A DNA stretch of 64,000 bases, from the NCBI GenBank assembly GCA_030432565.1, contig JAUIGV010000007.1:124001-188000 (forward strand), given 5' to 3'. Every line of letters starts with the position of its first letter. Positions within the stretch are counted from its first letter, which is position 1. This DNA comes from Verrucomicrobiia bacterium (lineage in GTDB: Bacteria; Verrucomicrobiota; Verrucomicrobiia; Verrucomicrobiales; Akkermansiaceae). The notes beneath the pieces were generated by a model. That model worked only from the letters and a program-made list of their open reading frames with translations, did no database searches and was not told the origin of the DNA. The translations under genes were made by a program, and so were the position numbers. Of the stretch, positions 1 through 64,000 are shown piece after piece.

Positions 1-475
1 AATAACGGACCGGACTCAGTTCGGAGACCCCTTGAGCCGAGGAAGTTGCTTGAGGGCGACAGCGAATGGAGGACCCGAATGAATCCAGACGCAGCCAGAG
101 CCGTAATGTCACCGGTTCCAAAGTCAAAGTTAATCCTCTTGCTGAAGCGTGCATCGCCAAACTCGCTCAACTGCTAAATCCATCAAAAATCGTCATAGTC
201 CTGCCCCATGGCCTCATCTGCACCGTCTATTGCCCGAAAATGAATCTTGGGTGAAACAACGACCTTTCTCCCTCGTGTAAATCGAATTTTCGACCGGAAC
301 GCAAACTCCCCGGAACAATCCCAATTTTCTTTTTTTTGCCAGCTACAACCTTCTAAAAACAAGCGTAATGGAGGATCAAGTCGCATTTATACACGTAATC
401 TGACGCCTCCGTCCTAGATACGAGGAAATCCCGGGTTACCATAGTGCGGTCAAATTAGAAATTATCCTGCACACA
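1..475. other. Left-edge region without a supported gene
   Basis: No convincing gene. Frame 1 is open from base 1 to a TAA at 175-177 and could be the last 58 codons of a gene that begins outside the window, but the translation shows no recognisable motif. The short overlapping frames on both strands between 66 and 386 also show nothing. The stretch just before 476 presumably holds the promoter of the LamG/PEP-CTERM gene, but I see no clear -35/-10 pair, and the island promoter element described further right is absent here. Confidence 0.4.
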
Positions 476-1327
476 ATGAACCGAAACATCTTCTTAACCA
501 CTCTCCTCCTCGGAGCTGGCGCACTTTCCACCCAGGGCGCTCTCATTCACCGCTACAGCTTCAATGATACCGCCGGAGACGCTTCCGGAGCAACTCTCAC
601 CGACTCGATCGGAGGGGCCAACGGTATCGTTCGCGGTGACGGAGCAACCTTTACCGGCAGCGGCCTCAGCCTGCCTGGAGGTGGCTCTGGAACAGCAGCC
701 TATGGAGATCTCCCGAACAACCTGATCTCGACGCAAACCGCAGTTACCCTGGAAGGCTGGGTCTCTGTCAATGATGGTGGTAATGTATGGGCGCGTGTCT
801 TTGACTTCGGATCAAGCAACTCAGCCGAAGTGATTGGCCCCGGCGGAGGGGGAGTCGGAACCGATTACCTCTTGCTCTCGGCCGCCCGGGGCACTGATTA
901 CAATGCCCAGCGAATCGAAGTTCGAAACGAGGATCCCGCCGGAGGGGGGATCGCTACTTTCGACAGCGGCGTCGCAACAACCTTCGGACAAGCCTTTCAT
1001 TTTGCGGTCGCATGGGAAAACGATGGAGACGGAACCAGCACCATCAATTACTGGCGCGATGGCATCCACCTCACCATCGATGGCGATGTCGGCTCGGAAC
1101 TGGGTGATTTGAATGACGTTAACAACTGGCTGGGCCGCTCCAACTGGACAGCCGATGCCAACCTGAACGGAACCTTCGACGAGTTTCGGATTTACGACAG
1201 CGCTCTGAGCGGGGCCGAGGTTGCCGCCAGTCTCGCTGCCGGTCCCGATACGGTGATCCCTGAACCGAGCTCAGTTCTCCTCAGCCTTCTCGGGCTCGGC
1301 ATTTTGATGCGCGTTCGTCGCCGTTAA
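476..1327 (+). CDS. LamG-domain PEP-CTERM surface protein
   Basis: This 283-residue exported protein begins with a signal peptide (hydrophobic stretch, cleavage near TQGA, residues 1-21). Most of the rest is one concanavalin A-like LamG fold (about residues 22-255), with family features such as HRYSFND and NNWLGRSNW. It ends in a PEP-CTERM sorting signal: the VIPEPSS motif, a hydrophobic helix, then the basic tail RVRRR. In bacteria with exosortase, such proteins are processed at the membrane and moved to the cell surface or extracellular matrix; no exosortase gene lies in this window. The LamG domain closely resembles the first LamG domain of the protein at 5240-7690, so the two genes are paralogs. 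The ligand is unknown; glycan or matrix binding is the family expectation. A strong terminator follows at 1373-1408. Confidence 0.9.
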   Translation: MNRNIFLTTLLLGAGALSTQGALIHRYSFNDTAGDASGATLTDSIGGANGIVRGDGATFTGSGLSLPGGGSGTAAYGDLPNNLISTQTAVTLEGWVSVNDGGNVWARVFDFGSSNSAEVIGPGGGGVGTDYLLLSAARGTDYNAQRIEVRNEDPAGGGIATFDSGVATTFGQAFHFAVAWENDGDGTSTINYWRDGIHLTIDGDVGSELGDLNDVNNWLGRSNWTADANLNGTFDEFRIYDSALSGAEVAASLAAGPDTVIPEPSSVLLSLLGLGILMRVRRR

Positions 1328-1372
1328 AAAAATCACAGTTCGACGGGCTTCTTAATCACCCGATTTTCAATC

Positions 1373-1408
1373 ACCCGTCTCTCTTGAAGAGGACGGGTAA
1401 TTTTTTTT
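1373..1408 (+). terminator. Rho-independent terminator after the LamG gene
   Basis: An inverted repeat, ACCCGTC then CTCTT against AAGAG then GACGGGT, forms a long hairpin with one bulged T. After two A residues it is followed by a run of eight T at 1401-1408. It lies 46 bases after the LamG stop codon. Because it covers the TTG codon at 1384, it also argues against starting the next gene there. Confidence 0.85.
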
Positions 1409-1443
1409 CCAACGTTCATATCGAGTCTCTCAACCTCCAGGCC

Positions 1444-4400
1444 ATGTTTCACCTGTTTCGTATCCTCACTTCGCTCTCACTTCTGCTAGTCCTGTCCGCT
1501 TGCAAGCAGGAATCATCGCAGGCGACCGGGGCCACCGATCCCACACACCCCAAACCCGTTGAAGGCTCAATCACTTCCACTCCGCTACCGGATCGTTCCG
1601 ATCAAAGCGACGGCGGGCCTCTTTTCGAATTGGTGGAAACAGCTCACAGCGGGGTCGACTTTGGACTCCATTGGAGCGATCCGGAGGGAAACCTCAAAGA
1701 GTTTCTCTTCCTGAACCCTTCCGGTGGGATCTGCACGGGCGACTACGATGGAGACCAACTCCCCGACCTCTACATCACAAGCCCTTCCGGCGGGAATCGG
1801 CTCTACCGCAATCTCGGCAATTTCAAGTTCGAAGACGTCACTCAATCCACCGGCGTTTCAGATCCCGAATTCTGGGGGACCGGAGCGAGCTTTGTCGATA
1901 TTGACAACGATGGTGACCTCGATCTCTACGCCTGCGGATATCAGTGCCCCAACAAGCTTTACCTCAACAATGGCAACGGGAAATTCACCGACCAAGCCAA
2001 GCAACTGGGCCTTGATTTCAAAGGGGGCAGCATGATGATGAGCTTCGCAGACATTGATAACGATGGAGATGTTGATGGCTACCTTGCCACCACTGCGGTA
2101 GCGCCCCCTGCGGGCACAAAATTCCAGGTTAAATTCGTCCCCCGTGAAAGCGATGGCGTCGAAGTTCCCGTGGTCTTGCCAGAGCTTCGGGAATACTGGG
2201 ACATTCTCTACCTTCCCGGTGACAAGGTTCGTCGGACCGAGGCCGCTCAATACGATCACCTTTTCCGCAACGACAACGGAAAGTTCGTCGATGTTTCCAA
2301 ATCAGCCGGGATCGACGGGCCTTACTTCACTCTTTCCGCAACCTGGCTTGATTATGACGCCGACGGTGATGCCGACCTCTATGTCTCCAACGACTACACC
2401 GGACCGGACATTCTCTATCGTAACCGCGGTGACGGAACTTTCGAAAACGTCACCCGCGAAGCCACCCCACACACTCCCTGGTTTTCGATGGGCAGCGATG
2501 TCGGTGATCTCAATAACGATGGTCTCCCCGACCTCTTCGCTTCCGACATGTCCGCAACCTCACACTATCGCTCCAAGGTCATGATGGGAAACATGGACGA
2601 CAGCGGATGGTTTCTTGACTGGGCCGAGCCCCGCCAATTTATGCGAAATTCAGTCTACCTCAACTCTGGCACGGGGCGTTTTCAGGAAGTCGCTTTCCTT
2701 GCCGGACTTTCCAGCACCGATTGGACCTGGTCCCCTCGTATTGAGGACTTTGACCAGGACGGTCTCGCCGACGTTTTCGTCACCAATGGCGTCATGAGGG
2801 ATAACATGAACTCCGATCTTTCCAACTATGCCGAGAAAAACCTGAGGCCCGGCAGTCCGGAGTACATTAAATTCTGGTTGGAGAAGCCGATCCGAAAGGA
2901 AAAAAACCTCGCCTTTAAAAACCTCGGCGAACTCAAATTCAAATCCATTGGCGGAGATTGGGGACTGGAAAGAAATGGCGTCAGCTTCGGGGCAACCACG
3001 GCGGATCTCGACGGTGATGGCGACAGCGATCTCATCATCAACAATGCCGACGGTCCGGTAAGCATCTACCGCAACAAAACTTCGAAAAACAACCGCATCA
3101 AGGTAAGCCTCCGCGGCGTGACCAACAACCACAGGGGCCTCGGCGCGACCATTTTCGTGACCACCTCAACGGGGCTGCAATCCCGCACCGTCACCTCGGC
3201 AAGAGGATGGCTTTCCGCCAGCGATACCACCGCCGTCTTCGGGCTGGGTTCCGCCGACAAGGTGCAGCGCCTCGAAATCCGATGGCCTGGAAAGGTCCGG
3301 CAGATCTACGAAAATCTGGACGCCAATCACCACTACTTCGTCTCGGAGCCCGTCGCCCAACCCTCGCCTCCGGCCCCCGCCCCCCCTTCCCCTCTCTTTG
3401 TCGAATCCAAACATCTCGCCCAAGCCGTCCATCAGGAAACTCCTTTTGACGACTTTAAACTCCAACCCCTGCTCCCCAACAAGCTCTCTCAAAATGGACC
3501 GGGAATGGCCTGGGGAGACATCGACAACGATGGCGACGAGGACTTTTTCCTCGGCGGAGCCAAGGGCCAGGCCGGACAGTTGCTTGGCAAGAATGGCGAA
3601 GGAAACTTCATTCCACTCGACGTGCCGGTCCTGATGAAAAGCGTCGATTCCGAAGACATGGGAGCCCTCTTTTTTGACTGTGACAACGATGGAGACCTAG
3701 ACCTCTTCGTCGCCCACGGTAGCTCCGAACACCAGCCCGGCCATCTCTCATACTGCGACCAACTTTACCTCAACGACGGAAACGGAAACTTCGCGGAGGC
3801 CCCGAAGGGAAGTCTGCCAAAACTTCCCATGAGCTCCGGACCGGTTGCCTGTGCCGACATCGACCGGGATGGTGACCTCGACCTCTTCGTCGGCGGCAGA
3901 CTGATCCCCGGTCAATACCCAAAGGCTCCTCCAAGCCAACTTCTCGTCAATCAAGGCGGTAAATTCACCTCCATGCTTATGCCCGGACTCGGCATGGTCA
4001 CCGGTGCCGCTTTCTCCGATGCCGATGATGACGGCTGGATCGACCTCCTCGTCACCACCGAATGGGGACCGGTGCACTTTTTCAAAAACGAAAAAGGCAA
4101 GCTCACCAGAAAAACAGAAGAAGCCGGCCTCTCCGGTCGCACCGGATGGTGGAATGGCATTGCTGTCGGAGACCTCGATTCCGATGGCGACCTCGACTAC
4201 CTCGTTACCAACTTTGGACTCAATACGAAATACAAGGCCTCGCCAAAAATGCCGGCCCTCATTTACTATGGCGATGTCGATGGGAGCGGAAAGCCCCATC
4301 TCATCGAAGCCAAGGTTTCGGATGGCAGACTTCTTCCCCGCCGGGGATTCAGCTGTTCCAAAAGCGCCATGCCCTCGCTGCAAGCGAAAGTCGGAACCTT

Positions 4401-5088
4401 CCACAACTTCGCCAGCTCCGCACTCACCGAACTCTATCAGGACACCCGCCTTAATAGCGCCCTCAAGTTTGAAGCCAATACTCTCGAAACCGGAATCCTC
4501 ATCAACGATGGCAATGCCCATTTCTCATGGTCCCCCCTGCCCCGCTTTGCCCAAATCGCTCCGGCCTTCGGGGCTGTCCTGGAGGACCTCGATGCCGATG
4601 GAGATCTTGACGCCGTGCTTGCACAGAACTTCTACAATCCACAACGCGAAACCGGAAGAATGGACGGCGGACTTGGTCTGCTTCTCGAAAACGACGGCTC
4701 GGGAAACCTTGCTCCGATGACCGCCGCCAAAAGCGGGCTTGTCATCCCGGACGACGCCAAAAGCCTATCCCTCACTGACCTGAACCAGGACAACCGTCCG
4801 GATCTCATCTTTGGAATCAATGACGGCAACACCATCACCTACTTAAACCAAACAACAAGGGACTTCCTCAAGATCCCACTCACCCCGGCTGATACCGGGA
4901 TCAAGATCACAATCGATGGCGTGACCCGATCCCTGCAAGGCGGAGGCAGTTACCTCGCTCACTCCCCGGCCGTTCTCTTCTTTCCGTCACCTTCCAGAGA
5001 CACCTCCGCCACCGTCCGCCGACCGGATGGCTCAACCAAAATCATCAAGGTCACCGCACAGCAAAAAACACTCACCCTGACACCATAA
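1444..5088 (+). CDS. FG-GAP/VCBS repeat lipoprotein with ASPIC/UnbV domain
   Basis: I start this gene at the ATG at 1444, giving 1214 residues, rather than at the in-frame TTG at 1384, which lies inside a terminator hairpin. The ATG start gives a lipoprotein signal, MFHLFRILTS then LLVLSAC, with the lipobox cysteine near residue 19. The protein is built of FG-GAP/VCBS beta-propeller repeats, each with a calcium-binding loop of the form DxDxDGxxD (for example DIDNDGDLD). They form two blocks. Between them, about residues 550-630, is an ASPIC/UnbV domain (RGLGATIFV, EIRWPGKVRQ), followed by a proline-rich linker. This is the CRTAC1-like architecture common in Verrucomicrobiota and Planctomycetota. 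It is probably anchored in the outer membrane and binds calcium and an unknown extracellular partner. The flanking LamG genes suggest a shared surface role. Confidence 0.88.
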   Translation: MFHLFRILTSLSLLLVLSACKQESSQATGATDPTHPKPVEGSITSTPLPDRSDQSDGGPLFELVETAHSGVDFGLHWSDPEGNLKEFLFLNPSGGICTGDYDGDQLPDLYITSPSGGNRLYRNLGNFKFEDVTQSTGVSDPEFWGTGASFVDIDNDGDLDLYACGYQCPNKLYLNNGNGKFTDQAKQLGLDFKGGSMMMSFADIDNDGDVDGYLATTAVAPPAGTKFQVKFVPRESDGVEVPVVLPELREYWDILYLPGDKVRRTEAAQYDHLFRNDNGKFVDVSKSAGIDGPYFTLSATWLDYDADGDADLYVSNDYTGPDILYRNRGDGTFENVTREATPHTPWFSMGSDVGDLNNDGLPDLFASDMSATSHYRSKVMMGNMDDSGWFLDWAEPRQFMRNSVYLNSGTGRFQEVAFLAGLSSTDWTWSPRIEDFDQDGLADVFVTNGVMRDNMNSDLSNYAEKNLRPGSPEYIKFWLEKPIRKEKNLAFKNLGELKFKSIGGDWGLERNGVSFGATTADLDGDGDSDLIINNADGPVSIYRNKTSKNNRIKVSLRGVTNNHRGLGATIFVTTSTGLQSRTVTSARGWLSASDTTAVFGLGSADKVQRLEIRWPGKVRQIYENLDANHHYFVSEPVAQPSPPAPAPPSPLFVESKHLAQAVHQETPFDDFKLQPLLPNKLSQNGPGMAWGDIDNDGDEDFFLGGAKGQAGQLLGKNGEGNFIPLDVPVLMKSVDSEDMGALFFDCDNDGDLDLFVAHGSSEHQPGHLSYCDQLYLNDGNGNFAEAPKGSLPKLPMSSGPVACADIDRDGDLDLFVGGRLIPGQYPKAPPSQLLVNQGGKFTSMLMPGLGMVTGAAFSDADDDGWIDLLVTTEWGPVHFFKNEKGKLTRKTEEAGLSGRTGWWNGIAVGDLDSDGDLDYLVTNFGLNTKYKASPKMPALIYYGDVDGSGKPHLIEAKVSDGRLLPRRGFSCSKSAMPSLQAKVGTFHNFASSALTELYQDTRLNSALKFEANTLETGILINDGNAHFSWSPLPRFAQIAPAFGAVLEDLDADGDLDAVLAQNFYNPQRETGRMDGGLGLLLENDGSGNLAPMTAAKSGLVIPDDAKSLSLTDLNQDNRPDLIFGINDGNTITYLNQTTRDFLKIPLTPADTGIKITIDGVTRSLQGGGSYLAHSPAVLFFPSPSRDTSATVRRPDGSTKIIKVTAQQKTLTLTP

Positions 5089-5239
5089 ATCTCGAGCTGA
5101 ATGGAGAAAAGATCCCTATGTCGCACTTTAACACAAATTGTGTCGGAGTGATCCTATTCCAAACAGTCATTTCAAGAGACACTCAGAACAACACACAAAC
5201 CCCGGCATCGGTAAATCCGCTCCCCAACCCAACAAACAC

Positions 5240-7690
5240 ATGACTCGTCAATCAACCCGGCAACTTGGCTTCGCTCTCCTAATCTTAGGGACGTCACCCC
5301 AGCTCCACGGACAACTCATCCACCGCTACAGCTTTAACTCATCCGCCGGAGATGCCACTGGTGCTACTTTGGTCGACTCAATCGGTGGAGCGGATGGCAC
5401 AGTCCGCGGAACTGGAGCCTTCTTTACCGGCACCGGCCTCGATCTGCCAGGTGGAGCTTCTGCCACTCAAGCCTACGGTGATCTTCCAAACGGCCTCATT
5501 TCCTCAAACACCGCCGTCACCCTCGAAGGTTGGGTCACCATTGATACCACCGACCAAGCATGGGCGCGCATTTTCGATTTTGGCTCCAGTGCTCTCGGTG
5601 AAGTGACCGGCCCGGGTGGTGGAGGCAATGGAACCGACTACCTCTTCCTCTCGGCGACGATCAATGCCGATTACAATGCCCAGAGGGTGGAAGTCCGGAA
5701 CGAAGATCCCGCCGGAGGTGGAATCTTCACTTTTGATAGTGCCGCCGGGACCGTTGCGGGAAACACCATTCACTTTGCCGTCACCTGGGAAGACACCGGA
5801 GTGGGCACCAGTAAACTTAATTACTGGCGCGATGGCGTTCGAATGACGACCGACGCCATCGTCAATGCAAACCTCGCCGATCTAAACGATGTCAACAACT
5901 GGCTGGGTCGCTCCAACTGGACCGCGGATGCCAATATCAACGCCACCTTTGACGAGTTCCGGATTTATGACATCGCACTTGTCGAACAGCAGGTCACATC
6001 AAGCATGAATTCCGGCCCGGAAACACCTCTCGATTTCGACTCCGATGGCGACGGTGATGGAATGCCGGACGCCTTCGAAAATCTTTACGCTTTTCTCGAT
6101 TCCGCAGACTCCTCAGACGCGGCTCTCGACGAAGACAATGATGGCCTCACAAACCTTGAGGAATTTCAGGAAGACACCATTCCCGACGATGAAGACAGCG
6201 ACGACGATGGACTCACTGATGGAGAGGAGGTCAACACCCACGGCACGAACCCAAACAAGACGGATAGTGATGACGACGGTCTCTCGGACAGGGAAGAAGT
6301 AAATACGACCAACACCCTTCCCTTGAACGAAGATACCGATGACGACGGTATCACTGATGGCTACGAATCGCAATATGTGTTCCTCGACCCAAACACCCCG
6401 GGAGATGCCTCACTCGACGAAGACTCGGACACCTTGAGTAACCTTCAGGAGTTTCAAGTCGGTACCGCTCCAGACGACGACGATACCGACGATGATGGCC
6501 TCAGCGACGGCGAGGAAGTTAATACGACCAACACACTCCCTCTCGATGCCGATAGTGATGACGATGGTCTCTCGGACGGGGACGAAGTGAATACGACCAA
6601 CACCCTCCCACTTGACGCCGACAGCGACGATGACGGGATCAATGATGGCCCGGAGGTTTTTGCTGGAACTGACCCGCTTCAGTCTGAGGCAACCACTCCT
6701 ACTCCCGTCCACCGCTACTCCTTTAATGAAGCAGCTGGCGCAGCCGACCAGGGAGCTTCCGTAATCGATTCCATCGGAGGAGCCAACGGAGTGATTGTCG
6801 GTAATGGCGGGCTCTGGACCGGAAGTGCCCTGACTCTTCCCGGTGGAGATGGAGCGACGGCAAATGCCGCCTACGTAGACCTCCCCAACGGTCTTCTTTC
6901 CGCCCACGATCATGTCACTTTCGAGGCTTGGTATACCGTAAACTCAGTTCAAAATTGGGGTCGTATTTGGGACTTTGGTTCCACTGCAGCTGGCGAAGTC
7001 AACACGACCGGCGTTGGTGCCTCGGAAGGTCTTGACTACTTTATCCATGCCTCGAGCCGGGGAACCGATTTCAACCTGCAACGCACTTCGATCAGAAACA
7101 ACGACGCCGACTCCCTCGGAGGAGGTATCGGACCGATTGACGCAGCCGAAGAAGCCGCCGACAGCGGGGTTGCCAGTGTCACAGGTCAGGAATATCACGT
7201 CGCCGGCATCTGGACTTCCGATGGAACCGGAGGTGGCCAGCTGACGATCTACCGTGATGGGGTGAAACAAACCAGCAGAACAACCACCTTCACTCCCCGC
7301 GATATCAATGACGTCAACAACTGGTTGGGACGCTCCAACTGGACGGGTGACAACTACTTGAATGGAGATCTCAATGAATTCAGAATCTACGAAGGAGCCA
7401 TGAATGATGCTGCAGTTCAAGCCAGCTTTGTTGCTGGTCCTGATGCCGCCATTGGGTCAAGTGGAATCACGATCACCTCCGTCCGTTACAATGAAGTGAG
7501 TGATCAGATCACACTAACTTTCAATTCTACTCCAGGCCGAACCTACGATGTCTTCTGGTCAAGCGACTTGCTTGATTTTAGCAATGAACTCATCGACGGC
7601 ATTCCAGCAACCGGGACCAGCACAACCGTCGGCCCCCTTGCCAATCCGTCCCCCGGAGCCACCAAGCTCTTTTTTAGGGTGAATGATTAG
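5240..7690 (+). CDS. Secreted protein with two LamG domains and TSP3-like repeats
   Basis: The ATG at 5240 gives 816 residues starting with a normal signal peptide (MTRQSTRQLG to LHGQ); an upstream TTG at 5138 would add an implausible leader. The order is: LamG domain (about 25-255), an acidic block of DSDDDGLSDGEE-type repeats (about 263-483), a second LamG domain (about 490-735), and a C-terminal beta domain (about 745-816). The acidic block resembles thrombospondin type 3 calcium-binding repeats and probably needs calcium to fold. The first LamG domain is a close paralog of the one at 476-1327. There is no PEP-CTERM signal; instead the last 70 residues (TYDVFWSSDLLDF) resemble the STDLxxW domain that ends several island proteins. 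The gene converges on the operon ending at 7824. Confidence 0.86.
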   Translation: MTRQSTRQLGFALLILGTSPQLHGQLIHRYSFNSSAGDATGATLVDSIGGADGTVRGTGAFFTGTGLDLPGGASATQAYGDLPNGLISSNTAVTLEGWVTIDTTDQAWARIFDFGSSALGEVTGPGGGGNGTDYLFLSATINADYNAQRVEVRNEDPAGGGIFTFDSAAGTVAGNTIHFAVTWEDTGVGTSKLNYWRDGVRMTTDAIVNANLADLNDVNNWLGRSNWTADANINATFDEFRIYDIALVEQQVTSSMNSGPETPLDFDSDGDGDGMPDAFENLYAFLDSADSSDAALDEDNDGLTNLEEFQEDTIPDDEDSDDDGLTDGEEVNTHGTNPNKTDSDDDGLSDREEVNTTNTLPLNEDTDDDGITDGYESQYVFLDPNTPGDASLDEDSDTLSNLQEFQVGTAPDDDDTDDDGLSDGEEVNTTNTLPLDADSDDDGLSDGDEVNTTNTLPLDADSDDDGINDGPEVFAGTDPLQSEATTPTPVHRYSFNEAAGAADQGASVIDSIGGANGVIVGNGGLWTGSALTLPGGDGATANAAYVDLPNGLLSAHDHVTFEAWYTVNSVQNWGRIWDFGSTAAGEVNTTGVGASEGLDYFIHASSRGTDFNLQRTSIRNNDADSLGGGIGPIDAAEEAADSGVASVTGQEYHVAGIWTSDGTGGGQLTIYRDGVKQTSRTTTFTPRDINDVNNWLGRSNWTGDNYLNGDLNEFRIYEGAMNDAAVQASFVAGPDAAIGSSGITITSVRYNEVSDQITLTFNSTPGRTYDVFWSSDLLDFSNELIDGIPATGTSTTVGPLANPSPGATKLFFRVND

Positions 7691-7823
7691 TTACAGGTTT
7701 TCGCCGCAATACGTTTCTGCCACCCAGCCCGGATCAATTTCCCAGGGGAATTCCAAGGCTCAGACCCAATAATTCAAGTGACCCGTTTTTTTTGGTGACC
7801 AGATCACGACGATCAAACTGTCG

Positions 7824-10535
7824 CTACTTTCGTTTCAATTGATTCAATCTTTCGTGGAACGCTTGGTAGATGGATGGCGGATACGGAGTAGGTTGAACAG
7901 CGGCCATTTCCCGGGCCGCTTTGGCCTCTCCGGCCCGACCGAGCTTCTCGAGAATGCGGGCTCTGAGAATCCACATCCCAACCAGACTCGCACCCGGCTC
8001 ATCTTCTTTGCGATCGAACTCTTTTTTGTGAGCCTCGATCGCCGTATCAATGTCAGCCAGCGCGGCTTCCCAATCGTTCAAGCTGATGTTCGCCAGCGCC
8101 CGTCCGTGAAAACGCGGGGCGCGCCAGCGGTAGCGTTCATCTTTCCCCGGGAGAAAGGGCCCCGAGAATATCTTTTTGGCTTTCGCAAATTCACCATTGG
8201 CCAATGCCCGGTAGGCAAGCTCGGTATCACAAACTTCAATATGAACTCCCATTGCGAGCCAAATCGCAAACGGATACCCGAAGTCGGATTTGTAAACGAA
8301 CCCCGAAGTGTGCCAGGCGACCGTGCCATCACGGCGCAACAGGAAGACGTTGGGAATACGGTCGGAGGAAAGGATTCCCAGCTGACGGACCATCGGATTT
8401 TTCAAACCGCCTGGAACCAGCGCGGCCCGGCAGAGCCAATTGTTTTTCGCCATCAACGCTTTCACCTGCTCGGCATCGTCGCAGAGAAAAGCCGCAATCA
8501 CCTCAACTTCCTTGTGAATGTGACGCTCCGAGAGTTCGAAGGCATAGTTCATGACGTTTCTCAGCGGGTCATTCTTCCTCTGGGGGTTCCCATTCCTATC
8601 CAGAGGAATCGGAAAATCCGCCTCCGGATCAGCCGGAGGGTCGACGAACATCAGCAAGGTTAATTTATCCTGCGTCTCCCGTGGCAGCTTCATCGTACCA
8701 CCTTCAAGTCTCTTCAACTCGATCTCAGGCAGGCGATCGGTCATCGGGTCGAGACCGTGGTTGACGGCATGTTCGCGGGGCGAAACGATATACCCGTAGC
8801 GAGCCCTGACACGACGCTCGGGACGCGAGAGTTTGACCTTCAAAAGATCCAGCCTGTGGTAGCGATCACGCAAAAACGCCGCTACTTCCCAGACACTTGG
8901 ATCACTGAGGTCATTCTTAAGAAGAAGTTCGCGAAACCTTTGGTGCAGTTCTGGCGAGTTGGCGTCAAGAGCGAGAATGGCTGCAGCCGCAACGGCGATT
9001 GCGTCTCCTCCCCCCTCATCGACCAGTTCTGATAAAATCGACTTGGCTTCAGCAGCGCTTTCACGGAGCGCCTCTTTTGCCAAACAGAACCTCGAAACAA
9101 GATCCGCACCATCGGGCAAGGACGTGGCCATAATCGCGCGAGCTTCCTTCGCCGCCATCTCGAAATATTTAGGATCAGCGGCCATCTTCCACATTCCCAA
9201 CAAGGCAACAATCCGGCGGTTGCGGACCCGCCACAGATCAGGATCGTTCGGATGATTGGTGATCGCGTCCGCGCAAAGTTTAATTGCCTTCCCATAGTTT
9301 GCCAACGCCTCATCACGTGTGAGCCGATAGCGGAACGGAGCTTTGACAAAGCAATCCTGGATCTCCCGAAGCGAAGCGGCCAGCCCGCCAGCCTCTGGGA
9401 TTTCTGTATTGGCCACCAAAAAATCGCCAATGAACAAGGACTGCAACTGCGCCAAATAACGCTCGCTGGTGAGCCTGACATCGTCGAACTTGTAGGGGTT
9501 CACCCTCCCCCCCTGGCCGTGGCCATAGTTCTCGGTTGGCGACAGTAAGGTGTATCCGTAGGCATTGACCAAAATGCTCACCGGATCTCTGCGACCATAG
9601 GTGCGGAAAGTCTGACTTTTCTTTCCACCGTGGAGTCGGAGCGCCGTCCATTTCAACCCGAGCGCGCGCAGCGTCGATTCTCCCGCGTCCGGCAACTCAT
9701 CAAGGTTGAAGCTGTAGAAATCAAAGCGGCCCGGATGGAGTTCCTCATACTCGTTGATCTGTTTTAGAGCGACCTCGAAACCCTCCGTCTTCTTCGTCCA
9801 GAACACCATCAAGCAGGGATGCCCCAAACGATCGACCGGAAAGTTCAACGTGGTCCCGTCCGCGCGGGTGAAGGTGCCGCGAAAAAGCGCCTCAATACGA
9901 CCGGCAGCGAGACTTTTACGACGAAATTCTATGACTCCATGATGGTCGGAAAAACGCTCCTGCATGGTCCGCAAGATCTGCATCTCCAAATCGAAAGCCT
10001 CGAGCTTCGGCGCGATCTGCGAGGCTAACATCAGGCTCTTCGCCTCACCCGGCGTGTCACGGTATCGTGCAATCAGTTTCTCGAGCGCTCCGGCACGCTC
10101 CTTCACATCCGCCTTCTTGATCGACAGCTCCCTCTCCATGAGTAGCAAATCCGCCTCGAGGCGCAGATCCGCTACCTCGTCAGGCGCGCCGGCCAGCTTG
10201 GCACAGGTTTCGAGGAGAGCATCGCGATTCTCATCTGAGTTTTCAAGGGCGAGAAGACGCTTCTGGCTCTGGAAGACGATGTCCAAAATGCGGTAGCGAT
10301 TGGGAGCCGCCGAGGATGACTTCAAGAGCTTTTCTCCGTCGCGAACAACGCCTTTGTAGGCACGACGCATCCTCGTCTTCGAAGAAGCCTCGCCCGCCTC
10401 GGCCAGTTCCTTTTGCAGCGAGACGATCTCCTTTTCGGAGAGATCGTCGGCAGCCTCCTGCGATTTCGCGACGCTCACAGAAAATCCTGCAAAAAGAAAT
10501 ACCACCAGAAATAGGTGAGTTCTCAAAGCGGTCAT
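7824..10535 (-). CDS. Exported protein with two degenerate thioredoxin-fold domains
   Basis: This 903-residue protein starts with a signal peptide (MTALRTHLFL to VAKSQ). A helical region follows, then a TlpA/redoxin-like domain near residues 220-345, a helical TPR-like middle, a second thioredoxin-like domain near 615-770, and a TPR-like C-terminus. In the first domain the position of the CxxC active site reads MVFWTKKTEGF, with no cysteine pair. The second keeps the TlpA strand IPNVFLLRRDGTVAW but also has no CxxC. It is therefore probably a structural or binding module rather than an oxidoreductase. It is a full-length paralog of the product of 12451-15300 and is the last gene of the moxR operon, 39 bases behind the transglutaminase-like gene. 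The fold assignment comes from motifs only. Confidence 0.7.
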   Translation of the reverse strand: MTALRTHLFLVVFLFAGFSVSVAKSQEAADDLSEKEIVSLQKELAEAGEASSKTRMRRAYKGVVRDGEKLLKSSSAAPNRYRILDIVFQSQKRLLALENSDENRDALLETCAKLAGAPDEVADLRLEADLLLMERELSIKKADVKERAGALEKLIARYRDTPGEAKSLMLASQIAPKLEAFDLEMQILRTMQERFSDHHGVIEFRRKSLAAGRIEALFRGTFTRADGTTLNFPVDRLGHPCLMVFWTKKTEGFEVALKQINEYEELHPGRFDFYSFNLDELPDAGESTLRALGLKWTALRLHGGKKSQTFRTYGRRDPVSILVNAYGYTLLSPTENYGHGQGGRVNPYKFDDVRLTSERYLAQLQSLFIGDFLVANTEIPEAGGLAASLREIQDCFVKAPFRYRLTRDEALANYGKAIKLCADAITNHPNDPDLWRVRNRRIVALLGMWKMAADPKYFEMAAKEARAIMATSLPDGADLVSRFCLAKEALRESAAEAKSILSELVDEGGGDAIAVAAAAILALDANSPELHQRFRELLLKNDLSDPSVWEVAAFLRDRYHRLDLLKVKLSRPERRVRARYGYIVSPREHAVNHGLDPMTDRLPEIELKRLEGGTMKLPRETQDKLTLLMFVDPPADPEADFPIPLDRNGNPQRKNDPLRNVMNYAFELSERHIHKEVEVIAAFLCDDAEQVKALMAKNNWLCRAALVPGGLKNPMVRQLGILSSDRIPNVFLLRRDGTVAWHTSGFVYKSDFGYPFAIWLAMGVHIEVCDTELAYRALANGEFAKAKKIFSGPFLPGKDERYRWRAPRFHGRALANISLNDWEAALADIDTAIEAHKKEFDRKEDEPGASLVGMWILRARILEKLGRAGEAKAAREMAAVQPTPYPPSIYQAFHERLNQLKRK

Positions 10536-10574
10536 AGGTTTATTTTTTCTCGTTCTCTTTTACTGTCCGCCTGC

Positions 10575-12446
10575 CTAATTCACAGGTTTCAGTTTAAACA
10601 TCTTAATGCTAAGTCCTTTATTCGGAGCTTTCTGGGTAAATGAGATCCGGTTCCTCCCCTCTTTCAATTCGAGCACAACGGGTTCGGTATCCATCCAGTC
10701 GGCCTTGGTATAGGGAATGTTGACATCCACGAGAGTTCTTCGATTAATGCGAAGCAGAAATTCTTGGTTCATTGTCACCGAACATACGTGTGCGGTAAAT
10801 TCATATCTACCGGCTTGGGGAATTTCGATGGTGTAGCTGAGCAACTCCGGGCGGCGGCCAGCCAATCCGTAATGCACCTGCATTCCGCCATCGATGCTTT
10901 CCATGAACCTAATCTTCTCACCATTCTTCGGTGATCGACAGGCCGCGACGGGAATGGTGATGGTGCCATCCCCGGCCACGGTGATTTTTTTAAACTCCTC
11001 GGAGATCTCGATCTCCTCGACCTCTTCCTTCTCGCTACTCTCATTTGATTCTGCGAGTTCCTCACCCGTCGCCCCGATGTCTTTTATTTTCTGATCTTCG
11101 ACGATGGCCTGACGTTTATAGAAGCCAAGTAATCGCCAGAACCCACCGCTCGACCCGAAGTCACGCGGGGCATCTTCGGCCAATGCTTTCCCCAACCACT
11201 CACACATCAGCGCCTCCTTGAACTCCTTGGGGTCTTCTTGTGCCTGTGATGCCAACAGGAAATCCATGGGAGGCATTCCATTGATATGGCTGCAGAAATA
11301 AAAATGAGGACCCAGAACCGTGGTCCATCCGTCCGGAGTCCAGTGTGCCATCGCACCATGACCTGGAGAAGGTGCACGACGAGAAGGGATCCCAAAAGCG
11401 TATCCTGAAATTTGCCCGACAAAGGCACGGGGACCACAAATACCGCCCTCAAGGAAGAACTTTTGAATGTTGCTCAGATCGGCCGGCATCCCGCTTCGAT
11501 CGACGCCGCTGGTATAGGGGATATCGCTCCTCACAATCCGGCAGTAACGCCACCTGTATTCGAGGCGCGTGTGATCGGGACGGTAGTTGCGCAACACCTT
11601 TCGAATCCAGTCGATGTCTTCAAGCGTGTAGGAATCTGGAAAGACAAAACGGTAGTTCCACCCAGTCCCACCCAATTCAGAAAATGCGGGATCCAGGATC
11701 CCGTCGTCGTAGGCCTGCAAGTAATTCAGGTAATACTTGACCAAAGATTCGGCCGCAGGGGCATCGGGATAGACATAGGTATCACCTGTATTCTGAAGAG
11801 AGACAGCCAGGGCCCACACCTGGAAGAACCCCTCGTGGGAACGCTTGGTGGCTTCTTGAATGGCCCTGTAGTTTCGCATGGCCTGACCGTAGCAACCTCC
11901 AGTGGCTCCCCCGAGGGTCATCACCTGCACGACGAGATTGTCGTCATTGAGGAGGCCATCAATCAGTAACTTTTCTTTCTCGCCCTGTTGCGCAAACCCA
12001 GCCAGACGCTCCGGCGTGGCATCAGTCAGCAGTGCGAATTTCGCCATGACAGCCAACGCTTCCTCCCCGCTGAGAAATGTCTCAATGTCCGTCATAACAA
12101 CTCTGGCTGCCGTGAGAACCTCTTTCTGTTTTTCCACAAAGGCAGGATTGTCCGGTCCGTACTTCACAGCGACTTCATTACCCATGACAGTCTTGGTCAC
12201 AGCCGGGACATTTCCAAGCGCGCCGAACTGCTTGATGAAGCCAGCCCTCTTTTGCTCATCCACCTTGGGTTCCAGACGTGTGATCTCCACCTTAAGATCA
12301 GCCAGCATCTTGCTGTAATGCTCCTCGAGTTTCCTTCCTTCGGGGGTTAGGCTGATTGGCTCTGATTTTCCCACAGCAAAGACCGATGTGGATAGGGTCA
12401 GGATCATCGCGATCCAGACATTCTTGATGAGGTTGGGTTTCTTCAT
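10575..12446 (-). CDS. Exported transglutaminase-like protein with C-terminal beta-sandwich
   Basis: This 623-residue protein has a signal peptide (MKKPNLIKNV to SVFAV). The central segment around residues 330-385 resembles a transglutaminase-like core: GGICGPRAFVGQ with Cys337, then FGIPSRRAPSPGHG with His363, then PDGWTTVLGP. The usual third residue, the Asp of a DP motif, is replaced (LGP), so the triad is incomplete or rearranged. An acidic linker (about 460-480) leads to a C-terminal domain resembling a carbohydrate-binding beta-sandwich (AGRYEFTAHV, ELKEGRNRIS). It begins 4 bases after the thioredoxin-fold gene at 12451-15300. Transglutaminase-fold proteins are known companions of MoxR/DUF58 genes, which supports the call, but the catalytic role is uncertain. 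Confidence 0.55.
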   Translation of the reverse strand: MKKPNLIKNVWIAMILTLSTSVFAVGKSEPISLTPEGRKLEEHYSKMLADLKVEITRLEPKVDEQKRAGFIKQFGALGNVPAVTKTVMGNEVAVKYGPDNPAFVEKQKEVLTAARVVMTDIETFLSGEEALAVMAKFALLTDATPERLAGFAQQGEKEKLLIDGLLNDDNLVVQVMTLGGATGGCYGQAMRNYRAIQEATKRSHEGFFQVWALAVSLQNTGDTYVYPDAPAAESLVKYYLNYLQAYDDGILDPAFSELGGTGWNYRFVFPDSYTLEDIDWIRKVLRNYRPDHTRLEYRWRYCRIVRSDIPYTSGVDRSGMPADLSNIQKFFLEGGICGPRAFVGQISGYAFGIPSRRAPSPGHGAMAHWTPDGWTTVLGPHFYFCSHINGMPPMDFLLASQAQEDPKEFKEALMCEWLGKALAEDAPRDFGSSGGFWRLLGFYKRQAIVEDQKIKDIGATGEELAESNESSEKEEVEEIEISEEFKKITVAGDGTITIPVAACRSPKNGEKIRFMESIDGGMQVHYGLAGRRPELLSYTIEIPQAGRYEFTAHVCSVTMNQEFLLRINRRTLVDVNIPYTKADWMDTEPVVLELKEGRNRISFTQKAPNKGLSIKMFKLKPVN

Positions 12447-12450
12447 AATT

Positions 12451-15300
12451 CTAATCTTTCTTTGATTGATCGTTCTGGTTCTCGTTACGTGCTTTCCACT
12501 CCATCAACTTTTCGTGGAATGCCTTGTATATGCCCGGCGGAAACGGGGTGGCCGGTTCGGCGAAGCGTTCGCGTATTTGGGCCGCCTCATCTTCTCGCCC
12601 GAGCTTGGCCAGAATCTGCGCCTTGGTGTTCCATAGCTCCGCCATAATGTCATCAGGATTGACCACCGTAACCTTGGCTGCGTCCTTGCGCCAATTCGGA
12701 GCCCTTTCTCTTTTTCGCCCCCGTAAGTAGTTCAAGTTATGAGCTTCGATCGCCACCTCGATGGACTCGAGCGCGCCTTTCCAATCTTTCATGCCCATGT
12801 AGGCCAGCGCCTTTCCATGATAGCGCGGAGGCCGCCAGCCGAAGCGATCGGGTTCAAAGGGAAGATAGGGGCCGCTGAATAGCCGTGCCGCCTCCTTGAA
12901 ATCGCCCTTGTTCAGCGCCTCGTAGGCCGTCTCCACTTCGCAGGTCTCGATGTGGACTTTCGCAGCAAGTAAGCTCACAAATCTTTCGCTATCTTCGTAT
13001 GGCAGTCCCGATGTGCTCCAGGCGATGGAGCCGTCCCGGCGGAGCAGGAAGACGTTCGGGATACGATCCGCGGAAAGAACGCCCAGTCGGCGCACCAGCG
13101 GGTTCGCAAGGCTGCCCGGCACGATGGCGGCCTGGCAGGTCAGCTCCCTTGTTTTCATCAGGGCCTCAATGCGTTCCACATCTTCAGTCAAGAAGGCTGC
13201 GATCGTTGTGACCTCTTTGTTGACATGCTTGTCTTGAAGGTCGCACGCAAATTGGAGAAAATGATGGTGTGGCTTCTTGTCTTCACCTTCCCCGACATCG
13301 ATCGGAAACTCCGCATCAGGTTCTGCGGAGGGCTCAACAAAGACCAACAGCGTCATTTTCCCCTTGGTCTCCTGCGGAAGATTCAGCGTTCTCCCATCCA
13401 GGGTTTTGAGCGTTATGGTCGGCAAAAGTTCCGTCATCGGGGGGGCACCATGATTGATCATGTAGCCACGCACCGATCCCCGTTCCTTCCCAAGGTAATT
13501 GCCCTTAAACAGGCGGTAGTTGTGGATTCGATCACGCAGGAACGAGAGCATCGACCAAAGCATGGGATTGGCCCCGTCCGGCAGCGCCATCAACTTGGCG
13601 CGGTAGTGATTGTGCAAGTCCCGCGCGTTGGCGTTTAACGCCAGGATTGCTGCCGCAGCATGGGCTGAAGGGGGAGCAGCCGCGCCACCCGTTTTCTCGA
13701 TCAAATCCGCGAGGACGGAATCCGGCTGCGAGTTCCCTTGCCGAATTGCTTCCTTGGCGAGACAAAAACGCGGGACGACGTCAGCCCCTGGCGGGAGCGT
13801 TGAGCTCAGAGATACGCCCGCCTCCCGAGCAGCTTGCTTCAGATACTTGGGCTCTCCTGCAAGATTCCACATGCCCAGAAGAGCGATGATCCTTCGGTTG
13901 CGCACGATCCAGAGATCGGGCGCAGCAGGGTGTTGCTTGACGGCCTCACTGCACAACCGCTCGACCTTCTCGTAATTTGCGAGTGCCTCGCTGGTCGTCA
14001 GCCGGTAGCGGAAGGGTGCCGGAGTGAAACATCCCTGAATGGCGTTCAGCATTTCGACAGGGACTGATCCGGCGACACGATTTAGCTTAGGTTTCATCGA
14101 AACCATTTTCACCTCGGGGGGCAAGGTGACATCCAGATCACCATCGGGCTCTGTGACCAAAAAATCGCCCACCAACAGCGACTGCAATTGGGAAAGATAA
14201 CGTGGTTCGTCGAGCCGCCGATTCAAGGTGGACATCGCTGAAGACAGGCCACGCACTCCAAGGTCGGCCTGATCCGCCACGTTCAATAAGGGTGGCTCGA
14301 GAAGAGCATGGCCGAATGCATTGACCAGAAATCCGACGGGATCCTGCACCGCGTAGGTCCGATACGCCTGGCTTTTTCGACCACCGGGTAGTCGCATGAC
14401 CGTCCAGTTGAGTTCCAGGGCTTTCAGGGTTGCCGCGCCCGCATCGGGCAGCTCGTCAACATTGAAGCTGAAAACCTCGAACCGGTCTGGGAATTGATCC
14501 TCCTGCTTTTTGATTTGCTGGAGGTATGATTCGAAGCCCGGCGCCTGACTTGACCAAAATACCATGACGCACAGCCGCCCCATCAGATCATCCGGAAAAC
14601 GCAAAGTCACGCCGTCCGCACGGGTGAAGGTTCCGGCAAACAACACGTCCAGTCGCCCGAGGCCCAGGTTCTCCCGCCGGAACTCAATCACGCCCGAATC
14701 ACCTGCGAAACGTTCCCCCAGGGAGTCCAGAATTCTCTTCTGCAATTTGAAGGCTTGCAGCTTCGGAGCAATCTGCGCGGCCATCATCAGGCTCCTCGCC
14801 TCCGCCGGGGTGCTGCGGTAGCGGGCGATCAGTCCATCGAGCGCTTCGGCACGCTCTTTCACATCCGCATTCCTGCCCGACAGGTTCCTCTCAGAAAGTA
14901 ACAAGTCCGCCTCAAGGCGCAAATCGGCAAGCTCGTCCGGTGCTTTGACCAGCTTGCTGCCGGTATCGAAAAGCGCCTCGCGGTTCCGATCGGAATCATC
15001 CAACGCAAACAATCTTTTCTGGCTTTGAAAGATAATCTCCAGAACGCGGAACCGACTCGCAGCCTCCGGTGATTTTTCGAGAAGATCTTCCCCGTCCCGG
15101 ACGACGTTCTTGTAGGCGCGGCGCTTTCGGGTCGATGAGGAAGCCCCGGCGGCTGCGATCAGCTCCTTCTGCAGAGCGACGATCTCCTTCTCCGGAAGGC
15201 CGGCCGGCCCCTCCTGTGCGTGGCAAAGCTGAGCGAAGGCAAGAGCCACACTTGCCGCACAAATGGCAAGAAATCGCAGATGCTTCGACCGACCTGTCAT
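12451..15300 (-). CDS. Exported protein with two degenerate thioredoxin-fold domains (paralog)
   Basis: I start at the ATG at 15300, giving 949 residues and a signal peptide (MTGRSKHLRF to LCHAQ). A longer in-frame start 52 codons upstream would overlap the previous gene and has no signal sequence. The ATG shares one base with the TAA of the upstream gene (TAATG), a sign of translational coupling. The protein is homologous along its whole length to the product of 7824-10535: helical N-terminus, redoxin-like domain (FTRADGVTLRFP, then MVFWSSQAPGF where CxxC should be), TPR-like middle, and a second thioredoxin-like domain (IPNVFLLRRDGSIAW). Both active-site cysteine pairs are missing. Insertions relative to the paralog include about 40 residues near the first domain. 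Probably periplasmic; function unknown. Confidence 0.7.
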   Translation of the reverse strand: MTGRSKHLRFLAICAASVALAFAQLCHAQEGPAGLPEKEIVALQKELIAAAGASSSTRKRRAYKNVVRDGEDLLEKSPEAASRFRVLEIIFQSQKRLFALDDSDRNREALFDTGSKLVKAPDELADLRLEADLLLSERNLSGRNADVKERAEALDGLIARYRSTPAEARSLMMAAQIAPKLQAFKLQKRILDSLGERFAGDSGVIEFRRENLGLGRLDVLFAGTFTRADGVTLRFPDDLMGRLCVMVFWSSQAPGFESYLQQIKKQEDQFPDRFEVFSFNVDELPDAGAATLKALELNWTVMRLPGGRKSQAYRTYAVQDPVGFLVNAFGHALLEPPLLNVADQADLGVRGLSSAMSTLNRRLDEPRYLSQLQSLLVGDFLVTEPDGDLDVTLPPEVKMVSMKPKLNRVAGSVPVEMLNAIQGCFTPAPFRYRLTTSEALANYEKVERLCSEAVKQHPAAPDLWIVRNRRIIALLGMWNLAGEPKYLKQAAREAGVSLSSTLPPGADVVPRFCLAKEAIRQGNSQPDSVLADLIEKTGGAAAPPSAHAAAAILALNANARDLHNHYRAKLMALPDGANPMLWSMLSFLRDRIHNYRLFKGNYLGKERGSVRGYMINHGAPPMTELLPTITLKTLDGRTLNLPQETKGKMTLLVFVEPSAEPDAEFPIDVGEGEDKKPHHHFLQFACDLQDKHVNKEVTTIAAFLTEDVERIEALMKTRELTCQAAIVPGSLANPLVRRLGVLSADRIPNVFLLRRDGSIAWSTSGLPYEDSERFVSLLAAKVHIETCEVETAYEALNKGDFKEAARLFSGPYLPFEPDRFGWRPPRYHGKALAYMGMKDWKGALESIEVAIEAHNLNYLRGRKRERAPNWRKDAAKVTVVNPDDIMAELWNTKAQILAKLGREDEAAQIRERFAEPATPFPPGIYKAFHEKLMEWKARNENQNDQSKKD

Positions 15301-16412
15301 TACCTTTGATAGATTGGGATGTAACGATGCGGGGTGGCAAGGATGATGATCGCCATGGGAGTTGAATAGCCTCCCCCTCCGTGCCCGCTCCCTTTGTCCC
15401 AGGCGCCCTTTTCGTTTTGTCTGGTGATGAGTGCGTCGCGAATCTGGGGATACCACTTCGCATATTCGTCATCGCCCGCCTGCACCATCGCCTGAATCGC
15501 GTAGTAATGGGTATAGTAGTAGTAGCTTCCGCCGCCGGTAATAATGCCGGGGGCCTGGCTCTTGAGATGACGCAAGGCGGAGCTCGTCATTTCAGTGTCC
15601 CGCAGTCCCGCAAGTTGGGCGGTGTAGGTTCCGCCCGCGGTGCAGGCCGAAGTCACCTTGCCGCCTCGGGGAGTGTAAGCAAATCCGCCGGTTTGCGGGT
15701 CATGCGCACTTTCCAAATACTTGGCCACCTTGGCGATCGTCTCGTTCGGAACATAGATCCCTGCCTGACGGGCTGAGGCCAAGGCGTGGAACACGGTCTG
15801 GGTACAAGAGGTATCTTCGCCCCCATCCGCCTGCGGCTGGTAGCGCCACCCGCCTCCGGGATTCTGGGAACGCAGGATGACATCAACGGCCTTTTCAAGA
15901 GCCTTCTGAATCGCGTCATCATCTTCTGGGTCGCGTGCCATCCCCCACATTTCGGAAAGGGCCAGGGTGGCGAGACCGTGCTCATACATCACCGTCCCAA
16001 GATAGCCATCGGGCCGTCCCTTTGCCTCCTTCAGGAGCCATTTCATCCCACGGTCCAACTGCTCTCCGTATTGACCAAATCCGGGGAAGTGTGCTTTCGA
16101 CATAAATGCCATTAGCGAGAGCGAGGTCATTGCGACAGCATGCCCGCCTTCCCCGTTGCTGTCCCAGGAACCGTCCTTTTTCTGAATCGAAAGGAGATAG
16201 GCGAGGCCCTTGTCGATGGCGCGCGAGGCCTCGGCACTCAACTCGGGGGCTCCATCCTGCTGAGCCGATACAGGGCTGGGCAGAAAATACGTCAGACTGG
16301 CAACGATGAGGGGAAGCACGAATTTGTGTGATTCTAGACGAACACGTTTCGCGTAGCTCTGCTTTCGGATCCGGCGATCTGCATTCGTAAAAATAGTGTC
16401 CATTGTTTCCAT
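15300..16412 (-). CDS. Exported prenyltransferase/squalene-oxidase-repeat protein
   Basis: This 370-residue protein has a basic leader, then a signal-type segment (FVLPLIVASLTYF, cleavage near VSAQ), so it is probably exported. The mature part is an alpha/alpha barrel of the terpenoid cyclase/prenyltransferase repeat family. The repeats carry QxxxGxW-type motifs: SIQKKDGSWDSN, RSQNPGGGWRYQ, DPQTGGFAYTP, RQNEKGAWD. It lacks the DxDD acid motif of true squalene-hopene cyclases, so it is probably a scaffold or glycan/peptide-binding barrel, as in similar proteins of Planctomycetota and Verrucomicrobiota. It lies 15 bases after the DUF4175-like gene, and its stop overlaps the next start (TAATG), placing it inside the moxR operon. 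Confidence 0.78.
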   Translation of the reverse strand: METMDTIFTNADRRIRKQSYAKRVRLESHKFVLPLIVASLTYFLPSPVSAQQDGAPELSAEASRAIDKGLAYLLSIQKKDGSWDSNGEGGHAVAMTSLSLMAFMSKAHFPGFGQYGEQLDRGMKWLLKEAKGRPDGYLGTVMYEHGLATLALSEMWGMARDPEDDDAIQKALEKAVDVILRSQNPGGGWRYQPQADGGEDTSCTQTVFHALASARQAGIYVPNETIAKVAKYLESAHDPQTGGFAYTPRGGKVTSACTAGGTYTAQLAGLRDTEMTSSALRHLKSQAPGIITGGGSYYYYTHYYAIQAMVQAGDDEYAKWYPQIRDALITRQNEKGAWDKGSGHGGGGYSTPMAIIILATPHRYIPIYQR

Positions 16413-16427
16413 TCGTTGTTTCTCAAT

Positions 16428-19400
16428 TTATTCCGTCAACTGCTCGTAATAATCCTTGAGGATCTCACGATATTCGAGGGGAAGCTCGCGCGCGAAATTT
16501 TCATTCAAGGCAGCGCGGTCGCGGCGTCCGAGCACCTGCCATTCAAGGCGCCCTCCCTTGGGGCGCTCTCCGGTAAGAGCCCCGGGCAGGAAAAGCTGTA
16601 GCTCGCTGTCATCGGGCTCGGCATCGTCGGATGGAGCGGGATCAGCTGGAGGTGCCGGTGGGGGCACGTCGACATACTTCAGGGCATACTCGAGGATGAA
16701 GTAGCGAAGAGCATCGGCCGCCTGATTCTGGCTGGTGATCGCCGCGTCACGGTCGCCAGCCTTCAACTTCGCGGCGGCTTCGACAAGATGACGGTGGGCT
16801 TTCCCGATATTCGGATGCGGATCAGGCGCGGGAAGAACTGGAGCCGGCGCCACTTTTTCAACAATGGGTTCAGGTTCAGGTTCGGGCTCAATTTCCGGTT
16901 GGGGCTCGGGTTCGGCAACTGCCGGGGGATCACTTTCCTCGGGCACTTTTGTCGCCTCTTCTGTGGGTGGCACTTCAACAGGATCAACGGGAACCGGAGG
17001 CGGAGGTGGTGGTGGTGGCGAGAAAAGCGCCTTGCACTGCTCTGCGAGCTCACTTTGCTGCGCAGCAAGATTGGCGAATGGCACGGGTGCGGTGACCTGG
17101 GTCTTGCGCGCAAGGTCCTTATGGTGTGCGGCAACCGAAAGCGCTGCATTCAGCATTCTAACCTCCTCCGAGGGTTCCTCAATGATAGCTCCGGTCGGTG
17201 GTGGCGTGATAAGGTAGGCGAGATTTTCCATCAGCAACTGCATGTCCTCCGTATCGGCGACAAGCGCATCCAACGCCTCTTCAACTTCGACTTCAGATCC
17301 CCGTCTTGAAATCACATCGACCAAACGGCTTGCGGTACCGGCATAGCGCTCCACCCCAGTGAGCTTTTGCAGGTCACTGCCAAATTGTCCGGCTTTCTTT
17401 TTCAAAGCCTCTTCATCCGGCGCGCCCCCGGCCTGTTTTTGCCATTGCCTCATCTTGGTTCGGATCACCGCGCTTTGCGGCATGGCCTCGTAGATGAATT
17501 CCGTGACCTCGAGAATGTAGCGATACTCCGGGGTCACCTTGTCGATCTTCGCCCGCAATTCCTGCAGGGATTCCACGACAAAGGATTGCGCGTCGAGTGC
17601 TTCCTCGATGTCGTCGTCTTCCAGGCCCCTCGCGGCCGCGCCCATGTCTTCCTTCGCGAAAAGCATCACCGTGCCGGTTTCAATTTTGTGCGACAAAGGA
17701 TCAAGGGAAGCCAGTGCCGCATCGACCGCATGGATCAGGTTTTTCTGCGGGACAACGAGTCCCGGATAGTCCTCTGGTTTGGCTTTCCTGGTGATTCCAG
17801 TCAACTGAACCTGCTCGTCCTCGATCTCAACCAACAGTGGACTCGGGGCAAGGACACTCCCGGTGACCCCAAGCACCCCGGCAAAGGAAGATCGCGTTGC
17901 CGTCAGTCCCTCGATCAGACCACGGGCCTCTTCGACCGCATCGAGCGCTTGCTCCTGGGATTCGATTGTGTCATCAGGCTTGTTGTCTTGGAGCAATGGT
18001 GTGGCGGCATCCAAAGCGTTCGTAATTCGGGCGAGGCAATCCAGCAGCGGCAGAAATTCTTCGCTCTGCGCCCCTTGGGATTCGTTCCAGAGGACGATGG
18101 CTCCCCGGAACCCCTTCGCATCCTTGGACAAGGCCTGATTAACGGCAGTGAGGAAGTCAGTGTTGATCTCGTCATCAGCGGCATCCTCCACCTGCTCAAG
18201 CAGCACCAGCAAACGCTCCTCAAGCATGAACAACTGGGCTGCCTGCTTCCCGAAGCTGTTCACCGAGGCCTTCATCTGCTCCTGTTGGGTCATGTCCTTC
18301 ATCCGCCTGCGGGTCAGTTCGGCCAACTCCGCAAAAGCGGTTTCGGCATCTTGTTGATGCCCGGCCGCAGTCTCGCGATTCCCGGCCTTGATTTGCACCA
18401 AGGCCGCCTCCATTGCCGATTCAGCGGAAACCAACAAGCGATCGACCGGAGGCGAGGTCGGCGCGGAGGCGTCGAATAACTTGGGTCGATGAGCGGGGAT
18501 CTCCGGCATGAGCAGCAACCGGACTTGCCGCTGCAACTCGGACTGGGCTTGGGCAATGGCGGATTTCTGCTCCGCAAATTCTTGCGGCGTCAACGCGGTC
18601 GCCTCCTCTCGCAGAACCTTGTGCCCGGCCACCTGCGCGGAGAAGATGCCGCGGGCAAGCGTCAGCGCCTCGTACTCGGCACCAAGTCGCAAGCGGAACT
18701 CCGCATGCAACAAAGACGCAATCACCCCGGCTTGCAGGCTCGCCGCCTTTTTGAAATCCGCTTTGGGAACCAGCGCGGCGGCTTCGCGCATCCTGGCATC
18801 GGCACCAGAACGAACCAGCCCGTTGACGAGGCGGGATAAGTTAAAGGCGATCAGGGCATCCACGCTGGTGCTTTCTTTATTGCGAGGCGTAGCCGCCAGC
18901 AAACGGGCGGTCTCCTTTGCAAGACGGGTTTGCGCTTTCTCCAGGCCACCCCGATCGACATCGCCACCAGTGATCGTTTGTAAGCGCAAGGCTGACTGAG
19001 TCTGAGCCGTGGCGTGTAGTTCGCGGGCCATGACATCCGAGGCTTCGGCAAATCCGAGCTGCAAGACCACGAGACCAAGCTCGCGCGCCGAGCTGTTCAC
19101 CATGTCGATCGCTGCTGCCGGGCTCTTCTTTTTCACTTCATCCACCGCGGCAACCTCCCGCAACAAGGTCGCTGCCCGTCCGAGATGTTCGTCGCCGATC
19201 CGGGTCAATTCGTCACCGAGTTTGACAAGCGCAGCGCTTTCGGCCTCATCTGAAACCTTGTTCGCAATGAGATCTTCAACCAAGGTATTGATGCGGGTGC
19301 GGATCGAGACGAGGCGCTCGCGCATCAGGTCCTGCCGCACCGCTTCCACCTTGCAGGTCTGCACAAAAACGTCAGATGAAGGATCGAGATTACGGATCAC

Positions 19401-20993
19401 ATCATGCACCCCGCGCTCCTCACGGTAGATGGTGCGGATTTGGTTGAGGAGGCGGCGCTTCTGCTTTTCGATCTGTGCAAGATAATCCTCCTTGGACAAA
19501 AACTGCACACGACGGGCACCCGAGCGAACCCGGTGCGGACCAGCTGGCTCCGGATAGCGGTCGACCAACTCAATGGCAAAGGAAACGGTATCCCCAACGG
19601 CGAGTTCGGGGAGAGCTTCCCGATAATCCCAATCGATTTTCTGCTCGCTACCATCACCATTTTCAGGCGTTGGCAAAGCGACCTTTACCTCTCCCGTTTT
19701 ATTGACCCGGTATACCATGGCAGCCTCGCCGATGCCGTGGTCATCACGGCCACGGAAGGCAAAATCGATCCCGCGCTCCAGCGTCGCAAACAAGTTTCCG
19801 GAGGGTGAAGTGATCTCGACGCCCGGCGCCCGGTCCGGTGCCACCTGCAGGTAATGACGCGGACTGGAAAACTGAAAACCGTGCTCCTTGTCGACCCACC
19901 CGAAGCTGTAAGCCCGAGACCCGGCGGCCACTTGCTGCATCCTCACCGAGCGACCATCCTTCCCGATTTCCAATGGGAGTGCCTTCCCTTCAGCCGGTCG
20001 AAACTCAGCCTCTCCCACCGCACGATCGAGGGTGAGATTCCAATGAATTTTAGTGCCCTCCGGCACGGTAAAGGTCAGCGCTTCGACATTCTCAATGGGA
20101 CGCCGCGTATATTCCGGGAACTCGAAAATTACCTCAGCCCGCTCGATCCGGGGCGCTGATATCACCTGCACCGTGTGCCAATCGCTCTCCGCATCGCCGG
20201 CGACGATTCGATAATCGAAGCTACGAAACACCGTCTCGGCCTCGTATTCACAAACCCCGTCGACGACCGACAGCCTGCGCTCCCTCGGCTTCCCTTTGCC
20301 GGTGCGCAAGATAATCCCGGCACGGTCCGGAACCGCACCCGAAATCTTCGCCACGAGCCGGATACCCTGGCCTTCCTTCACAATACGGTCGCCATCATCA
20401 ATCCCGATCAGGGTGCGAGTGGGATACTTGATGGCCAACCATGGAGTAAAAATGCGACCGAAGCCGGCTGCCATAAACGGCCCGTTGTAGATCGCCAATC
20501 CTCCAATCACCAGCACCGGGATGAGAGCAAGAAGGACAAAGCGGCGGAATCCTTTGAATGAAACAGCATCCTCTGCCCGGAGCGGCCCGGCGGCTTCCTC
20601 GGCCAGGTGACAGGTTTTTTCGCGCAGCGTCCCGGACCCGTTCGAGGACGACCCGGAATTTCCAAACTGCACCGCCGTCACCAGCAGGCTCTCCATGCCG
20701 CCATGCTTTTTCTCCACTTGAAGAGCAGTGTGAGAGGCGTCGTACCTCCGAAGGTTCCGCCAACCATACTGCCACCCTTTGCAAAACGCGACGGTAAGCA
20801 AGGTCACCAGGATCACAACGCGCCCTACCGCCGGGAGATCGAACAACCAGTCGACCGCGACACCAAACAAAAACAACAGCAGCACCCAACGGCAAAACGT
20901 TAGAAAACCGGTCGTACGGTGCAGCGTTTGATCACGACGCCACACCTCCCTGAGGCGCGCATCGAGAATTTTGCTTTGGCTAAGTTCGCTCAT
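16428..20993 (-). CDS. Large membrane-anchored coiled-coil protein (DUF4175-like)
   Basis: This 1521-residue protein has two or three N-terminal membrane segments (FCRWVLLLFLFGVAVDW; VGRVVILVTLLTVAF; then FVLLALIPVLVIGGLAIY near residue 150). Next come beta-rich extracytoplasmic domains to about residue 500 (RRVQFLSKEDYLAQIEKQKR marks the switch) and a very long helical, partly coiled-coil region. Near residue 1330 is a proline run followed by a long Pro/Glu-rich spacer (EPEPQPEIEPEPEPEP). The layout matches DUF4175-type proteins that follow MoxR/DUF58/VWA genes in related genomes. Its ATG overlaps the stop of the preceding VWA gene by 4 bases. The Pro/Glu spacer could span the periplasm or envelope. 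No enzymatic motif was seen. Confidence 0.72.
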   Translation of the reverse strand: MSELSQSKILDARLREVWRRDQTLHRTTGFLTFCRWVLLLFLFGVAVDWLFDLPAVGRVVILVTLLTVAFCKGWQYGWRNLRRYDASHTALQVEKKHGGMESLLVTAVQFGNSGSSSNGSGTLREKTCHLAEEAAGPLRAEDAVSFKGFRRFVLLALIPVLVIGGLAIYNGPFMAAGFGRIFTPWLAIKYPTRTLIGIDDGDRIVKEGQGIRLVAKISGAVPDRAGIILRTGKGKPRERRLSVVDGVCEYEAETVFRSFDYRIVAGDAESDWHTVQVISAPRIERAEVIFEFPEYTRRPIENVEALTFTVPEGTKIHWNLTLDRAVGEAEFRPAEGKALPLEIGKDGRSVRMQQVAAGSRAYSFGWVDKEHGFQFSSPRHYLQVAPDRAPGVEITSPSGNLFATLERGIDFAFRGRDDHGIGEAAMVYRVNKTGEVKVALPTPENGDGSEQKIDWDYREALPELAVGDTVSFAIELVDRYPEPAGPHRVRSGARRVQFLSKEDYLAQIEKQKRRLLNQIRTIYREERGVHDVIRNLDPSSDVFVQTCKVEAVRQDLMRERLVSIRTRINTLVEDLIANKVSDEAESAALVKLGDELTRIGDEHLGRAATLLREVAAVDEVKKKSPAAAIDMVNSSARELGLVVLQLGFAEASDVMARELHATAQTQSALRLQTITGGDVDRGGLEKAQTRLAKETARLLAATPRNKESTSVDALIAFNLSRLVNGLVRSGADARMREAAALVPKADFKKAASLQAGVIASLLHAEFRLRLGAEYEALTLARGIFSAQVAGHKVLREEATALTPQEFAEQKSAIAQAQSELQRQVRLLLMPEIPAHRPKLFDASAPTSPPVDRLLVSAESAMEAALVQIKAGNRETAAGHQQDAETAFAELAELTRRRMKDMTQQEQMKASVNSFGKQAAQLFMLEERLLVLLEQVEDAADDEINTDFLTAVNQALSKDAKGFRGAIVLWNESQGAQSEEFLPLLDCLARITNALDAATPLLQDNKPDDTIESQEQALDAVEEARGLIEGLTATRSSFAGVLGVTGSVLAPSPLLVEIEDEQVQLTGITRKAKPEDYPGLVVPQKNLIHAVDAALASLDPLSHKIETGTVMLFAKEDMGAAARGLEDDDIEEALDAQSFVVESLQELRAKIDKVTPEYRYILEVTEFIYEAMPQSAVIRTKMRQWQKQAGGAPDEEALKKKAGQFGSDLQKLTGVERYAGTASRLVDVISRRGSEVEVEEALDALVADTEDMQLLMENLAYLITPPPTGAIIEEPSEEVRMLNAALSVAAHHKDLARKTQVTAPVPFANLAAQQSELAEQCKALFSPPPPPPPPVPVDPVEVPPTEEATKVPEESDPPAVAEPEPQPEIEPEPEPEPIVEKVAPAPVLPAPDPHPNIGKAHRHLVEAAAKLKAGDRDAAITSQNQAADALRYFILEYALKYVDVPPPAPPADPAPSDDAEPDDSELQLFLPGALTGERPKGGRLEWQVLGRRDRAALNENFARELPLEYREILKDYYEQLTE

Positions 20994-23386
20994 GGGAGAT
21001 CGTATTTTCTACGCAAGATCCACTCAAACCCTAGCAGAACAACCAGTATCGTGGCGATCAAGACGTTGTCCCAGAGGGGCCGGTCGATGCGGATTGTGGT
21101 GGTGTGCGGTTCGCGGTTAAGCAAGTCGGGCAGTTTCTTGAGATCGAGGACGCCGAGGCACTCCCCTCCGGACAAATCGGCGATCCGGCGCAGGTGCTCG
21201 ATCTGCATGTCGGTGTTTGCCAATTCCGGCCTGAGATCGGCGACCTGAAATTCGGTGGTGTTAGAAAGCGGTCGATCAGCCGTAGTCGCTTCCACGCGAT
21301 AACCACCGGCACTAGGCGGTGAGAAATAACCTTCATAGAGCCCGGGATTCGAAGCGTCGGGCCGAAGAGTCACCCGCTGCGCTTCGCCGCCCGTCGCATC
21401 CGCATCGAGCGCGCTGACCTCGATCTCGAAACCCGGTTGAGTCAGCGGTTCGTAGTCGTCGTCGAGAAGGTGCGCGTAGAGCATGACCTGGCCACCGACC
21501 GGATAAGTGACGCGATCCGTTTCGAGACGAATCTGCTTATGCTCGCCCATCAGCCTCGATAAGGTGAGAAACTGGACGCATTGGGACCAGACGCGCCAGT
21601 GATACTTGTCGCCCGTTTTGAAACGCAACAACCACAGCCGGTCGGTGGCCATCATCATGCACTTTCCGGTTCCGTATCGCTGCCATGAAACAAGCGGGTA
21701 GCGGTCGTCACGGGACAGGGTATCAGAGAGTTCCGCCAGCACCGTCGCTCCGGGACGTGGTGCGAGTAACGGAGGAATGCGGTCGAGCGGTGCAACCCGA
21801 CTCCAGACGAGATCGTTTTCATCCTGGTCGTTTTCCAAGGTCATCACGAGGCTACTACGGCCCTCCGGAGTGAGCACGGGATAGACACTATCATCGACCT
21901 CTTCCCACTTTGCCTCCGGATCAAACTCAACCGGCAGCATGCGCTCCACCGGCGTGCCGGCGTAACTGGAGGGAGCGAAGCGGGACCCGCAGAGCATGAG
22001 CAATGATCCGCCTCGCTCCTTGATCAATTCCTCGAGCCTCATGAATGCTTCCGCCGAGAAAAATGACGAATCGACATCGCCAAGGATCACGAGGTCGTAG
22101 GAAAAGGCCTCCTCACGATCCTCTGGAAATTCCGCGATGTATTCGGATGAATTTTGCGCCAGCTCGGGTTGGGCGCGGGTGGCGATAAAAGTGGCGTTGA
22201 TTCGCGGGTCACGTTTCAGCATGGCACGCAGGTAACGGAACTCCCAGCGGGCGCTGCCCTCGATACAGAGCACGTTGATCCTCTCGTTCACGACCCGGAC
22301 GCTGCGCGCCACCCGGTTGTTCGCGGCAGTGGCTTCGTCGGCAAATGGTTCAATCGTAACCTCGATCCGCGCCGCCCCTCTTTCGGCGACATCGACATTG
22401 AAAAAGATCTCTTCAAATTGAAGCCCGCCGGCAAGCGTTACGCTCTGGCGGACGACGCCCCGCCCATTGAGGCTCACCGTCAGATCAGCGATACGTTTTT
22501 CGTAGCCTTTCGATTGGAGTTGGACCCGAATCGGAACCTTATCGCCGGTAAAGGCGACATCCTGCATGATAATGTTACGGATCGAGACGTCGTCCGGATC
22601 GGCGATTCCCACCGGCACGGTGTAAACCGGGATCCCGCGCGTGCCCAGATCGCGCACCGCCGCCTCAACGCGCCGCGATGAAGTATCAAGTCCGTCCGAG
22701 ACCAAGACCACTCCAGCCAAAGGAGCAGCGCGTTCCGTCTTCGCCACCGACTCCAGCGCACCCGCAATCGAAGTGCCTGCTCCGTCAGCCTTCAGCTTGG
22801 ATAGTGAATCGATGTCCTCTCCGTCACTGCCACCAACACGTTGCAGAGTTTGGTCAAAACCGTAGTAACTGACATCGAGATCTTCGGCGATCGAATCAAA
22901 AATCGGCCGCGCTGACTTCGACAACAAGTTCGTCGCCAGATCCAAACGCGAGGCTTCGGCGATGGCTTGGCGTGATTTGTCCGCGAGCGACATGGCGCTG
23001 CGATTGATCTCTTCCGGTGTTTCCGAGAGCGGCAGGATTCCGAGCGCAGCCGCCGCCTCACCGATATCCCCGGAACGTTTGCGCTGGTCTTTGATCGACA
23101 TACTCTCGGACACATCGATTAAAACCGTTAGGCGACGCTTCCCGGTTTCGGTTTGCGTAATGGTTGCGGTCGGTTCGAAGAGGACAGCCACGATCAGGGC
23201 GAGCGCCAGCAATCGTGTCAGGGCGAGCGAAATGCGAACCCAGGTCGGCAATCCCTGGCGACGGCAGTATAGAAAGACGGTCAGCAGGATGACCGCGACA
23301 AATGCCGACAGCACCACGGCATCAGAAACCGGGCGCGCCCAGAAGAGCCGCTCAATCTGTCCTTCGCTAAAAATCCATGCAATCAT
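20990..23386 (-). CDS. VWA-domain membrane protein with glutamine-amidotransferase-like region
   Basis: This 798-residue protein has two N-terminal membrane helices (VVLSAFVAVILLTVFLY; LTRLLALALIVAVLF). A von Willebrand A domain starting with the MIDAS sequence LIDVSESM near residue 90 follows. A middle region resembles a class I glutamine amidotransferase-like fold (INVLCIEGSARWEFRYL; SLLMLCGSRFAPSSY), and a C-terminal helix (VLIATILVVLLGFEWIL) ends in a short basic tail. The start codon directly follows the stop of the BatA-like gene with no gap, and the stop overlaps the next start by 4 bases. In related loci such proteins are thought to be partners of the MoxR chaperone ATPase. The VWA domain probably binds a divalent metal and a partner protein on the outer side of the inner membrane. 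Confidence 0.82.
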   Translation of the reverse strand: MIAWIFSEGQIERLFWARPVSDAVVLSAFVAVILLTVFLYCRRQGLPTWVRISLALTRLLALALIVAVLFEPTATITQTETGKRRLTVLIDVSESMSIKDQRKRSGDIGEAAAALGILPLSETPEEINRSAMSLADKSRQAIAEASRLDLATNLLSKSARPIFDSIAEDLDVSYYGFDQTLQRVGGSDGEDIDSLSKLKADGAGTSIAGALESVAKTERAAPLAGVVLVSDGLDTSSRRVEAAVRDLGTRGIPVYTVPVGIADPDDVSIRNIIMQDVAFTGDKVPIRVQLQSKGYEKRIADLTVSLNGRGVVRQSVTLAGGLQFEEIFFNVDVAERGAARIEVTIEPFADEATAANNRVARSVRVVNERINVLCIEGSARWEFRYLRAMLKRDPRINATFIATRAQPELAQNSSEYIAEFPEDREEAFSYDLVILGDVDSSFFSAEAFMRLEELIKERGGSLLMLCGSRFAPSSYAGTPVERMLPVEFDPEAKWEEVDDSVYPVLTPEGRSSLVMTLENDQDENDLVWSRVAPLDRIPPLLAPRPGATVLAELSDTLSRDDRYPLVSWQRYGTGKCMMMATDRLWLLRFKTGDKYHWRVWSQCVQFLTLSRLMGEHKQIRLETDRVTYPVGGQVMLYAHLLDDDYEPLTQPGFEIEVSALDADATGGEAQRVTLRPDASNPGLYEGYFSPPSAGGYRVEATTADRPLSNTTEFQVADLRPELANTDMQIEHLRRIADLSGGECLGVLDLKKLPDLLNREPHTTTIRIDRPLWDNVLIATILVVLLGFEWILRRKYDLP

Positions 23387-25561
23387 CTAAACACTCTCGG
23401 GGGTTGCCGCGGAGGGCGTGGTTTGTTTTTTACCGGACTCCGACCGCCTGGACATCCATTTTGCCAACAGGCTCTCGAGAACCAGCAAGCCGAGTCCCAC
23501 CAACAGGAGGTGAAACCAGAGCGATCGCCCGGCGCGGGACTCCTCGACGGCATTAAGCAGATCCGCTTCCGACTCAGCCACCCTGATTTCCGTTCCATTA
23601 AAGGTGAGCGCTGTTTCGGCAGCAGAAAGACAACTCACATCCGATTCGCTGGTATCGACATTGACCGCCACCGGCAGACCGGGGGACTGCAGACTGACCC
23701 GCGCCAAGTAGAATCCCGACTCGCGGGCGTGCTCCAACATGGCCACATACTGGCTGCGGTGCTCGCTGACCGGGACAGAAATGGTTTCGCCGGAAGGAGT
23801 GTCGAACACGGCCTCACTCGCATCAGGCTCATCGACGTAGGACAGCGAAAGCGAATCGCCTACGAGGCGCGGCGTCTCAAATTCCCGGGCGGTAAGGTAG
23901 GTCACCATCTGTTGCAGGACCATGGGGAACACCGGAGTTACAGCCAGGTTGTTCCAGGAGGAGTCGGCCGAACTCGTAAACATAAAGACCTGCCCGCGCC
24001 CGACCGAATGCTCCAACAACAGCGGTGCCGCCGTTCCAGCAAGAGACATGATCGTCGAACTGGTGGCAGAAGGTTTGACCTGCAACATTTTGCGGAAACG
24101 GGTTTCGCTCAGAAGATCCTCCGGCAGCGAGCGCAAGGGTCGGCTCACAGGATGGTCGGGCATGGACGGGTCGAGTGGTCTGCCCACACCGAGCGCATCT
24201 CCCGTGCTCACCGTTTGCTCGATCACGGCAGGCAGCAGCGAAATCCCATCGGGCGCTGATCGCTTGTTCCAAGCCGCAGCGTCCACCTTGTCGCCGGCAA
24301 ACCAGATCAGGCCATGACCGGCACGAACATAGTTTTCAAATAAGCGCGCCTGCTCGGAGGTAATCTCGGGAACGTTCTGTAAGATCACGACATCGAAGGT
24401 CTCAAGATCCTGAGCCGGAAGATCGATCCATGGCACTGACTGCACGGCGAAGTTCTCCCCTCCTCCGCTGCCACCACGCGCCCGTAGCGCCGCCGTGATG
24501 AAATTTTGACCACCATCCGGAGATCCCTCCACACTGAGCACCGAAACCTCATCCCGGATAACCGCCACCGTCCGGCGGACATTGTCTTCAAGCAGCGAAT
24601 CCGGTTCCAGCTCGGCACTCATGCGAACCGCACCGGAATTGCGGAAATGAACAAACAACGAGACCGTCTCCGACTCCCCCGGTGCAATGGAAGGAATGAT
24701 CTTGGTGTCGACGGTGTTGCCATCGGCCACCCCTTTAACGCTGACATTGGCAACCTCCGCTGTCCCGTAGTTGCGCACAGTCGCACGATAGCGTGCCGCG
24801 GTGTCCTTGCGAAGAACACCCGACACAAGTTCCAGATCCGTGATCGCCAAATTATCCGCACCGCCGCGCACCGGGACGATGTTCATCGAAGCGCTCTTGC
24901 CCAAAGTCGCCAGGGCTTCACCGAACCACACCGGGCGGTCGCCCCAATCCCCCGCCTGCATATCAGACACGAGGTAGACTTCCTTTTGGGGGGCATCCAT
25001 CGCCTCAACCAATTCATTCAGGATCTGCGGAACGCGATCCAGGTCCAGCGACTCCGGGTCCGGGCTCTGGGCACGAAGTAATTCGTCGAACAAATCAGGA
25101 TCGAAAGCCATATTACGCGCGATCACTTGATGCTCGGCACCAAGGAGGACGAGGCAAACCGGATCGCCGGGGTGGATACCGGCCACGATCGCGTCGATCT
25201 TCTCCAGCGCCTGTTCGAAGCGCGTCGAAGCGCCATCGCTATGCCCCATACTGTAAGAGGCGTCGAGTGCGATCACCACTCCGGCCCGGCGCTCACCAAT
25301 TCCTTCTGGCACGGCATCCGCCTCATTCATGAATGGCTTCGCGAGAGCCGCGACCAACATCAGGATCGCGAGGCAACGAAGGAGAAGAAGGAAGATGTCA
25401 CGCAGGCGAATTTGCCGCGAGCGCACCCGCACATTGCGATTGAGGAACTGCATCGCGGCCCAGTCGGTTCGCTTGACTTTCTGGCGGGCGAGCAAGTGCG
25501 CGAGGATCGGCAGGGCTACCCCGAGTGCTGCGAACAAGAGCAATGGATTGAAAAAACTCAT
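23387..25561 (-). CDS. BatA-type N-terminal domain protein with VWA domain
   Basis: This 724-residue protein begins with the aerotolerance-regulator (BatA) N-terminal signature: MSFFNPLLLFAALGVALPIL as first helix, the VKRTDWAAMQFL segment, and a second helix (IFLLLLRCLAILMLV). A VWA domain with MIDAS sequence ALDASYSMGHS follows near residue 95. The middle contains CARDB-like beta domains and a glutamine-amidotransferase-like stretch (LETFDVVILQNVPE). A final membrane helix (LWFHLLLVGLGLLVLE) is followed by a basic cytoplasmic tail. Its ATG overlaps the stop of the DUF58 gene by 4 bases. Family knowledge places it with MoxR and DUF58 proteins in envelope stress or maturation functions; the exact role here is unknown. 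Confidence 0.85.
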   Translation of the reverse strand: MSFFNPLLLFAALGVALPILAHLLARQKVKRTDWAAMQFLNRNVRVRSRQIRLRDIFLLLLRCLAILMLVAALAKPFMNEADAVPEGIGERRAGVVIALDASYSMGHSDGASTRFEQALEKIDAIVAGIHPGDPVCLVLLGAEHQVIARNMAFDPDLFDELLRAQSPDPESLDLDRVPQILNELVEAMDAPQKEVYLVSDMQAGDWGDRPVWFGEALATLGKSASMNIVPVRGGADNLAITDLELVSGVLRKDTAARYRATVRNYGTAEVANVSVKGVADGNTVDTKIIPSIAPGESETVSLFVHFRNSGAVRMSAELEPDSLLEDNVRRTVAVIRDEVSVLSVEGSPDGGQNFITAALRARGGSGGGENFAVQSVPWIDLPAQDLETFDVVILQNVPEITSEQARLFENYVRAGHGLIWFAGDKVDAAAWNKRSAPDGISLLPAVIEQTVSTGDALGVGRPLDPSMPDHPVSRPLRSLPEDLLSETRFRKMLQVKPSATSSTIMSLAGTAAPLLLEHSVGRGQVFMFTSSADSSWNNLAVTPVFPMVLQQMVTYLTAREFETPRLVGDSLSLSYVDEPDASEAVFDTPSGETISVPVSEHRSQYVAMLEHARESGFYLARVSLQSPGLPVAVNVDTSESDVSCLSAAETALTFNGTEIRVAESEADLLNAVEESRAGRSLWFHLLLVGLGLLVLESLLAKWMSRRSESGKKQTTPSAATPESV

Positions 25562-26487
25562 GGCCGGGCGGTCGGAGAGCCTCCTCCCATGGTGGTTTCA
25601 CGTTCGTTGAAAAATTCGCTCAGAAGGAGATCGAGCGGGCGGGAGGTGTCGACGACGGTGTAGTCGATTTGCGCGGCCACACATCCGGACTTCAGCGATT
25701 CCATGTATTTCCCGAAGCCGGCAAGATACTCATCTCGAATTCGCTGCGGCTGGGTCGTCAATGGTTCCTCGCCTTCCAGTCCTTCGAAGCGCCAGGTGCC
25801 ATCGAAGGGAAATTCAATTTCATAAGGATCGAGGGTGTGCATGACGATGACGTTGTGGCCATCGAAGCGAAGGTGTTCAAGAGCGCCAAGAATGTCGTCG
25901 ACCTCGGAGAGCAGGTCCGAAATCACCACCACGACCGAGCGGCGTTTCATCATGAGGGCGATGTCATGAAGTTGTTTCGCGAGGCTCGTCTTTGGAGTGG
26001 GCTTGATGTCTTTGAGCAAGCGGTCGATCTCAAGAATGATCCCCATCGCCGAGCGCGGTGGAAGATAGGCGCGGACTTCGGAATCAAAGACCGAAAGCCC
26101 GACCGAGTCGCGTTGTTTAAGTACGAGATACGCCAGAGAAGCGGATAGGAATTTGGCGTATTCCAGTTTGCTGACTTTGCCGGAGCCGTAGTTCATCGAT
26201 GAGCTGGCGTCGACGAGGAGGTGGCAATCGAAGTTGGTTTCGGCTTCGAAAAGCTTGGTGTAGTAGCGATCGGTCCGGCCAAAGACCCTCCAGTCGAGGG
26301 TTCGGATGGGATCGCCGGGCGAATACTGCCGATGGTGGGCGAACTCGGTGCTGAATCCTTGCAAAGGACTGCGGTGACCTCCCACGCGGAGGCCTTCGAC
26401 CACTTCACGGGCAATCAGCTCGAGATCTCCGAGGCGTTGCAGCAGCCCGGGGTCGAGGTAATTGGTCTCAGGCAGGTGTTCCGACAT
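25558..26487 (-). CDS. DUF58 domain-containing protein
   Basis: This 309-residue protein matches the DUF58 family over its whole length. The signature segment YSPGDPIRTLDWRVFGRTD (about residues 55-73) is followed by a VWA-like fold with the metal site LVDASSSMNYG (Asp93, Ser95, Ser97). No membrane helix is seen, so it is probably cytoplasmic or peripheral. It is the usual companion of MoxR: gene order moxR-DUF58-batA is widely conserved. It starts 18 bases after the moxR stop and overlaps the BatA-like start by 4 bases, so the three are surely co-transcribed. Its most likely role is to bridge the AAA+ ATPase and the membrane VWA proteins. Confidence 0.92.
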   Translation of the reverse strand: MSEHLPETNYLDPGLLQRLGDLELIAREVVEGLRVGGHRSPLQGFSTEFAHHRQYSPGDPIRTLDWRVFGRTDRYYTKLFEAETNFDCHLLVDASSSMNYGSGKVSKLEYAKFLSASLAYLVLKQRDSVGLSVFDSEVRAYLPPRSAMGIILEIDRLLKDIKPTPKTSLAKQLHDIALMMKRRSVVVVISDLLSEVDDILGALEHLRFDGHNVIVMHTLDPYEIEFPFDGTWRFEGLEGEEPLTTQPQRIRDEYLAGFGKYMESLKSGCVAAQIDYTVVDTSRPLDLLLSEFFNERETTMGGGSPTARP

Positions 26488-26505
26488 CCGTTGGGGAAGA
26501 TGCAG

Positions 26506-27531
26506 TTAGCTGGCCTTCTGCTTGAGCAGCTTTTCGTCCGAAGGGATCTCCTTGAGAAGCTTTGCGATGAGGGTGTCGGAAGTTTCGCCTTCCGAGCGGG
26601 CCGCGAAGCTGGGGATGACCCGGTGCCGGAGAATGGGAAGGGCGAGGGCCTGGATGTCTTCGATGGCGACGTGGCAACGTCCGCGCAAGGCAGCGCGCGC
26701 CTTGCCGGCCACAATGAGGTTCAGGGAAGCACGGGGACCGGCCCCCCAGGCCATGAGCTTTTTGACAAAGTCCGGCGCATCCGGCTCGTCGGGACGAGTG
26801 GCCCGGACGAGAGATGCGGCGTATTCGAAAATGTGATCCGCGACGGGAATGCGGCGAACGACGTGCTGGAATTCGACGATGGCGGCGCCGTCGGCGACCT
26901 TCTTGACCTCGGGCACATCGTCCGTGGTGATGCTCTTCATGATGTCGAGTTCCTCGGAGCGGTCTGGATACTTGACCATGATGTTGAAGAGGAAGCGGTC
27001 GAGCTGGGCCTCGGGAAGCGGATAGGTGCCCTCTTGTTCGATGGGATTTTGGGTCGCAAGAACGAAGAAAGGCTCGTCGAGTTTGTAATCTTCGCCGCCG
27101 GAAGAGACGCGCTTTTCCTGCATCGCCTCCAGAAGAGCGGCCTGGGTTTTGGGCGGGGTCCGGTTGATCTCGTCGGCCAGAAGGAGATTCGTGAAAACCG
27201 GGCCTTTTTGGAATTTAAACCGTCGTTGATGGGTCTCCGGATCTTCCTGCAAAAGCTCGGTTCCGGTGATGTCCGAAGGCATCAGGTCGGGCGTGAATTG
27301 AATGCGTTTAAATCCAAGTGACATTGTCTCGGCCAGCGAACTCACCAGAAGGGTCTTGGCCAAGCCGGGAACTCCGACGAGGAGACAGTGTCCCCGGGCA
27401 AAAATAGAGATCATCATTTCGTCGATGACCTCGTCCATGCCCACGATGGTCTTGCGAAGTTCGGTGACGATGGCATCCCGGGCTTCGCCGAGCTTTTTCA
27501 CGGCCTGAATGTCGTCTGATTTGTCAGTCAT
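26506..27531 (-). CDS. moxR: MoxR-family AAA+ ATPase
   Basis: This 341-residue protein is of typical length for MoxR. Walker A is GVPGLAKT (residues 53-60), Walker B is LLLADEIN (116-123), sensor 1 lies in LATQNPIEQEGTYPLPEAQ, and the C-terminal lid (PRASLNLIVAGKARAAL) is intact, so it should hydrolyse ATP. MoxR ATPases act as chaperones for assembling or activating VWA-containing complexes, and the next three genes encode DUF58 and VWA proteins. It is the first gene of a nine-gene operon running to 7824. The 228-base gap before the HNH gene should contain the operon promoter, but I cannot pick a confident one. Confidence 0.95.
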   Translation of the reverse strand: MTDKSDDIQAVKKLGEARDAIVTELRKTIVGMDEVIDEMMISIFARGHCLLVGVPGLAKTLLVSSLAETMSLGFKRIQFTPDLMPSDITGTELLQEDPETHQRRFKFQKGPVFTNLLLADEINRTPPKTQAALLEAMQEKRVSSGGEDYKLDEPFFVLATQNPIEQEGTYPLPEAQLDRFLFNIMVKYPDRSEELDIMKSITTDDVPEVKKVADGAAIVEFQHVVRRIPVADHIFEYAASLVRATRPDEPDAPDFVKKLMAWGAGPRASLNLIVAGKARAALRGRCHVAIEDIQALALPILRHRVIPSFAARSEGETSDTLIAKLLKEIPSDEKLLKQKAS

Positions 27532-27759
27532 TTCTATACTTGTTTAGAGAGCAATCCATTGCAGCTATAGCAGCCGCGGTGGGTGGTTCCATCCAGCTAC
27601 ATTCGTACAACTTGCCCCCTAAACCGAGCCAATTCGAAGATCTAAACAGTCTCTTGTATTTTTTTTCAGAATACCAAAAAAGTTCTCCTCGGGCTTGATT
27701 GGGCTGAATTGGAGGGATAGCGGGTGTTTTTCTCTCGCGGCATGCCTTGCATGCTTAAA

Positions 27760-28506
27760 TCAGCGCCCCCCGAAGACCAGCCGCAAGAGCCACCTCCAAA
27801 GCGATGGCTTCTTTTCCTGAATGACGTGTGGGAGTCCGTCGAGAAGTGCGGATCGAAGAGCCTTGGAGTGAGTTTCGGCCTCGTTCATGAGACTGAGAAT
27901 TTGTTTTAGGTAGTCGTTGTGTTGCTTCATGGCATCGCTGCCCAGCGCGGCTTCAAAATCGACGATTGCCTCTGCGCCCCATGCTTCGAATGACTGTAGC
28001 CGTTTGATTCTCTGACCCAGTTTTTTCACCCCGCGGGTGGTCGGGCTCAGTGGCGCGGTGCTCGTCATCCAATCTCTCCAGTCACGATTACCCTTTGATT
28101 GGTTGCACTTTCCGCACGCGGGGACGAGGTTTTGAATTCGTGTGAGGTAGCCGGTGGGCTGACCGTCCCGCATGACGGGATAGAAATGATCCCATTCGGT
28201 GGAGGTGTCTCCGCAATAGACGCAGCGGAGATCATCTGCATCCAGCTTAAGTATGGAGAAGGCCTCGGCTAATTCGAGATCTGAGGGGGCAACATTGGGA
28301 ATCAGAGATCGGACGAAGGCTGACCGCATTGCCGAGGCTCTCGCCCCGATGCTTTCTCCGCCGGGCGGCTGATAGACCTGACGAGCACGGCATTTCTCCC
28401 TCTTCACGAGGACTATCATGTGAGGAAATCGACAGCTGTCATTGACAATCTGCCCAAGAAGACCGAACCGCCGGGACTGAGCTTTTGGAGGGCACAGCCA
28501 TACCAC
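27760..28506 (-). CDS. HNH endonuclease-like protein
   Basis: The central region has a clear zinc-stabilised HNH fold: CVYCG (Cys95, Cys98), the DH pair in EWDHFYP (Asp106-His107), RIQNLVPACGKCN (Asn126, Cys131, Cys134) and the following KGNRDW. The product is predicted to cut DNA. The start is uncertain: the frame opens with GTG at 28506 (248 residues), and ATG codons at 28419 and 28329 are alternatives, the last giving a compact 189-residue enzyme. No methyltransferase, terminase or recombinase lies nearby, so I see no sign of a restriction system or phage. It is a free-standing gene between the moxR operon and a sigma/kinase pair, with a C-terminal extension (SMNEAETHSKALRSALL) of unknown role. 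Confidence 0.75.
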   Translation of the reverse strand: MVWLCPPKAQSRRFGLLGQIVNDSCRFPHMIVLVKREKCRARQVYQPPGGESIGARASAMRSAFVRSLIPNVAPSDLELAEAFSILKLDADDLRCVYCGDTSTEWDHFYPVMRDGQPTGYLTRIQNLVPACGKCNQSKGNRDWRDWMTSTAPLSPTTRGVKKLGQRIKRLQSFEAWGAEAIVDFEAALGSDAMKQHNDYLKQILSLMNEAETHSKALRSALLDGLPHVIQEKKPSLWRWLLRLVFGGR

Positions 28507-28607
28507 ATCGAGAAGGATCCACCGGTGTGATCTCGGTCGACGGTTTTGCGATTCCGGACCATCGGAATAACATCTAATTCTCCACCCCGGATGACGAAGG
28601 CGTCTTG

Positions 28608-30647
28608 CTATTCAATGCGAACCTGCGGACGCAGTCTGCTCCTCTCTTCCTGGGACAGTTGGTCCGGCCGAACAATGAGCGTTCTCAATTGCGGGAACAT
28701 CTCCAGATCCCCCATTGAGCTGATCTGACTGCCACGCAAATCCGCCATCTCAAGCATCTTTAAGGACGCGATGTCCGAACAGTCCGAAATCAAGGTGTCG
28801 ACCAGGATCAACCGCTTTATCGGGAGAAACCGTAGGGGATACTGCTCGTCTTTCGTTCGCAGAGAGAACGACTCGCCGCCTGCATCGATCGTCAGGGTCC
28901 GGGTCTCTGCCTCGTAGGTAAAACAGTGTGCATGGTCGCCAAACATTGCCGAAACAGCCAGTCCATAGCCTTCCCGATATCCCAGCGATGCGTAATCGTA
29001 GGAGAGGATCTTTCCTGCCAGCGCTTTTCGGTTCATCGACTGCGCCTTCTCGATGATTCCGGCCAACTGGGTTGCCGAGGTCTTATGCAAATCTGGATCA
29101 AAGGATTCCGCCAACATCTCATTGACCCTGACTAGCCCGCGCATGCGTTCGGGATTAATCGCAAAATACGGCTTCGCCCTGGAAAACTCTGCGCTCAGGA
29201 AGTAGAGATAAGCAAGTTGTGCGCGCGCCTCATCAGCTCGTTCCGGCTCGGCGCGGATGACTTCATTCACGGAGCGCATCGTCAGCTCATAAGACACCAA
29301 TGGTCGTTGATGAAAGAAGCTATTGCTAAACTGATCACCTGCGGCGACCAAATCACTGGGAAGGGCTGTGACAAGCCGCCCGACCTCCCGAAGTAATGCT
29401 TCTGAATCTTCCTTCTCCACTCGTAACCGCGCCGCCAGGGTCTCGGTCTCTTCCTTTTCTGCCCGCAGCCCTTCTGCTAGGGTCTCGGTCTCCTGCTTTT
29501 CCACTCGCAAACGTGCCGCCAAGGTCTCGGCCTGTTCACGCTTGGCGCTCAGGCGTTCGACAAACAGGGCAGTCACCACCACCACCATCGCCACGAATGC
29601 AGCGGCCAGATTGCAGCTGACGCGATTTCGACGATAGAACAACATTAACTCAGTCGACAGCCCACTTTCATGGGCGACGGGAGAAAAACCGCCAAGAAAC
29701 GCGCGGACATCTGCGATCAAGTCACTCACCGACGCATAGCGATCGGCCGGCTCTAACGCCATCGCCTTCATGACCACGGCACTTAAGCTCTCGGGAACGC
29801 CGCGACCGCGCTTGGTTGGCGGTGTTACATCACCGGTCACCGCCGCCTGCAGCATAGTGTCGGTGTCACCTGTGAGGGGCGGTCGACAGGTCAGAACAGC
29901 GTAAAGCAGAGCACCCAATGCGTAGATGTCTGTGCGCTTGTCCCGGGTTCCGCCGCGAATCTGCTCTGGTGCCATATAGCCGGGAGTTCCCTTCACCTTT
30001 CCGTAGACCGTCATCCCGCTCAAGAGATCGGGATTGAGCAACACGTCATCATCGATCTCATCCGTGCTGCCAATCATTTTTCCCAAGCCCCAGTCACAGA
30101 CCAAAACTTCGCCATAATGACCGACCTGAATATTGGCTGGCTTCAAATCCAGATGAATGACGTCGCGCGAATGTGCGTAAGTAATCGCATCGCAAACCTT
30201 GAGGAAGATCTCGAGTCGATCCGCCAGAGGATACCCCCCATCCCCAAGGGACTTCTGTAATACGACATCAAGTCCATCACCGACTTTTAGGTCCATGGTG
30301 AAATACGGTTGTCCCTTTTTGTCCACACCGACATCATGAACGGAGATGACGTTCGGGTGCTCGAGCAACGCAGTCAGTCGTGCCTCGCGAATCAATGGAT
30401 CAAAGAGCAAATCGCTTGCGTCTTCATGCAAGCGGGCCATGGCGACGTAACGGTTACCATATCGATCGAGGACCTTGAGGATGCGCTTCATACCGCCAAC
30501 CGCAATCAATTCAGCGTGACCGTAGCGCTCCTGAAACGAGCAAAGCTGGCTGTAGAGAGGCGACTCGGCGACCGGATCAATTTCCTCAAACGCTTCCTCG
30601 AACAGATTGTTCAAGGCTTGGGTCCGGTCTCTCGATTCTTCCGTCAT
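28608..30647 (-). CDS. Atypical transmembrane Ser/Thr kinase with WNK-like lysine placement and LRR tail
   Basis: This 679-residue protein has a kinase domain (about 45-320), one membrane helix (about 344-364), a heptad-rich coiled coil with the repeated unit VEKxETETLA (about 365-425), a helical region, and a short leucine-rich C-terminus. Several key residues are unusual. The beta3 lysine is replaced by alanine (YVAMARL, Ala71), the catalytic loop is HLDLKPAN instead of HRDLKPxN, and the metal loop is CDWGLG instead of DFG. The catalytic Asp167, the Asn and the metal-loop Asp185 remain. The glycine loop carries a lysine at its third glycine position (VGGMKRIL, Lys54), exactly 17 residues before Ala71, as in WNK kinases. 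It overlaps the stop of the sigma factor gene by 4 bases, so the two form a coupled pair. Probably active. Confidence 0.85.
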   Translation of the reverse strand: MTEESRDRTQALNNLFEEAFEEIDPVAESPLYSQLCSFQERYGHAELIAVGGMKRILKVLDRYGNRYVAMARLHEDASDLLFDPLIREARLTALLEHPNVISVHDVGVDKKGQPYFTMDLKVGDGLDVVLQKSLGDGGYPLADRLEIFLKVCDAITYAHSRDVIHLDLKPANIQVGHYGEVLVCDWGLGKMIGSTDEIDDDVLLNPDLLSGMTVYGKVKGTPGYMAPEQIRGGTRDKRTDIYALGALLYAVLTCRPPLTGDTDTMLQAAVTGDVTPPTKRGRGVPESLSAVVMKAMALEPADRYASVSDLIADVRAFLGGFSPVAHESGLSTELMLFYRRNRVSCNLAAAFVAMVVVVTALFVERLSAKREQAETLAARLRVEKQETETLAEGLRAEKEETETLAARLRVEKEDSEALLREVGRLVTALPSDLVAAGDQFSNSFFHQRPLVSYELTMRSVNEVIRAEPERADEARAQLAYLYFLSAEFSRAKPYFAINPERMRGLVRVNEMLAESFDPDLHKTSATQLAGIIEKAQSMNRKALAGKILSYDYASLGYREGYGLAVSAMFGDHAHCFTYEAETRTLTIDAGGESFSLRTKDEQYPLRFLPIKRLILVDTLISDCSDIASLKMLEMADLRGSQISSMGDLEMFPQLRTLIVRPDQLSQEERSRLRPQVRIE

Positions 30648-31276
30648 TGGCCAAACTCAAGGTAACTGCGCAACTGTCTAGCTTCCTTGCGGAAGCGCGA
30701 CTGGACGCGATTGCGGAGCACATAGACCGAGTCCTTGGTCAACTCAAGCGTCGAAGCAATATCGTCAACGGACTTTCCATCGAGAGTCATCGCAAAAACC
30801 TTCATAGCCTTGCCGGAAAAACTGGCATTCAAGCGTTCAATAACCAGCGCAATGATGTGCTTCCGCCACTCGCTTTCAATGACGCCCTCAATATCCGGTG
30901 GCACGACATCGGGGACGGCGGCCTTGGTCTCCCGGCGTTTTCGCGAGGCAGCCTGGTTGCAATGCGTATGGAAGGTATTACGGATAACCGTTCCCAGCCA
31001 CGTGCGAAACCTGGCATGGTCACGGCCCAGTTCCACTGTTGACAGGTTCTTCCATAACTTCACCAAGATGGTTTGGCTGAGATCTTCGAGGTCATCCAGC
31101 GGCGCGCGCAACTGCATCAGCACCATGCGAATAAAGCCCGCATAATAACTGGTAAATTCGTCCCAGGCTTGACTGTCGTTGGGATTACGAGCTCGTACGA
31201 TCAACGTCTGTTGTGTCTTCCACTGCTCTTTCGACAAGTTGATCTCATGTTGCTGCTCCATTCCTTCAGTCCTCAT
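30644..31276 (-). CDS. RNA polymerase sigma-70 family factor (ECF type)
   Basis: This 210-residue protein has sigma region 2 (FIRMVLMQL, DDLEDLSQTILVKLW) and region 4 with a helix-turn-helix (DDIASTLELTKDSVYVLRNR). Unlike the two sigma factors of the right-hand island, region 2.2 here keeps the normal acidic residues (DDLED), so core polymerase binding should not need activation by phosphorylation. An internal ATG 15 bases downstream (MEQQHEIN) is an equally possible start. The kinase gene begins within its last 4 bases, so the partner kinase at 28608-30647 is almost certainly functionally linked, either regulating it or regulated with it. No anti-sigma factor is seen. Confidence 0.85.
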   Translation of the reverse strand: MRTEGMEQQHEINLSKEQWKTQQTLIVRARNPNDSQAWDEFTSYYAGFIRMVLMQLRAPLDDLEDLSQTILVKLWKNLSTVELGRDHARFRTWLGTVIRNTFHTHCNQAASRKRRETKAAVPDVVPPDIEGVIESEWRKHIIALVIERLNASFSGKAMKVFAMTLDGKSVDDIASTLELTKDSVYVLRNRVQSRFRKEARQLRSYLEFGQ

Positions 31277-31797
31277 CTAATCGCGAACCTTAATTTACTA
31301 CAAATCCAGGTCACTATTGGTGGACTCGGGGAGATGAATACCCGTGAGGTTTCCAGCTGGTGGGCATGGGTGCTTCAGTTATCAGCAAAAATCCGCAATT
31401 GCGTAGATCGTTAACCACACTATCTCTTGTGATACCAAGTTGTTTCATGGATCTTACCTCATCGGTTTTGTTGCTCATGATTGGAAAATTGGGCCTACTT
31501 GGCGGAGGTTCGAAATGGTAATCGTATTCTTGGGTTTACATACCTCATGGCTTGCGATGATTTGTCGATTTTCTCAATAATTCGCATCTGAGACCCGGGT
31601 CGTTTTGTAAAGGTTGCGCTCCGTTTTCCGGCCTTCGGCCGTTGCAATCATCGAGTGCCTCAAGAAGCACAGGTGCCGGGTAGTTTCCGACCCCATTCGC
31701 GAGTGTCTCTGTTTCGATCACAAATTCCTCCAAACTGAAGGAATGAGGCACCCTTGCATTCCAGAATCCCGGAACACAAGCCGTTCCCAGTCCCCTT

Positions 31798-32720
31798 TCA
31801 CTCTTCCTCGATGCGAAAGAAAGCGCCCTTCATCCTGGATGAAAGAACCCCGAACAGCTCGAAGGTCTCGTTGATGTGCCCCGGCGTCTTCGGGATTTTC
31901 GTCGTCTTCCGCAGTGAGCGATTCGCCGATCTTCTTTTCACAGTCGCTCAGATCGGTTGAGACCTTCGCGAGGCAGGAGGCCGCAACTGTTCTTTGCCAG
32001 CTTAATGTCACGGTCGGATTCAGATCGGATTCGGGTCGGCGTCGAGCGCATAGTCGAACGCGATGATAGAGAGCGACGCAGGCGTGAATCGCAGGATCGA
32101 ATCCCCGTTTCTCTTCCAAAAAGAACCGGGGGTGATTTTCCTCACTCCTGGTGGGCCTCAACTACCAAACCCACCTCGATCCGCAAAGGCTCCACCGGGA
32201 ACCGAGTCGCCGGTCGGCTCACGAGTCACCAGACGATCAACGAGGCCCGGCGTGGTCGTGGCCAGGCGGGGCGCTCAATCATGCTGAATCAGGGCTCGGG
32301 CTTCCTGCAGGGCGAGCTTTGAGAGGACCTGACGCGGCATCCAGGGCGGCGGGTCGGAGTCCCCGAAGATGTCCTGACAGAGTTCCTCATCCTTTCTGAG
32401 GGACTCGCGGGATTCTTCTCTCCCGATTCCCAACAAGCGATGGCGTGGTAAAGAAGGGCCAGACGGAGATGACGATCATAGGGGTGACTTCGTCGTCCGA
32501 CTGCTGATAAGAACCCCTCCTTTGAGCCGCTTCCGACATCCCGGTGCCGGGGAACTGGACACACTTACCGCGGCTCACCGGCAGAGATGGCCGCGATCTC
32601 CCTTTTGATGCTCTCCACCTCCTCGATCCTCTCTTGATTGGGAAACCGACCTTGAAAATTCTCCGGTCCGGGCAATCAAACCGGGCCGAGGGAATAACAG
32701 TCTGCCCTTCCACGTGAAAC
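31798..32720 (-). pseudogene. Degenerate coding remnants between two sigma/kinase modules
   Basis: No intact gene lies between 31277 and 32750, but protein-like segments occur in shifted minus-strand frames. One frame has HLRLALLYHAIACWESG (near 32430-32480). The neighbouring frame continues with ESLRKDEELCQDIF, then WMPRQVLSKLALQEARALI, to a TGA at 32275-32277; joined, they read like the C-terminus of a helical protein with a frameshift near 32425. Further on, an acidic segment (SLTAEDDENPEDAG) in one frame and NETFELFGVLSSRMKGAFF in another end at a TGA at 31798-31800. I read this as one or two decayed genes. Parent family not recognised; a TPR-like tail is possible. Nothing is seen in 31277-31797. 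Confidence 0.35.
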
Positions 32721-32750
32721 ATTTCACTTCACTTAGCCCAAGGCCTTGGG

Positions 32751-35700
32751 TCACTCCAGCGTCACCGCATACAGGACGGGCAAGGTCTCTTTCCCGGTCG
32801 AGACGAACTCAATATGACTGATCTTCTTCCCGGAGCGATTCTCCCACGTCATTTGGGTCAGTCCAAGCGTTGCTTGCCGACTGTTGGTGCGGAAAGGGTG
32901 GGTCCAGGCGATGCCCTCCAAGTTGACAGTTTCCTGCGCAGGACGTTCACTGAGCCACAAACCGGCCACGTCGCGCCCAAGGACCATCTCCTCCTCTTCG
33001 AAGCCTGATCCATCTTCAAAGTGCATGCGATAGCGGGCAATCACCACCCCAGAGTCATCCGCCACCGTTCGGGCTCCGTGCAGGAAATGAATCTTGCGGC
33101 AGCTGCGTCCGACCGGAATCTCCACTTTTGCAGGGGTATCCGATTCCGTGCCGTCCTCCGAAGCGTCAGAACCGGAGTCCCCGCCTTTAAGCTGGATCCA
33201 TCCCCGCAGATCGAAGGACGGTCCGCCCTTGGGATCGAAGCTCTCTGGCAGTCTCTCGAGCGCCACGGCAGGAGAACCAGGGCGAGGCGGATTCTTCTCA
33301 TAGAGGCTCGAGGTGTAGAGCGTCCCGAGATCAAGGCATTGGGGATCGAGGCCGGGATCGCGGGGCGGGACGGTCTCGACCTGGTCGAGAAGCCTCAGGG
33401 CCTCGTCCTCCCGGCCCGAGGAGTAAAGGATCCAGGCCTTGCGCCGCCACCACTTCTTTCTTTGTCGTATTTTCACCGGCTCGAAGGAACCGGCCAGCGG
33501 CGCAAGGATGCGATCAATGGCTTCGATGGTCTCGGCGGGCCCGCCAAAGGTCCAGTGGAGAAAGGCGGCTTGTTCGTCAGAGAATTTCCCGCCCGCACTC
33601 AAGCCGGCCACTTCCGGAAAAGGATGTTCTCCGAGGGCGACTTCCAGGTCAAAGGAGACGTCGGAACTTTTCCGCCCCGATTGGTGCACTTCGACCGCGA
33701 GCACGTTCTCCCCGGCACGCAAATGGTGCCGGCCGGTCAGGCAAGGGATGAAGGCGTGTTCTTCATTCCCGCCGACAGCGGTGAGGGCAAGGGTCGTTTC
33801 CTCGGGATTACGGTCAGGCATATTCGAGCGGAGAATTTCCTGTCCATTCAAATAAACCACGGCCCCGTCGTCGCGGAGTAAGTTGAGGACGAGCCCACCG
33901 GGCACCATCTCCAAATCGTTCGGATCATAGAGAAAACGATGTCGGAAATAAAAGGTCAACCGCTCGGCCCCCTCGGGGCCTTTTTCGAGGCGGGTCACCT
34001 CCCCGTCTTCTCCGTTCCGGCTGAACCCGAGGCGAGCCCGACCCTCGGCCCATTGCTCGTCCGCAAATCCCGGCTCATGCCATCCCTCCGGGACCGACGC
34101 TTCCGGGTCATCGAAGTATTTCCAGGAAGCCCCCTTTGGAACCAGTATCCCCTTTCGCCCAAACTCCACCCAATTGGTAAAGAGCTCACCGGCCTCCTCG
34201 GCCGGAGGCCACCAATCGGCTTCCGCCGTTCCCTTCAGGCGCTCCAAAACGGCCAGTTTCATCATGGATCGTGCCAGTTCCCGGTTGCCCGCCTCAAATG
34301 CCTTTCGGGTCTTCGCCTCAAGCAGCTCCAGCTCGCGCACCTCGTTCACCTCCTCCAGTTGCGCTTCCACCCGGGCGACCAGGTGACGATACTCGGGAGT
34401 CTCGGGTTCGAGGGAAACCGCGAGATGAGCCAGATATCTCGCCCGACTGAGATCCGGCATTTTGTCGGCCCGCTCGACTGCAAGGAGCCATTCCGCCAGT
34501 TTCGCCATCGCCTCCGCGTGGTCGGGTTGGATGCGCAACACTTCTTCGAGACTGCCCTCCAGAGACAGACCCTTATGATCAATCTCCTCGAGCCGGTGCC
34601 TGAGGTAGTCGTCCACCGAGTAGTCGCACCACGGGGAAAGGGACCGTCCGCGCGGATTCGTGTGATACCAGGAGACCATTTCTCCGTAAAACGCCTCGCC
34701 CTCGTGCTGACGAGCCGTTTCCACCAGATCCCGCGCCTCCTCCCAGGACACCTTGGCAGGGGTCTCGCTCTCGTCCTGGCTGATGCGCAGCCCCGCCAAA
34801 GCCTCCGCCCAACCGGCCACCCACTCCGGCACTTCGCCGTCAGGTGCCGGCGGAAGGTCCCAGACCCGTGCGGTCCCGTCGTACGATGTCGTCACAACCT
34901 CCCGTCCACCTTGGGCAAACTCGGTATAAAGAAGCCCCCCCTCGTGCCTCAGCGGGTCACTCAGGGGAAAGCCGGTTTGGGCATCCCAAACCCTTGCGGT
35001 CCCGTCAATACTGGTGGTCACCACCCGCCGTCCGTCCGGGCTGAAGGAGGCCCAAATGATCACGGCATCATGACGCATGGGCAGTCCGATGGGAGTCAAG
35101 GTCTCCGCATCCCAGATCCGGGCGGTGTGATCGCCTGAGCCCGTCACGATGCGATCATCCGATGGACTGAAGCTTGCACAGATGAGGCCCGCCGAATGAG
35201 CCATCACTGGTTCGCGCTGCTCACCTGTTTCGACATCCCAGACCAACAGGCGGTGGTCCAGCCCGTAGATTACGAGGCTCTTCTCATCATGGCTCAAATG
35301 GAATCCCCAATAGCGCCCCCAGAAGCCTTCTTTCTGAATGAACTCGCGGACCACATGCCAATCATCAGGGTCGCCGGAAAGATCCCAGAGCACGACCCGG
35401 TTTTCGCCATCGAAAGCCGCCAGCAGCTCCCCATTCGAACTGAATTGTAGAATCCCGAACCAGCCTCCCGCCCCGCCTTGGGTTCCAACCCCCGGAGCCA
35501 GAGGAAGATCCGGTCCGATTTGTTCGCCCGTTTCACCGTTCCAGATTCGCACACAAGCGTCCTTGCCTTTGGAAGTGGTCGCGAACCGTGATCGGCCCTG
35601 ATCATCCCGCACCGGGGAGAAAATGGCCTTGGGGGTGGTCCCTTGCCCCTGCTCCCGGAGATTCTTGATCATCTTGCCATCCTCCACCCGGTAGAGGAAG

Positions 35701-38489
35701 GTGGAACTGTGAGAGGCCACCACGGCATAGTTACGGTCCGGGCTGAGCTCCGACCAGACGACCAAATTGCGGCCCGAAAACCTGGCCACCTCCTCGGCAC
35801 GAGCCACGTTCCAAAGTCGGGCGTAACCGTCTTCCCCGGAGGTCAGGAGAAGGTCCCCTTCTCCTGCGAATCGGGCCGCATGGACCGCAAAGGGACCGTG
35901 GCCGTTGCCCGTCTCGTGGTGACGAAAGATCCGGCCGAGCGGTTGATCGTTCCGGCTCATCCAAATTTGACTGCGACGATCGCAGGCAAAGAGACGATCG
36001 GAGTTCTTCTCGAAAAAGACGTCACGCATCTGAAACCCATCCGGAATGCCTCCGATTTCCTTTTCTGAGGCGATGCTCCACACTTTGAACTGTTGGTGAG
36101 TGGCACCCACCACGCGGGTTCCGGTGTCATCGAAGTGAGCCGAGATCAAAAAACGGCCCTGGTCTTCCGTCCCCACCTCCATCGTTTCCGTGACCGGTTC
36201 GCCGGTTGTGGCATCCCACACCCGAACCCGGCCCTCTTGACTTCCGGTCAAAACGGCGAGCCCGTTCGGACTGAACTCAAGAGCCCGCACATCCGACGAA
36301 TGGTCGATTCTCACCCCCGTCGACTCTCCCGCTCTCAAATCCCAAATCTCGGCCACCCCATTCTGCGTGCCGGTGATGAGACGATCGCCCTCCGGGGAAA
36401 AGGCAAACGTCCACACCGCCGAATCGTGTTCCAGCAGAGGGAGGGTCCGCTCCCCAGTCCGCGCGTCCCGAAACGTCACCCTTCCGCGCTTGGTGGCCAC
36501 CGCAATCAAGCGGCTATCCGGAGAAAAGGACACCGCGCAGACCAGGGAATCAGCCCCTTTCCGCCAGTTCACTTGCGATCCCGGGTCGGCACCCCAGACA
36601 TGAATTGGTCCTTGGTAAGCGGCGGCGTAGGCCAGGGAACCGTCGGGGCTAAAGCCCACGAAGGGCACCGAGTTCTCGAAGGTCACCACCTCCCCGACCT
36701 CCGCGTTTTTCTCCAGGTCCCAGAGGCGCACCGCACTCCGGTAGCCATTCGACGTGTTCAGGTAGCTGAGTAGGACCTGCCTGTTGTTGAGGGGGTGAAA
36801 GGCCACCCCTGGAGCCGGGACATACTCCTCCAGTGAAGGAATGAGCGGGAAAGGCGAGGGCCCGCCGTCAGTCCGGGAGATCCGATGGCCCGCGACGCTG
36901 TCGGAGCTCATCATAACCGAATAGTTCCCGTCGGGGCTGATTCCCTTCCGGATGGCTCTCTCCAGGAGCGGGGAATCCCGGACCGGGAGAACGTGATGCC
37001 GCAGGGCACTCATGAGTCGCTCACCCGCCACCCGGTTTCCCGGATCCTCCCGGATCAGGCGGGCCAGGTGCGCGATGGCCAAATTCACCTTCTTTTCCGC
37101 AAACAAGCCCTCGATCCGTTGGTGTAGAGAGGCCAATCGCTCGCCCACCGCCTGGTCCTTGTTCCGGCGCGCCTCCTCCCCGTTGGCGAGGGCCCGGTCC
37201 CGCTCCACCTTGAGGTCCTTCTGCGACTGGGCGGCCCGCAGCCACTGCCAGGAACTGGTGGTTACCCCACCAAGCAGAAGGGCCAGCATCGCGGCCGAGG
37301 TGAAGACCGCGGCGCGGTGACGCCGCACCACCTTGCCAATGCGGTAGGTCAATCCGGGCGGGCCGGCTTCCACCGGTTCGCAATTCAGGTGACGTCTGAC
37401 ATCGGCCGCGAGACCGGTCGCGGTCTCGTAACGCCGCTTGCGGTCTTTCTCGAGAGCCTTCATCACGATCCAGTCGAGCTCGCGGTCGAGCTCCAGGGGG
37501 ACTGCAGGATGTTTTCCCGTCTCCGCCTTGATCCTCCGGTTCTTTCTTCCAGTAGACCTCGTACTGGGCGTCTCCGGTTCCTCCTCCCGGATGGCACGGC
37601 GCAGTTCCTCGTGGCTCGCGCCCGCCAGGGCTCTGGCATCGATCGGGGTGGTCCCGGTGAGCAATTCGTAGAGGAGCACCCCCAGGGAGTAGATGTCCGA
37701 ACGCGTGTCGATATCGAGCCCGCCCATTTCGCATTGCTCGGGGCTCATGTAGGCTGGCGTCCCGATGAACTGCTCGAAGCGCGTGAACAAGGTCTTGTCG
37801 GTTAGGTCCTGCTGGGTCGCCTTGGCCACCCCGAAGTCGATCACCTTGGGCACCGCCTTGTCGTCGTGAATGGTTACGATGACATTCGACGGCTTGAGAT
37901 CGCGGTGGATGATCCCCTTCTGGTGGGCGTGCTGAAGGGCTCCGCACACGTCGATGAAGAGCTCCAGCCGTTCGGGCACCCCCAGCTTCTGGGCCTCACA
38001 GAACTCGGTGATGGGCAATCCGCGCACCAACTCCATGACGAAGTAGGGCCGGCCCAGCTCGGTGGCCCCGGCATCGTAGACTTTGGCGATGTTCGGGTGG
38101 TCCATCATGGCGAGGGCCTGGCGCTCGACTTCAAAGCGCGCCACCACCTGACGCGTGTCCATGCCCAGCTTGATGATCTTGAGCGCAACCCGTCGCTTCA
38201 CCGGACGCAGTTGCTCCGCCATGTAAACGACCCCGAAGCCCCCCCGGCCGATTTCCTGGAGGAGTTTGTAGTGGTCGATGGTCGTTCCCTCTTCCTCGGA
38301 GGAAAGTCCGCCTCCGCCCTGGAGCGCGGGCCCGTCCATAAACCCGGTCTCCTCCCGATCCTTCGCGACCAAGACACTCACTTTCCGAAGCAGGTCTTCA
38401 TCCCCGCCGCAGGCCTGCTTGAGATGAGCCTCGAGCCCGGTGGCATCCAGCCCCTCCGGGATCTCCATGAAAATTTCCAGTGCGTTCAT
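32751..38489 (-). CDS. Giant transmembrane Ser/Thr kinase with WD40 sensor region (kinase 1)
   Basis: This 1912-residue protein has a complete Hanks-type kinase domain (about 74-370): glycine loop IGRGGFGVVY, VALK with Lys104, HRDLKPSN with Asp197, DFG at 218-220, and GTPAYMSPEQ. A membrane helix (about 394-413) and short coiled coil follow. Then come about a dozen WD40 repeats (for example GSGDHTARIWDAETL) and a TPR-like helical stretch. Next is a galactose-binding-like beta domain (DDGAVVYLNGQEILRSNMP) and a final conserved region ending in YAVTLE. Everything after the helix is probably periplasmic and acts as sensor. It lies 69 bases downstream of its sigma factor gene (38559-39134), with an island promoter element in the gap. 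The last roughly 290 codons are nearly identical in DNA to the end of kinase 2 (54304-60003), although their WD40 parts differ. Confidence 0.92.
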   Translation of the reverse strand: MNALEIFMEIPEGLDATGLEAHLKQACGGDEDLLRKVSVLVAKDREETGFMDGPALQGGGGLSSEEEGTTIDHYKLLQEIGRGGFGVVYMAEQLRPVKRRVALKIIKLGMDTRQVVARFEVERQALAMMDHPNIAKVYDAGATELGRPYFVMELVRGLPITEFCEAQKLGVPERLELFIDVCGALQHAHQKGIIHRDLKPSNVIVTIHDDKAVPKVIDFGVAKATQQDLTDKTLFTRFEQFIGTPAYMSPEQCEMGGLDIDTRSDIYSLGVLLYELLTGTTPIDARALAGASHEELRRAIREEEPETPSTRSTGRKNRRIKAETGKHPAVPLELDRELDWIVMKALEKDRKRRYETATGLAADVRRHLNCEPVEAGPPGLTYRIGKVVRRHRAAVFTSAAMLALLLGGVTTSSWQWLRAAQSQKDLKVERDRALANGEEARRNKDQAVGERLASLHQRIEGLFAEKKVNLAIAHLARLIREDPGNRVAGERLMSALRHHVLPVRDSPLLERAIRKGISPDGNYSVMMSSDSVAGHRISRTDGGPSPFPLIPSLEEYVPAPGVAFHPLNNRQVLLSYLNTSNGYRSAVRLWDLEKNAEVGEVVTFENSVPFVGFSPDGSLAYAAAYQGPIHVWGADPGSQVNWRKGADSLVCAVSFSPDSRLIAVATKRGRVTFRDARTGERTLPLLEHDSAVWTFAFSPEGDRLITGTQNGVAEIWDLRAGESTGVRIDHSSDVRALEFSPNGLAVLTGSQEGRVRVWDATTGEPVTETMEVGTEDQGRFLISAHFDDTGTRVVGATHQQFKVWSIASEKEIGGIPDGFQMRDVFFEKNSDRLFACDRRSQIWMSRNDQPLGRIFRHHETGNGHGPFAVHAARFAGEGDLLLTSGEDGYARLWNVARAEEVARFSGRNLVVWSELSPDRNYAVVASHSSTFLYRVEDGKMIKNLREQGQGTTPKAIFSPVRDDQGRSRFATTSKGKDACVRIWNGETGEQIGPDLPLAPGVGTQGGAGGWFGILQFSSNGELLAAFDGENRVVLWDLSGDPDDWHVVREFIQKEGFWGRYWGFHLSHDEKSLVIYGLDHRLLVWDVETGEQREPVMAHSAGLICASFSPSDDRIVTGSGDHTARIWDAETLTPIGLPMRHDAVIIWASFSPDGRRVVTTSIDGTARVWDAQTGFPLSDPLRHEGGLLYTEFAQGGREVVTTSYDGTARVWDLPPAPDGEVPEWVAGWAEALAGLRISQDESETPAKVSWEEARDLVETARQHEGEAFYGEMVSWYHTNPRGRSLSPWCDYSVDDYLRHRLEEIDHKGLSLEGSLEEVLRIQPDHAEAMAKLAEWLLAVERADKMPDLSRARYLAHLAVSLEPETPEYRHLVARVEAQLEEVNEVRELELLEAKTRKAFEAGNRELARSMMKLAVLERLKGTAEADWWPPAEEAGELFTNWVEFGRKGILVPKGASWKYFDDPEASVPEGWHEPGFADEQWAEGRARLGFSRNGEDGEVTRLEKGPEGAERLTFYFRHRFLYDPNDLEMVPGGLVLNLLRDDGAVVYLNGQEILRSNMPDRNPEETTLALTAVGGNEEHAFIPCLTGRHHLRAGENVLAVEVHQSGRKSSDVSFDLEVALGEHPFPEVAGLSAGGKFSDEQAAFLHWTFGGPAETIEAIDRILAPLAGSFEPVKIRQRKKWWRRKAWILYSSGREDEALRLLDQVETVPPRDPGLDPQCLDLGTLYTSSLYEKNPPRPGSPAVALERLPESFDPKGGPSFDLRGWIQLKGGDSGSDASEDGTESDTPAKVEIPVGRSCRKIHFLHGARTVADDSGVVIARYRMHFEDGSGFEEEEMVLGRDVAGLWLSERPAQETVNLEGIAWTHPFRTNSRQATLGLTQMTWENRSGKKISHIEFVSTGKETLPVLYAVTLE
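32800..33660. repeat. Long near-identical repeat, copy 1 (3' end of kinase 1)
   Basis: By eye this stretch is almost base-for-base the same as 54348-55212, in the same orientation. Both encode the C-terminal part of the giant kinases, from within the beta-domain/helical junction to near the stop. Neighbouring parts of the two genes are clearly more diverged, so the block probably reflects recent gene conversion or recombination. Confidence 0.8.
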
Positions 38490-38495
38490 CGTCTT

Positions 38496-38525
38496 ACATG
38501 CGCAAAAGGACCATCGAACGACGCC
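38496..38525 (-). promoter_or_regulatory. Island promoter element before kinase 1
   Basis: On the minus strand this reads GGCGTCG, 13 bases, then TTGCGCATGT. The same boxes with the same 13-base spacing occur before the LRR gene at 39287 and, slightly changed, before the LRR remnant at 45966. TGCGC lies at 38504-38500, and only 6 bases separate the element from the ATG at 38489. The transcript could therefore be leaderless, or translation could begin at the next Met, 7 codons in. Confidence 0.6.
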
Positions 38526-38558
38526 ATATTGCGGAATCTTTTTTCGAAATTTCGGTCT

Positions 38559-39134
38559 TCAGGATGAATCGGTGTCTCCCAACTCCATCTGCAACCAAGC
38601 CTTGGCCCCCCGCCACGCCCGATCCACCGTCCGCGGCGAGATCTCGAGAATGGAGGCCGTTTCATCGACACTGAGCCCGGCAAAGTAGCGCAGCTTGACG
38701 ACTTGGGCCGCCGTTTCATTTTCGACCTCCAGCTTCGCCAGGGCCTCATCGACCGCGATGATTTCCTCGGACGGGGCATCCGTTTCGATGAGGAGCCGGG
38801 ATTCGTTCATCGTGGTGCGCACCTGATCTCCCCCGCGCTTCATGGCCTGTTTGCGTCGGGCGCTCTCGATCAAGATCCGCCGCATGGCTTCGGCCGCCGC
38901 GCCGAAAAAATGCCCGCGCGTCTTCCATTTCGGTTGATCGCCATCCGGTCCGGCCAAGCGAAGGTAGGCTTCGTGAACCAATGCGGTGGCCTGCAGGGTC
39001 TGCCCGCCCCGTTCTCCGGCCATCTTATGCGCCGCCATCCGGCGCAGTTCCTCGTAAGCCGCCGGGAGCAACCCGGCCGCCGCCTCGCCATCGCCGGCCT
39101 CCATGGCCTCGAGGATGCGAGTCACTTCATGCAT
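38559..39134 (-). CDS. ECF sigma factor, TALVHEAY type (sigma 1)
   Basis: I use the ATG at 39134 (191 residues, MHEVTRILEA), because it matches the start of sigma 2; the frame extends 72 codons further upstream but codes for an unlikely Arg/Trp-rich leader. Region 2 contains YEELRRMAAHKM and LQATALVHEAYLRL; region 4 contains GLSVDETASILEISPRTVD as helix-turn-helix. This is the sigma70_ECF group common in Planctomycetota and Verrucomicrobiota (ECF43-like). The acidic DxxD pair of region 2.2 is replaced by QATA, with Thr50 present. In the ECF43 factor EcfP of Vibrio, a Thr in this region is phosphorylated by a partner kinase to allow polymerase binding, so kinase 1 next door is the obvious activator here. 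That link is inference. Confidence 0.9.
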   Translation of the reverse strand: MHEVTRILEAMEAGDGEAAAGLLPAAYEELRRMAAHKMAGERGGQTLQATALVHEAYLRLAGPDGDQPKWKTRGHFFGAAAEAMRRILIESARRKQAMKRGGDQVRTTMNESRLLIETDAPSEEIIAVDEALAKLEVENETAAQVVKLRYFAGLSVDETASILEISPRTVDRAWRGAKAWLQMELGDTDSS

Positions 39135-39196
39135 TTCACATAATTCACCACAGATAAGGAAGCCTTGTCGAGATTGGAAAAAAAGTGCTGCCGGGT

Positions 39197-39226
39197 GGCG
39201 TCGCCTGCGCCGCGCTTTGCGCATGT
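39197..39226 (+). promoter_or_regulatory. Island promoter element before the LRR_5 gene
   Basis: GGCGTCG at 39197-39203, 13 bases, then TTGCGCATGT at 39217-39226. Both boxes and the spacing match the element before kinase 1 exactly. The LRR_5 start codon is 60 bases downstream. It could serve the four plus-strand genes up to 45850, which have gaps of only 63-91 bases. Confidence 0.65.
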
Positions 39227-39286
39227 GTTGATGTCCCCCGCGTTTTTCTCGCCGCCGGACGCCGGAAAACCAGAACCACCACAAGC

Positions 39287-40504
39287 ATGAATCCCACCAA
39301 GCCTTCGGCCCTTTTCCTCCTCCTTTATCTTTTCTTGGCCTCCCTTCCATCGGCCCGCGCCGAGCAGTTTGGATTGTTCACCTACGAGGTGAACAATGGA
39401 GAGATCACCATCACCGATTACCCGGAGGACGCCACCGGAGAAGTCGAGATCCCGGCAGAGATTGACGGGTTGCCGGTGACGATGATCCGCTGGCGCGCCT
39501 TCGCCGGCTGCACCGGCCTCACCTCCGTTACTATCCCGGACAGCGTTACCTACATCGGCTACCAGCCTTTCTCCGCTTGCAGCGATCTCACGTCAATCGA
39601 GGTGGACGCCCTGAACCCCGAATTCAGCAGTCTCAACGGGGTGCTCTTCAATAAGGACAGGACACGGCTCATCCATTATCCGGAGGGGAAAGCAGGAGAC
39701 TACCTGATTCCAGACAGCGTCACCTCCATTGCTTCCCAGTGGTGCTTTTCATTCATCCTGGGGGGCGGAGGGATCTGCATCGGCAGCGGAGCGTTTGGGG
39801 ACAGTAGCAAGCTCACCGGCGTTGGGATCCCTTCCGGGGTGACCAGCATCGGAGCGGAGACCTTCAACGGGTCCCCCGCCCTCACAACGATCACCATACC
39901 CGCCAGCGTGACTTCGATCGGCAATGAGGGTAACGTCTATCCGTCCGGGGATCCTTTGTCGGGGGCCTTCGAGGACTGTACGAGCCTGCACTCCGCCATC
40001 TTCCTCGGTGATACCCCCACCAAGTTCGACGAAAACACCTTCGCCAATACCGCCCCGGACTTCACCATCTATTACCTAAGCACCAGCACCGGTTTCACCT
40101 CGCCTACATGGAACGGATACCCGACTATCATGCTGGACGAGGTCACCCATCCCGCCGCTCCTTGGCTCGTGAGCCATGGCCTTCCCCACGACACCAACCT
40201 GCACCAGGATCTCAACGGGGACGGCGTGAGCCTGCTCATGGCCTACGCCCTGAACCTCGACCCCAAGGAGAACCTCAAGGGCCGCATGCCCGAGCCGATG
40301 GTCGGGGCCACCTCACTGGGCCTCTCCTTCCACGCCGTCGCCCCCGGCATCAGCTACCTTGTCGAGACCAGCACCGATCTGCAGAGCTGGACCACTGACG
40401 GTGTGAACTGGTCGGAGCTTGCAGAGGACGGCCACCGCACTGCCTCAGTCGAGCGCAACGGCCCCCGCCGCTTCCTGCGCCTCCGTCTGGTCGGAGCCAA
40501 TTGA
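39287..40504 (+). CDS. Secreted BspA-like LRR_5 protein
   Basis: The ATG at 39287 gives 405 residues with a signal peptide (MNPTKPSALF to PSARA). The frame opens earlier, but the extra 34 codons do not resemble a signal. The mature protein has an N-terminal segment FGLFTYEVNNGEITITDYPE, then a few LRR_5/BspA-type repeats (GCTGLTSVTIPDSVTYIG). These are interrupted by an insert of the pattern NPEFSSLNGVLFNKDRTRLI. It ends with the island's C-terminal domain (YLVETSTDLQSWTTDG). It is the short relative of the 1867-residue protein at 46403-52006; the N-terminal segment and insert are also preserved in the remnant at 45966-46285. Likely outside the cell, binding surfaces or polymers; no enzyme motif. 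Confidence 0.85.
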   Translation: MNPTKPSALFLLLYLFLASLPSARAEQFGLFTYEVNNGEITITDYPEDATGEVEIPAEIDGLPVTMIRWRAFAGCTGLTSVTIPDSVTYIGYQPFSACSDLTSIEVDALNPEFSSLNGVLFNKDRTRLIHYPEGKAGDYLIPDSVTSIASQWCFSFILGGGGICIGSGAFGDSSKLTGVGIPSGVTSIGAETFNGSPALTTITIPASVTSIGNEGNVYPSGDPLSGAFEDCTSLHSAIFLGDTPTKFDENTFANTAPDFTIYYLSTSTGFTSPTWNGYPTIMLDEVTHPAAPWLVSHGLPHDTNLHQDLNGDGVSLLMAYALNLDPKENLKGRMPEPMVGATSLGLSFHAVAPGISYLVETSTDLQSWTTDGVNWSELAEDGHRTASVERNGPRRFLRLRLVGAN

Positions 40505-40595
40505 AGCCAAGCCAGCCCCACTCAACAAAAGACTCACCACTTAGCCGCCCTTCCTGACTCCCATCATCAATCCCCCAAATCCAACAACTCATCAA

Positions 40596-41873
40596 ATGAA
40601 AAAAACAGTAACAACCATCCTCTCTCTCTTCGCCCTCGCAGGAGCATCCAACGCCGACGAGGAAATCACCAAGAAAGTCATCTGGGACAACGGTCCTTTT
40701 GACACCGTCCTGTTTTCCGGATTTTTCTCTTCAAGAGACGTCTGTGGCGACGATTTTCAACTCTCCCGGAACACCGTCATTGGCTCGTTGACGGTCTGGG
40801 TTCATGACATCTACCCGACAGGTGAAGTGAAGTCCGTGGGAGAAATCGATTCCCTCGATGCCTTCACGGGCACCTTGTCGGTCGGATTTTACCGGGATGG
40901 CGGAGATGCCCCGGGCGCGTTTGTCGCGAGCCGCTCCATCGTCAACCCGGAGATCGTGGATACCGAAGCCATCTCCCCCGTGGAGGAGCATGTATTCCGC
41001 ATCCATGGGGATTTCTCCACCCCCCTGACCCTCCCGAAAGGAGACTACTGGATCGTCTTCCATAACGGCACCTGGCTTTCGCCGCACGAAGGACCCAACG
41101 ACCTGATCATTCGTGGAACCCAGGCGCAATCAGGATCACGCGCCGTGATTGCGGACAGCCCGACCGCCCCCGCAGGTTGGACTGACCATGCCGACGTCCG
41201 CGACCTCGCCTTCCAACTTCACACGACCCAAGGCTTCCTGGGCCACGACATTTCAGTCTTTCTTAGGTATTACAATGGCAATAACCTCCAGGGAAGATTC
41301 GGTCCCCCTTATATTTTAGGCACCGAGCAAGTCGGTCCGAATATCGAATTTGAACCATGGCGCAATGAGCTAGGAGCAGCAGGGGGATTTGATTTTGACG
41401 CTTTCTCCATCGAGATTGACGAATCCACTCTTTGGGACTTTGGAACCGCCGCCTCCGGCAATTTCAACGGTTACGTCTTCGAAGACACCAATGACACCCT
41501 TCCTGATTTCCTTTCAGTGACACTCGACGAATCCGTCTCCACGAGAGTGCCATCACAAATCCTGGTCAGCCCGAACACCATCTGGGTCAACGATGAATCA
41601 TACTTCTACGGACCAGATGAATTCGTCCGCCTCATCGTCACCTTCGCCGAGAAGCGCCCGGCCCCCGTCATCTCGCTCTCCCCGGGAACAAAGGGCAGCA
41701 TGCTCCTCGAAGCCCCGACCGTCGTTGGCAAAACCTATCAATTCGAGCGGTCCACTGACTTGCAAAACTGGGTCCCCTTTGACCTTCGCTATACCGCAAC
41801 CTCCCCCTTCATCACAACCCATCTCAAGCCCACGGGGCTCAAAGAGTTCTACCATCTGCGCGAAGTGGAATAG
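40596..41873 (+). CDS. Secreted protein of unknown function with STDLQNW C-terminal domain
   Basis: This 425-residue protein starts with a signal peptide (MKKTVTTILS to ASNADEE). The middle (about 30-200) is a beta-rich region of the type GDDFQLSRNTVIGSLTVWV and GDYWIVFHNGTW, often seen in secreted verrucomicrobial proteins, followed by a second region without recognisable family. The last 70 residues (KTYQFERSTDLQNWVPFD to FYHLREVE) match the conserved C-terminal domain shared by several neighbours, which may be a sorting or anchoring domain. It lies 91 bases after the LRR_5 gene and 63 bases before the next gene, all on the same strand, so probably one operon. No catalytic residues identified. 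Confidence 0.75.
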   Translation: MKKTVTTILSLFALAGASNADEEITKKVIWDNGPFDTVLFSGFFSSRDVCGDDFQLSRNTVIGSLTVWVHDIYPTGEVKSVGEIDSLDAFTGTLSVGFYRDGGDAPGAFVASRSIVNPEIVDTEAISPVEEHVFRIHGDFSTPLTLPKGDYWIVFHNGTWLSPHEGPNDLIIRGTQAQSGSRAVIADSPTAPAGWTDHADVRDLAFQLHTTQGFLGHDISVFLRYYNGNNLQGRFGPPYILGTEQVGPNIEFEPWRNELGAAGGFDFDAFSIEIDESTLWDFGTAASGNFNGYVFEDTNDTLPDFLSVTLDESVSTRVPSQILVSPNTIWVNDESYFYGPDEFVRLIVTFAEKRPAPVISLSPGTKGSMLLEAPTVVGKTYQFERSTDLQNWVPFDLRYTATSPFITTHLKPTGLKEFYHLREVE

Positions 41874-41936
41874 TCCACCGGTTCCCTCTTCTTGAAGCCC
41901 ACTCGCCTATCAGCAAACCCTTCGAAAAACATTCTC

Positions 41937-43820
41937 ATGAAAATTTCCAAACTCATACCCATCCTGTCTCTTCTCACTTGTGGAGCAAGTGTCGCCGACC
42001 CGACTCCCACCATCCGCTTTGACCAGCCGTCCTGGTTTCCCGCTTTTCGCAATAACCTTGCCAGTGCGGCGAGTCACGAGGAAACCTCCGGGAGCCGTCG
42101 GAGCAACCTGGCTTTTGACAATTTCTTGTTTCCAACGGCGCAGAAGATCATCGAGGTCCGCTGGGAAGGGTTCTACTCCTCCAAAGACCACGGAATCGAC
42201 GTCATCAACACGAATACCTGGAGAGTTTCGATTCACGCGGACGACAACGGAACACCTGTAACCTTCCCCTTGCTCACCGAATCTCGCGACGTCGGCGACG
42301 TCCCCATGACGGTGGTAGGAGATTCAATTCTTGGGCCCTTTGATAACGGCGGGACCTCCCCGGTCATCCCGGAGCGGCGGCTGAGAAGCTACTCCTTCCA
42401 ACTCGCCACTCCCTTTGCGGCCCAAGCCAACACCAAATATTGGATCAGCATCCAGTCACTTTCACCAAATCATCGGCCGTTCTTTTGGTGGAACTGCACC
42501 GGAACCGTCTCTGACCCGGTGGCCCAGCGTTCCTTCGCCTCCAAAGGCTACCAAACCGATGGCTTCCATCAGAGAAATGGCTCCGTGCCTTATCCACCCT
42601 ACAACCTGGTCATGACCCTCCTGACTCTTCCGGCCAATGACGCGGACGAGGATGGCATGGATGACGATTGGGAGAACGCCAACGGCCTAGACGCGACGAG
42701 AGATGATTCCCGGGAAGATCCCGACGACGACGGTTCCACCAACCTCCGGGAATTTGAACAACTCACCAATCCACAGAATCCCGATACCGAGGGCGACGGA
42801 CTGTTGGACGGAGTGGAATCCAACAGCGGCCTCTACATCGACGAGACTGATACCGGCACCAGTCCACTCCTTGCTGATTCGGACCGCGACGGTCTCAGCG
42901 ATTCCATCGAGATCCCTTCCCTGCCCTTCGTGGATGAGAATCAGCCGGGGTCCGATCCCAACAAAAAGGATAGCGACGGCGATCACTACGACGACGGACT
43001 CGAGGCACGCTCCGCCCTCGACCCGACCGATCCCGCCATCCATCCGGATCTCATCATCCTCGGAACCGGCCAAAAAGCGCTCCTCGGCAATAGCCTGACC
43101 GAGGGCCTGCCATCATCGGCCATCACTGCCAACCGCTTGAATTCGGACCGGCTCTTCAATGGAAAACTGGGCACCGGATTGTCGGATTGGACTTGGATCG
43201 CCGACGATATCGGAGAGCCGGAAATCTGGACGGCCGTCGATCTGGACCGGTCGTTCCATCTCACCCACTTCACCATCGCCGCACCCTCCACCCTCAGTCG
43301 CAGCCCCATCCGCTGGGAGCTTCAGGGATCTCTGGATGGCATTCACTTCGAAACCATTTTTCATTACAGCGACCACGAACAGGCGATCTGGAGCGAGGCC
43401 AGCCAGGTTCTCCGATACGATGCCGGGGTGCATTTTCAAAGACCGAAGGCCTTTTCAGTCTATCGCTTTGTCAGCGAAGGCGGAAGCCTTGATCCGAGAA
43501 TCACGCTGCAGTTGGGCGAACTGGAACTCTTCGGCACCGACGCCGAGACCACCCTGCAAGGACCGGTGATGAGCTGGGGAGGCCCCTTTCTCAGTTTCAA
43601 CATTCCCGAAAATGCCCTTCCGGGCACCCGCTGGACCCTCGAACGCAGCACCGACCTCGAGAGCTGGGAGGCCATTTACCACTTCGAGGAAGGCGAGCGC
43701 TCCGAGTACGAAGGACAATCGCTTTACGTCACTGAAACCGAATCTGGCGTTTCCATAATCGACGGGGCCCCACCGGCCGGCCCTGTCTTCTACCGCTTGA
43801 GAGTCGTCTCCGAAGAGTAG
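41937..43820 (+). CDS. Secreted protein with TSP3-like repeats and F5/8C-like domain
   Basis: I use the ATG at 41937 (627 residues), which begins directly with a signal peptide (MKISKLIPIL to GASVADP); the frame's upstream TTG adds 15 non-signal residues. Order: an N-terminal beta domain (about 25-220), then calcium-binding repeats resembling thrombospondin type 3 (DADEDGMDDDW, DSDRDGLSDSIE, DSDGDHYDDGLE; about 235-370). Next is a galactose-binding F5/8 type C-like domain (about 385-545; VDLDRSFHLTHFTI, IRWELQGSLDGIHFE). The shared C-terminal domain (TLERSTDLESWEAIYHF to YRLRVVSEE) closes the protein. It is likely a calcium-stabilised cell-surface lectin or adhesin. The C-terminal domain is close to those of the CSLREA proteins at 43892 and 60829. 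Confidence 0.82.
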   Translation: MKISKLIPILSLLTCGASVADPTPTIRFDQPSWFPAFRNNLASAASHEETSGSRRSNLAFDNFLFPTAQKIIEVRWEGFYSSKDHGIDVINTNTWRVSIHADDNGTPVTFPLLTESRDVGDVPMTVVGDSILGPFDNGGTSPVIPERRLRSYSFQLATPFAAQANTKYWISIQSLSPNHRPFFWWNCTGTVSDPVAQRSFASKGYQTDGFHQRNGSVPYPPYNLVMTLLTLPANDADEDGMDDDWENANGLDATRDDSREDPDDDGSTNLREFEQLTNPQNPDTEGDGLLDGVESNSGLYIDETDTGTSPLLADSDRDGLSDSIEIPSLPFVDENQPGSDPNKKDSDGDHYDDGLEARSALDPTDPAIHPDLIILGTGQKALLGNSLTEGLPSSAITANRLNSDRLFNGKLGTGLSDWTWIADDIGEPEIWTAVDLDRSFHLTHFTIAAPSTLSRSPIRWELQGSLDGIHFETIFHYSDHEQAIWSEASQVLRYDAGVHFQRPKAFSVYRFVSEGGSLDPRITLQLGELELFGTDAETTLQGPVMSWGGPFLSFNIPENALPGTRWTLERSTDLESWEAIYHFEEGERSEYEGQSLYVTETESGVSIIDGAPPAGPVFYRLRVVSEE

Positions 43821-43891
43821 CACCCGATGGACCACGCCCATCCTCGCCCGGAAGCGGTCAATAACCCTGCCACCTTCAGCCTGCCGAAATC

Positions 43892-45850
43892 ATGACCACC
43901 ACTCCCACCAAAAAATCGACCCGCCACCGCGGTCTCCACCTTTCCCGCACCAAACGCAAGGCCCTCCGTCGCCGGAGCCAATACGCACTGCGCTACTGGA
44001 AATTCCTCACCCGCTGCTTCACCTCGCTGCGCCGCCGACCCGCCTTCCGCTTTTCCAATGCCCTAAAACGATGGCGCGCCGCCCTCGGCGCCCTAGCCCT
44101 GGCCTGCTGGCTGCCCGCCCTTGCGCAAGCCGACACCTTCACCGTCAACAGCAACTCCGACATCTCGGAGGAAGAGGATGGAGACCTCACCCTGCGCGAA
44201 GCGATCACCCGGGCCAACGAGAACCCGGGCCCGGACACCATTGACTTCACCGACGACCTCTCCGGAGCGGTGATCAAATTGACCCAGGGCGAGCTCGCCA
44301 TCAGCGACGAGCTCAGCATCGACGCCTCCAGCCTCGCCGAAGCACCGATCATCGATGCCGATCAAAAATCGCGCGTGATGCACTTCACCGCTTCGGAAGG
44401 CAGCTTGGACCTCACCAGGCTCACGCTGCGAAATGGAACCACCGATGGCGACGGCGCCGGGATCCTGTTTACTTCCACCGGAGCCCTCACTCTCACCAAC
44501 GCCACCACGAGTGGGAACAAGGCAAACGGTGAGGCAAGTGAGGGCGGAGGCATTTCCGCCCTTTCCGGAGCGGTCATTCTCGTGAACTCCGTCGTGAGCG
44601 GAAACGATGCCTACTCGGGTGGTGGCATTGCCACCAAATCTGGTTCCATCACCCTCGCGAATTCAACCGTGACCGGCAATCACTCGGGTTACGGTCATAC
44701 CTACGGTGGAGGTCTTTATTCGGACTCCGGAACGATCACCCTCGCCGACTCCAGCGTCAGTCAGAATCAGTCTGGTTACGGGGGCGGGATTTGCACGGTC
44801 TCAGGAGCCGTCATCCTGACGAATTCCACCCTGAACGGGAACGAAGCCACCTATGGTGTCGGTGGTGGGATTTCCACCCGTTCAGGAGCGATCGCACTCA
44901 CAAACTCCACCCTCAACGGGAATCGCTCCAGTTGGCGCGGGGCTGGAATTGATACCGATTCCGGCGCCCTCTCGCTTGTCAATTCTACCATCACCGGGAA
45001 CATCACGGGTTCCCCATTCACCGGAGATTACGGCGCAGTTTTTTCATCAGAAGGAGCGATCTCCATCGTCAACTCCATTATCGCCGGGAACTGGGAACGG
45101 ATTTATTCGGTGCGGAGAACTTGGGATGGAGGCTTTCCCAAGATTCAAATCATTCAAACCTCTCGTAACCCCTCCGACCTTGTTGTCTCTGGAAACTTCG
45201 CAGAGGGCCTTCAGGTCTCCCACAGCCTCATTGGTAAGATCAAGGGTGCCCGCCTCGACGAGGCCCTACTCAACAAGGACAACCTCATCGCCGTCGACCC
45301 GCTCCTCGCTCCCCTCGCCGACAATGGTGGCCCGACCCAAACGATGCTGCCCTATCCGGAATCACCCGTCATCAATGCCGGCGCTCCGACCGGGCACCCC
45401 ACCGACCAGCGGGGTCTCCCCCACCTTGGAGCGCCCGACATCGGAGCCGTTGAATTCCAGGGAACGTCCGACCTTCGCCGGGTCCTGCCACTCGACCACG
45501 ATGGCGATGGAAACTCATACCAACTCGAAAAGGCGGTGGGCACCAATCCTTTCGTGTCCGACTCCAACGATCCCCGCCTCCTTCAGCGGCCCACTTTCAA
45601 GGTCGAAGGCCAGGCCGTGCTGAGCTTTGGGATCGCGGAAACCGCTCTTGCAGGCACCCGCTGGATCCTCGAACGGACCACCGACCTGGAGAACTACGAG
45701 GTCATCTACCACTTCGGTGACAACGAGCACTCCGAGTACGAGGATCATCCGATCACCATCACCGAGACCGAAACCGGGGTATCCATTACCGATGAAGCTC
45801 CACCGAGCGGCCCTTTCTTCTACCGCCTGAGAATCATCCTCGAAGAGTAG
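43892..45850 (+). CDS. CSLREA-type right-handed beta-helix surface protein (copy 1)
   Basis: This 652-residue protein has a remarkable N-terminus: about 62 residues with some 21 Lys/Arg and no acidic residue (KALRRRSQYALRYW, LRRRPAFRF). This precedes a hydrophobic core (LGALALACWLP) and a signal peptidase site near AQA80. The mature start carries the CSLREA-like signature (FTVNSNSD, GDLTLREAITRANENPG). A parallel beta-helix of repeats of the type LTNSTLNGN and a closing segment LADNGGPTQTMLPYPESP, GAPDIGAVEFQG, typical of the family, follow. The end is the shared C-terminal domain (ILERTTDLENYEVIYHF). Paralog at 60829-62637. It is the last gene of the 39287-45850 cluster. Predicted extracellular, possibly adhesive or polysaccharide-binding. 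Confidence 0.85.
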   Translation: MTTTPTKKSTRHRGLHLSRTKRKALRRRSQYALRYWKFLTRCFTSLRRRPAFRFSNALKRWRAALGALALACWLPALAQADTFTVNSNSDISEEEDGDLTLREAITRANENPGPDTIDFTDDLSGAVIKLTQGELAISDELSIDASSLAEAPIIDADQKSRVMHFTASEGSLDLTRLTLRNGTTDGDGAGILFTSTGALTLTNATTSGNKANGEASEGGGISALSGAVILVNSVVSGNDAYSGGGIATKSGSITLANSTVTGNHSGYGHTYGGGLYSDSGTITLADSSVSQNQSGYGGGICTVSGAVILTNSTLNGNEATYGVGGGISTRSGAIALTNSTLNGNRSSWRGAGIDTDSGALSLVNSTITGNITGSPFTGDYGAVFSSEGAISIVNSIIAGNWERIYSVRRTWDGGFPKIQIIQTSRNPSDLVVSGNFAEGLQVSHSLIGKIKGARLDEALLNKDNLIAVDPLLAPLADNGGPTQTMLPYPESPVINAGAPTGHPTDQRGLPHLGAPDIGAVEFQGTSDLRRVLPLDHDGDGNSYQLEKAVGTNPFVSDSNDPRLLQRPTFKVEGQAVLSFGIAETALAGTRWILERTTDLENYEVIYHFGDNEHSEYEDHPITITETETGVSITDEAPPSGPFFYRLRIILEE

Positions 45851-45902
45851 CACCCGACTTGTTCTCCCGATTCCCGATATTTCAGAAAATCGGAAATCAA
45901 GT

Positions 45903-45932
45903 GGCGCTCCGCTCAGCCGTAAATGCGCATGT
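45903..45932 (+). promoter_or_regulatory. Island promoter element before the LRR_5 remnant
   Basis: GGCGCTC at 45903-45909, 13 bases, then ATGCGCATGT at 45923-45932. This is the same spacing as before kinase 1 and the 39287 LRR gene, with small changes in the first box. It has outlived the open reading frame that follows. Confidence 0.5.
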
Positions 45933-45965
45933 CCCAAGAAGACCACCTATCCGAACCATAACTCC

Positions 45966-46285
45966 CTTCCTTCATCCTCTCAAGTCTACTGGATCCTCCT
46001 GGCCCTGTTCGGGCCGCCGGACTCCGCTCTCCAGGCCGAAACCTTCGGGCTCTTCACTTACCGGGCGGTGGACGGGGCTTAGGTTACCATCACCGACTAC
46101 CCTGAAGATGCCTCCGGGACCGTTATACCGGTCTGAAAGACGACGAAGTGGACTCGTTGAACCCGCATTCCAGCAGTCTTGATGACGTTTTGTCACCCAA
46201 GGACCAAACTGCTTTACTGCGCAATCCTGCAGGGTGCGAGGGAGATGACCAAATCCCGGCAGGAGTGACCCAAACCGGAAAGTAA
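45966..46285 (+). pseudogene. Decayed LRR_5 gene remnant
   Basis: The translation resembles the LRR_5 protein at 39287 but is broken. A signal-like stretch (YWILLALFGPPDSALQA) leads into ETFGLFTYRAVDGA, then an in-frame TAG at 46080-46082. VTITDYPEDASGTVIPV follows, and a TGA at 46134-46136. A shift of frame then gives EVDSLNPHSSSLDDVLSPKD and ends with TAA at 46283-46285. The matching segments in the intact gene are FGLFTYEVNNGEITITDYPE and EVDALNPEFSSLNGVLFNKD; the repeats between them have been deleted. An island promoter element still stands upstream. The intact giant LRR_5 gene follows directly. Confidence 0.85.
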
Positions 46286-46344
46286 GAGCTTCGAACCCGC
46301 GCCTGGCGGGAATCACCGTAAAAATCAAAAAATCAAAAAAAGCT

Positions 46345-46369
46345 GACGTGTTTTCAATCCGGAATGCGC
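46345..46369 (+). promoter_or_regulatory. Island promoter element before the giant LRR_5 gene
   Basis: GACGTGTTTT (46345-46354), 10 bases, then TGCGC (46365-46369) followed by ACGTAAG. It has exactly the 10+10 spacing of the GACAGGGTTT elements further right. The ATG at 46403 lies 34 bases downstream. An A-rich tract precedes it, as also before the elements at 60756 and 63704. Confidence 0.65.
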
Positions 46370-46402
46370 ACGTAAGGAGTAAGAAATCATCCCACTCCTC
46401 TC

Positions 46403-49400
46403 ATGAAAGCCATTTTCACCATTCTCACTCTCCTCCTCGTCGTTCAGTCAGCCCGTGCTGCTCAAATTGGTCCCCTTCACTATGCCATCGATTCTGAGGA
46501 AATCACAATCAATAGCTGCGACCGGAACACCAGCGGAGAAGTCGTCATTCCAGACGAAATCGACGGCCTCCCCGTTACCGCCATCCACCACTTCGCTTTC
46601 TATGATTCCCGCCAGCTCACAAAGATCACCATTCCGGCTTCCGTGCAATGGATCGGCAACGGAGCCTTCCGCAACTGCACACAACTGGAAAGCATCAATC
46701 TTCCCGTCGGCCTCATCTCGCTGGAGTCGGACCTTTTTGCAGGTTGCGCCAAACTCAACGAACTCATCCTCCCACAGGGACTGACCCACATCCAATCCGG
46801 TGCCCTCTACGATTGCCGCTCCTTGGACGGCGTCATTATCCCCGAAACAGTCACGACCATCGGCATGATGGCCTTTGCCGGATGTCACTCTCTCACCGAA
46901 ATCACTATTCCCGACAGCGTCACCACTGTGGGGAGAAGACTCTTCGAGGATTGCCGGGAGCTCACCAGCATCACCATGGGCAAAAAAGTCAATACTCTCA
47001 GCCCCGAATCCTTCAACGGATGCAGCAAGCTCACCCGTCTGGTCGTCGATCCCGAGAACCCAACCTACACCACCCAGGACAACGTTCTCTTCAACAAGGA
47101 TCAGACCGAGCTCATCCTCTACCCCGAAGCTCTTTCGGGTTCATACGTGATTCCGGACAGCGTCACCCAGATTCAAGCCGAAGCCTTCGGCAGATGCCAG
47201 GGCTTAACCGAAATCACCATCGCAGAAGGCATCACCGACATTCCCAACTTCCTTTTCGTCGACTGCAACAACTTGGAGCAAATCACCCTCCCGTCTTCCA
47301 TCGAATCCATTGGACAAGGCGCATTCAAAGGTTGTTCCAGGCTGCAGGAAATCAACCTCGAAGAAGGGATCACCAGCATCGGTGCTTCAGCCTTCGAAAA
47401 TTGTGACACCCTTACCTCCATCAAGATTCCCACCACCCTGACCCAGCTTAGCAACAATCTCTTCTACGGTTGCCAAAGCCTCGCCAACCTCACCCTTCAC
47501 GACGATATCACCAGCCTGGGAAACTCCACTTTCGAAAATTGCTCAGCCCTCACCACCTTCCACTTCCCGGCGAAGGTCACCAACCTCGGCAGCAGAACCT
47601 TCTCCCGCTGTCATCAACTCACCTCGGTCACTCTGCCTGAAGGAATCACCCACATTGGGACGGGCTCTTTTTCCTCATGCTCCAACCTCACCACCATTCA
47701 CCTTCCGGAGAGCATCACCAACATTTATTCTGAAGCCTTTAGCTACTGTCCCAAACTCTCTTCGATCGACCTCCCCGACAACCTGCAACGCCTCGATTCG
47801 CAAGCCTTCAAATCTTGCACCAGCCTGACCAGCATCACCCTCCCGGGCACTCTCATTTCTCTCGGGTCCAGGGTCTTCCAATATTGCGAAGGCCTCACCG
47901 AAATCACCCTCGAGGAAGGCCTCACCACCACCGGCAACGAGACCTTTGCCTCCCTCTTCAACCTCACCACCGTCAGTCTTCCCAGCACCCTCACCACGAT
48001 TGGATCCAAGGCCTTCTCCGGTTGCCCCAAGCTCAGCCGCATCAACTTCCCTCCCAATCTGACCACCATCGGAGCAGAAGCCTTCTACCACTGCAGAGGC
48101 CTCACCTTTCTCTCCTTCCCTGACAGTGTGACCGCGATTCAATACAAGGCGTTCGCCTACTGCTCGAGCCTGACGTCCGTCATCCTTCCTCCCAACCTCT
48201 CCCAACTGGGGGAAGACGTCTTTTTGGCAAGTCCTGCCATCACCTCCATTCGCATCGCCCCCGGAAACCCCACCTTCTCCGTGGTCAATGAATCCCTCAT
48301 TCGGAACAACACCCTCATCTTTTTTCCCCCCGCTCGTTCCGGCGGCTACACCATCCCGGAAGACGTCACCAGAATTGCCGCTTACGCCTTCAGAGGAAGC
48401 TCGAAACTCACCCACCTCATCATCCCGGAAGGAATCACCGCCATCGAAACCGGAGCCTTCATCTCTTGCCCGGAACTCACCTCGGTGATCCTTCCCGAGA
48501 GCCTCGCCTCCATCGGCCACAGCGCATTCGCCGACTGCGTAAGTCTCGCCACGGTCACGCTCCCCAAAAGTCTCACCAGCATCGGCGACAGCGCCTTCAG
48601 GCGTTGTGAAAGCCTCACCCAGCTCACCCTTCCCCCCAATGTCACCCACCTCGGCAGATCCGCATTTGCCTTCTGCAACAACCTCCAAAACATTACCCTC
48701 AACGAAAATCTGACCCGCATCAACGACAAGACCTTCTACCAATGTGCGGCCCTCTCAAACCTCACCATTCCCACCTCCGTCACCACCATTGGCTACGAGG
48801 CCTTCCACCATTGCCATGGCCTCAAATCCCTCAACCTGACTCCGGGGAATCTGCAATCGATCTACAACGAAGCCTTTAGCTCGTGCACCAACTTACGATC
48901 CGTCGATATCCCCGAAGGCCTCACCCTGCTAGGCGACTCTGCTTTCGCCAATTGCGAGAGCCTCACGCACCTGACCCTACCTTCCACTCTTCGCCATGCC
49001 GGACGCACCGTCTTCAGCTCCTGCGAATCCTTGACCGCAGTCACCCTCCCTGAAGGCATTCAATCCCTCGGCGACTATTTCTTCAATTCCTGCATCGCTC
49101 TCGAGACCATCACGCTTCCTTCCACTCTCACCAATCTTCCGTACGGAACGTTCGCATACTGCTCCAGCCTTCGCGATATCACCCTCCCCGATGGTCTCGA
49201 AACCCTGGGATCGGCCACCTTTGCTGGTTGCACCAGCCTTTCCGAAATCACCATTCCCGGGTCCGTCCAGACCATCCGCTCCAGAGCCTTCTTCAACTGC
49301 ACCAGTCTGAAAACAGTCACCTTCAACGAGGGACTCCAACGCATCGAAGATCATGCCTTCTACGGCTGCACCAATTTGGTCGAACTCACCTTCCCCGAGT

Positions 49401-52006
49401 CCCTTCTCGAAATCCATGTTGGGTCCTTCATGAATTGCGAATCCCTCACCTCCGTGACCCTCCCCGAAGGCCTCACTCTCATCGGAGGTGGAGCCTTCGC
49501 GAAGAACCCCAATCTCCTCTCGGCCTCCATCCCCGCCAGTGTGACCGAGATCGGAAACAATGCCTTTGGAGAGAACTCCGGACAAACCGCCATCACCGTG
49601 GCCTCCGGAAGCAGTAGCTTCTCGTCAGACGATGGTGTCCTTTTCAATGCCGATCGCACGGTCCTCATCCGCTACCCCGTCGGCAAAGCCGGACCCTACC
49701 TCATTCCGGATACCGTGACTTCTCTCGGCTACCGTTCCTTCCAGAACTGCCAGGCCCTGACCGCCATCACCACACCTTCCACTCTGACCATCATCCCGGA
49801 AAACACCTTCTCAGATTGCACCGCGCTGACCCACGTCACCCTCCAACAAGGACTCACCGAAATTGGCGATCATGCCTTCCAAAGGTGCGAAAGCCTGACC
49901 GCTGTCAACCTCCCTCCGGGTGTGACCACAATCGGCAATGACACCTTCTCAGAATGCTCTGGCCTGACCACCATCACCCTCCCCGAGGGATTCACCACCA
50001 TCGGCTTCCGCGCCTTTTCCAAATGCTTCAACCTGACCTCCATCAACCTTCCCGAAGGAATGACCTCCATCGGACAAGCCGCCTTCCACGAATGCTCGGG
50101 CCTCACCGTCCTCTCCCTTCCCGAAGGCCTCACCAGGATTTCCATCTCCACCTTTTCCATGTGCACAAGTCTTGAGAGAGTCACCCTTCCCTCATCCATC
50201 AGAGAGGTCGGCCCCAGCGCCTTTTCAGGATGCGCCAATCTCGCCACGCTTGAGCTCAATGAAGGATTGGAAACCATCACCTCGCGGGCCTTCTCGGAAT
50301 GCACCGCCCTTGAAACCATCACCTTCCCTTCGACCGTGGGGAACTTTACCAGCACCTCCCTCAACGGATGCTCCAATCTCGTCTCAATCTTTGTTTCTCC
50401 GGACAATCTCACCTATGCCAGCCACGATGGCGTCCTCTTCGACAAGGACATGACCACCCTCATTCGCTGCCCCGAAGCTCGGGCCGGAAAGTATATCATC
50501 CCGGAAGGGGTCATCTCCCTCCAGGGCGGCTTCTCCTGGTGGGAAGGTGGCTCCAATGGGGCCTTCTCGGAATGCCGACACCTCACTGAAATCATCCTTC
50601 CCCAGAGCCTCACTGCCATCACTCGGAGCTCCTTCGAAAACTGCATCTCACTGACCAAGGTGATCATCCCTCCTTCCGTGGAATCGATCGCATCCAGCGC
50701 CTTCCGGAATTGCGAAAGCCTCGCCAGCGTTGAATTCTCCGAGGGGTTGAAGACGATCGACTCGGGCGCCTTCCGGAACTGCATCGCTCTCACCGAAGTT
50801 CACCTTCCCTCGACCGTTGAAAGCATCAGTCTCACCTCCTTCTACGACTGCTCCGCCATCGAAGCAATTGAGGTCCACGAAGACAACTCCCACTACCTCG
50901 ATCACGATGGCGTTCTCTTCGAAGCAAACCTCACCACCCTTGTCTTTTACCCCATGCCCCGGGAGGGCGACTACACTGTTCCGGAAGGAGTCCAATTCCT
51001 CAGCGAATACACCTTCATCAACTGCCCCAACCTCACCGGCATCTTCCTTCCCTCGACTCTTGAAAGCACCGAGAGCACCTTCAGTTACAGCTCCACCCAA
51101 CACCCCTTCCTGAATTGCCCCCGCCTGGACTCCATTCGTGTCGCTTCCGGAAATCCCAACTTCACCAGCAAGGATGGCGTCCTCTTCAATGGCGATCGGA
51201 CCACCCTGATCCGCTTCCCCGAAGGAAAATCAGGCCGCTACACCATCCCTGATGGCGTCGTCGCTCTTGGCAAAATCTATTACAACTACGCCGATTGCGG
51301 AGTCGGAGGGGGCTACTTCTGGGGTTGGGACGATGATGCAATCTTTCTCGATAACGGCTCCCCCTTCATGAACTGCCGGCATCTGACCTCCGTGGTCATC
51401 CCGGCCAGTGTCTCCGACACCGCGGACCAACTCTTCGAGAATTGTGAATCCCTCCAGGCCGCCATCTTCCTCGGTGACGCCCCCTACTACAGCTACTACG
51501 GCTATTTTCAAAACATCTCACCTCACTACACCACCTTCTTCCTCAGCTGCGCCGAAGGGTTCACCACTCCCGAATGGGCCGGTCATCCCTCCGCTGTCCT
51601 GGAAGAATCCGGCTGCCCCGCCGCCTCGTGGCTCGTTGAACACGACATGCCCTACAACACCTACCTCAACCAGGACCTGAATGGCGACGGAGTCTCCCTC
51701 CTCACGGCGTATGCCCTCGGCCTTGATCCACGTGACAACCTGAGCGGTCGCCTGCCTGCCCCGGTGGTTAGCGGCGACTCCCTCAACCTCTCCTTTCCCG
51801 CCGCCGCCAATGGCATCACCTACACCGTCGAGACAAGCACCGACCTGCAACACTGGACGACCGACGGCGTCACCGTCTCCAATCGCGATCCACTCCAGCA
51901 GCGAACCGCCTCCGCCCCACTCGATGCCCCCCGCCGCTTCCTGCGTTTGGTCGTGACCATGAGCCGGCCCCGCCCGACCTCTCCTACCGGGTCCGCGAGC
52001 AAATGA
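46403..52006 (+). CDS. Giant secreted BspA-like LRR_5 protein
   Basis: This 1867-residue protein has a signal peptide (MKAIFTILTL to QSARA). Almost the whole length is made of roughly 23-residue LRR_5/BspA-type repeats (pattern LTSITIPxSVTxIGxxAFxGC), by rough count more than sixty, stacked into a long solenoid. Six inserts of the form NPTF--DGVLFN-D-T-LIRYP-GK-G-Y-IPD-V break the solenoid near nucleotides 47050, 48250, 49590, 50390, 50870 and 51130. It closes with the island C-terminal domain (YTVETSTDLQHWTTDG), as in the short LRR_5 protein. It is probably a long extracellular fibre for adhesion or capture of host or particle surfaces. The repeat-rich DNA is prone to expansion and loss of repeats. 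Confidence 0.88.
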   Translation: MKAIFTILTLLLVVQSARAAQIGPLHYAIDSEEITINSCDRNTSGEVVIPDEIDGLPVTAIHHFAFYDSRQLTKITIPASVQWIGNGAFRNCTQLESINLPVGLISLESDLFAGCAKLNELILPQGLTHIQSGALYDCRSLDGVIIPETVTTIGMMAFAGCHSLTEITIPDSVTTVGRRLFEDCRELTSITMGKKVNTLSPESFNGCSKLTRLVVDPENPTYTTQDNVLFNKDQTELILYPEALSGSYVIPDSVTQIQAEAFGRCQGLTEITIAEGITDIPNFLFVDCNNLEQITLPSSIESIGQGAFKGCSRLQEINLEEGITSIGASAFENCDTLTSIKIPTTLTQLSNNLFYGCQSLANLTLHDDITSLGNSTFENCSALTTFHFPAKVTNLGSRTFSRCHQLTSVTLPEGITHIGTGSFSSCSNLTTIHLPESITNIYSEAFSYCPKLSSIDLPDNLQRLDSQAFKSCTSLTSITLPGTLISLGSRVFQYCEGLTEITLEEGLTTTGNETFASLFNLTTVSLPSTLTTIGSKAFSGCPKLSRINFPPNLTTIGAEAFYHCRGLTFLSFPDSVTAIQYKAFAYCSSLTSVILPPNLSQLGEDVFLASPAITSIRIAPGNPTFSVVNESLIRNNTLIFFPPARSGGYTIPEDVTRIAAYAFRGSSKLTHLIIPEGITAIETGAFISCPELTSVILPESLASIGHSAFADCVSLATVTLPKSLTSIGDSAFRRCESLTQLTLPPNVTHLGRSAFAFCNNLQNITLNENLTRINDKTFYQCAALSNLTIPTSVTTIGYEAFHHCHGLKSLNLTPGNLQSIYNEAFSSCTNLRSVDIPEGLTLLGDSAFANCESLTHLTLPSTLRHAGRTVFSSCESLTAVTLPEGIQSLGDYFFNSCIALETITLPSTLTNLPYGTFAYCSSLRDITLPDGLETLGSATFAGCTSLSEITIPGSVQTIRSRAFFNCTSLKTVTFNEGLQRIEDHAFYGCTNLVELTFPESLLEIHVGSFMNCESLTSVTLPEGLTLIGGGAFAKNPNLLSASIPASVTEIGNNAFGENSGQTAITVASGSSSFSSDDGVLFNADRTVLIRYPVGKAGPYLIPDTVTSLGYRSFQNCQALTAITTPSTLTIIPENTFSDCTALTHVTLQQGLTEIGDHAFQRCESLTAVNLPPGVTTIGNDTFSECSGLTTITLPEGFTTIGFRAFSKCFNLTSINLPEGMTSIGQAAFHECSGLTVLSLPEGLTRISISTFSMCTSLERVTLPSSIREVGPSAFSGCANLATLELNEGLETITSRAFSECTALETITFPSTVGNFTSTSLNGCSNLVSIFVSPDNLTYASHDGVLFDKDMTTLIRCPEARAGKYIIPEGVISLQGGFSWWEGGSNGAFSECRHLTEIILPQSLTAITRSSFENCISLTKVIIPPSVESIASSAFRNCESLASVEFSEGLKTIDSGAFRNCIALTEVHLPSTVESISLTSFYDCSAIEAIEVHEDNSHYLDHDGVLFEANLTTLVFYPMPREGDYTVPEGVQFLSEYTFINCPNLTGIFLPSTLESTESTFSYSSTQHPFLNCPRLDSIRVASGNPNFTSKDGVLFNGDRTTLIRFPEGKSGRYTIPDGVVALGKIYYNYADCGVGGGYFWGWDDDAIFLDNGSPFMNCRHLTSVVIPASVSDTADQLFENCESLQAAIFLGDAPYYSYYGYFQNISPHYTTFFLSCAEGFTTPEWAGHPSAVLEESGCPAASWLVEHDMPYNTYLNQDLNGDGVSLLTAYALGLDPRDNLSGRLPAPVVSGDSLNLSFPAAANGITYTVETSTDLQHWTTDGVTVSNRDPLQQRTASAPLDAPRRFLRLVVTMSRPRPTSPTGSASK

Positions 52007-52143
52007 ACTGAAGCCACCCACCCGCCAGACCCTCAAAGCCATGAACAGTCCATCATTAAAAATCCACCATCTCCAGACCAATAGGCCGGGCGAGCGATGG
52101 GAAGACACGAAGCGGGTGCCGACTGATTTTTTTGGAGAAACCT

Positions 52144-52168
52144 GATACTTTCTCCCGCTCTTTCGCGA
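52144..52168 (+). promoter_or_regulatory. Decayed island promoter element before the sulfotransferase remnant
   Basis: GATACTTTCT, then CCCGCTCTTT, then CGCGA followed by ATGTCTG. It aligns base for base in spacing with the element at 62674-62698 before the intact sulfotransferase, with GAC changed to GAT and CGCGC to CGCGA, as expected for decay together with its gene. Confidence 0.5.
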
Positions 52169-52178
52169 ATGTCTGCAC

Positions 52179-52248
52179 GACGGGCCATGATGCCCGACAG
52201 CGAAAGCAATCCAACCATCGCCGCCCCCTCCCCCCCAGGGGCGGCGAT
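52179..52248 (+). promoter_or_regulatory. Two-hairpin leader, copy before the sulfotransferase remnant
   Basis: Hairpin I: GACGGGC (52179-52185), loop CATGAT, GCCCGAC (52192-52198). Hairpin II: ATCGCCGCCCC (52217-52227) with GGGGCGGCGAT (52238-52248). Both hairpins and the linker GCAATCCAACC recur at 62709-62787. Base changes in hairpin I keep most pairs. The T run after hairpin II is weaker here. Confidence 0.55.
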
Positions 52249-52276
52249 TGTTCGGGTTTTCTCTGCTTCCCGCTCG

Positions 52277-52489
52277 ATAAAATATCACTTCATTTCCGGC
52301 CGTGCCCGCTCCGGGTCCACCCTGACCTCCACCCATATGCGCCAGAACCCTCGCTTTCATGCCGTTATTTCCAGTCCGGTTGCCGGACTCATGGAGGGCA
52401 TCCTTTCCAAGGTCTCTGCCGGCACCGAAATGACCGGCATGGCCAACGAGAAACAACGCGCCCGCATCTGCATTTGGAAACTCTTGTGA
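52277..52489 (+). pseudogene. Truncated sulfotransferase remnant
   Basis: The translation HFISGRARSGSTLTS, then MRQNPRFHAVISSPVAGLME, is almost the same as the first 60 residues of the sulfotransferase at 62851-63675. The start codon has become ATA (52277-52279), homology ends after RARI, and a TGA closes the frame at 52487-52489, so about three quarters of the gene are missing. The upstream promoter element and two-hairpin leader are also duplicated. The PAPS-binding loop is changed (GLPRSGSTL to GRARSGSTL). Non-functional. Between 52490 and 52613 I see only the presumed leader of the next gene. Confidence 0.88.
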
Positions 52490-52613
52490 CCTCAGGCGCG
52501 GGGGCAGAAGACAACGGTGGCCTGAATTCCACATCGCACCAATCAAGAGATAAATTGACCCTTCACGCATCATTTCGGAAGAAAGAACCGAAAACGAGTC
52601 GAACAATCCCAAT

Positions 52614-54143
52614 ATGAAAATGCTTTACCTAAAGTCACTCCTTGTAATTGCCATGGTCTTTACGTGCTCATATGGCGCGTCCGGGAAGGAATTTGCCGGA
52701 GAGAGGACATCGTGGCACGGATTCCACCGCTTCGATTTCCTCATGAATCCTGCCACGCTGTCGGTCTCATCATTCAAGCCCCTTGCGGAGGAAGGAACCG
52801 GAGCGTCCCACCAGATGGAAGGGGCAATCCGCTGTGTCGTGGTCGTGCCGGAGAAGGCCGCACAAGGAAGGCCTTGGTCGTGGCGGGGCCGTTATTTCGA
52901 TCACGAACCGCAGGTCGAAATTGAATTACTCAAACGGGGATTTCACATCTGCTTCGTCCAATCCGACGAAATCCGGCATTGGGATGCCTGGTACACCTTT
53001 CTAACCGGGACTCACAACCTTTCATTGAAGCCCGGCTTTGTGGGAATGAGCGGGGGCGGGCGCAACTCCTTCACTTGGGCCACGAGCTACCCTGACCGCG
53101 TTTCCTGTATTTATGCCGACAACCCATTAATCACCCGGGAAGCGCTCATGAAACTCGATCAACTGTGCGAGCGGGACATTCCCCTGTTGCACATCTGCGG
53201 CAGTCTTGACCCGCTGACCCCGAACCACACCCTGCCGATCGAGAGCATCTACCAACGCCTGGGCGGGAGGATCTCCGTCATCATCAAGGACGGTGCCGGG
53301 CATCATCCCCACAGCCTGCGCGATCCCACTCTTATCGCAGACTTCATGACCAGGAGTTTGGAAGCGGCAACCCCCGCCCCGGCATTCGTTGGGAAGGGTT
53401 TCACGAGGTCGTCCTTCTACCGCACGACGGACCGATATTTCGAACTCCCGAGCGAAGACCTCTATGTCACGATGCGCGGTGCTGAATTTGAACCAACCTA
53501 CGACCAATTCCAGTTCACGCCGGAAGGTAGAAGCGGCACTGTCGATGTCATCGTGCCCAAAGCGGCAGCACCCGGAAAGCCCTGGGTTCTCAGGGCGGAT
53601 CCGGTTCCAAGAGAAGCTGCAGTCGATTTCGCTTTGCTTTCGAGAGGCTTTCACATTGTCCGCGCTCCCCGTCCCAGGGAGCCAGGCGTCACGCTCTTTG
53701 AGGAATGGCAGGCGCTCCATGACTACCTTTCTGATCATGATTTCTCCCCCAAGGCCGTTATGGAATGCGCTGGTGCAGCGGCCCGGGAAATCTACCGCTG
53801 GGCGATCGCAAATCCGGGCAAGGTCAGTTTGGTTTACGGAGAGAATCCGGTGCTGTGCCCCTCTCTGGCGAAGCCACAGAACCTTCCCGACCTTTCCCCT
53901 CTGGCCAAGGCCGGGGTTCCCATTCTGCATCATTGCGGGAGCCTGGATCCATGGCTGAAGAGCCAAACAGGAATGGTTCAAAAACAATACGAGGCTCTGG
54001 GCGGAAAAATCACAGTGATCATTAAGAAAGGTAACGGGCACTACCCTCTCGGACCTGATGATCCCCAGAAGGTTTCGAAATTGATCACTCAGGCTGCGGA
54101 AGTCCCACCCTCGTTAGACTCTTCAGACCGCAAGGACGAGTGA
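52614..54143 (+). CDS. Secreted tandem alpha/beta-hydrolase, second domain inactive
   Basis: This 509-residue protein has a signal peptide (MKMLYLKSLL to SYGASG). Two homologous alpha/beta-hydrolase domains follow, about 65-250 and 305-500. The first has a full triad: nucleophile in FVGMSGGGRN (Ser146), Asp199 in CGSLDPL, and His230 in GAGHHPH. The second keeps Asp445 (CGSLDPW) and His476 (GNGHYPL), but the nucleophile elbow reads ECAGAAARE, so Ser is replaced by Gly; it should be catalytically dead. Likely an esterase or peptidase of the prolyl-oligopeptidase-like group, with the second domain for structure or substrate binding. It sits between the sulfotransferase remnant and kinase 2 (convergent) and has no island promoter element that I can see. 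Confidence 0.75.
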   Translation: MKMLYLKSLLVIAMVFTCSYGASGKEFAGERTSWHGFHRFDFLMNPATLSVSSFKPLAEEGTGASHQMEGAIRCVVVVPEKAAQGRPWSWRGRYFDHEPQVEIELLKRGFHICFVQSDEIRHWDAWYTFLTGTHNLSLKPGFVGMSGGGRNSFTWATSYPDRVSCIYADNPLITREALMKLDQLCERDIPLLHICGSLDPLTPNHTLPIESIYQRLGGRISVIIKDGAGHHPHSLRDPTLIADFMTRSLEAATPAPAFVGKGFTRSSFYRTTDRYFELPSEDLYVTMRGAEFEPTYDQFQFTPEGRSGTVDVIVPKAAAPGKPWVLRADPVPREAAVDFALLSRGFHIVRAPRPREPGVTLFEEWQALHDYLSDHDFSPKAVMECAGAAAREIYRWAIANPGKVSLVYGENPVLCPSLAKPQNLPDLSPLAKAGVPILHHCGSLDPWLKSQTGMVQKQYEALGGKITVIIKKGNGHYPLGPDDPQKVSKLITQAAEVPPSLDSSDRKDE

Positions 54144-54303
54144 CATATTACTCCAACGATTGGTTCGGGCATCCGTGAACCTGGCGGAGCACGGGAGGTG
54201 TCAGATTAAAGGATCCTGACCTCTAAACCCACCGGGGGGAAAGTCGGCGTCTCTCTCCACGCTCCGCCCACATTCCCTCTGGATTTCGGAGCAATAAAAC
54301 AAC

Positions 54304-57300
54304 TTATTCAAGGGTCACTGCATAAAGGACGGGATTTGCCTTTTTGCCAGCGGAGACGAACTCAATATGACTGATCTTCTTCCCGGAGCGATTCTCCCAC
54401 GTCATTTGGGTCAGTCCAAGGGTTGCTTGCCGACTGTTGGCGCGGAAAGGGTGGGTCCAGGCGATGCCCTCCAAGTTGACGGTTTCCTGCGCAGGACGTT
54501 CACTGAGCCACAAACCAGCCACGTCGCGCCCTAGGACCATCTCCTCCTCTTCGAAGCCTGATCCATCTTCAAAGTGCATGCGATAGCGGGCAATCACCAC
54601 CCCAGGGTCATCCGCCACCGTTCGGGCTCCATGAAGGAAATGAATCTTGCGGCAGCTGCGCCCGACCGGAATCTCCACTTTTGCAGGGGTATCCGATTCC
54701 GTGCCGTCCTCCGAAGCGTCAGAACCGGAGTCCCCGCCTTTAAGCTGGATCCATCCCCGCAGATCGAAGGACGGTCCGCCCTTGGGATCGAAGCTCTCTG
54801 GCAGTCTCTCGAGGGCCACGGCAGGAGAACCAGGGCGAGGCGGATTCTTCTCATAGAGGCTCGAGGTGTAGACCTCCCCAAGATCGAGGCATTGGGGATC
54901 GAGGCCGGGATCGCGGGGCGGGACGCCCTCGACCTGATCGAGAAGCCTCAGGGCCTCCTCTTCCCGGCCCGAGGAGTAAAGGATCCAGGCCTTGCGCCGC
55001 CACCACTTCTTTCTTTGTCGTACTTTCACCGGCTCGAAGGAACCGGCCAGCGGCGCAAGGATGCGATCAATGGCTTCGATGGTCTCGGCGGGCCCGCCAA
55101 AGGTCCAGTGGAGAAAGGCGGCTTCTGCGTCAGAGAATTTCCCGCTCGCACTCAAGCCGGCCTCATCCGGAAAAGGATGTTCTCCGAGGGCGACTTCCAG
55201 GTCAAAGGAGACGTCGGAACTGTTCGGCCCTGACTGATGCACCTCGACCGCAAGCACGTTTTCGCCGAGACGCAGATGATGGCGGCCGGTCAGGCAAGGG
55301 ATGAAGGTATGCTCCTGCTCCCTTCCCACGGCGGAAAGCGCCCGTTTCTGATCATCGATCTTACCCACGGGCATGTTCGAGCGGAGAATTTCCTGCCCGT
55401 TCAGATAGACCACCGCCCCATCGTCGCGGAGCAGGCTCAGGATGAGCGCACCGGGGACCAGTTCCGTTTGGTTCGGGTCGTATTGAAAGCGATGTCGAAA
55501 ATAAAAGGCCATCCGCTCGGCCCCCTCGGGGCCTTTTCGGAGAACAGTCACTTCTCCATCTTCCCCATTCCGGCTGAACCCGAGGCGGGCCCGACCATCA
55601 GCCCAATCTTCGTCCGCAAACCCCGGCTCCTGCCACCCCACCGGGACCGACGAGTCAGGGTCGTCGAAGTATTTCCAGAAGGCCCCCTTGGGAACCACGA
55701 TCTCTTTTCGCCCGAACTCCACCCAATTGGCAAACAGCTCTCCGGACTCCTCGGCCGGAGGCCACCAATCAGCCTCGGCGACCATTTTCGAGCGTTCCAA
55801 GATGGCCTGCCTCATCAGCCCGAGGGCCGCCGCGCCCTGTCCCGCGTCCCGCAAGTCCACCGACTGCTTCTCCAGCGCTTCGCACTGACTCTCGACAGTG
55901 ATTCGCGTGAGACGACCTTTGATTTCGGTAACCAGGTTGCGGGACCCTCCATCCTCAGGCTGCAACGAGGCGGCCACTTGGGCATGGTAACGAGCCCGTT
56001 CAAGATTTCCGATTGGATCGCCGTCTTGCATTGCCGCGAGAGAGCGGGCCAGCTCCAAATGAGCGGGATGATGACCGGGCGCCATCCGGATCACCTCCCG
56101 CAAACTTTCCAGGACGGGCTCTCCAGCCAAGGTCCGGTCCTGCATGCGGTGACGGACATACTGGGATGTCGTCACCTCGGAAAAAGGCGAAATCGAACGC
56201 GTCTCCGGTGACTCGTAGAACCATCGGACATAACGACCGTAAAACTCATCTCCCTTTACCGCCTCGCGGGCCCGTTTTTCCAATTGTTTCCCTTCTTCGT
56301 GATCCACCTCGACCACGCGGTTGGAGTCATCAATTCGCAGGCCCACCACCCCCTCGATCCAGCCCGGGAGCCATTCCGGCACCTTGCGTTTGGGAAAGCG
56401 CGGAAGCTCCCACAATCTCACTTTGGAGTCGAGTCCGACAGTGAGTGCTCGATTTCCACTTGGACCAAAGGTGGCATATCGAGACTGTCCGTCATGCTCC
56501 ATCGGTTCGCTGAGGGGGAACCCTGTCGCGGCATCCCACACGCGGTCCATGCCGTCATCCGAGGCCGTGATGATCCTTTCACCCCACAGGTCGAAGGCGA
56601 CGTGATTGACCCAGGATTCGTGTTGCATCGGCACTCCCACCGGCTCGCCGGTGGTCGCGTCCCAAACCCGCGCCGTTCCGTCCCGGGAAGCGGTGGCAAT
56701 CCATCTTTCTTCCCCGGGACTGAAGGTACCGTAGGTGACTTCCTCCCCGTGCTTCATGGGTGGCCAGATCAACTGCCGACCGGTGGCAGTTTCCCAGACC
56801 CGAGCGGTGTGGTCATTGGAAGTCGTGAGAATCCGCGTGTCGTCTGCGCTGAAGCAAACACTCCTCACATAATCGGTGTGGCCTTCCTGACCGTAGTCCC
56901 CATCGAGCCGCCGGACCAAATCGCCGGTGTGGGCGTCCCACAGCAACACTTCGTTTGCCGAGGAAAGGGTGGCCACCAGACTGCCGTCGTGGCTTTGGGC
57001 CACCGCGTCGACCATCGTCTTGGTGAGCCGCAGGTCGGTCTCGAAGAAGGTGGGCGGAGTCTCTTCCCCGGGATTCCAGAGGAAAGGAGGACCCCCGCCC
57101 GCCGCATTCAGGACCTCCCAACCGTTCCCCCCATCCCGCGGTGGCACGAAGGTGGCGAATCCCACATATCCGCTTTCCAGGGAATCCTTTCGTTTCCAGG
57201 TGCCGGTGTCCCAAACCCGCACTCCCCCGCCCGGAGAGGCCCAGGTCGCAAGAAGAAGGGACCCGTCCGGACTGTAGTCAACCCATTCGACGACCGAATC

Positions 57301-60003
57301 GAGGCGGAATTCGCGTTCCTGGGTTCCGCGGGCCAGGTCCCAGACCCTCGCCCGTTGATCTTTCCCGCTCGAGACAAGATGAGTCCCGGCGGGGTGGAAG
57401 TTGGCACTGGTCACGAGCTCTTTCATTTCAACCTTGTCCGGGTTGCCGGGATGGTGAAATTCCTGGCACCGGGGAGTGGCCACGGGGGCCTTGACGAGAT
57501 GGCTTCGACCGCCCAGCCCGAAGGTGAGAATTTCATCACCATCGGGTTTCCACCGAGCCCCGAAGAAGCTCAACCCGCGGTCGACAGCGTCCCCGATCTT
57601 ATTTCCGCTCGCAGCGTCCCAGACCTCGACCCGTCTGTCATCGACAGTCAGGAATTGGTGTCCCCTGGGGTGAAAATGCACCGCCTTGAGCAGCCCCTGC
57701 ACTTGGATGGGAGGCTCGAATTGCGGTTTCCCGCTGGCGACATTCCAGACATGAACCCAGTCGTTGCCGGAACGGCTGGCCAGCAGCAACCCGTCCTGGC
57801 TGAACTCGAGGGCTCGCACCGACTCGGCGTGAAAAAAAGGCTCACCCACCGGCTCTCCACTGGCCACCTCCCAGAGCCTGACCGTCCGGTCTTCCGAGGC
57901 AGTGGCAAACGTTCGTCCATCCGGACTGAAGGCAAAATCCCAGATGGCGAGACCGGAAGGATGCCGGATCTCCCAGAGCTTGGCCCCGGATTGGGCATCG
58001 CAAAGAGTCAACCTTCGGTTGCGAATGAAGGCGAGCTGGCTTTCGTCGGGACTGAACATACCCTCCATCGCATTGGACCAACCCGGTTCCGGAATGGAAA
58101 AAAGCGCTTTTCCGGTTGCCGAATCGAACACCCAGACCTCGTTTTGATTCCTCTCGCTGTTTCGATAACTTCCTCCCGTGATAAAGGAACCCCCGCTGGG
58201 ACTGAATCTCGCAAAGTAGGTCTTCCCCTCAAGGACCACCGGCTTCCCGACCACATTCCCGGTTTCGTAGTTGTAAATGCGAAGGCACGAGACCTCGGAA
58301 GAAGTCGCACGGTGGTCTGCCAACAACCAAGGCTCGCTGGGATGAAAAGAGACATCAAAGCCGAAGTCCCGCCCCTGGTAGCCCGGGAGATCCGGAAGGG
58401 GTTTCCCCACCGGATCGCCGGTCCGGGCATTCCACACTTGGATCCCTGTTTCATCCTCGGTCGAGGTCGCCAACAGCGATCCATCGAGGCTGAGGGCGGC
58501 ATCTTGAGAGTTGGGAAAGAGCCGCTGCACGCGCGTGAAATCGTGCCGCTGCAGGGCCGACAGGAGCCTCTCGGCCGCCACCAGGTTTTCGTCATCCTCG
58601 CGAATCAATTGCGCCAGCTTCGCCATGCCCAGCCTCTTTTTTCCCGACGCCAGCAGCCCCTCGGCCTCTGCGTGACGCGCGATCAGGCTGATCCGGACGG
58701 CCCGGGCCTCGGAAGTCACGGCCTTTTCCCGGGCCTTTTTCTCCGAAAAGAAAAAGAGGGTACTCACGACCGCAGCAATCGCCAGACTGGCAACCACCGT
58801 GCCACCGGTGATGACGACCACCCGGTTTCTCCGCACATATTTACCAAAGCGATAAGCCAGGCTCGGTGCGCCCGCCTCTACCGGCTCGTCGGCGAGATAC
58901 CGCCTGACGTCCGCAGCCAGACCATTGGCGGTGTCGTAGCGGCGCTTGCGGTCCTTATCGAGAGCCTTCATCACGATCCAGTCGAGATCGCGGTCGATGC
59001 GCGTGGGCGGAATGATCTCGCGCGCGTTCCGGTTGGCGCGGTTTTGCCGAAGGGTGAGGCGGGTGCTCGGCCGGAGTGGCTCCTCCTCGCGGATCACCCG
59101 TCGAATTTCATCCTGACCAATCGAGGAAAGACGATTGGCATCAAGCGGAGTGGTTCCAGTGAGCAATTCATACAGAAGAACGCCCAGGGAGTAGATATCA
59201 CTGCGGGTATCGATGTCGAGACCGCTCATCTCGGCCTGCTCCGGACTCATGTAAGCCGGGGTCCCGATGAACTGCTCGAAGCGGGTGAAGAGCGTCTTTT
59301 GCGTGAGATCCTGCTGGGTTGCCTTGGCCACTCCGAAGTCGATGACCTTGGGGACCGGCTTGTCATCGTGCAGGGTCACCATGACATTCGACGGTTTGAG
59401 ATCCCGGTGAATGATCCCCTTTTGGTGGGCGTGCTGCACCGCACTGCAAACCTCCAGGAAAAGCTCCAATCGTTTCTCGGTGTCCAGTTTCTGTTCCTCA
59501 CAGAACTTCGTAATCGGAATGCCCCGCACCAATTCCATCACGAAATACGGCCTTCCCGCCTCGGTTGCCCCGGCATCGTAGACCCGGGCGATGTTGGGAT
59601 GATCCATCATCGCGAGCGCCTGGCGTTCAACCTCGAAGCGGGCCACTACCTGGCGGGTGTCCATTCCCAATTTGATGACCTTCACCGCCACCCGCCGTTT
59701 CACCGGCTCAAGCTGCTCCGCCATGAAGACCGAGCCAAAGGCCCCCTCCCCGATCCTTTGCAACAGCTTGTAGTGCCCCACCAGGGTGCCCGAAGCCAAG
59801 TCCCCGTCGTCCCGATCGTTCACCCCTTCGAAGGGCGGGTCTTCCATGAAACTCCCGCCCCCGGCGGCCTGATCTGCCTCCAGCAGCTCCATCACCCGTC
59901 CCTTCATGAACTCGTCGTCCCCGCAAGCCTCGTCGAGGTAAACCCGCAAGGTCTCGTCATCACCATCGAGGGGTGCCTCGGAAAAAATCTCAATCTCTCG
60001 CAT
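54304..60003 (-). CDS. Giant transmembrane Ser/Thr kinase with WD40 sensor region (kinase 2)
   Basis: This 1899-residue paralog of kinase 1 has the same domain order. The kinase domain is complete (IGEGAFGSVF, VAVK with Lys108, HRDLKPSN with Asp201, DFG 222-224, GTPAYMSPEQAEM). A membrane helix lies at about 394-419 and a short coiled coil follows. Next come WD40 repeats (TSNDHTARVWETATG), a TPR-like stretch, a galactose-binding-like domain (DDGAVVYLNGQEILRSNMP) and the conserved end (YAVTLE). Kinase parts are similar and WD40 parts strongly diverged, while the last roughly 290 codons are nearly identical in DNA to kinase 1. The sigma 2 gene ends 85 bases upstream, and the gap carries an island promoter element, so the kinase may be induced by its own sigma factor. 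The opposite strand is open for over 1200 codons, which I take as a composition artefact. Confidence 0.92.
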   Translation of the reverse strand: MREIEIFSEAPLDGDDETLRVYLDEACGDDEFMKGRVMELLEADQAAGGGSFMEDPPFEGVNDRDDGDLASGTLVGHYKLLQRIGEGAFGSVFMAEQLEPVKRRVAVKVIKLGMDTRQVVARFEVERQALAMMDHPNIARVYDAGATEAGRPYFVMELVRGIPITKFCEEQKLDTEKRLELFLEVCSAVQHAHQKGIIHRDLKPSNVMVTLHDDKPVPKVIDFGVAKATQQDLTQKTLFTRFEQFIGTPAYMSPEQAEMSGLDIDTRSDIYSLGVLLYELLTGTTPLDANRLSSIGQDEIRRVIREEEPLRPSTRLTLRQNRANRNAREIIPPTRIDRDLDWIVMKALDKDRKRRYDTANGLAADVRRYLADEPVEAGAPSLAYRFGKYVRRNRVVVITGGTVVASLAIAAVVSTLFFFSEKKAREKAVTSEARAVRISLIARHAEAEGLLASGKKRLGMAKLAQLIREDDENLVAAERLLSALQRHDFTRVQRLFPNSQDAALSLDGSLLATSTEDETGIQVWNARTGDPVGKPLPDLPGYQGRDFGFDVSFHPSEPWLLADHRATSSEVSCLRIYNYETGNVVGKPVVLEGKTYFARFSPSGGSFITGGSYRNSERNQNEVWVFDSATGKALFSIPEPGWSNAMEGMFSPDESQLAFIRNRRLTLCDAQSGAKLWEIRHPSGLAIWDFAFSPDGRTFATASEDRTVRLWEVASGEPVGEPFFHAESVRALEFSQDGLLLASRSGNDWVHVWNVASGKPQFEPPIQVQGLLKAVHFHPRGHQFLTVDDRRVEVWDAASGNKIGDAVDRGLSFFGARWKPDGDEILTFGLGGRSHLVKAPVATPRCQEFHHPGNPDKVEMKELVTSANFHPAGTHLVSSGKDQRARVWDLARGTQEREFRLDSVVEWVDYSPDGSLLLATWASPGGGVRVWDTGTWKRKDSLESGYVGFATFVPPRDGGNGWEVLNAAGGGPPFLWNPGEETPPTFFETDLRLTKTMVDAVAQSHDGSLVATLSSANEVLLWDAHTGDLVRRLDGDYGQEGHTDYVRSVCFSADDTRILTTSNDHTARVWETATGRQLIWPPMKHGEEVTYGTFSPGEERWIATASRDGTARVWDATTGEPVGVPMQHESWVNHVAFDLWGERIITASDDGMDRVWDAATGFPLSEPMEHDGQSRYATFGPSGNRALTVGLDSKVRLWELPRFPKRKVPEWLPGWIEGVVGLRIDDSNRVVEVDHEEGKQLEKRAREAVKGDEFYGRYVRWFYESPETRSISPFSEVTTSQYVRHRMQDRTLAGEPVLESLREVIRMAPGHHPAHLELARSLAAMQDGDPIGNLERARYHAQVAASLQPEDGGSRNLVTEIKGRLTRITVESQCEALEKQSVDLRDAGQGAAALGLMRQAILERSKMVAEADWWPPAEESGELFANWVEFGRKEIVVPKGAFWKYFDDPDSSVPVGWQEPGFADEDWADGRARLGFSRNGEDGEVTVLRKGPEGAERMAFYFRHRFQYDPNQTELVPGALILSLLRDDGAVVYLNGQEILRSNMPVGKIDDQKRALSAVGREQEHTFIPCLTGRHHLRLGENVLAVEVHQSGPNSSDVSFDLEVALGEHPFPDEAGLSASGKFSDAEAAFLHWTFGGPAETIEAIDRILAPLAGSFEPVKVRQRKKWWRRKAWILYSSGREEEALRLLDQVEGVPPRDPGLDPQCLDLGEVYTSSLYEKNPPRPGSPAVALERLPESFDPKGGPSFDLRGWIQLKGGDSGSDASEDGTESDTPAKVEIPVGRSCRKIHFLHGARTVADDPGVVIARYRMHFEDGSGFEEEEMVLGRDVAGLWLSERPAQETVNLEGIAWTHPFRANSRQATLGLTQMTWENRSGKKISHIEFVSAGKKANPVLYAVTLE
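54348..55212. repeat. Long near-identical repeat, copy 2 (3' end of kinase 2)
   Basis: Partner of 32800-33660: a direct repeat, nearly base-identical by eye, encoding the C-terminal part of kinase 2. Only scattered single-base differences are visible. About 21.5 kb separates the copies, so recombination between them could delete the whole surface-protein cluster in between. Confidence 0.8.
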
Positions 60004-60031
60004 TCTTGAAGTTCGTCATGATTTCTACCAC

Positions 60032-60060
60032 AGGCGCAAAAAACACCGAAACCCTGTCAA
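60032..60060 (-). promoter_or_regulatory. Island promoter element before kinase 2
   Basis: On the minus strand: TTGACAGGGTTT, 10 bases, TGCGC (60038-60034), then CTGTGG. The first box is identical to those at 60756 and 63704. It lies in the 85-base gap between sigma 2 and kinase 2, 31 bases upstream of the kinase ATG, consistent with a separate, sigma-dependent promoter for the kinase. Confidence 0.7.
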
Positions 60061-60088
60061 AATTCGCAAAGTTATTTTGCGATTCCAC

Positions 60089-60652
60089 TCAGAGTTCCAC
60101 CGAGACCTCCCGGTAAAGCCAGGCCCGAGCCCCCCGCCAGATGCGATGCACCGTGCTCTCGGAGGTCCCCAGGGCATGAGCCGTTTCCGGCACGGTTAGG
60201 CCGGCATAGTAACGCAGCTTCACCACTTCGGCATATTCCGGGCTCTCCACCTCCAGTTTTTGCAGGGCTTCCTCAATCGCGAGGATCTCCTCGGACGGAA
60301 CGGTGAATTCGAGCTGCGATTCATTGAGTTCGGTATGGCGGACATTCGACCCGCGCTTTTGGCTCATCTTCTTGCGGGCACTCTCAATCAAGATCCGGCG
60401 CATGGCCTCGGCGGCCGCGGTGAAAAAATGCCCCCGGCTGTCCCACTGCCGTTCCTCACCATCCGGCCCGAGCAATCTGACGTAGGCCTCATGGACCAAG
60501 GCGGTCGGCTGGAGGGTGTGTCCCGCTCTCTCCCCCGCCATCTTGTTGGCCGCAATCCGCCGCAATTCCTCATAAGCCAGCGGCAAGATCATCTCGCCGG
60601 CTTGCGAATCACCCGACTCCACAGCCTCAAATATTTTGGTGAGTTCACTCAT
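60089..60652 (-). CDS. ECF sigma factor, TALVHEAY type (sigma 2)
   Basis: This 187-residue paralog of sigma 1 has YEELRRIAANKMAGERAG and LQPTALVHEAYVRL in region 2 and ETAHALGTSESTVHRIWRGA as the region 4 helix-turn-helix. As in sigma 1, region 2.2 lacks the acidic DxxD residues used to bind the polymerase clamp (here QPTA), and Thr50 sits in that place, also flanked by Thr46. It belongs to the same ECF43-like group, in which activation by a Hanks kinase has been shown for Vibrio EcfP/PknT. No anti-sigma gene is present; kinase 2 directly downstream is the likely regulator. The divergent gene at 60829 carries an island promoter element facing away from it. Confidence 0.92.
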   Translation of the reverse strand: MSELTKIFEAVESGDSQAGEMILPLAYEELRRIAANKMAGERAGHTLQPTALVHEAYVRLLGPDGEERQWDSRGHFFTAAAEAMRRILIESARKKMSQKRGSNVRHTELNESQLEFTVPSEEILAIEEALQKLEVESPEYAEVVKLRYYAGLTVPETAHALGTSESTVHRIWRGARAWLYREVSVEL

Positions 60653-60753
60653 GACATTTTCCTGCTTCTTCTTGCATTCAAGCGGTCCGCTGCCGGGGCC
60701 GCAACTCCTATCCTCGCGATCCTCACCGGCCCTCCTCTAAAAAGTAGAAAATC

Positions 60754-60787
60754 ATGACAGGGTTTTCCTCCTTTCTGCGCTTGAGAG
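60754..60787 (+). promoter_or_regulatory. Island promoter element before CSLREA gene 2
   Basis: ATGACAGGGTTT (GACAGGGTTT at 60756-60765), 10 bases, TGCGC (60776-60780), then TTGAGAG. It is shared nearly base for base with the element at 63704-63735, including the downstream TTGAGAGG. An ATG at 60754 is part of the promoter box and should not be taken as the gene start. Confidence 0.75.
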
Positions 60788-60828
60788 GGCGACGCCTTTT
60801 TCCGTCACCCTCCCACTCTGTCCAAGCC

Positions 60829-62637
60829 ATGACTCACACCCCTTCCAAAAAATCGACCCGCCACCGCGGCCTCCACCTGTCCCGCACCCAGCGCAAGGCT
60901 CTCCGTCGCCGGAGCCAAAACGCGCTGCGCTACTGGAAATTCCTCACCCGCTGCTTCACCTCGCTGCGCAGGCGGCCCGCCTTCCGCTGGATCCGCGCCT
61001 TCAAGCGACTCCGCACCGCCTTCGGCGCCCTGGCGCTGGCCTGCTGGCTGCCCACCCTCGCGCAAGCCGATACCTTCACCGTCAACAGCAACTCCGACAT
61101 CTCGGAGGAAGAAGACGGAGACCTCACCCTGCGCGAGGCGATCACCCGGGCCAACGAGAACCCGGGCCCGGACACCATTGACTTCACCGACGAGCTCTCC
61201 GGGGCGGTGATCAAATTGACCCAAGGCGAACTCGCCATCAGCGACGACCTGAGCATTGACGCCTCTGGCCTTGCCGAAGCGCCCATCATCGATGCCGATG
61301 AAAAATCCCGCGTGATGCACTTCACCGAATCCGAGGGCGATCTGGTGCTCACCAAGCTCACGCTGCGAAATGGCAGAGTGAGAAATGGACATGGAGGCGG
61401 CGTTCTCTCTGCCTCAAGCGGCTCCCTCATTTTGGTGAACTCACTGGTGAGTGATCATTTCGTCCAATACGGAAATGGTGGTGGCCTGTTCTCCCGCGGA
61501 ACCATCACTCTTCAGAATTCAACGATCAGAGGGAACGTCAGTATGGAAGACCTTGCTAATCTTCCAATAGCCCCAGGAGATAGCAATATTTTCGAGGGCC
61601 AAGGCGGTGGGATCTACAGCGGCGGAGCTCTCACAATCACCGAATCAACGATTAGCGGAAATTATGGGCATCTCGGCGGTGGCGGAGTTTACTCGCGATC
61701 CGGCTCCGTGATTCTCAAAAGCTCGACAGTCAGTGGAAACCGATGTGATTCATATTACTCGAGAGGGGGAGGCATCCGCCTGAATTCGAGCTCCATCACC
61801 ATTTCCCATTCGACGATCACTCAAAACGGATCATCGACTGGAGGTGGGATTTTCTTCGGTGTCTCCGTCGGTGAAGCGGTCAAACTTTCGAATTCCATCG
61901 TCGCCGGGAACTTCGTCAGATGGGAGGACATCTATTCCCCTCCCGTATCCGTCTTCGCTTCCGACCTCCTTTTCTTCTCTGGATCCCCGACCACCCTCGA
62001 GGTCTCCCACTGCCTCATCGGCACGAGCAGGGGTGCCCGCCTCGACGAGGCCCAACTCAACGAGAACAACCTCATCGACGTCGACCCGCTCCTCGCTCCG
62101 CTCGCCGATAATGGTGGCCCAACCCAAACGATGCTGCCTTATCCCGAATCACCCGTCATCAATGCCGGGGCCCGGACCTGGCACACCGCCGATCAACGGG
62201 GGCTCGCTCATACCGGAGCCCCCGACATCGGGGCCGTTGAATTCCAGGGGACGTCCGACCTGCCCCGGGTCCTCCCACTCGACCACGATGGCGACGGCTC
62301 CTCCTTTCAAATTGAAAAGGCGGTGGGCACCAACCCCTTTGTGGCCGACCCGAATGACCCCCGCCTCCTTCAGCGGCCCGTTTTCAACGCCGAAGGCCAG
62401 GCCGTGCTGAGCTTTGGGATTGCTGAAACCGCCCTCCCCGGCACCCGTTGGATCCTCGAACGGACCACCGACCTCCTCACCTTCGAAGCAATCCATCGCT
62501 TCGATGGCACGGAACACCTCACCTACGAGGGCCGCCCGGTCACCATCACCGAGACCGACTTCGGGGTGTCCGTCATCGACGAGGCTCCACCAACCGGTCG
62601 GGTCTTTTACCGGCTGAGAATTGCCTTGGCGGAATGA
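60829..62637 (+). CDS. CSLREA-type right-handed beta-helix surface protein (copy 2)
   Basis: I use the ATG at 60829 (602 residues, MTHTPSKKSTRHRGLH), because it matches the start of copy 1 (MTTTPTKKSTRHRGLH). A longer in-frame ATG at 60754 lies inside the promoter element. The Arg/Lys-rich leader of about 62 residues, the hydrophobic core (LGALALACWLP), the cleavage site (LAQA) and the CSLREA-like start (GDLTLREAITRANENPG) are almost identical to copy 1. The beta-helix repeats in the middle have diverged and rearranged. The LADNGGPTQTMLPYPESP segment and the shared C-terminal domain (ILERTTDLLTFEAIHRF) are again close. Predicted cell-surface protein under control of the island promoter class. 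Confidence 0.85.
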   Translation: MTHTPSKKSTRHRGLHLSRTQRKALRRRSQNALRYWKFLTRCFTSLRRRPAFRWIRAFKRLRTAFGALALACWLPTLAQADTFTVNSNSDISEEEDGDLTLREAITRANENPGPDTIDFTDELSGAVIKLTQGELAISDDLSIDASGLAEAPIIDADEKSRVMHFTESEGDLVLTKLTLRNGRVRNGHGGGVLSASSGSLILVNSLVSDHFVQYGNGGGLFSRGTITLQNSTIRGNVSMEDLANLPIAPGDSNIFEGQGGGIYSGGALTITESTISGNYGHLGGGGVYSRSGSVILKSSTVSGNRCDSYYSRGGGIRLNSSSITISHSTITQNGSSTGGGIFFGVSVGEAVKLSNSIVAGNFVRWEDIYSPPVSVFASDLLFFSGSPTTLEVSHCLIGTSRGARLDEAQLNENNLIDVDPLLAPLADNGGPTQTMLPYPESPVINAGARTWHTADQRGLAHTGAPDIGAVEFQGTSDLPRVLPLDHDGDGSSFQIEKAVGTNPFVADPNDPRLLQRPVFNAEGQAVLSFGIAETALPGTRWILERTTDLLTFEAIHRFDGTEHLTYEGRPVTITETDFGVSVIDEAPPTGRVFYRLRIALAE

Positions 62638-62673
62638 CGAAATTGGATGCTCTCCAATTTTTGTGAAAAAACT

Positions 62674-62698
62674 GACGTCTTTTTCCGCTCTTTCGCGC
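62674..62698 (+). promoter_or_regulatory. Island promoter element before the sulfotransferase
   Basis: GACGTCTTTT (62674-62683), 10 bases, CGCGC (62694-62698), then ATGTCTC. The first box resembles that before the giant LRR_5 gene (GACGTGTTTT). Transcription would start near 62706, leaving a leader of about 145 bases that contains two hairpins. Confidence 0.6.
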
Positions 62699-62708
62699 AT
62701 GTCTCAAT

Positions 62709-62787
62709 GACGGGCAATGATGTTCGTCACCGTAAGCAATCCAACCATCGCCGCCCCAGGAAATCCTTCCGGGGGCGGCGATTTTTC
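62709..62787 (+). promoter_or_regulatory. Two-hairpin sulfotransferase leader with terminator-like stem (putative attenuator)
   Basis: Hairpin I: GACGGGC (62709-62715), loop AATGAT, GTTCGTC (62722-62728), seven pairs including two G-U. Hairpin II: ATCGCCGCCCC (62747-62757) with GGGGCGGCGAT (62772-62782), followed by further T residues to about 62786, a typical intrinsic terminator. It lies downstream of the promoter element at 62674 but upstream of the start codon at 62851. It may therefore act as an attenuator, or simply end transcription from the CSLREA gene. The leader is preserved at 52179-52248. Confidence 0.6.
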
Positions 62788-62850
62788 AAATCGTCTTCGC
62801 CAATTCCCATCCTTCCCGCCACTCTCATTCCCACCTCAATTTTCTTCCTC

Positions 62851-63675
62851 ATGAAATTTCACTTTATTTCCGGACTACCCCGTTCCGGGTCCACCCTGAC
62901 CTCCGCCCTTCTGCGCCAGAACCCGCGCTTTCATGCCGGCATTTCCAGTCCGGTTGCCGGGCTCATGGAGGGCATCATTTCCAATGTCTCAGCCGGCACC
63001 GAAATGGCCAGTATGGTCAACGGGGAACAACGCGCCCGCATCCTCCGCGGCCTCTTCGAAAGCTATTACGCCGGTCTCGAGGAGGAGGTGGTTTTTGATA
63101 CCAACCGGGCCTGGACCGCCCAACTGCCCGCGCTCATGAAGCTCTTTCCGGAATCCAAACTGATCTGCCTGGTGCGCAATGTGAGCTGGATCATGGATTC
63201 CATGGAGCGTCAGTTCCGCGAAAATGCCTTCGAGCACACCCGCCTCTTCAACAACCCGTCCGAACGCTCCAGCGTCTACACCCGGCTCGAGGCCCTGGCC
63301 CACGCCGACCGGCTCGTCGGTTTCCCCTGGCACGCCCTGCGCGAAGCCTGTTACTCGGAATTCGCGGACCGCCTGGTCCTCGTCGACTACGACCTCCTCA
63401 CCGCCCGGCCGGCCGACGTGATGGAGCTGCTCTACCAATTCCTCGGGGAGGAACCCTTCGAACACAACTTTGAGCAGGTCGACTTCGATTCACCCGTCTT
63501 CGACCGCCAACTGGGACTGGACGGGCTGCACCGGGTGCACCGCAAGGTCGCCCCGAGGCCACGCAAGACCATCCTCCCGCCCGATCTCTTCGAGCGCTAT
63601 GCCAAAATGGATTTCTGGCACCACCTTCCCGACTCTCCGGCCTTCCGCATTGTGGCCGAGCCGAAGGAATCCTGA
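62851..63675 (+). CDS. Sulfotransferase family protein
   Basis: The ATG at 62851 gives 274 residues; an upstream in-frame ATG (62647) would translate through the hairpins and promoter. The protein opens with the 5'-phosphosulfate loop GLPRSGSTL (residues 8-16) for PAPS binding. The 3'-phosphate motif is CLVRNVSWIMDSMER (Arg109, Ser112). The fold continues with LVDYDLLTARPADVMELLY and the C-terminal RKTILPPDLFERY. No signal peptide, so it is cytoplasmic and transfers sulfate from PAPS to an unknown acceptor, perhaps a polysaccharide, glycolipid or protein tyrosine. A truncated second copy lies at 52277-52489. Control probably combines the island promoter with the leader hairpins. Confidence 0.88.
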   Translation: MKFHFISGLPRSGSTLTSALLRQNPRFHAGISSPVAGLMEGIISNVSAGTEMASMVNGEQRARILRGLFESYYAGLEEEVVFDTNRAWTAQLPALMKLFPESKLICLVRNVSWIMDSMERQFRENAFEHTRLFNNPSERSSVYTRLEALAHADRLVGFPWHALREACYSEFADRLVLVDYDLLTARPADVMELLYQFLGEEPFEHNFEQVDFDSPVFDRQLGLDGLHRVHRKVAPRPRKTILPPDLFERYAKMDFWHHLPDSPAFRIVAEPKES

Positions 63676-63703
63676 GCCCCTCCGAAAAAAAATCAAAAAC
63701 CGT

Positions 63704-63735
63704 GACAGGGTTTGTCCGGGTTTTGCGCTTGAGAG
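63704..63735 (+). promoter_or_regulatory. Island promoter element before the right-edge gene
   Basis: GTGACAGGGTTT (GACAGGGTTT at 63704-63713), 10 bases, TGCGC (63724-63728), then TTGAGAGGACAA. Nearly identical to the element at 60754-60787. The start codon at 63780 is about 50 bases downstream. Confidence 0.75.
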
Positions 63736-63779
63736 GACAACCCCCGAAAGAAGGGCCTCCATTCAAACCCAGAATCGCC

Positions 63780-64000
63780 ATGAAACAACCCACCCAACTC
63801 AAATTGTCCATCCGCCATTGGTCGACGCCAGTCCTGTCGCTGATGATCGGGCTCCTGCCCTGCCTCCCCGGGATTGCCTCGGCTCAGGCCAATCCGACGG
63901 TCAGGCTCGAAAGGTCACCGCTCCCGTTCCCCTTATCAGGGTCCTTGTCCACCGCCCATCGTGGCAGGGACATGGCAGGCAACTACGGGAACGCCGGGGC
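63780..64000 (+). CDS. Exported protein, cut by the window edge
   Basis: An open frame starts with ATG at 63780 and runs without a stop to the end of the window (73 codons). The first residues form a signal peptide: MKQPTQLKLSIRHW, a hydrophobic core (LSLMIGLLPCLPGI), and cleavage near SAQA. The visible mature part has no recognisable domain. The island promoter element about 50 bases upstream, with box GACAGGGTTT, suggests it is another surface protein of the same regulon. Its identity cannot be judged from this fragment. Confidence 0.7.
   Translation, partial: MKQPTQLKLSIRHWSTPVLSLMIGLLPCLPGIASAQANPTVRLERSPLPFPLSGSLSTAHRGRDMAGNYGNAG

Follow-up and report, generated by a model that had tools for sequence, protein, structure and literature searches.

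Two genes for ECF-type sigma factors lie in the window, that is, the whole 64,000-nucleotide stretch of DNA analysed here, and a short bipartite element recurs around them. The question is whether this element is a promoter and, if so, which sigma factor reads which copy. Sigmas 1 and 2 matched the family models PF07638 (202.6 and 199.4 bits, cut-off 21.1) and TIGR02999 (210.4 and 202.7 bits, curated cut-off 126.15). A giant WD40 kinase gene was found 3' of each sigma gene, with one element in each sigma–kinase gap and a second, divergent element at each pair, ahead of a surface-protein gene (Table 1). The sigmas, the kinases and several target genes have paralogs in this island. A preliminary description of the DNA had claimed nine elements. 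All nine were found as described, and a tenth (E10) was located beyond the window. For E2, E5, E7, E8, E9 and E10, the longest mechanical open reading frame on the same strand overlapped the element, and later start codons were chosen; with the gene positions as called here, all ten elements were intergenic.

Table 1. Genes and elements of the island. Positions refer to the window, except for E10.
Feature	Position	Strand	Remarks
Kinase 1, 1912 aa	32751..38489	-	Protein kinase domain and WD40 repeats; HRD and DFG motifs present
E1, TGGCG-N19-CGCAT	38497..38526	-	Between sigma 1 and kinase 1; fits sigma 1
Sigma 1, ECF sigma factor	38559..39134	-	PF07638, TIGR02999; R166/D169; QATA motif
E2, TGGCG-N19-CGCAT	39196..39225	+	Divergent from sigma 1, before LRR_5 gene; fits sigma 1
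LRR_5 protein, 405 aa from chosen start	39287..40504	+	Signal-peptide-like start (by eye)
E3, TGGCG-N19-CGCAT	45902..45931	+	Before LRR gene remnant (by tblastn); E=0.0011, weakest of the ten
E4, TGACG-N18-CGCAC	46344..46372	+	Before 1867-aa LRR_5 gene; intermediate type
LRR_5 protein, 1867 aa	46403..52006	+	Signal-peptide-like start (by eye)
E5, TGATA-N18-CGAAT	52143..52171	+	Before sulfotransferase gene fragment; intermediate type
Kinase 2, 1899 aa	54304..60003	-	Protein kinase domain and WD40 repeats; HRD and DFG motifs present
E6, TGACA-N18-CGCCT	60031..60059	-	Between sigma 2 and kinase 2; fits sigma 2
Sigma 2, ECF sigma factor	60089..60652	-	PF07638, TIGR02999; S166/H169; QPTA motif
E7, TGACA-N18-CGCTT	60755..60783	+	Divergent from sigma 2, before beta-helix gene; fits sigma 2
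Beta-helix protein, choice-of-anchor Q domain, 602 aa from chosen start	60829..62637	+	
E8, TGACG-N18-CGCAT	62673..62701	+	Before sulfotransferase gene; intermediate type
Sulfotransferase, 322 aa from chosen start	62707..63675	+	
E9, TGACA-N18-CGCTT	63703..63731	+	Before laminin-G gene running off the window; fits sigma 2
E10, TGACA site	C62:191183-191236		Outside the window, 3.5 kb beyond E9; fits sigma 2

The classical AAC (−35) and CGT (−10) boxes, described as a hallmark of an early, small ECF set in the cited part of PMC8103513, were absent from the elements, which have TG[A/G]nn and CGCA[T/C] instead. The −35 hexamer and the CGC box are separated by 17 bases in E4–E10 and by 18 in E1–E3, in line with an ECF-like spacer of about 16–18 bases, and most elements have an A-rich tract upstream of −35. 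The distance of exactly 20 bases from the G to the [TC]GCG[CA] box, given in the preliminary description, was observed in 9/9 elements. It merges two registers, however: TGGCG in E1–E3, with a spacer one base longer, and TGAC or TGAT in the other six. A sigma-54 promoter was ruled out by eye, since the GG-N10-GC spacing was absent.

When both strands of the window were scored with a nine-site matrix, the same nine sites came out on top (21.3–34.8 bits), and the next match reached 13.2 bits. With leave-one-out matrices, the held-out sites ranked 7–20 among approximately 128,000 positions, E3 being the lowest (20). When the 5.93-Mb genome was scanned with a profile, ten matches had E<0.01 among the 150 of 541 first-look candidates that were scored, the profile having been built from nine of these ten. 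The ten matches span 29 kb around both sigma genes (C62:162,492–191,236). Among the candidates scored, only one further match reached E≤10 (E=0.25, C72), and it falls in sense orientation within a 325-aa, dehydrogenase-like open reading frame. This confinement gives computational support to the local regulon suggested in the preliminary description. Two other patterns were discarded. The stricter one, which combined A-tract, GNC, one spacing and YGCGM, was poorly designed, with six matches in the genome, none of them in the island, versus nine for a reversed control, and TGRC-N-YGCGMNTG was too loose (81 matches versus 22 when reversed). Profile R1 was applied to 116 genomes, comprising the source genome and relatives; outside the source genome, seven genomes contained one weak match each (E 0.003–0.047), approximately as expected by chance.

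The ten sites are not all independent, because E9 and E10 lie in a duplicated segment of 264 bp (92.8%), E9 being the source or the copy of E10, and E5 and E8 lie in a second duplicated segment (74%). These segments, and the paralogy of the sigmas, the kinases and several targets, would also be compatible with elements that are mere leftovers of segmental duplication, their upstream regions having been copied with the genes without any shared function. We consider this very improbable. The identity between elements, computed without four related pairs of 45, was restricted to about −40 to +10 (0.33–0.73 in 10-base bins inside versus 0.22–0.31 outside), the remaining pairs being at background level outside the element. 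The element is also common to unrelated genes, and its class recurs 3' of sigma genes in other genomes, where it covaries with the sigma factor. Local copying, seen for at least one promoter (E9/E10), would account simply for a local regulon.

The wider class was sought beside related PF07638 sigma genes, mostly of Planctomycetota and Verrucomicrobiota (113 genes kept, 111 regions usable, 109 cross-validated). In cross-validation with folds ungrouped by kinship, TG[A/G]nn-N18-CGCA[T/C] was present at ≥8 bits in 61/109 regions 3' of the sigma genes, compared with 5/109, 4/102, 5/102, 11/112, 6/111 and 12/111 in six control regions. This recurrence argues for an ECF-type promoter, as the preliminary description had proposed. 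A single gap length was found in 75% of the class, A prevailed at the fourth base of CGCA[T/C] (0.90), and T was the commonest base preceding this box. Upstream of the sigma genes in sense orientation there was no motif excess (6/111 at ≥8 bits, the control level), and a motif search on the antisense strand returned a different, A-rich motif. In the island, none of the ten sites lies in sense directly ahead of a sigma gene, the position characteristic of autoregulated ECF sigma factors. A kinase-like reading frame was present within 3 kb downstream in 84/101 such loci with enough sequence, and in 27 of these 84 no element reached 8 bits. In 48 other loci at least 8 kb long, 18 additional copies of the −35 key belonging to the locus itself were counted, versus 9.7 expected; most other loci therefore have few further sites. 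The cross-phylum model alone was unspecific: other window positions reached equal scores (up to 15.3, at 31006), and E5 was outside its best 45 window positions.

TGCGCA, contained in most −10 boxes of the island, is a short palindrome and would suit a repressor or activator operator, or another DNA-binding site that is not a promoter. We give this reading hardly any credence: the palindrome is no feature of the wider class, the orientation to the gene is fixed, the two boxes stand at promoter-like spacing, and the −35 bases covary with the recognition helix of the sigma factor.

The strongest covariations linked sigma residue 166 with −35 bases 3–4 and residue 169 with base 5. A residue-to-base rule was derived from 75 of the cross-species regions with an element of ≥7 bits and was fixed before testing. 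The test covered 90 loci out of the 130 matches to the family in 15 genomes. They comprised 85 sigma genes, 68 of which had <80% identity to the training sigmas; 33 of these 68 had an element, and 8 and 6 of the 33 carried residues outside the rule. In the genomes of the training loci, on sigmas differing from the training sigmas, the fixed rule was correct in 19/25 and 22/27 further cases, compared with means of 6.4 and 9.3 under permutation, and in 18/24 and 21/26 after sigmas ≥80% alike had been dropped. When sigmas were compared at equal identity, band by band, the bases likewise tracked the residues. Very few divergent elements were available in the independent set; of these, 2/3 and 1/3 agreed with the rule. 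Lys169 goes with C at −35 base 5. The weakest letter of the rule is Ser166, the residue of sigma 2, which was accompanied by AC in 4/10 training and 1/5 test sigmas. A site of sigma 3, a further related sigma of the genome, has GC followed by G, in agreement with the rule, and was absent from the 75 training rows and from the test. Residue 169 aligns by eye with K170 of SigW and R171 of E. coli sigmaE, reported to contact the template G at −31 (PMC6713349, cited in part), whereas the boxes differ, TG[A/G]nn and CGCA[T/C] here versus GAAAC/GGAAC and CGT-type boxes there.

Assigned by this rule, sigma 1 is predicted to read E1–E3 and sigma 2, less firmly, E6, E7, E9 and E10; in the four TGACA sites the second box is CGC[CT]T and so lacks the A typical of the wider class at its fourth base. 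The earlier proposal that sigmas 1 and 2 read the element thus gained support from a rule that held on new sigmas, but there are two keys on different subsets of sites rather than one shared element, and three sites are intermediate. By the rule, E4, E5 and E8 fit both sigmas poorly, and E5 fits all seven related sigmas of the genome poorly; these three sites may perhaps be read by sigma 2. The intermediate sites, the 34 Sigma70_r2 matches in the genome, of which a minority were compared, and the placement of sigma 3 in the residue class of sigma 1 would be compatible with promoters read by a different sigma of this genome, or read indiscriminately by the two local ones. Such a reader is unlikely in our view. 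The sites cluster around sigmas 1 and 2, S166/H169 occurs only in sigma 2 among the seven related sigmas found, the sites flanking sigma 3 read TGCGGA, and the difference between TGGCG and TGACA matches the prediction from the residues of the two local sigmas.

Activation of the two sigmas may resemble that in group ECF43 (EcfP/PknT of Vibrio parahaemolyticus, EcfK/PknS of Xanthomonas citri). There, according to the sections of the ECF43 accounts cited here, an ECF sigma also adjoins a Hanks-type kinase, an uncharged Thr motif (QTTA consensus, STTA in EcfP) replaces the acidic DAED, and the Thr at this site is phosphorylated by the kinase (PMC13147305). Residues 48–51 of sigmas 1 and 2 are QATA and QPTA, with a phosphorylatable Thr and no acidic region 2.2 motif. 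When this site was matched by eye to the ECF43 site, Thr occupied it in 161/165 aligned sigmas and Ser in 4. By analogy, from the kinase neighbour and the Thr motif, sigmas 1 and 2 appear ECF43-like, although the island kinases differ in their long WD40 regions. The same sections contain no description of this promoter sequence, of a two-key arrangement or of a ten-site local regulon. Other kinase-linked groups named in the cited part of PMC8999054 are ECF59, 61, 62, 217 and 283.

We infer from the analogy with ECF43 that the target of the kinase would be the Thr in QATA or QPTA, and that its phosphorylation would allow the sigma to bind RNA polymerase. The activated sigma would then transcribe the kinase gene and neighbouring genes that encode LRR, beta-helix, laminin-G and TSP3 proteins and a sulfotransferase. 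Positive feedback would run through the kinase and not the sigma gene, because the element precedes the kinases and the divergent genes, not the sigma genes. Taken as a whole, it is probable that the elements are promoters of the two island ECF-type sigmas, with two keys, ECF43-like activation by the kinases, feedback through the kinases and a local regulon.

According to the cited part of the review PMC8103513, the target promoters of ECFs can be predicted a priori only to a limited extent, since prediction relies on known pairs and autoregulated ECFs. In the specificity code of Todor et al. 2020 (PNAS), as presented there, sigma4 residues likewise set the −35 bases, but that code was built on autoregulated ECFs, whereas here the promoter precedes the kinase. 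For the present family, the target sequence can be read from a promoter before the neighbouring gene, usually a kinase, and not before the sigma gene. The impression of nine similar sites has become a rule with named residues and bases, testable by swapping, and in one island two sigma paralogs differ in residues and in neighbouring promoters in matching ways. We see an even chance that, in Planctomycetota and Verrucomicrobiota, the kinase-linked PF07638 sigmas make up a large collection of local circuits insulated from one another. A −35 key of its own, determined mainly by two residues of the recognition helix, would belong to each paralog, with no autoregulation at its own gene and feedback via the promoter of the adjoining kinase, and the regulon would be built as short promoter segments are copied next to surface-protein genes in the neighbourhood. 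Here, duplication of a sigma–kinase module would have been followed by a split into two keys, leaving intermediate promoters behind.

Each of the nine two-box elements in the window (E1–E9, with a -35 and a -10 box) was found as earlier described. A matrix built from the nine and anchored on the [TC]GCG[CA] box ranked exactly these nine on top across both strands of the window (21.3–34.8 bits), with the first non-element match at 13.2 bits, which bears out the shared bipartite element of the preliminary description. The leave-one-out ranks were 7 to 20 in the window. In the genome-wide matrix search proposed there, a 57-position profile yielded ten matches at E<0.01 in the 5.93-Mb genome, all on the same part of the contig (150 of 541 first-look candidates were scored). 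On that contig, C62, the window spans 124001-188000. The profile was built from E1–E9, so nine of the ten were its own source sequences; E10 was the only match absent from the source set, yet is itself a copy of E9, situated 3.5 kb further along and upstream of a gene encoding 676 aa with TSP3 repeats. The eleventh match (E=0.25) fell inside a same-strand ORF of 325 aa. All ten elements were intergenic by the gene calls made here, in which a later start codon was chosen for the six whose longest mechanical ORF overlaps the element.

Coordinates of the features (window numbering unless a contig or locus is named)
Feature	Position	Remark
Sigma 1 gene	38559..39134 (-)	R166/D169
Kinase 1 gene	32751..38489 (-)	
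Sigma 2 gene	60089..60652 (-)	S166/H169
Kinase 2 gene	54304..60003 (-)	
Sigma 3 with its flanking sites (locus L132)	C62:114357-115051	R166/E169; about 9 kb ahead of the window
Ten profile matches	C62 162,492-191,236	E<0.01
E10	C62:191183-191236	
ATG after E1	38489 (-)	15 bases past first base of [TC]GCGC box
ATG after E8	62707 (+)	13 bases past first base of [TC]GCGC box
Choice-of-anchor Q genes	43892-45850; 60829-62637	88% and 83% identity over 546 and 622 bp near both ends
Duplication with E9/E10	63476-63739; L012 3975-4238	264 bp, 92.8% identity

The elements combine an A-rich tract with the -35 and -10 boxes. With the -10 box as reference, conservation spanned roughly -40 to +10, and identity beyond was at background (four related pairs of 45 excluded). 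Three forms were distinguished: TGGCG-N19-CGCAT (E1, E2, E3), TGACA-N18-CGC[CT]T (E6, E7, E9, E10), and a third (E4, E8, E5) with TGACG or TGATA followed by CGCAC, CGCAT or CGAAT, thus with a -35 box like the second form and the A of the -10 box of the first. If CGCAT occupies -12 to -8, E1 and E8 would produce nearly leaderless transcripts, given their nearby start codons.

Sigma 1 and sigma 2, ECF sigma factors encoded in the window, were 63% identical. Downstream of each is a gene for a giant kinase that combines WD40 repeats with HRD and DFG motifs, and the sigma–kinase intervals hold E1 and E6, respectively. E2 and E7 occupy the opposite flanks, oriented away from the sigma gene. Behind the elements were the two kinase genes, two LRR_5 genes, and beta-helix/choice-of-anchor Q, sulfotransferase, laminin-G and TSP3 genes; E3 and E5 precede what is left of an LRR gene and of a sulfotransferase gene, respectively. 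By eye, N-termini resembling signal peptides were seen in the LRR, laminin-G and TSP3 proteins. Both kinases have a hydrophobic stretch around residues 393–414, C-terminal of the kinase domain (hydropathy only), so the WD40 region may be outside the membrane.

Loci with relatives of sigma 1 and sigma 2 were sampled from the organism's relatives and from named genomes, mostly Planctomycetota. A two-box search 3' of the sigma stop codon returned TG(A/G)nn-N18-CGCA(T/C), with a single gap length in 75%. In five-fold cross-validation leaving out the locus of this window, 61/109 regions after sigma genes reached at least 8 bits, compared with 5/109 on the opposite strand, 4/102 and 5/102 in two control regions 600 bp downstream, 11/112 within the sigma gene, and 6/111 (sense) and 12/111 (antisense) upstream of it. 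This supports the ECF promoter reading of the preliminary description; most probably, kinase-linked sigmas use the element as an ECF-type promoter. Without a sense-strand excess upstream of the sigma genes, there was no sign of classical autoregulation. At ≥10 bits the upstream counts were 9/111 antisense versus 1/111 sense, which fits divergent promoters such as E2 and E7. A kinase-like frame lay within 3 kb downstream in 84 of the 101 loci with enough sequence; 57/84 of these had an element of at least 8 bits versus 7/17 without such a frame, under a model trained on the same loci. The general cross-phylum model alone was not specific, as other window positions scored equally high and E5 fell outside its best 45.

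When 75 loci and five of this genome's sigmas were compared, the top three covarying pairs of a sigma column and a -35 base joined base 3 and base 4 to residue 166, and base 5 to residue 169. The resulting rule was fixed ahead of any look at the sequences of 90 additional loci. These held 85 sigma genes, 68 of them <80% identical to the training set, and 33 of the 68 had an element. Bases 3–4 were correct in 19/25 (permutation mean 6.4, maximum 13, n=2000) and base 5 in 22/27 (mean 9.3, maximum 18); dropping test sigmas ≥80% alike left 18/24 and 21/26. By letter (training; test), residue 166 gave AG for Ala (27/28; 6/6), GC for Arg (23/27; 10/10), AC for Ser (4/10; 1/5) and GG for Thr (2/5; 2/4). 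Residue 169 gave C for Lys (14/17; 6/6), G for Asp/Glu (30/32; 11/14), A for Asn/Tyr/His (9/15; 5/7) and G for Gln (0/1). Kinship did not account for the match, since base agreement was far commoner where residues agreed in all four sigma-identity bands; for base 5 in pairs ≥62% identical it was 107/127 with residues agreeing versus 3/74 with residues differing. In an alignment by eye, residue 169 fell opposite SigW K170 and sigmaE R171, residues in contact with the template G at -31 according to PMC6713349; the pairing of Lys169 with C at base 5 fits this contact. Three Tyr166/Arg169 sigmas outside the rule (L191, L194, L220) had the -35 start TTCGACAG in common, and their base 5 is C as for Lys, a possible further letter.

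The preliminary description had both sigmas reading one shared element. The rule fits sigma 1 (Arg/Asp) to the TGGCG sites, which are the three closest to its gene; there are, however, two keys, and the TGACA sites, including E6 and E7 on either side of sigma 2, fit sigma 2 (Ser/His). Assignment drew on the seven related sigmas identified in the genome, which has 34 Sigma70_r2 matches, and only sigma 2 among the seven carries S166/H169. Its assignment is the weaker one, as the rule is least dependable for Ser and the -10 boxes of its sites have C/T where the class has A. E4 and E8 weakly match sigma 2 best, and E5 matched all seven poorly. Sigma 3, of the same residue class as sigma 1, has TGCGGA...CGCATG sites on both flanks, the same layout with another key.

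Sigma 1, sigma 2 and a sigma of a same-genus genome (G021) formed one clade (support 0.96). The duplication holding E9 and E10 includes the 3' end of the sulfotransferase gene and stops just past the -10 box, and one of the two genes that follow apparently received its promoter by local copying. This was most simply the gene after E10, because an intact sulfotransferase gene sits before E9. E5 and E8 are a second duplicated pair. With only 18 extra copies of the local key in 48 other loci (9.7 expected), an island of ten sites looks unusual within that sample.

PMC8103513, PMC13147305 and PMC8999054 describe ECF43 factors as being without the acidic DAED motif and activated when a Thr there is phosphorylated by a neighbouring kinase. 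Sigma 1 and sigma 2 resemble them in their Thr-bearing motif (QATA and QPTA, respectively) and adjoining kinase gene; across 165 aligned sigmas the third motif residue was Thr in 161 and Ser in 4. The likely circuit is that the kinase would activate the sigma as in ECF43, and the sigma in turn the promoters of the kinase and of the surface proteins. That recognition residues set promoter bases in ECFs was already known (Todor 2020, as described in PMC8103513). To this the present analysis adds the promoter's place ahead of the kinase gene, the box sequences of the kinase-linked sigma family, an independently tested rule of two residues, and an island of ten sites with two keys.
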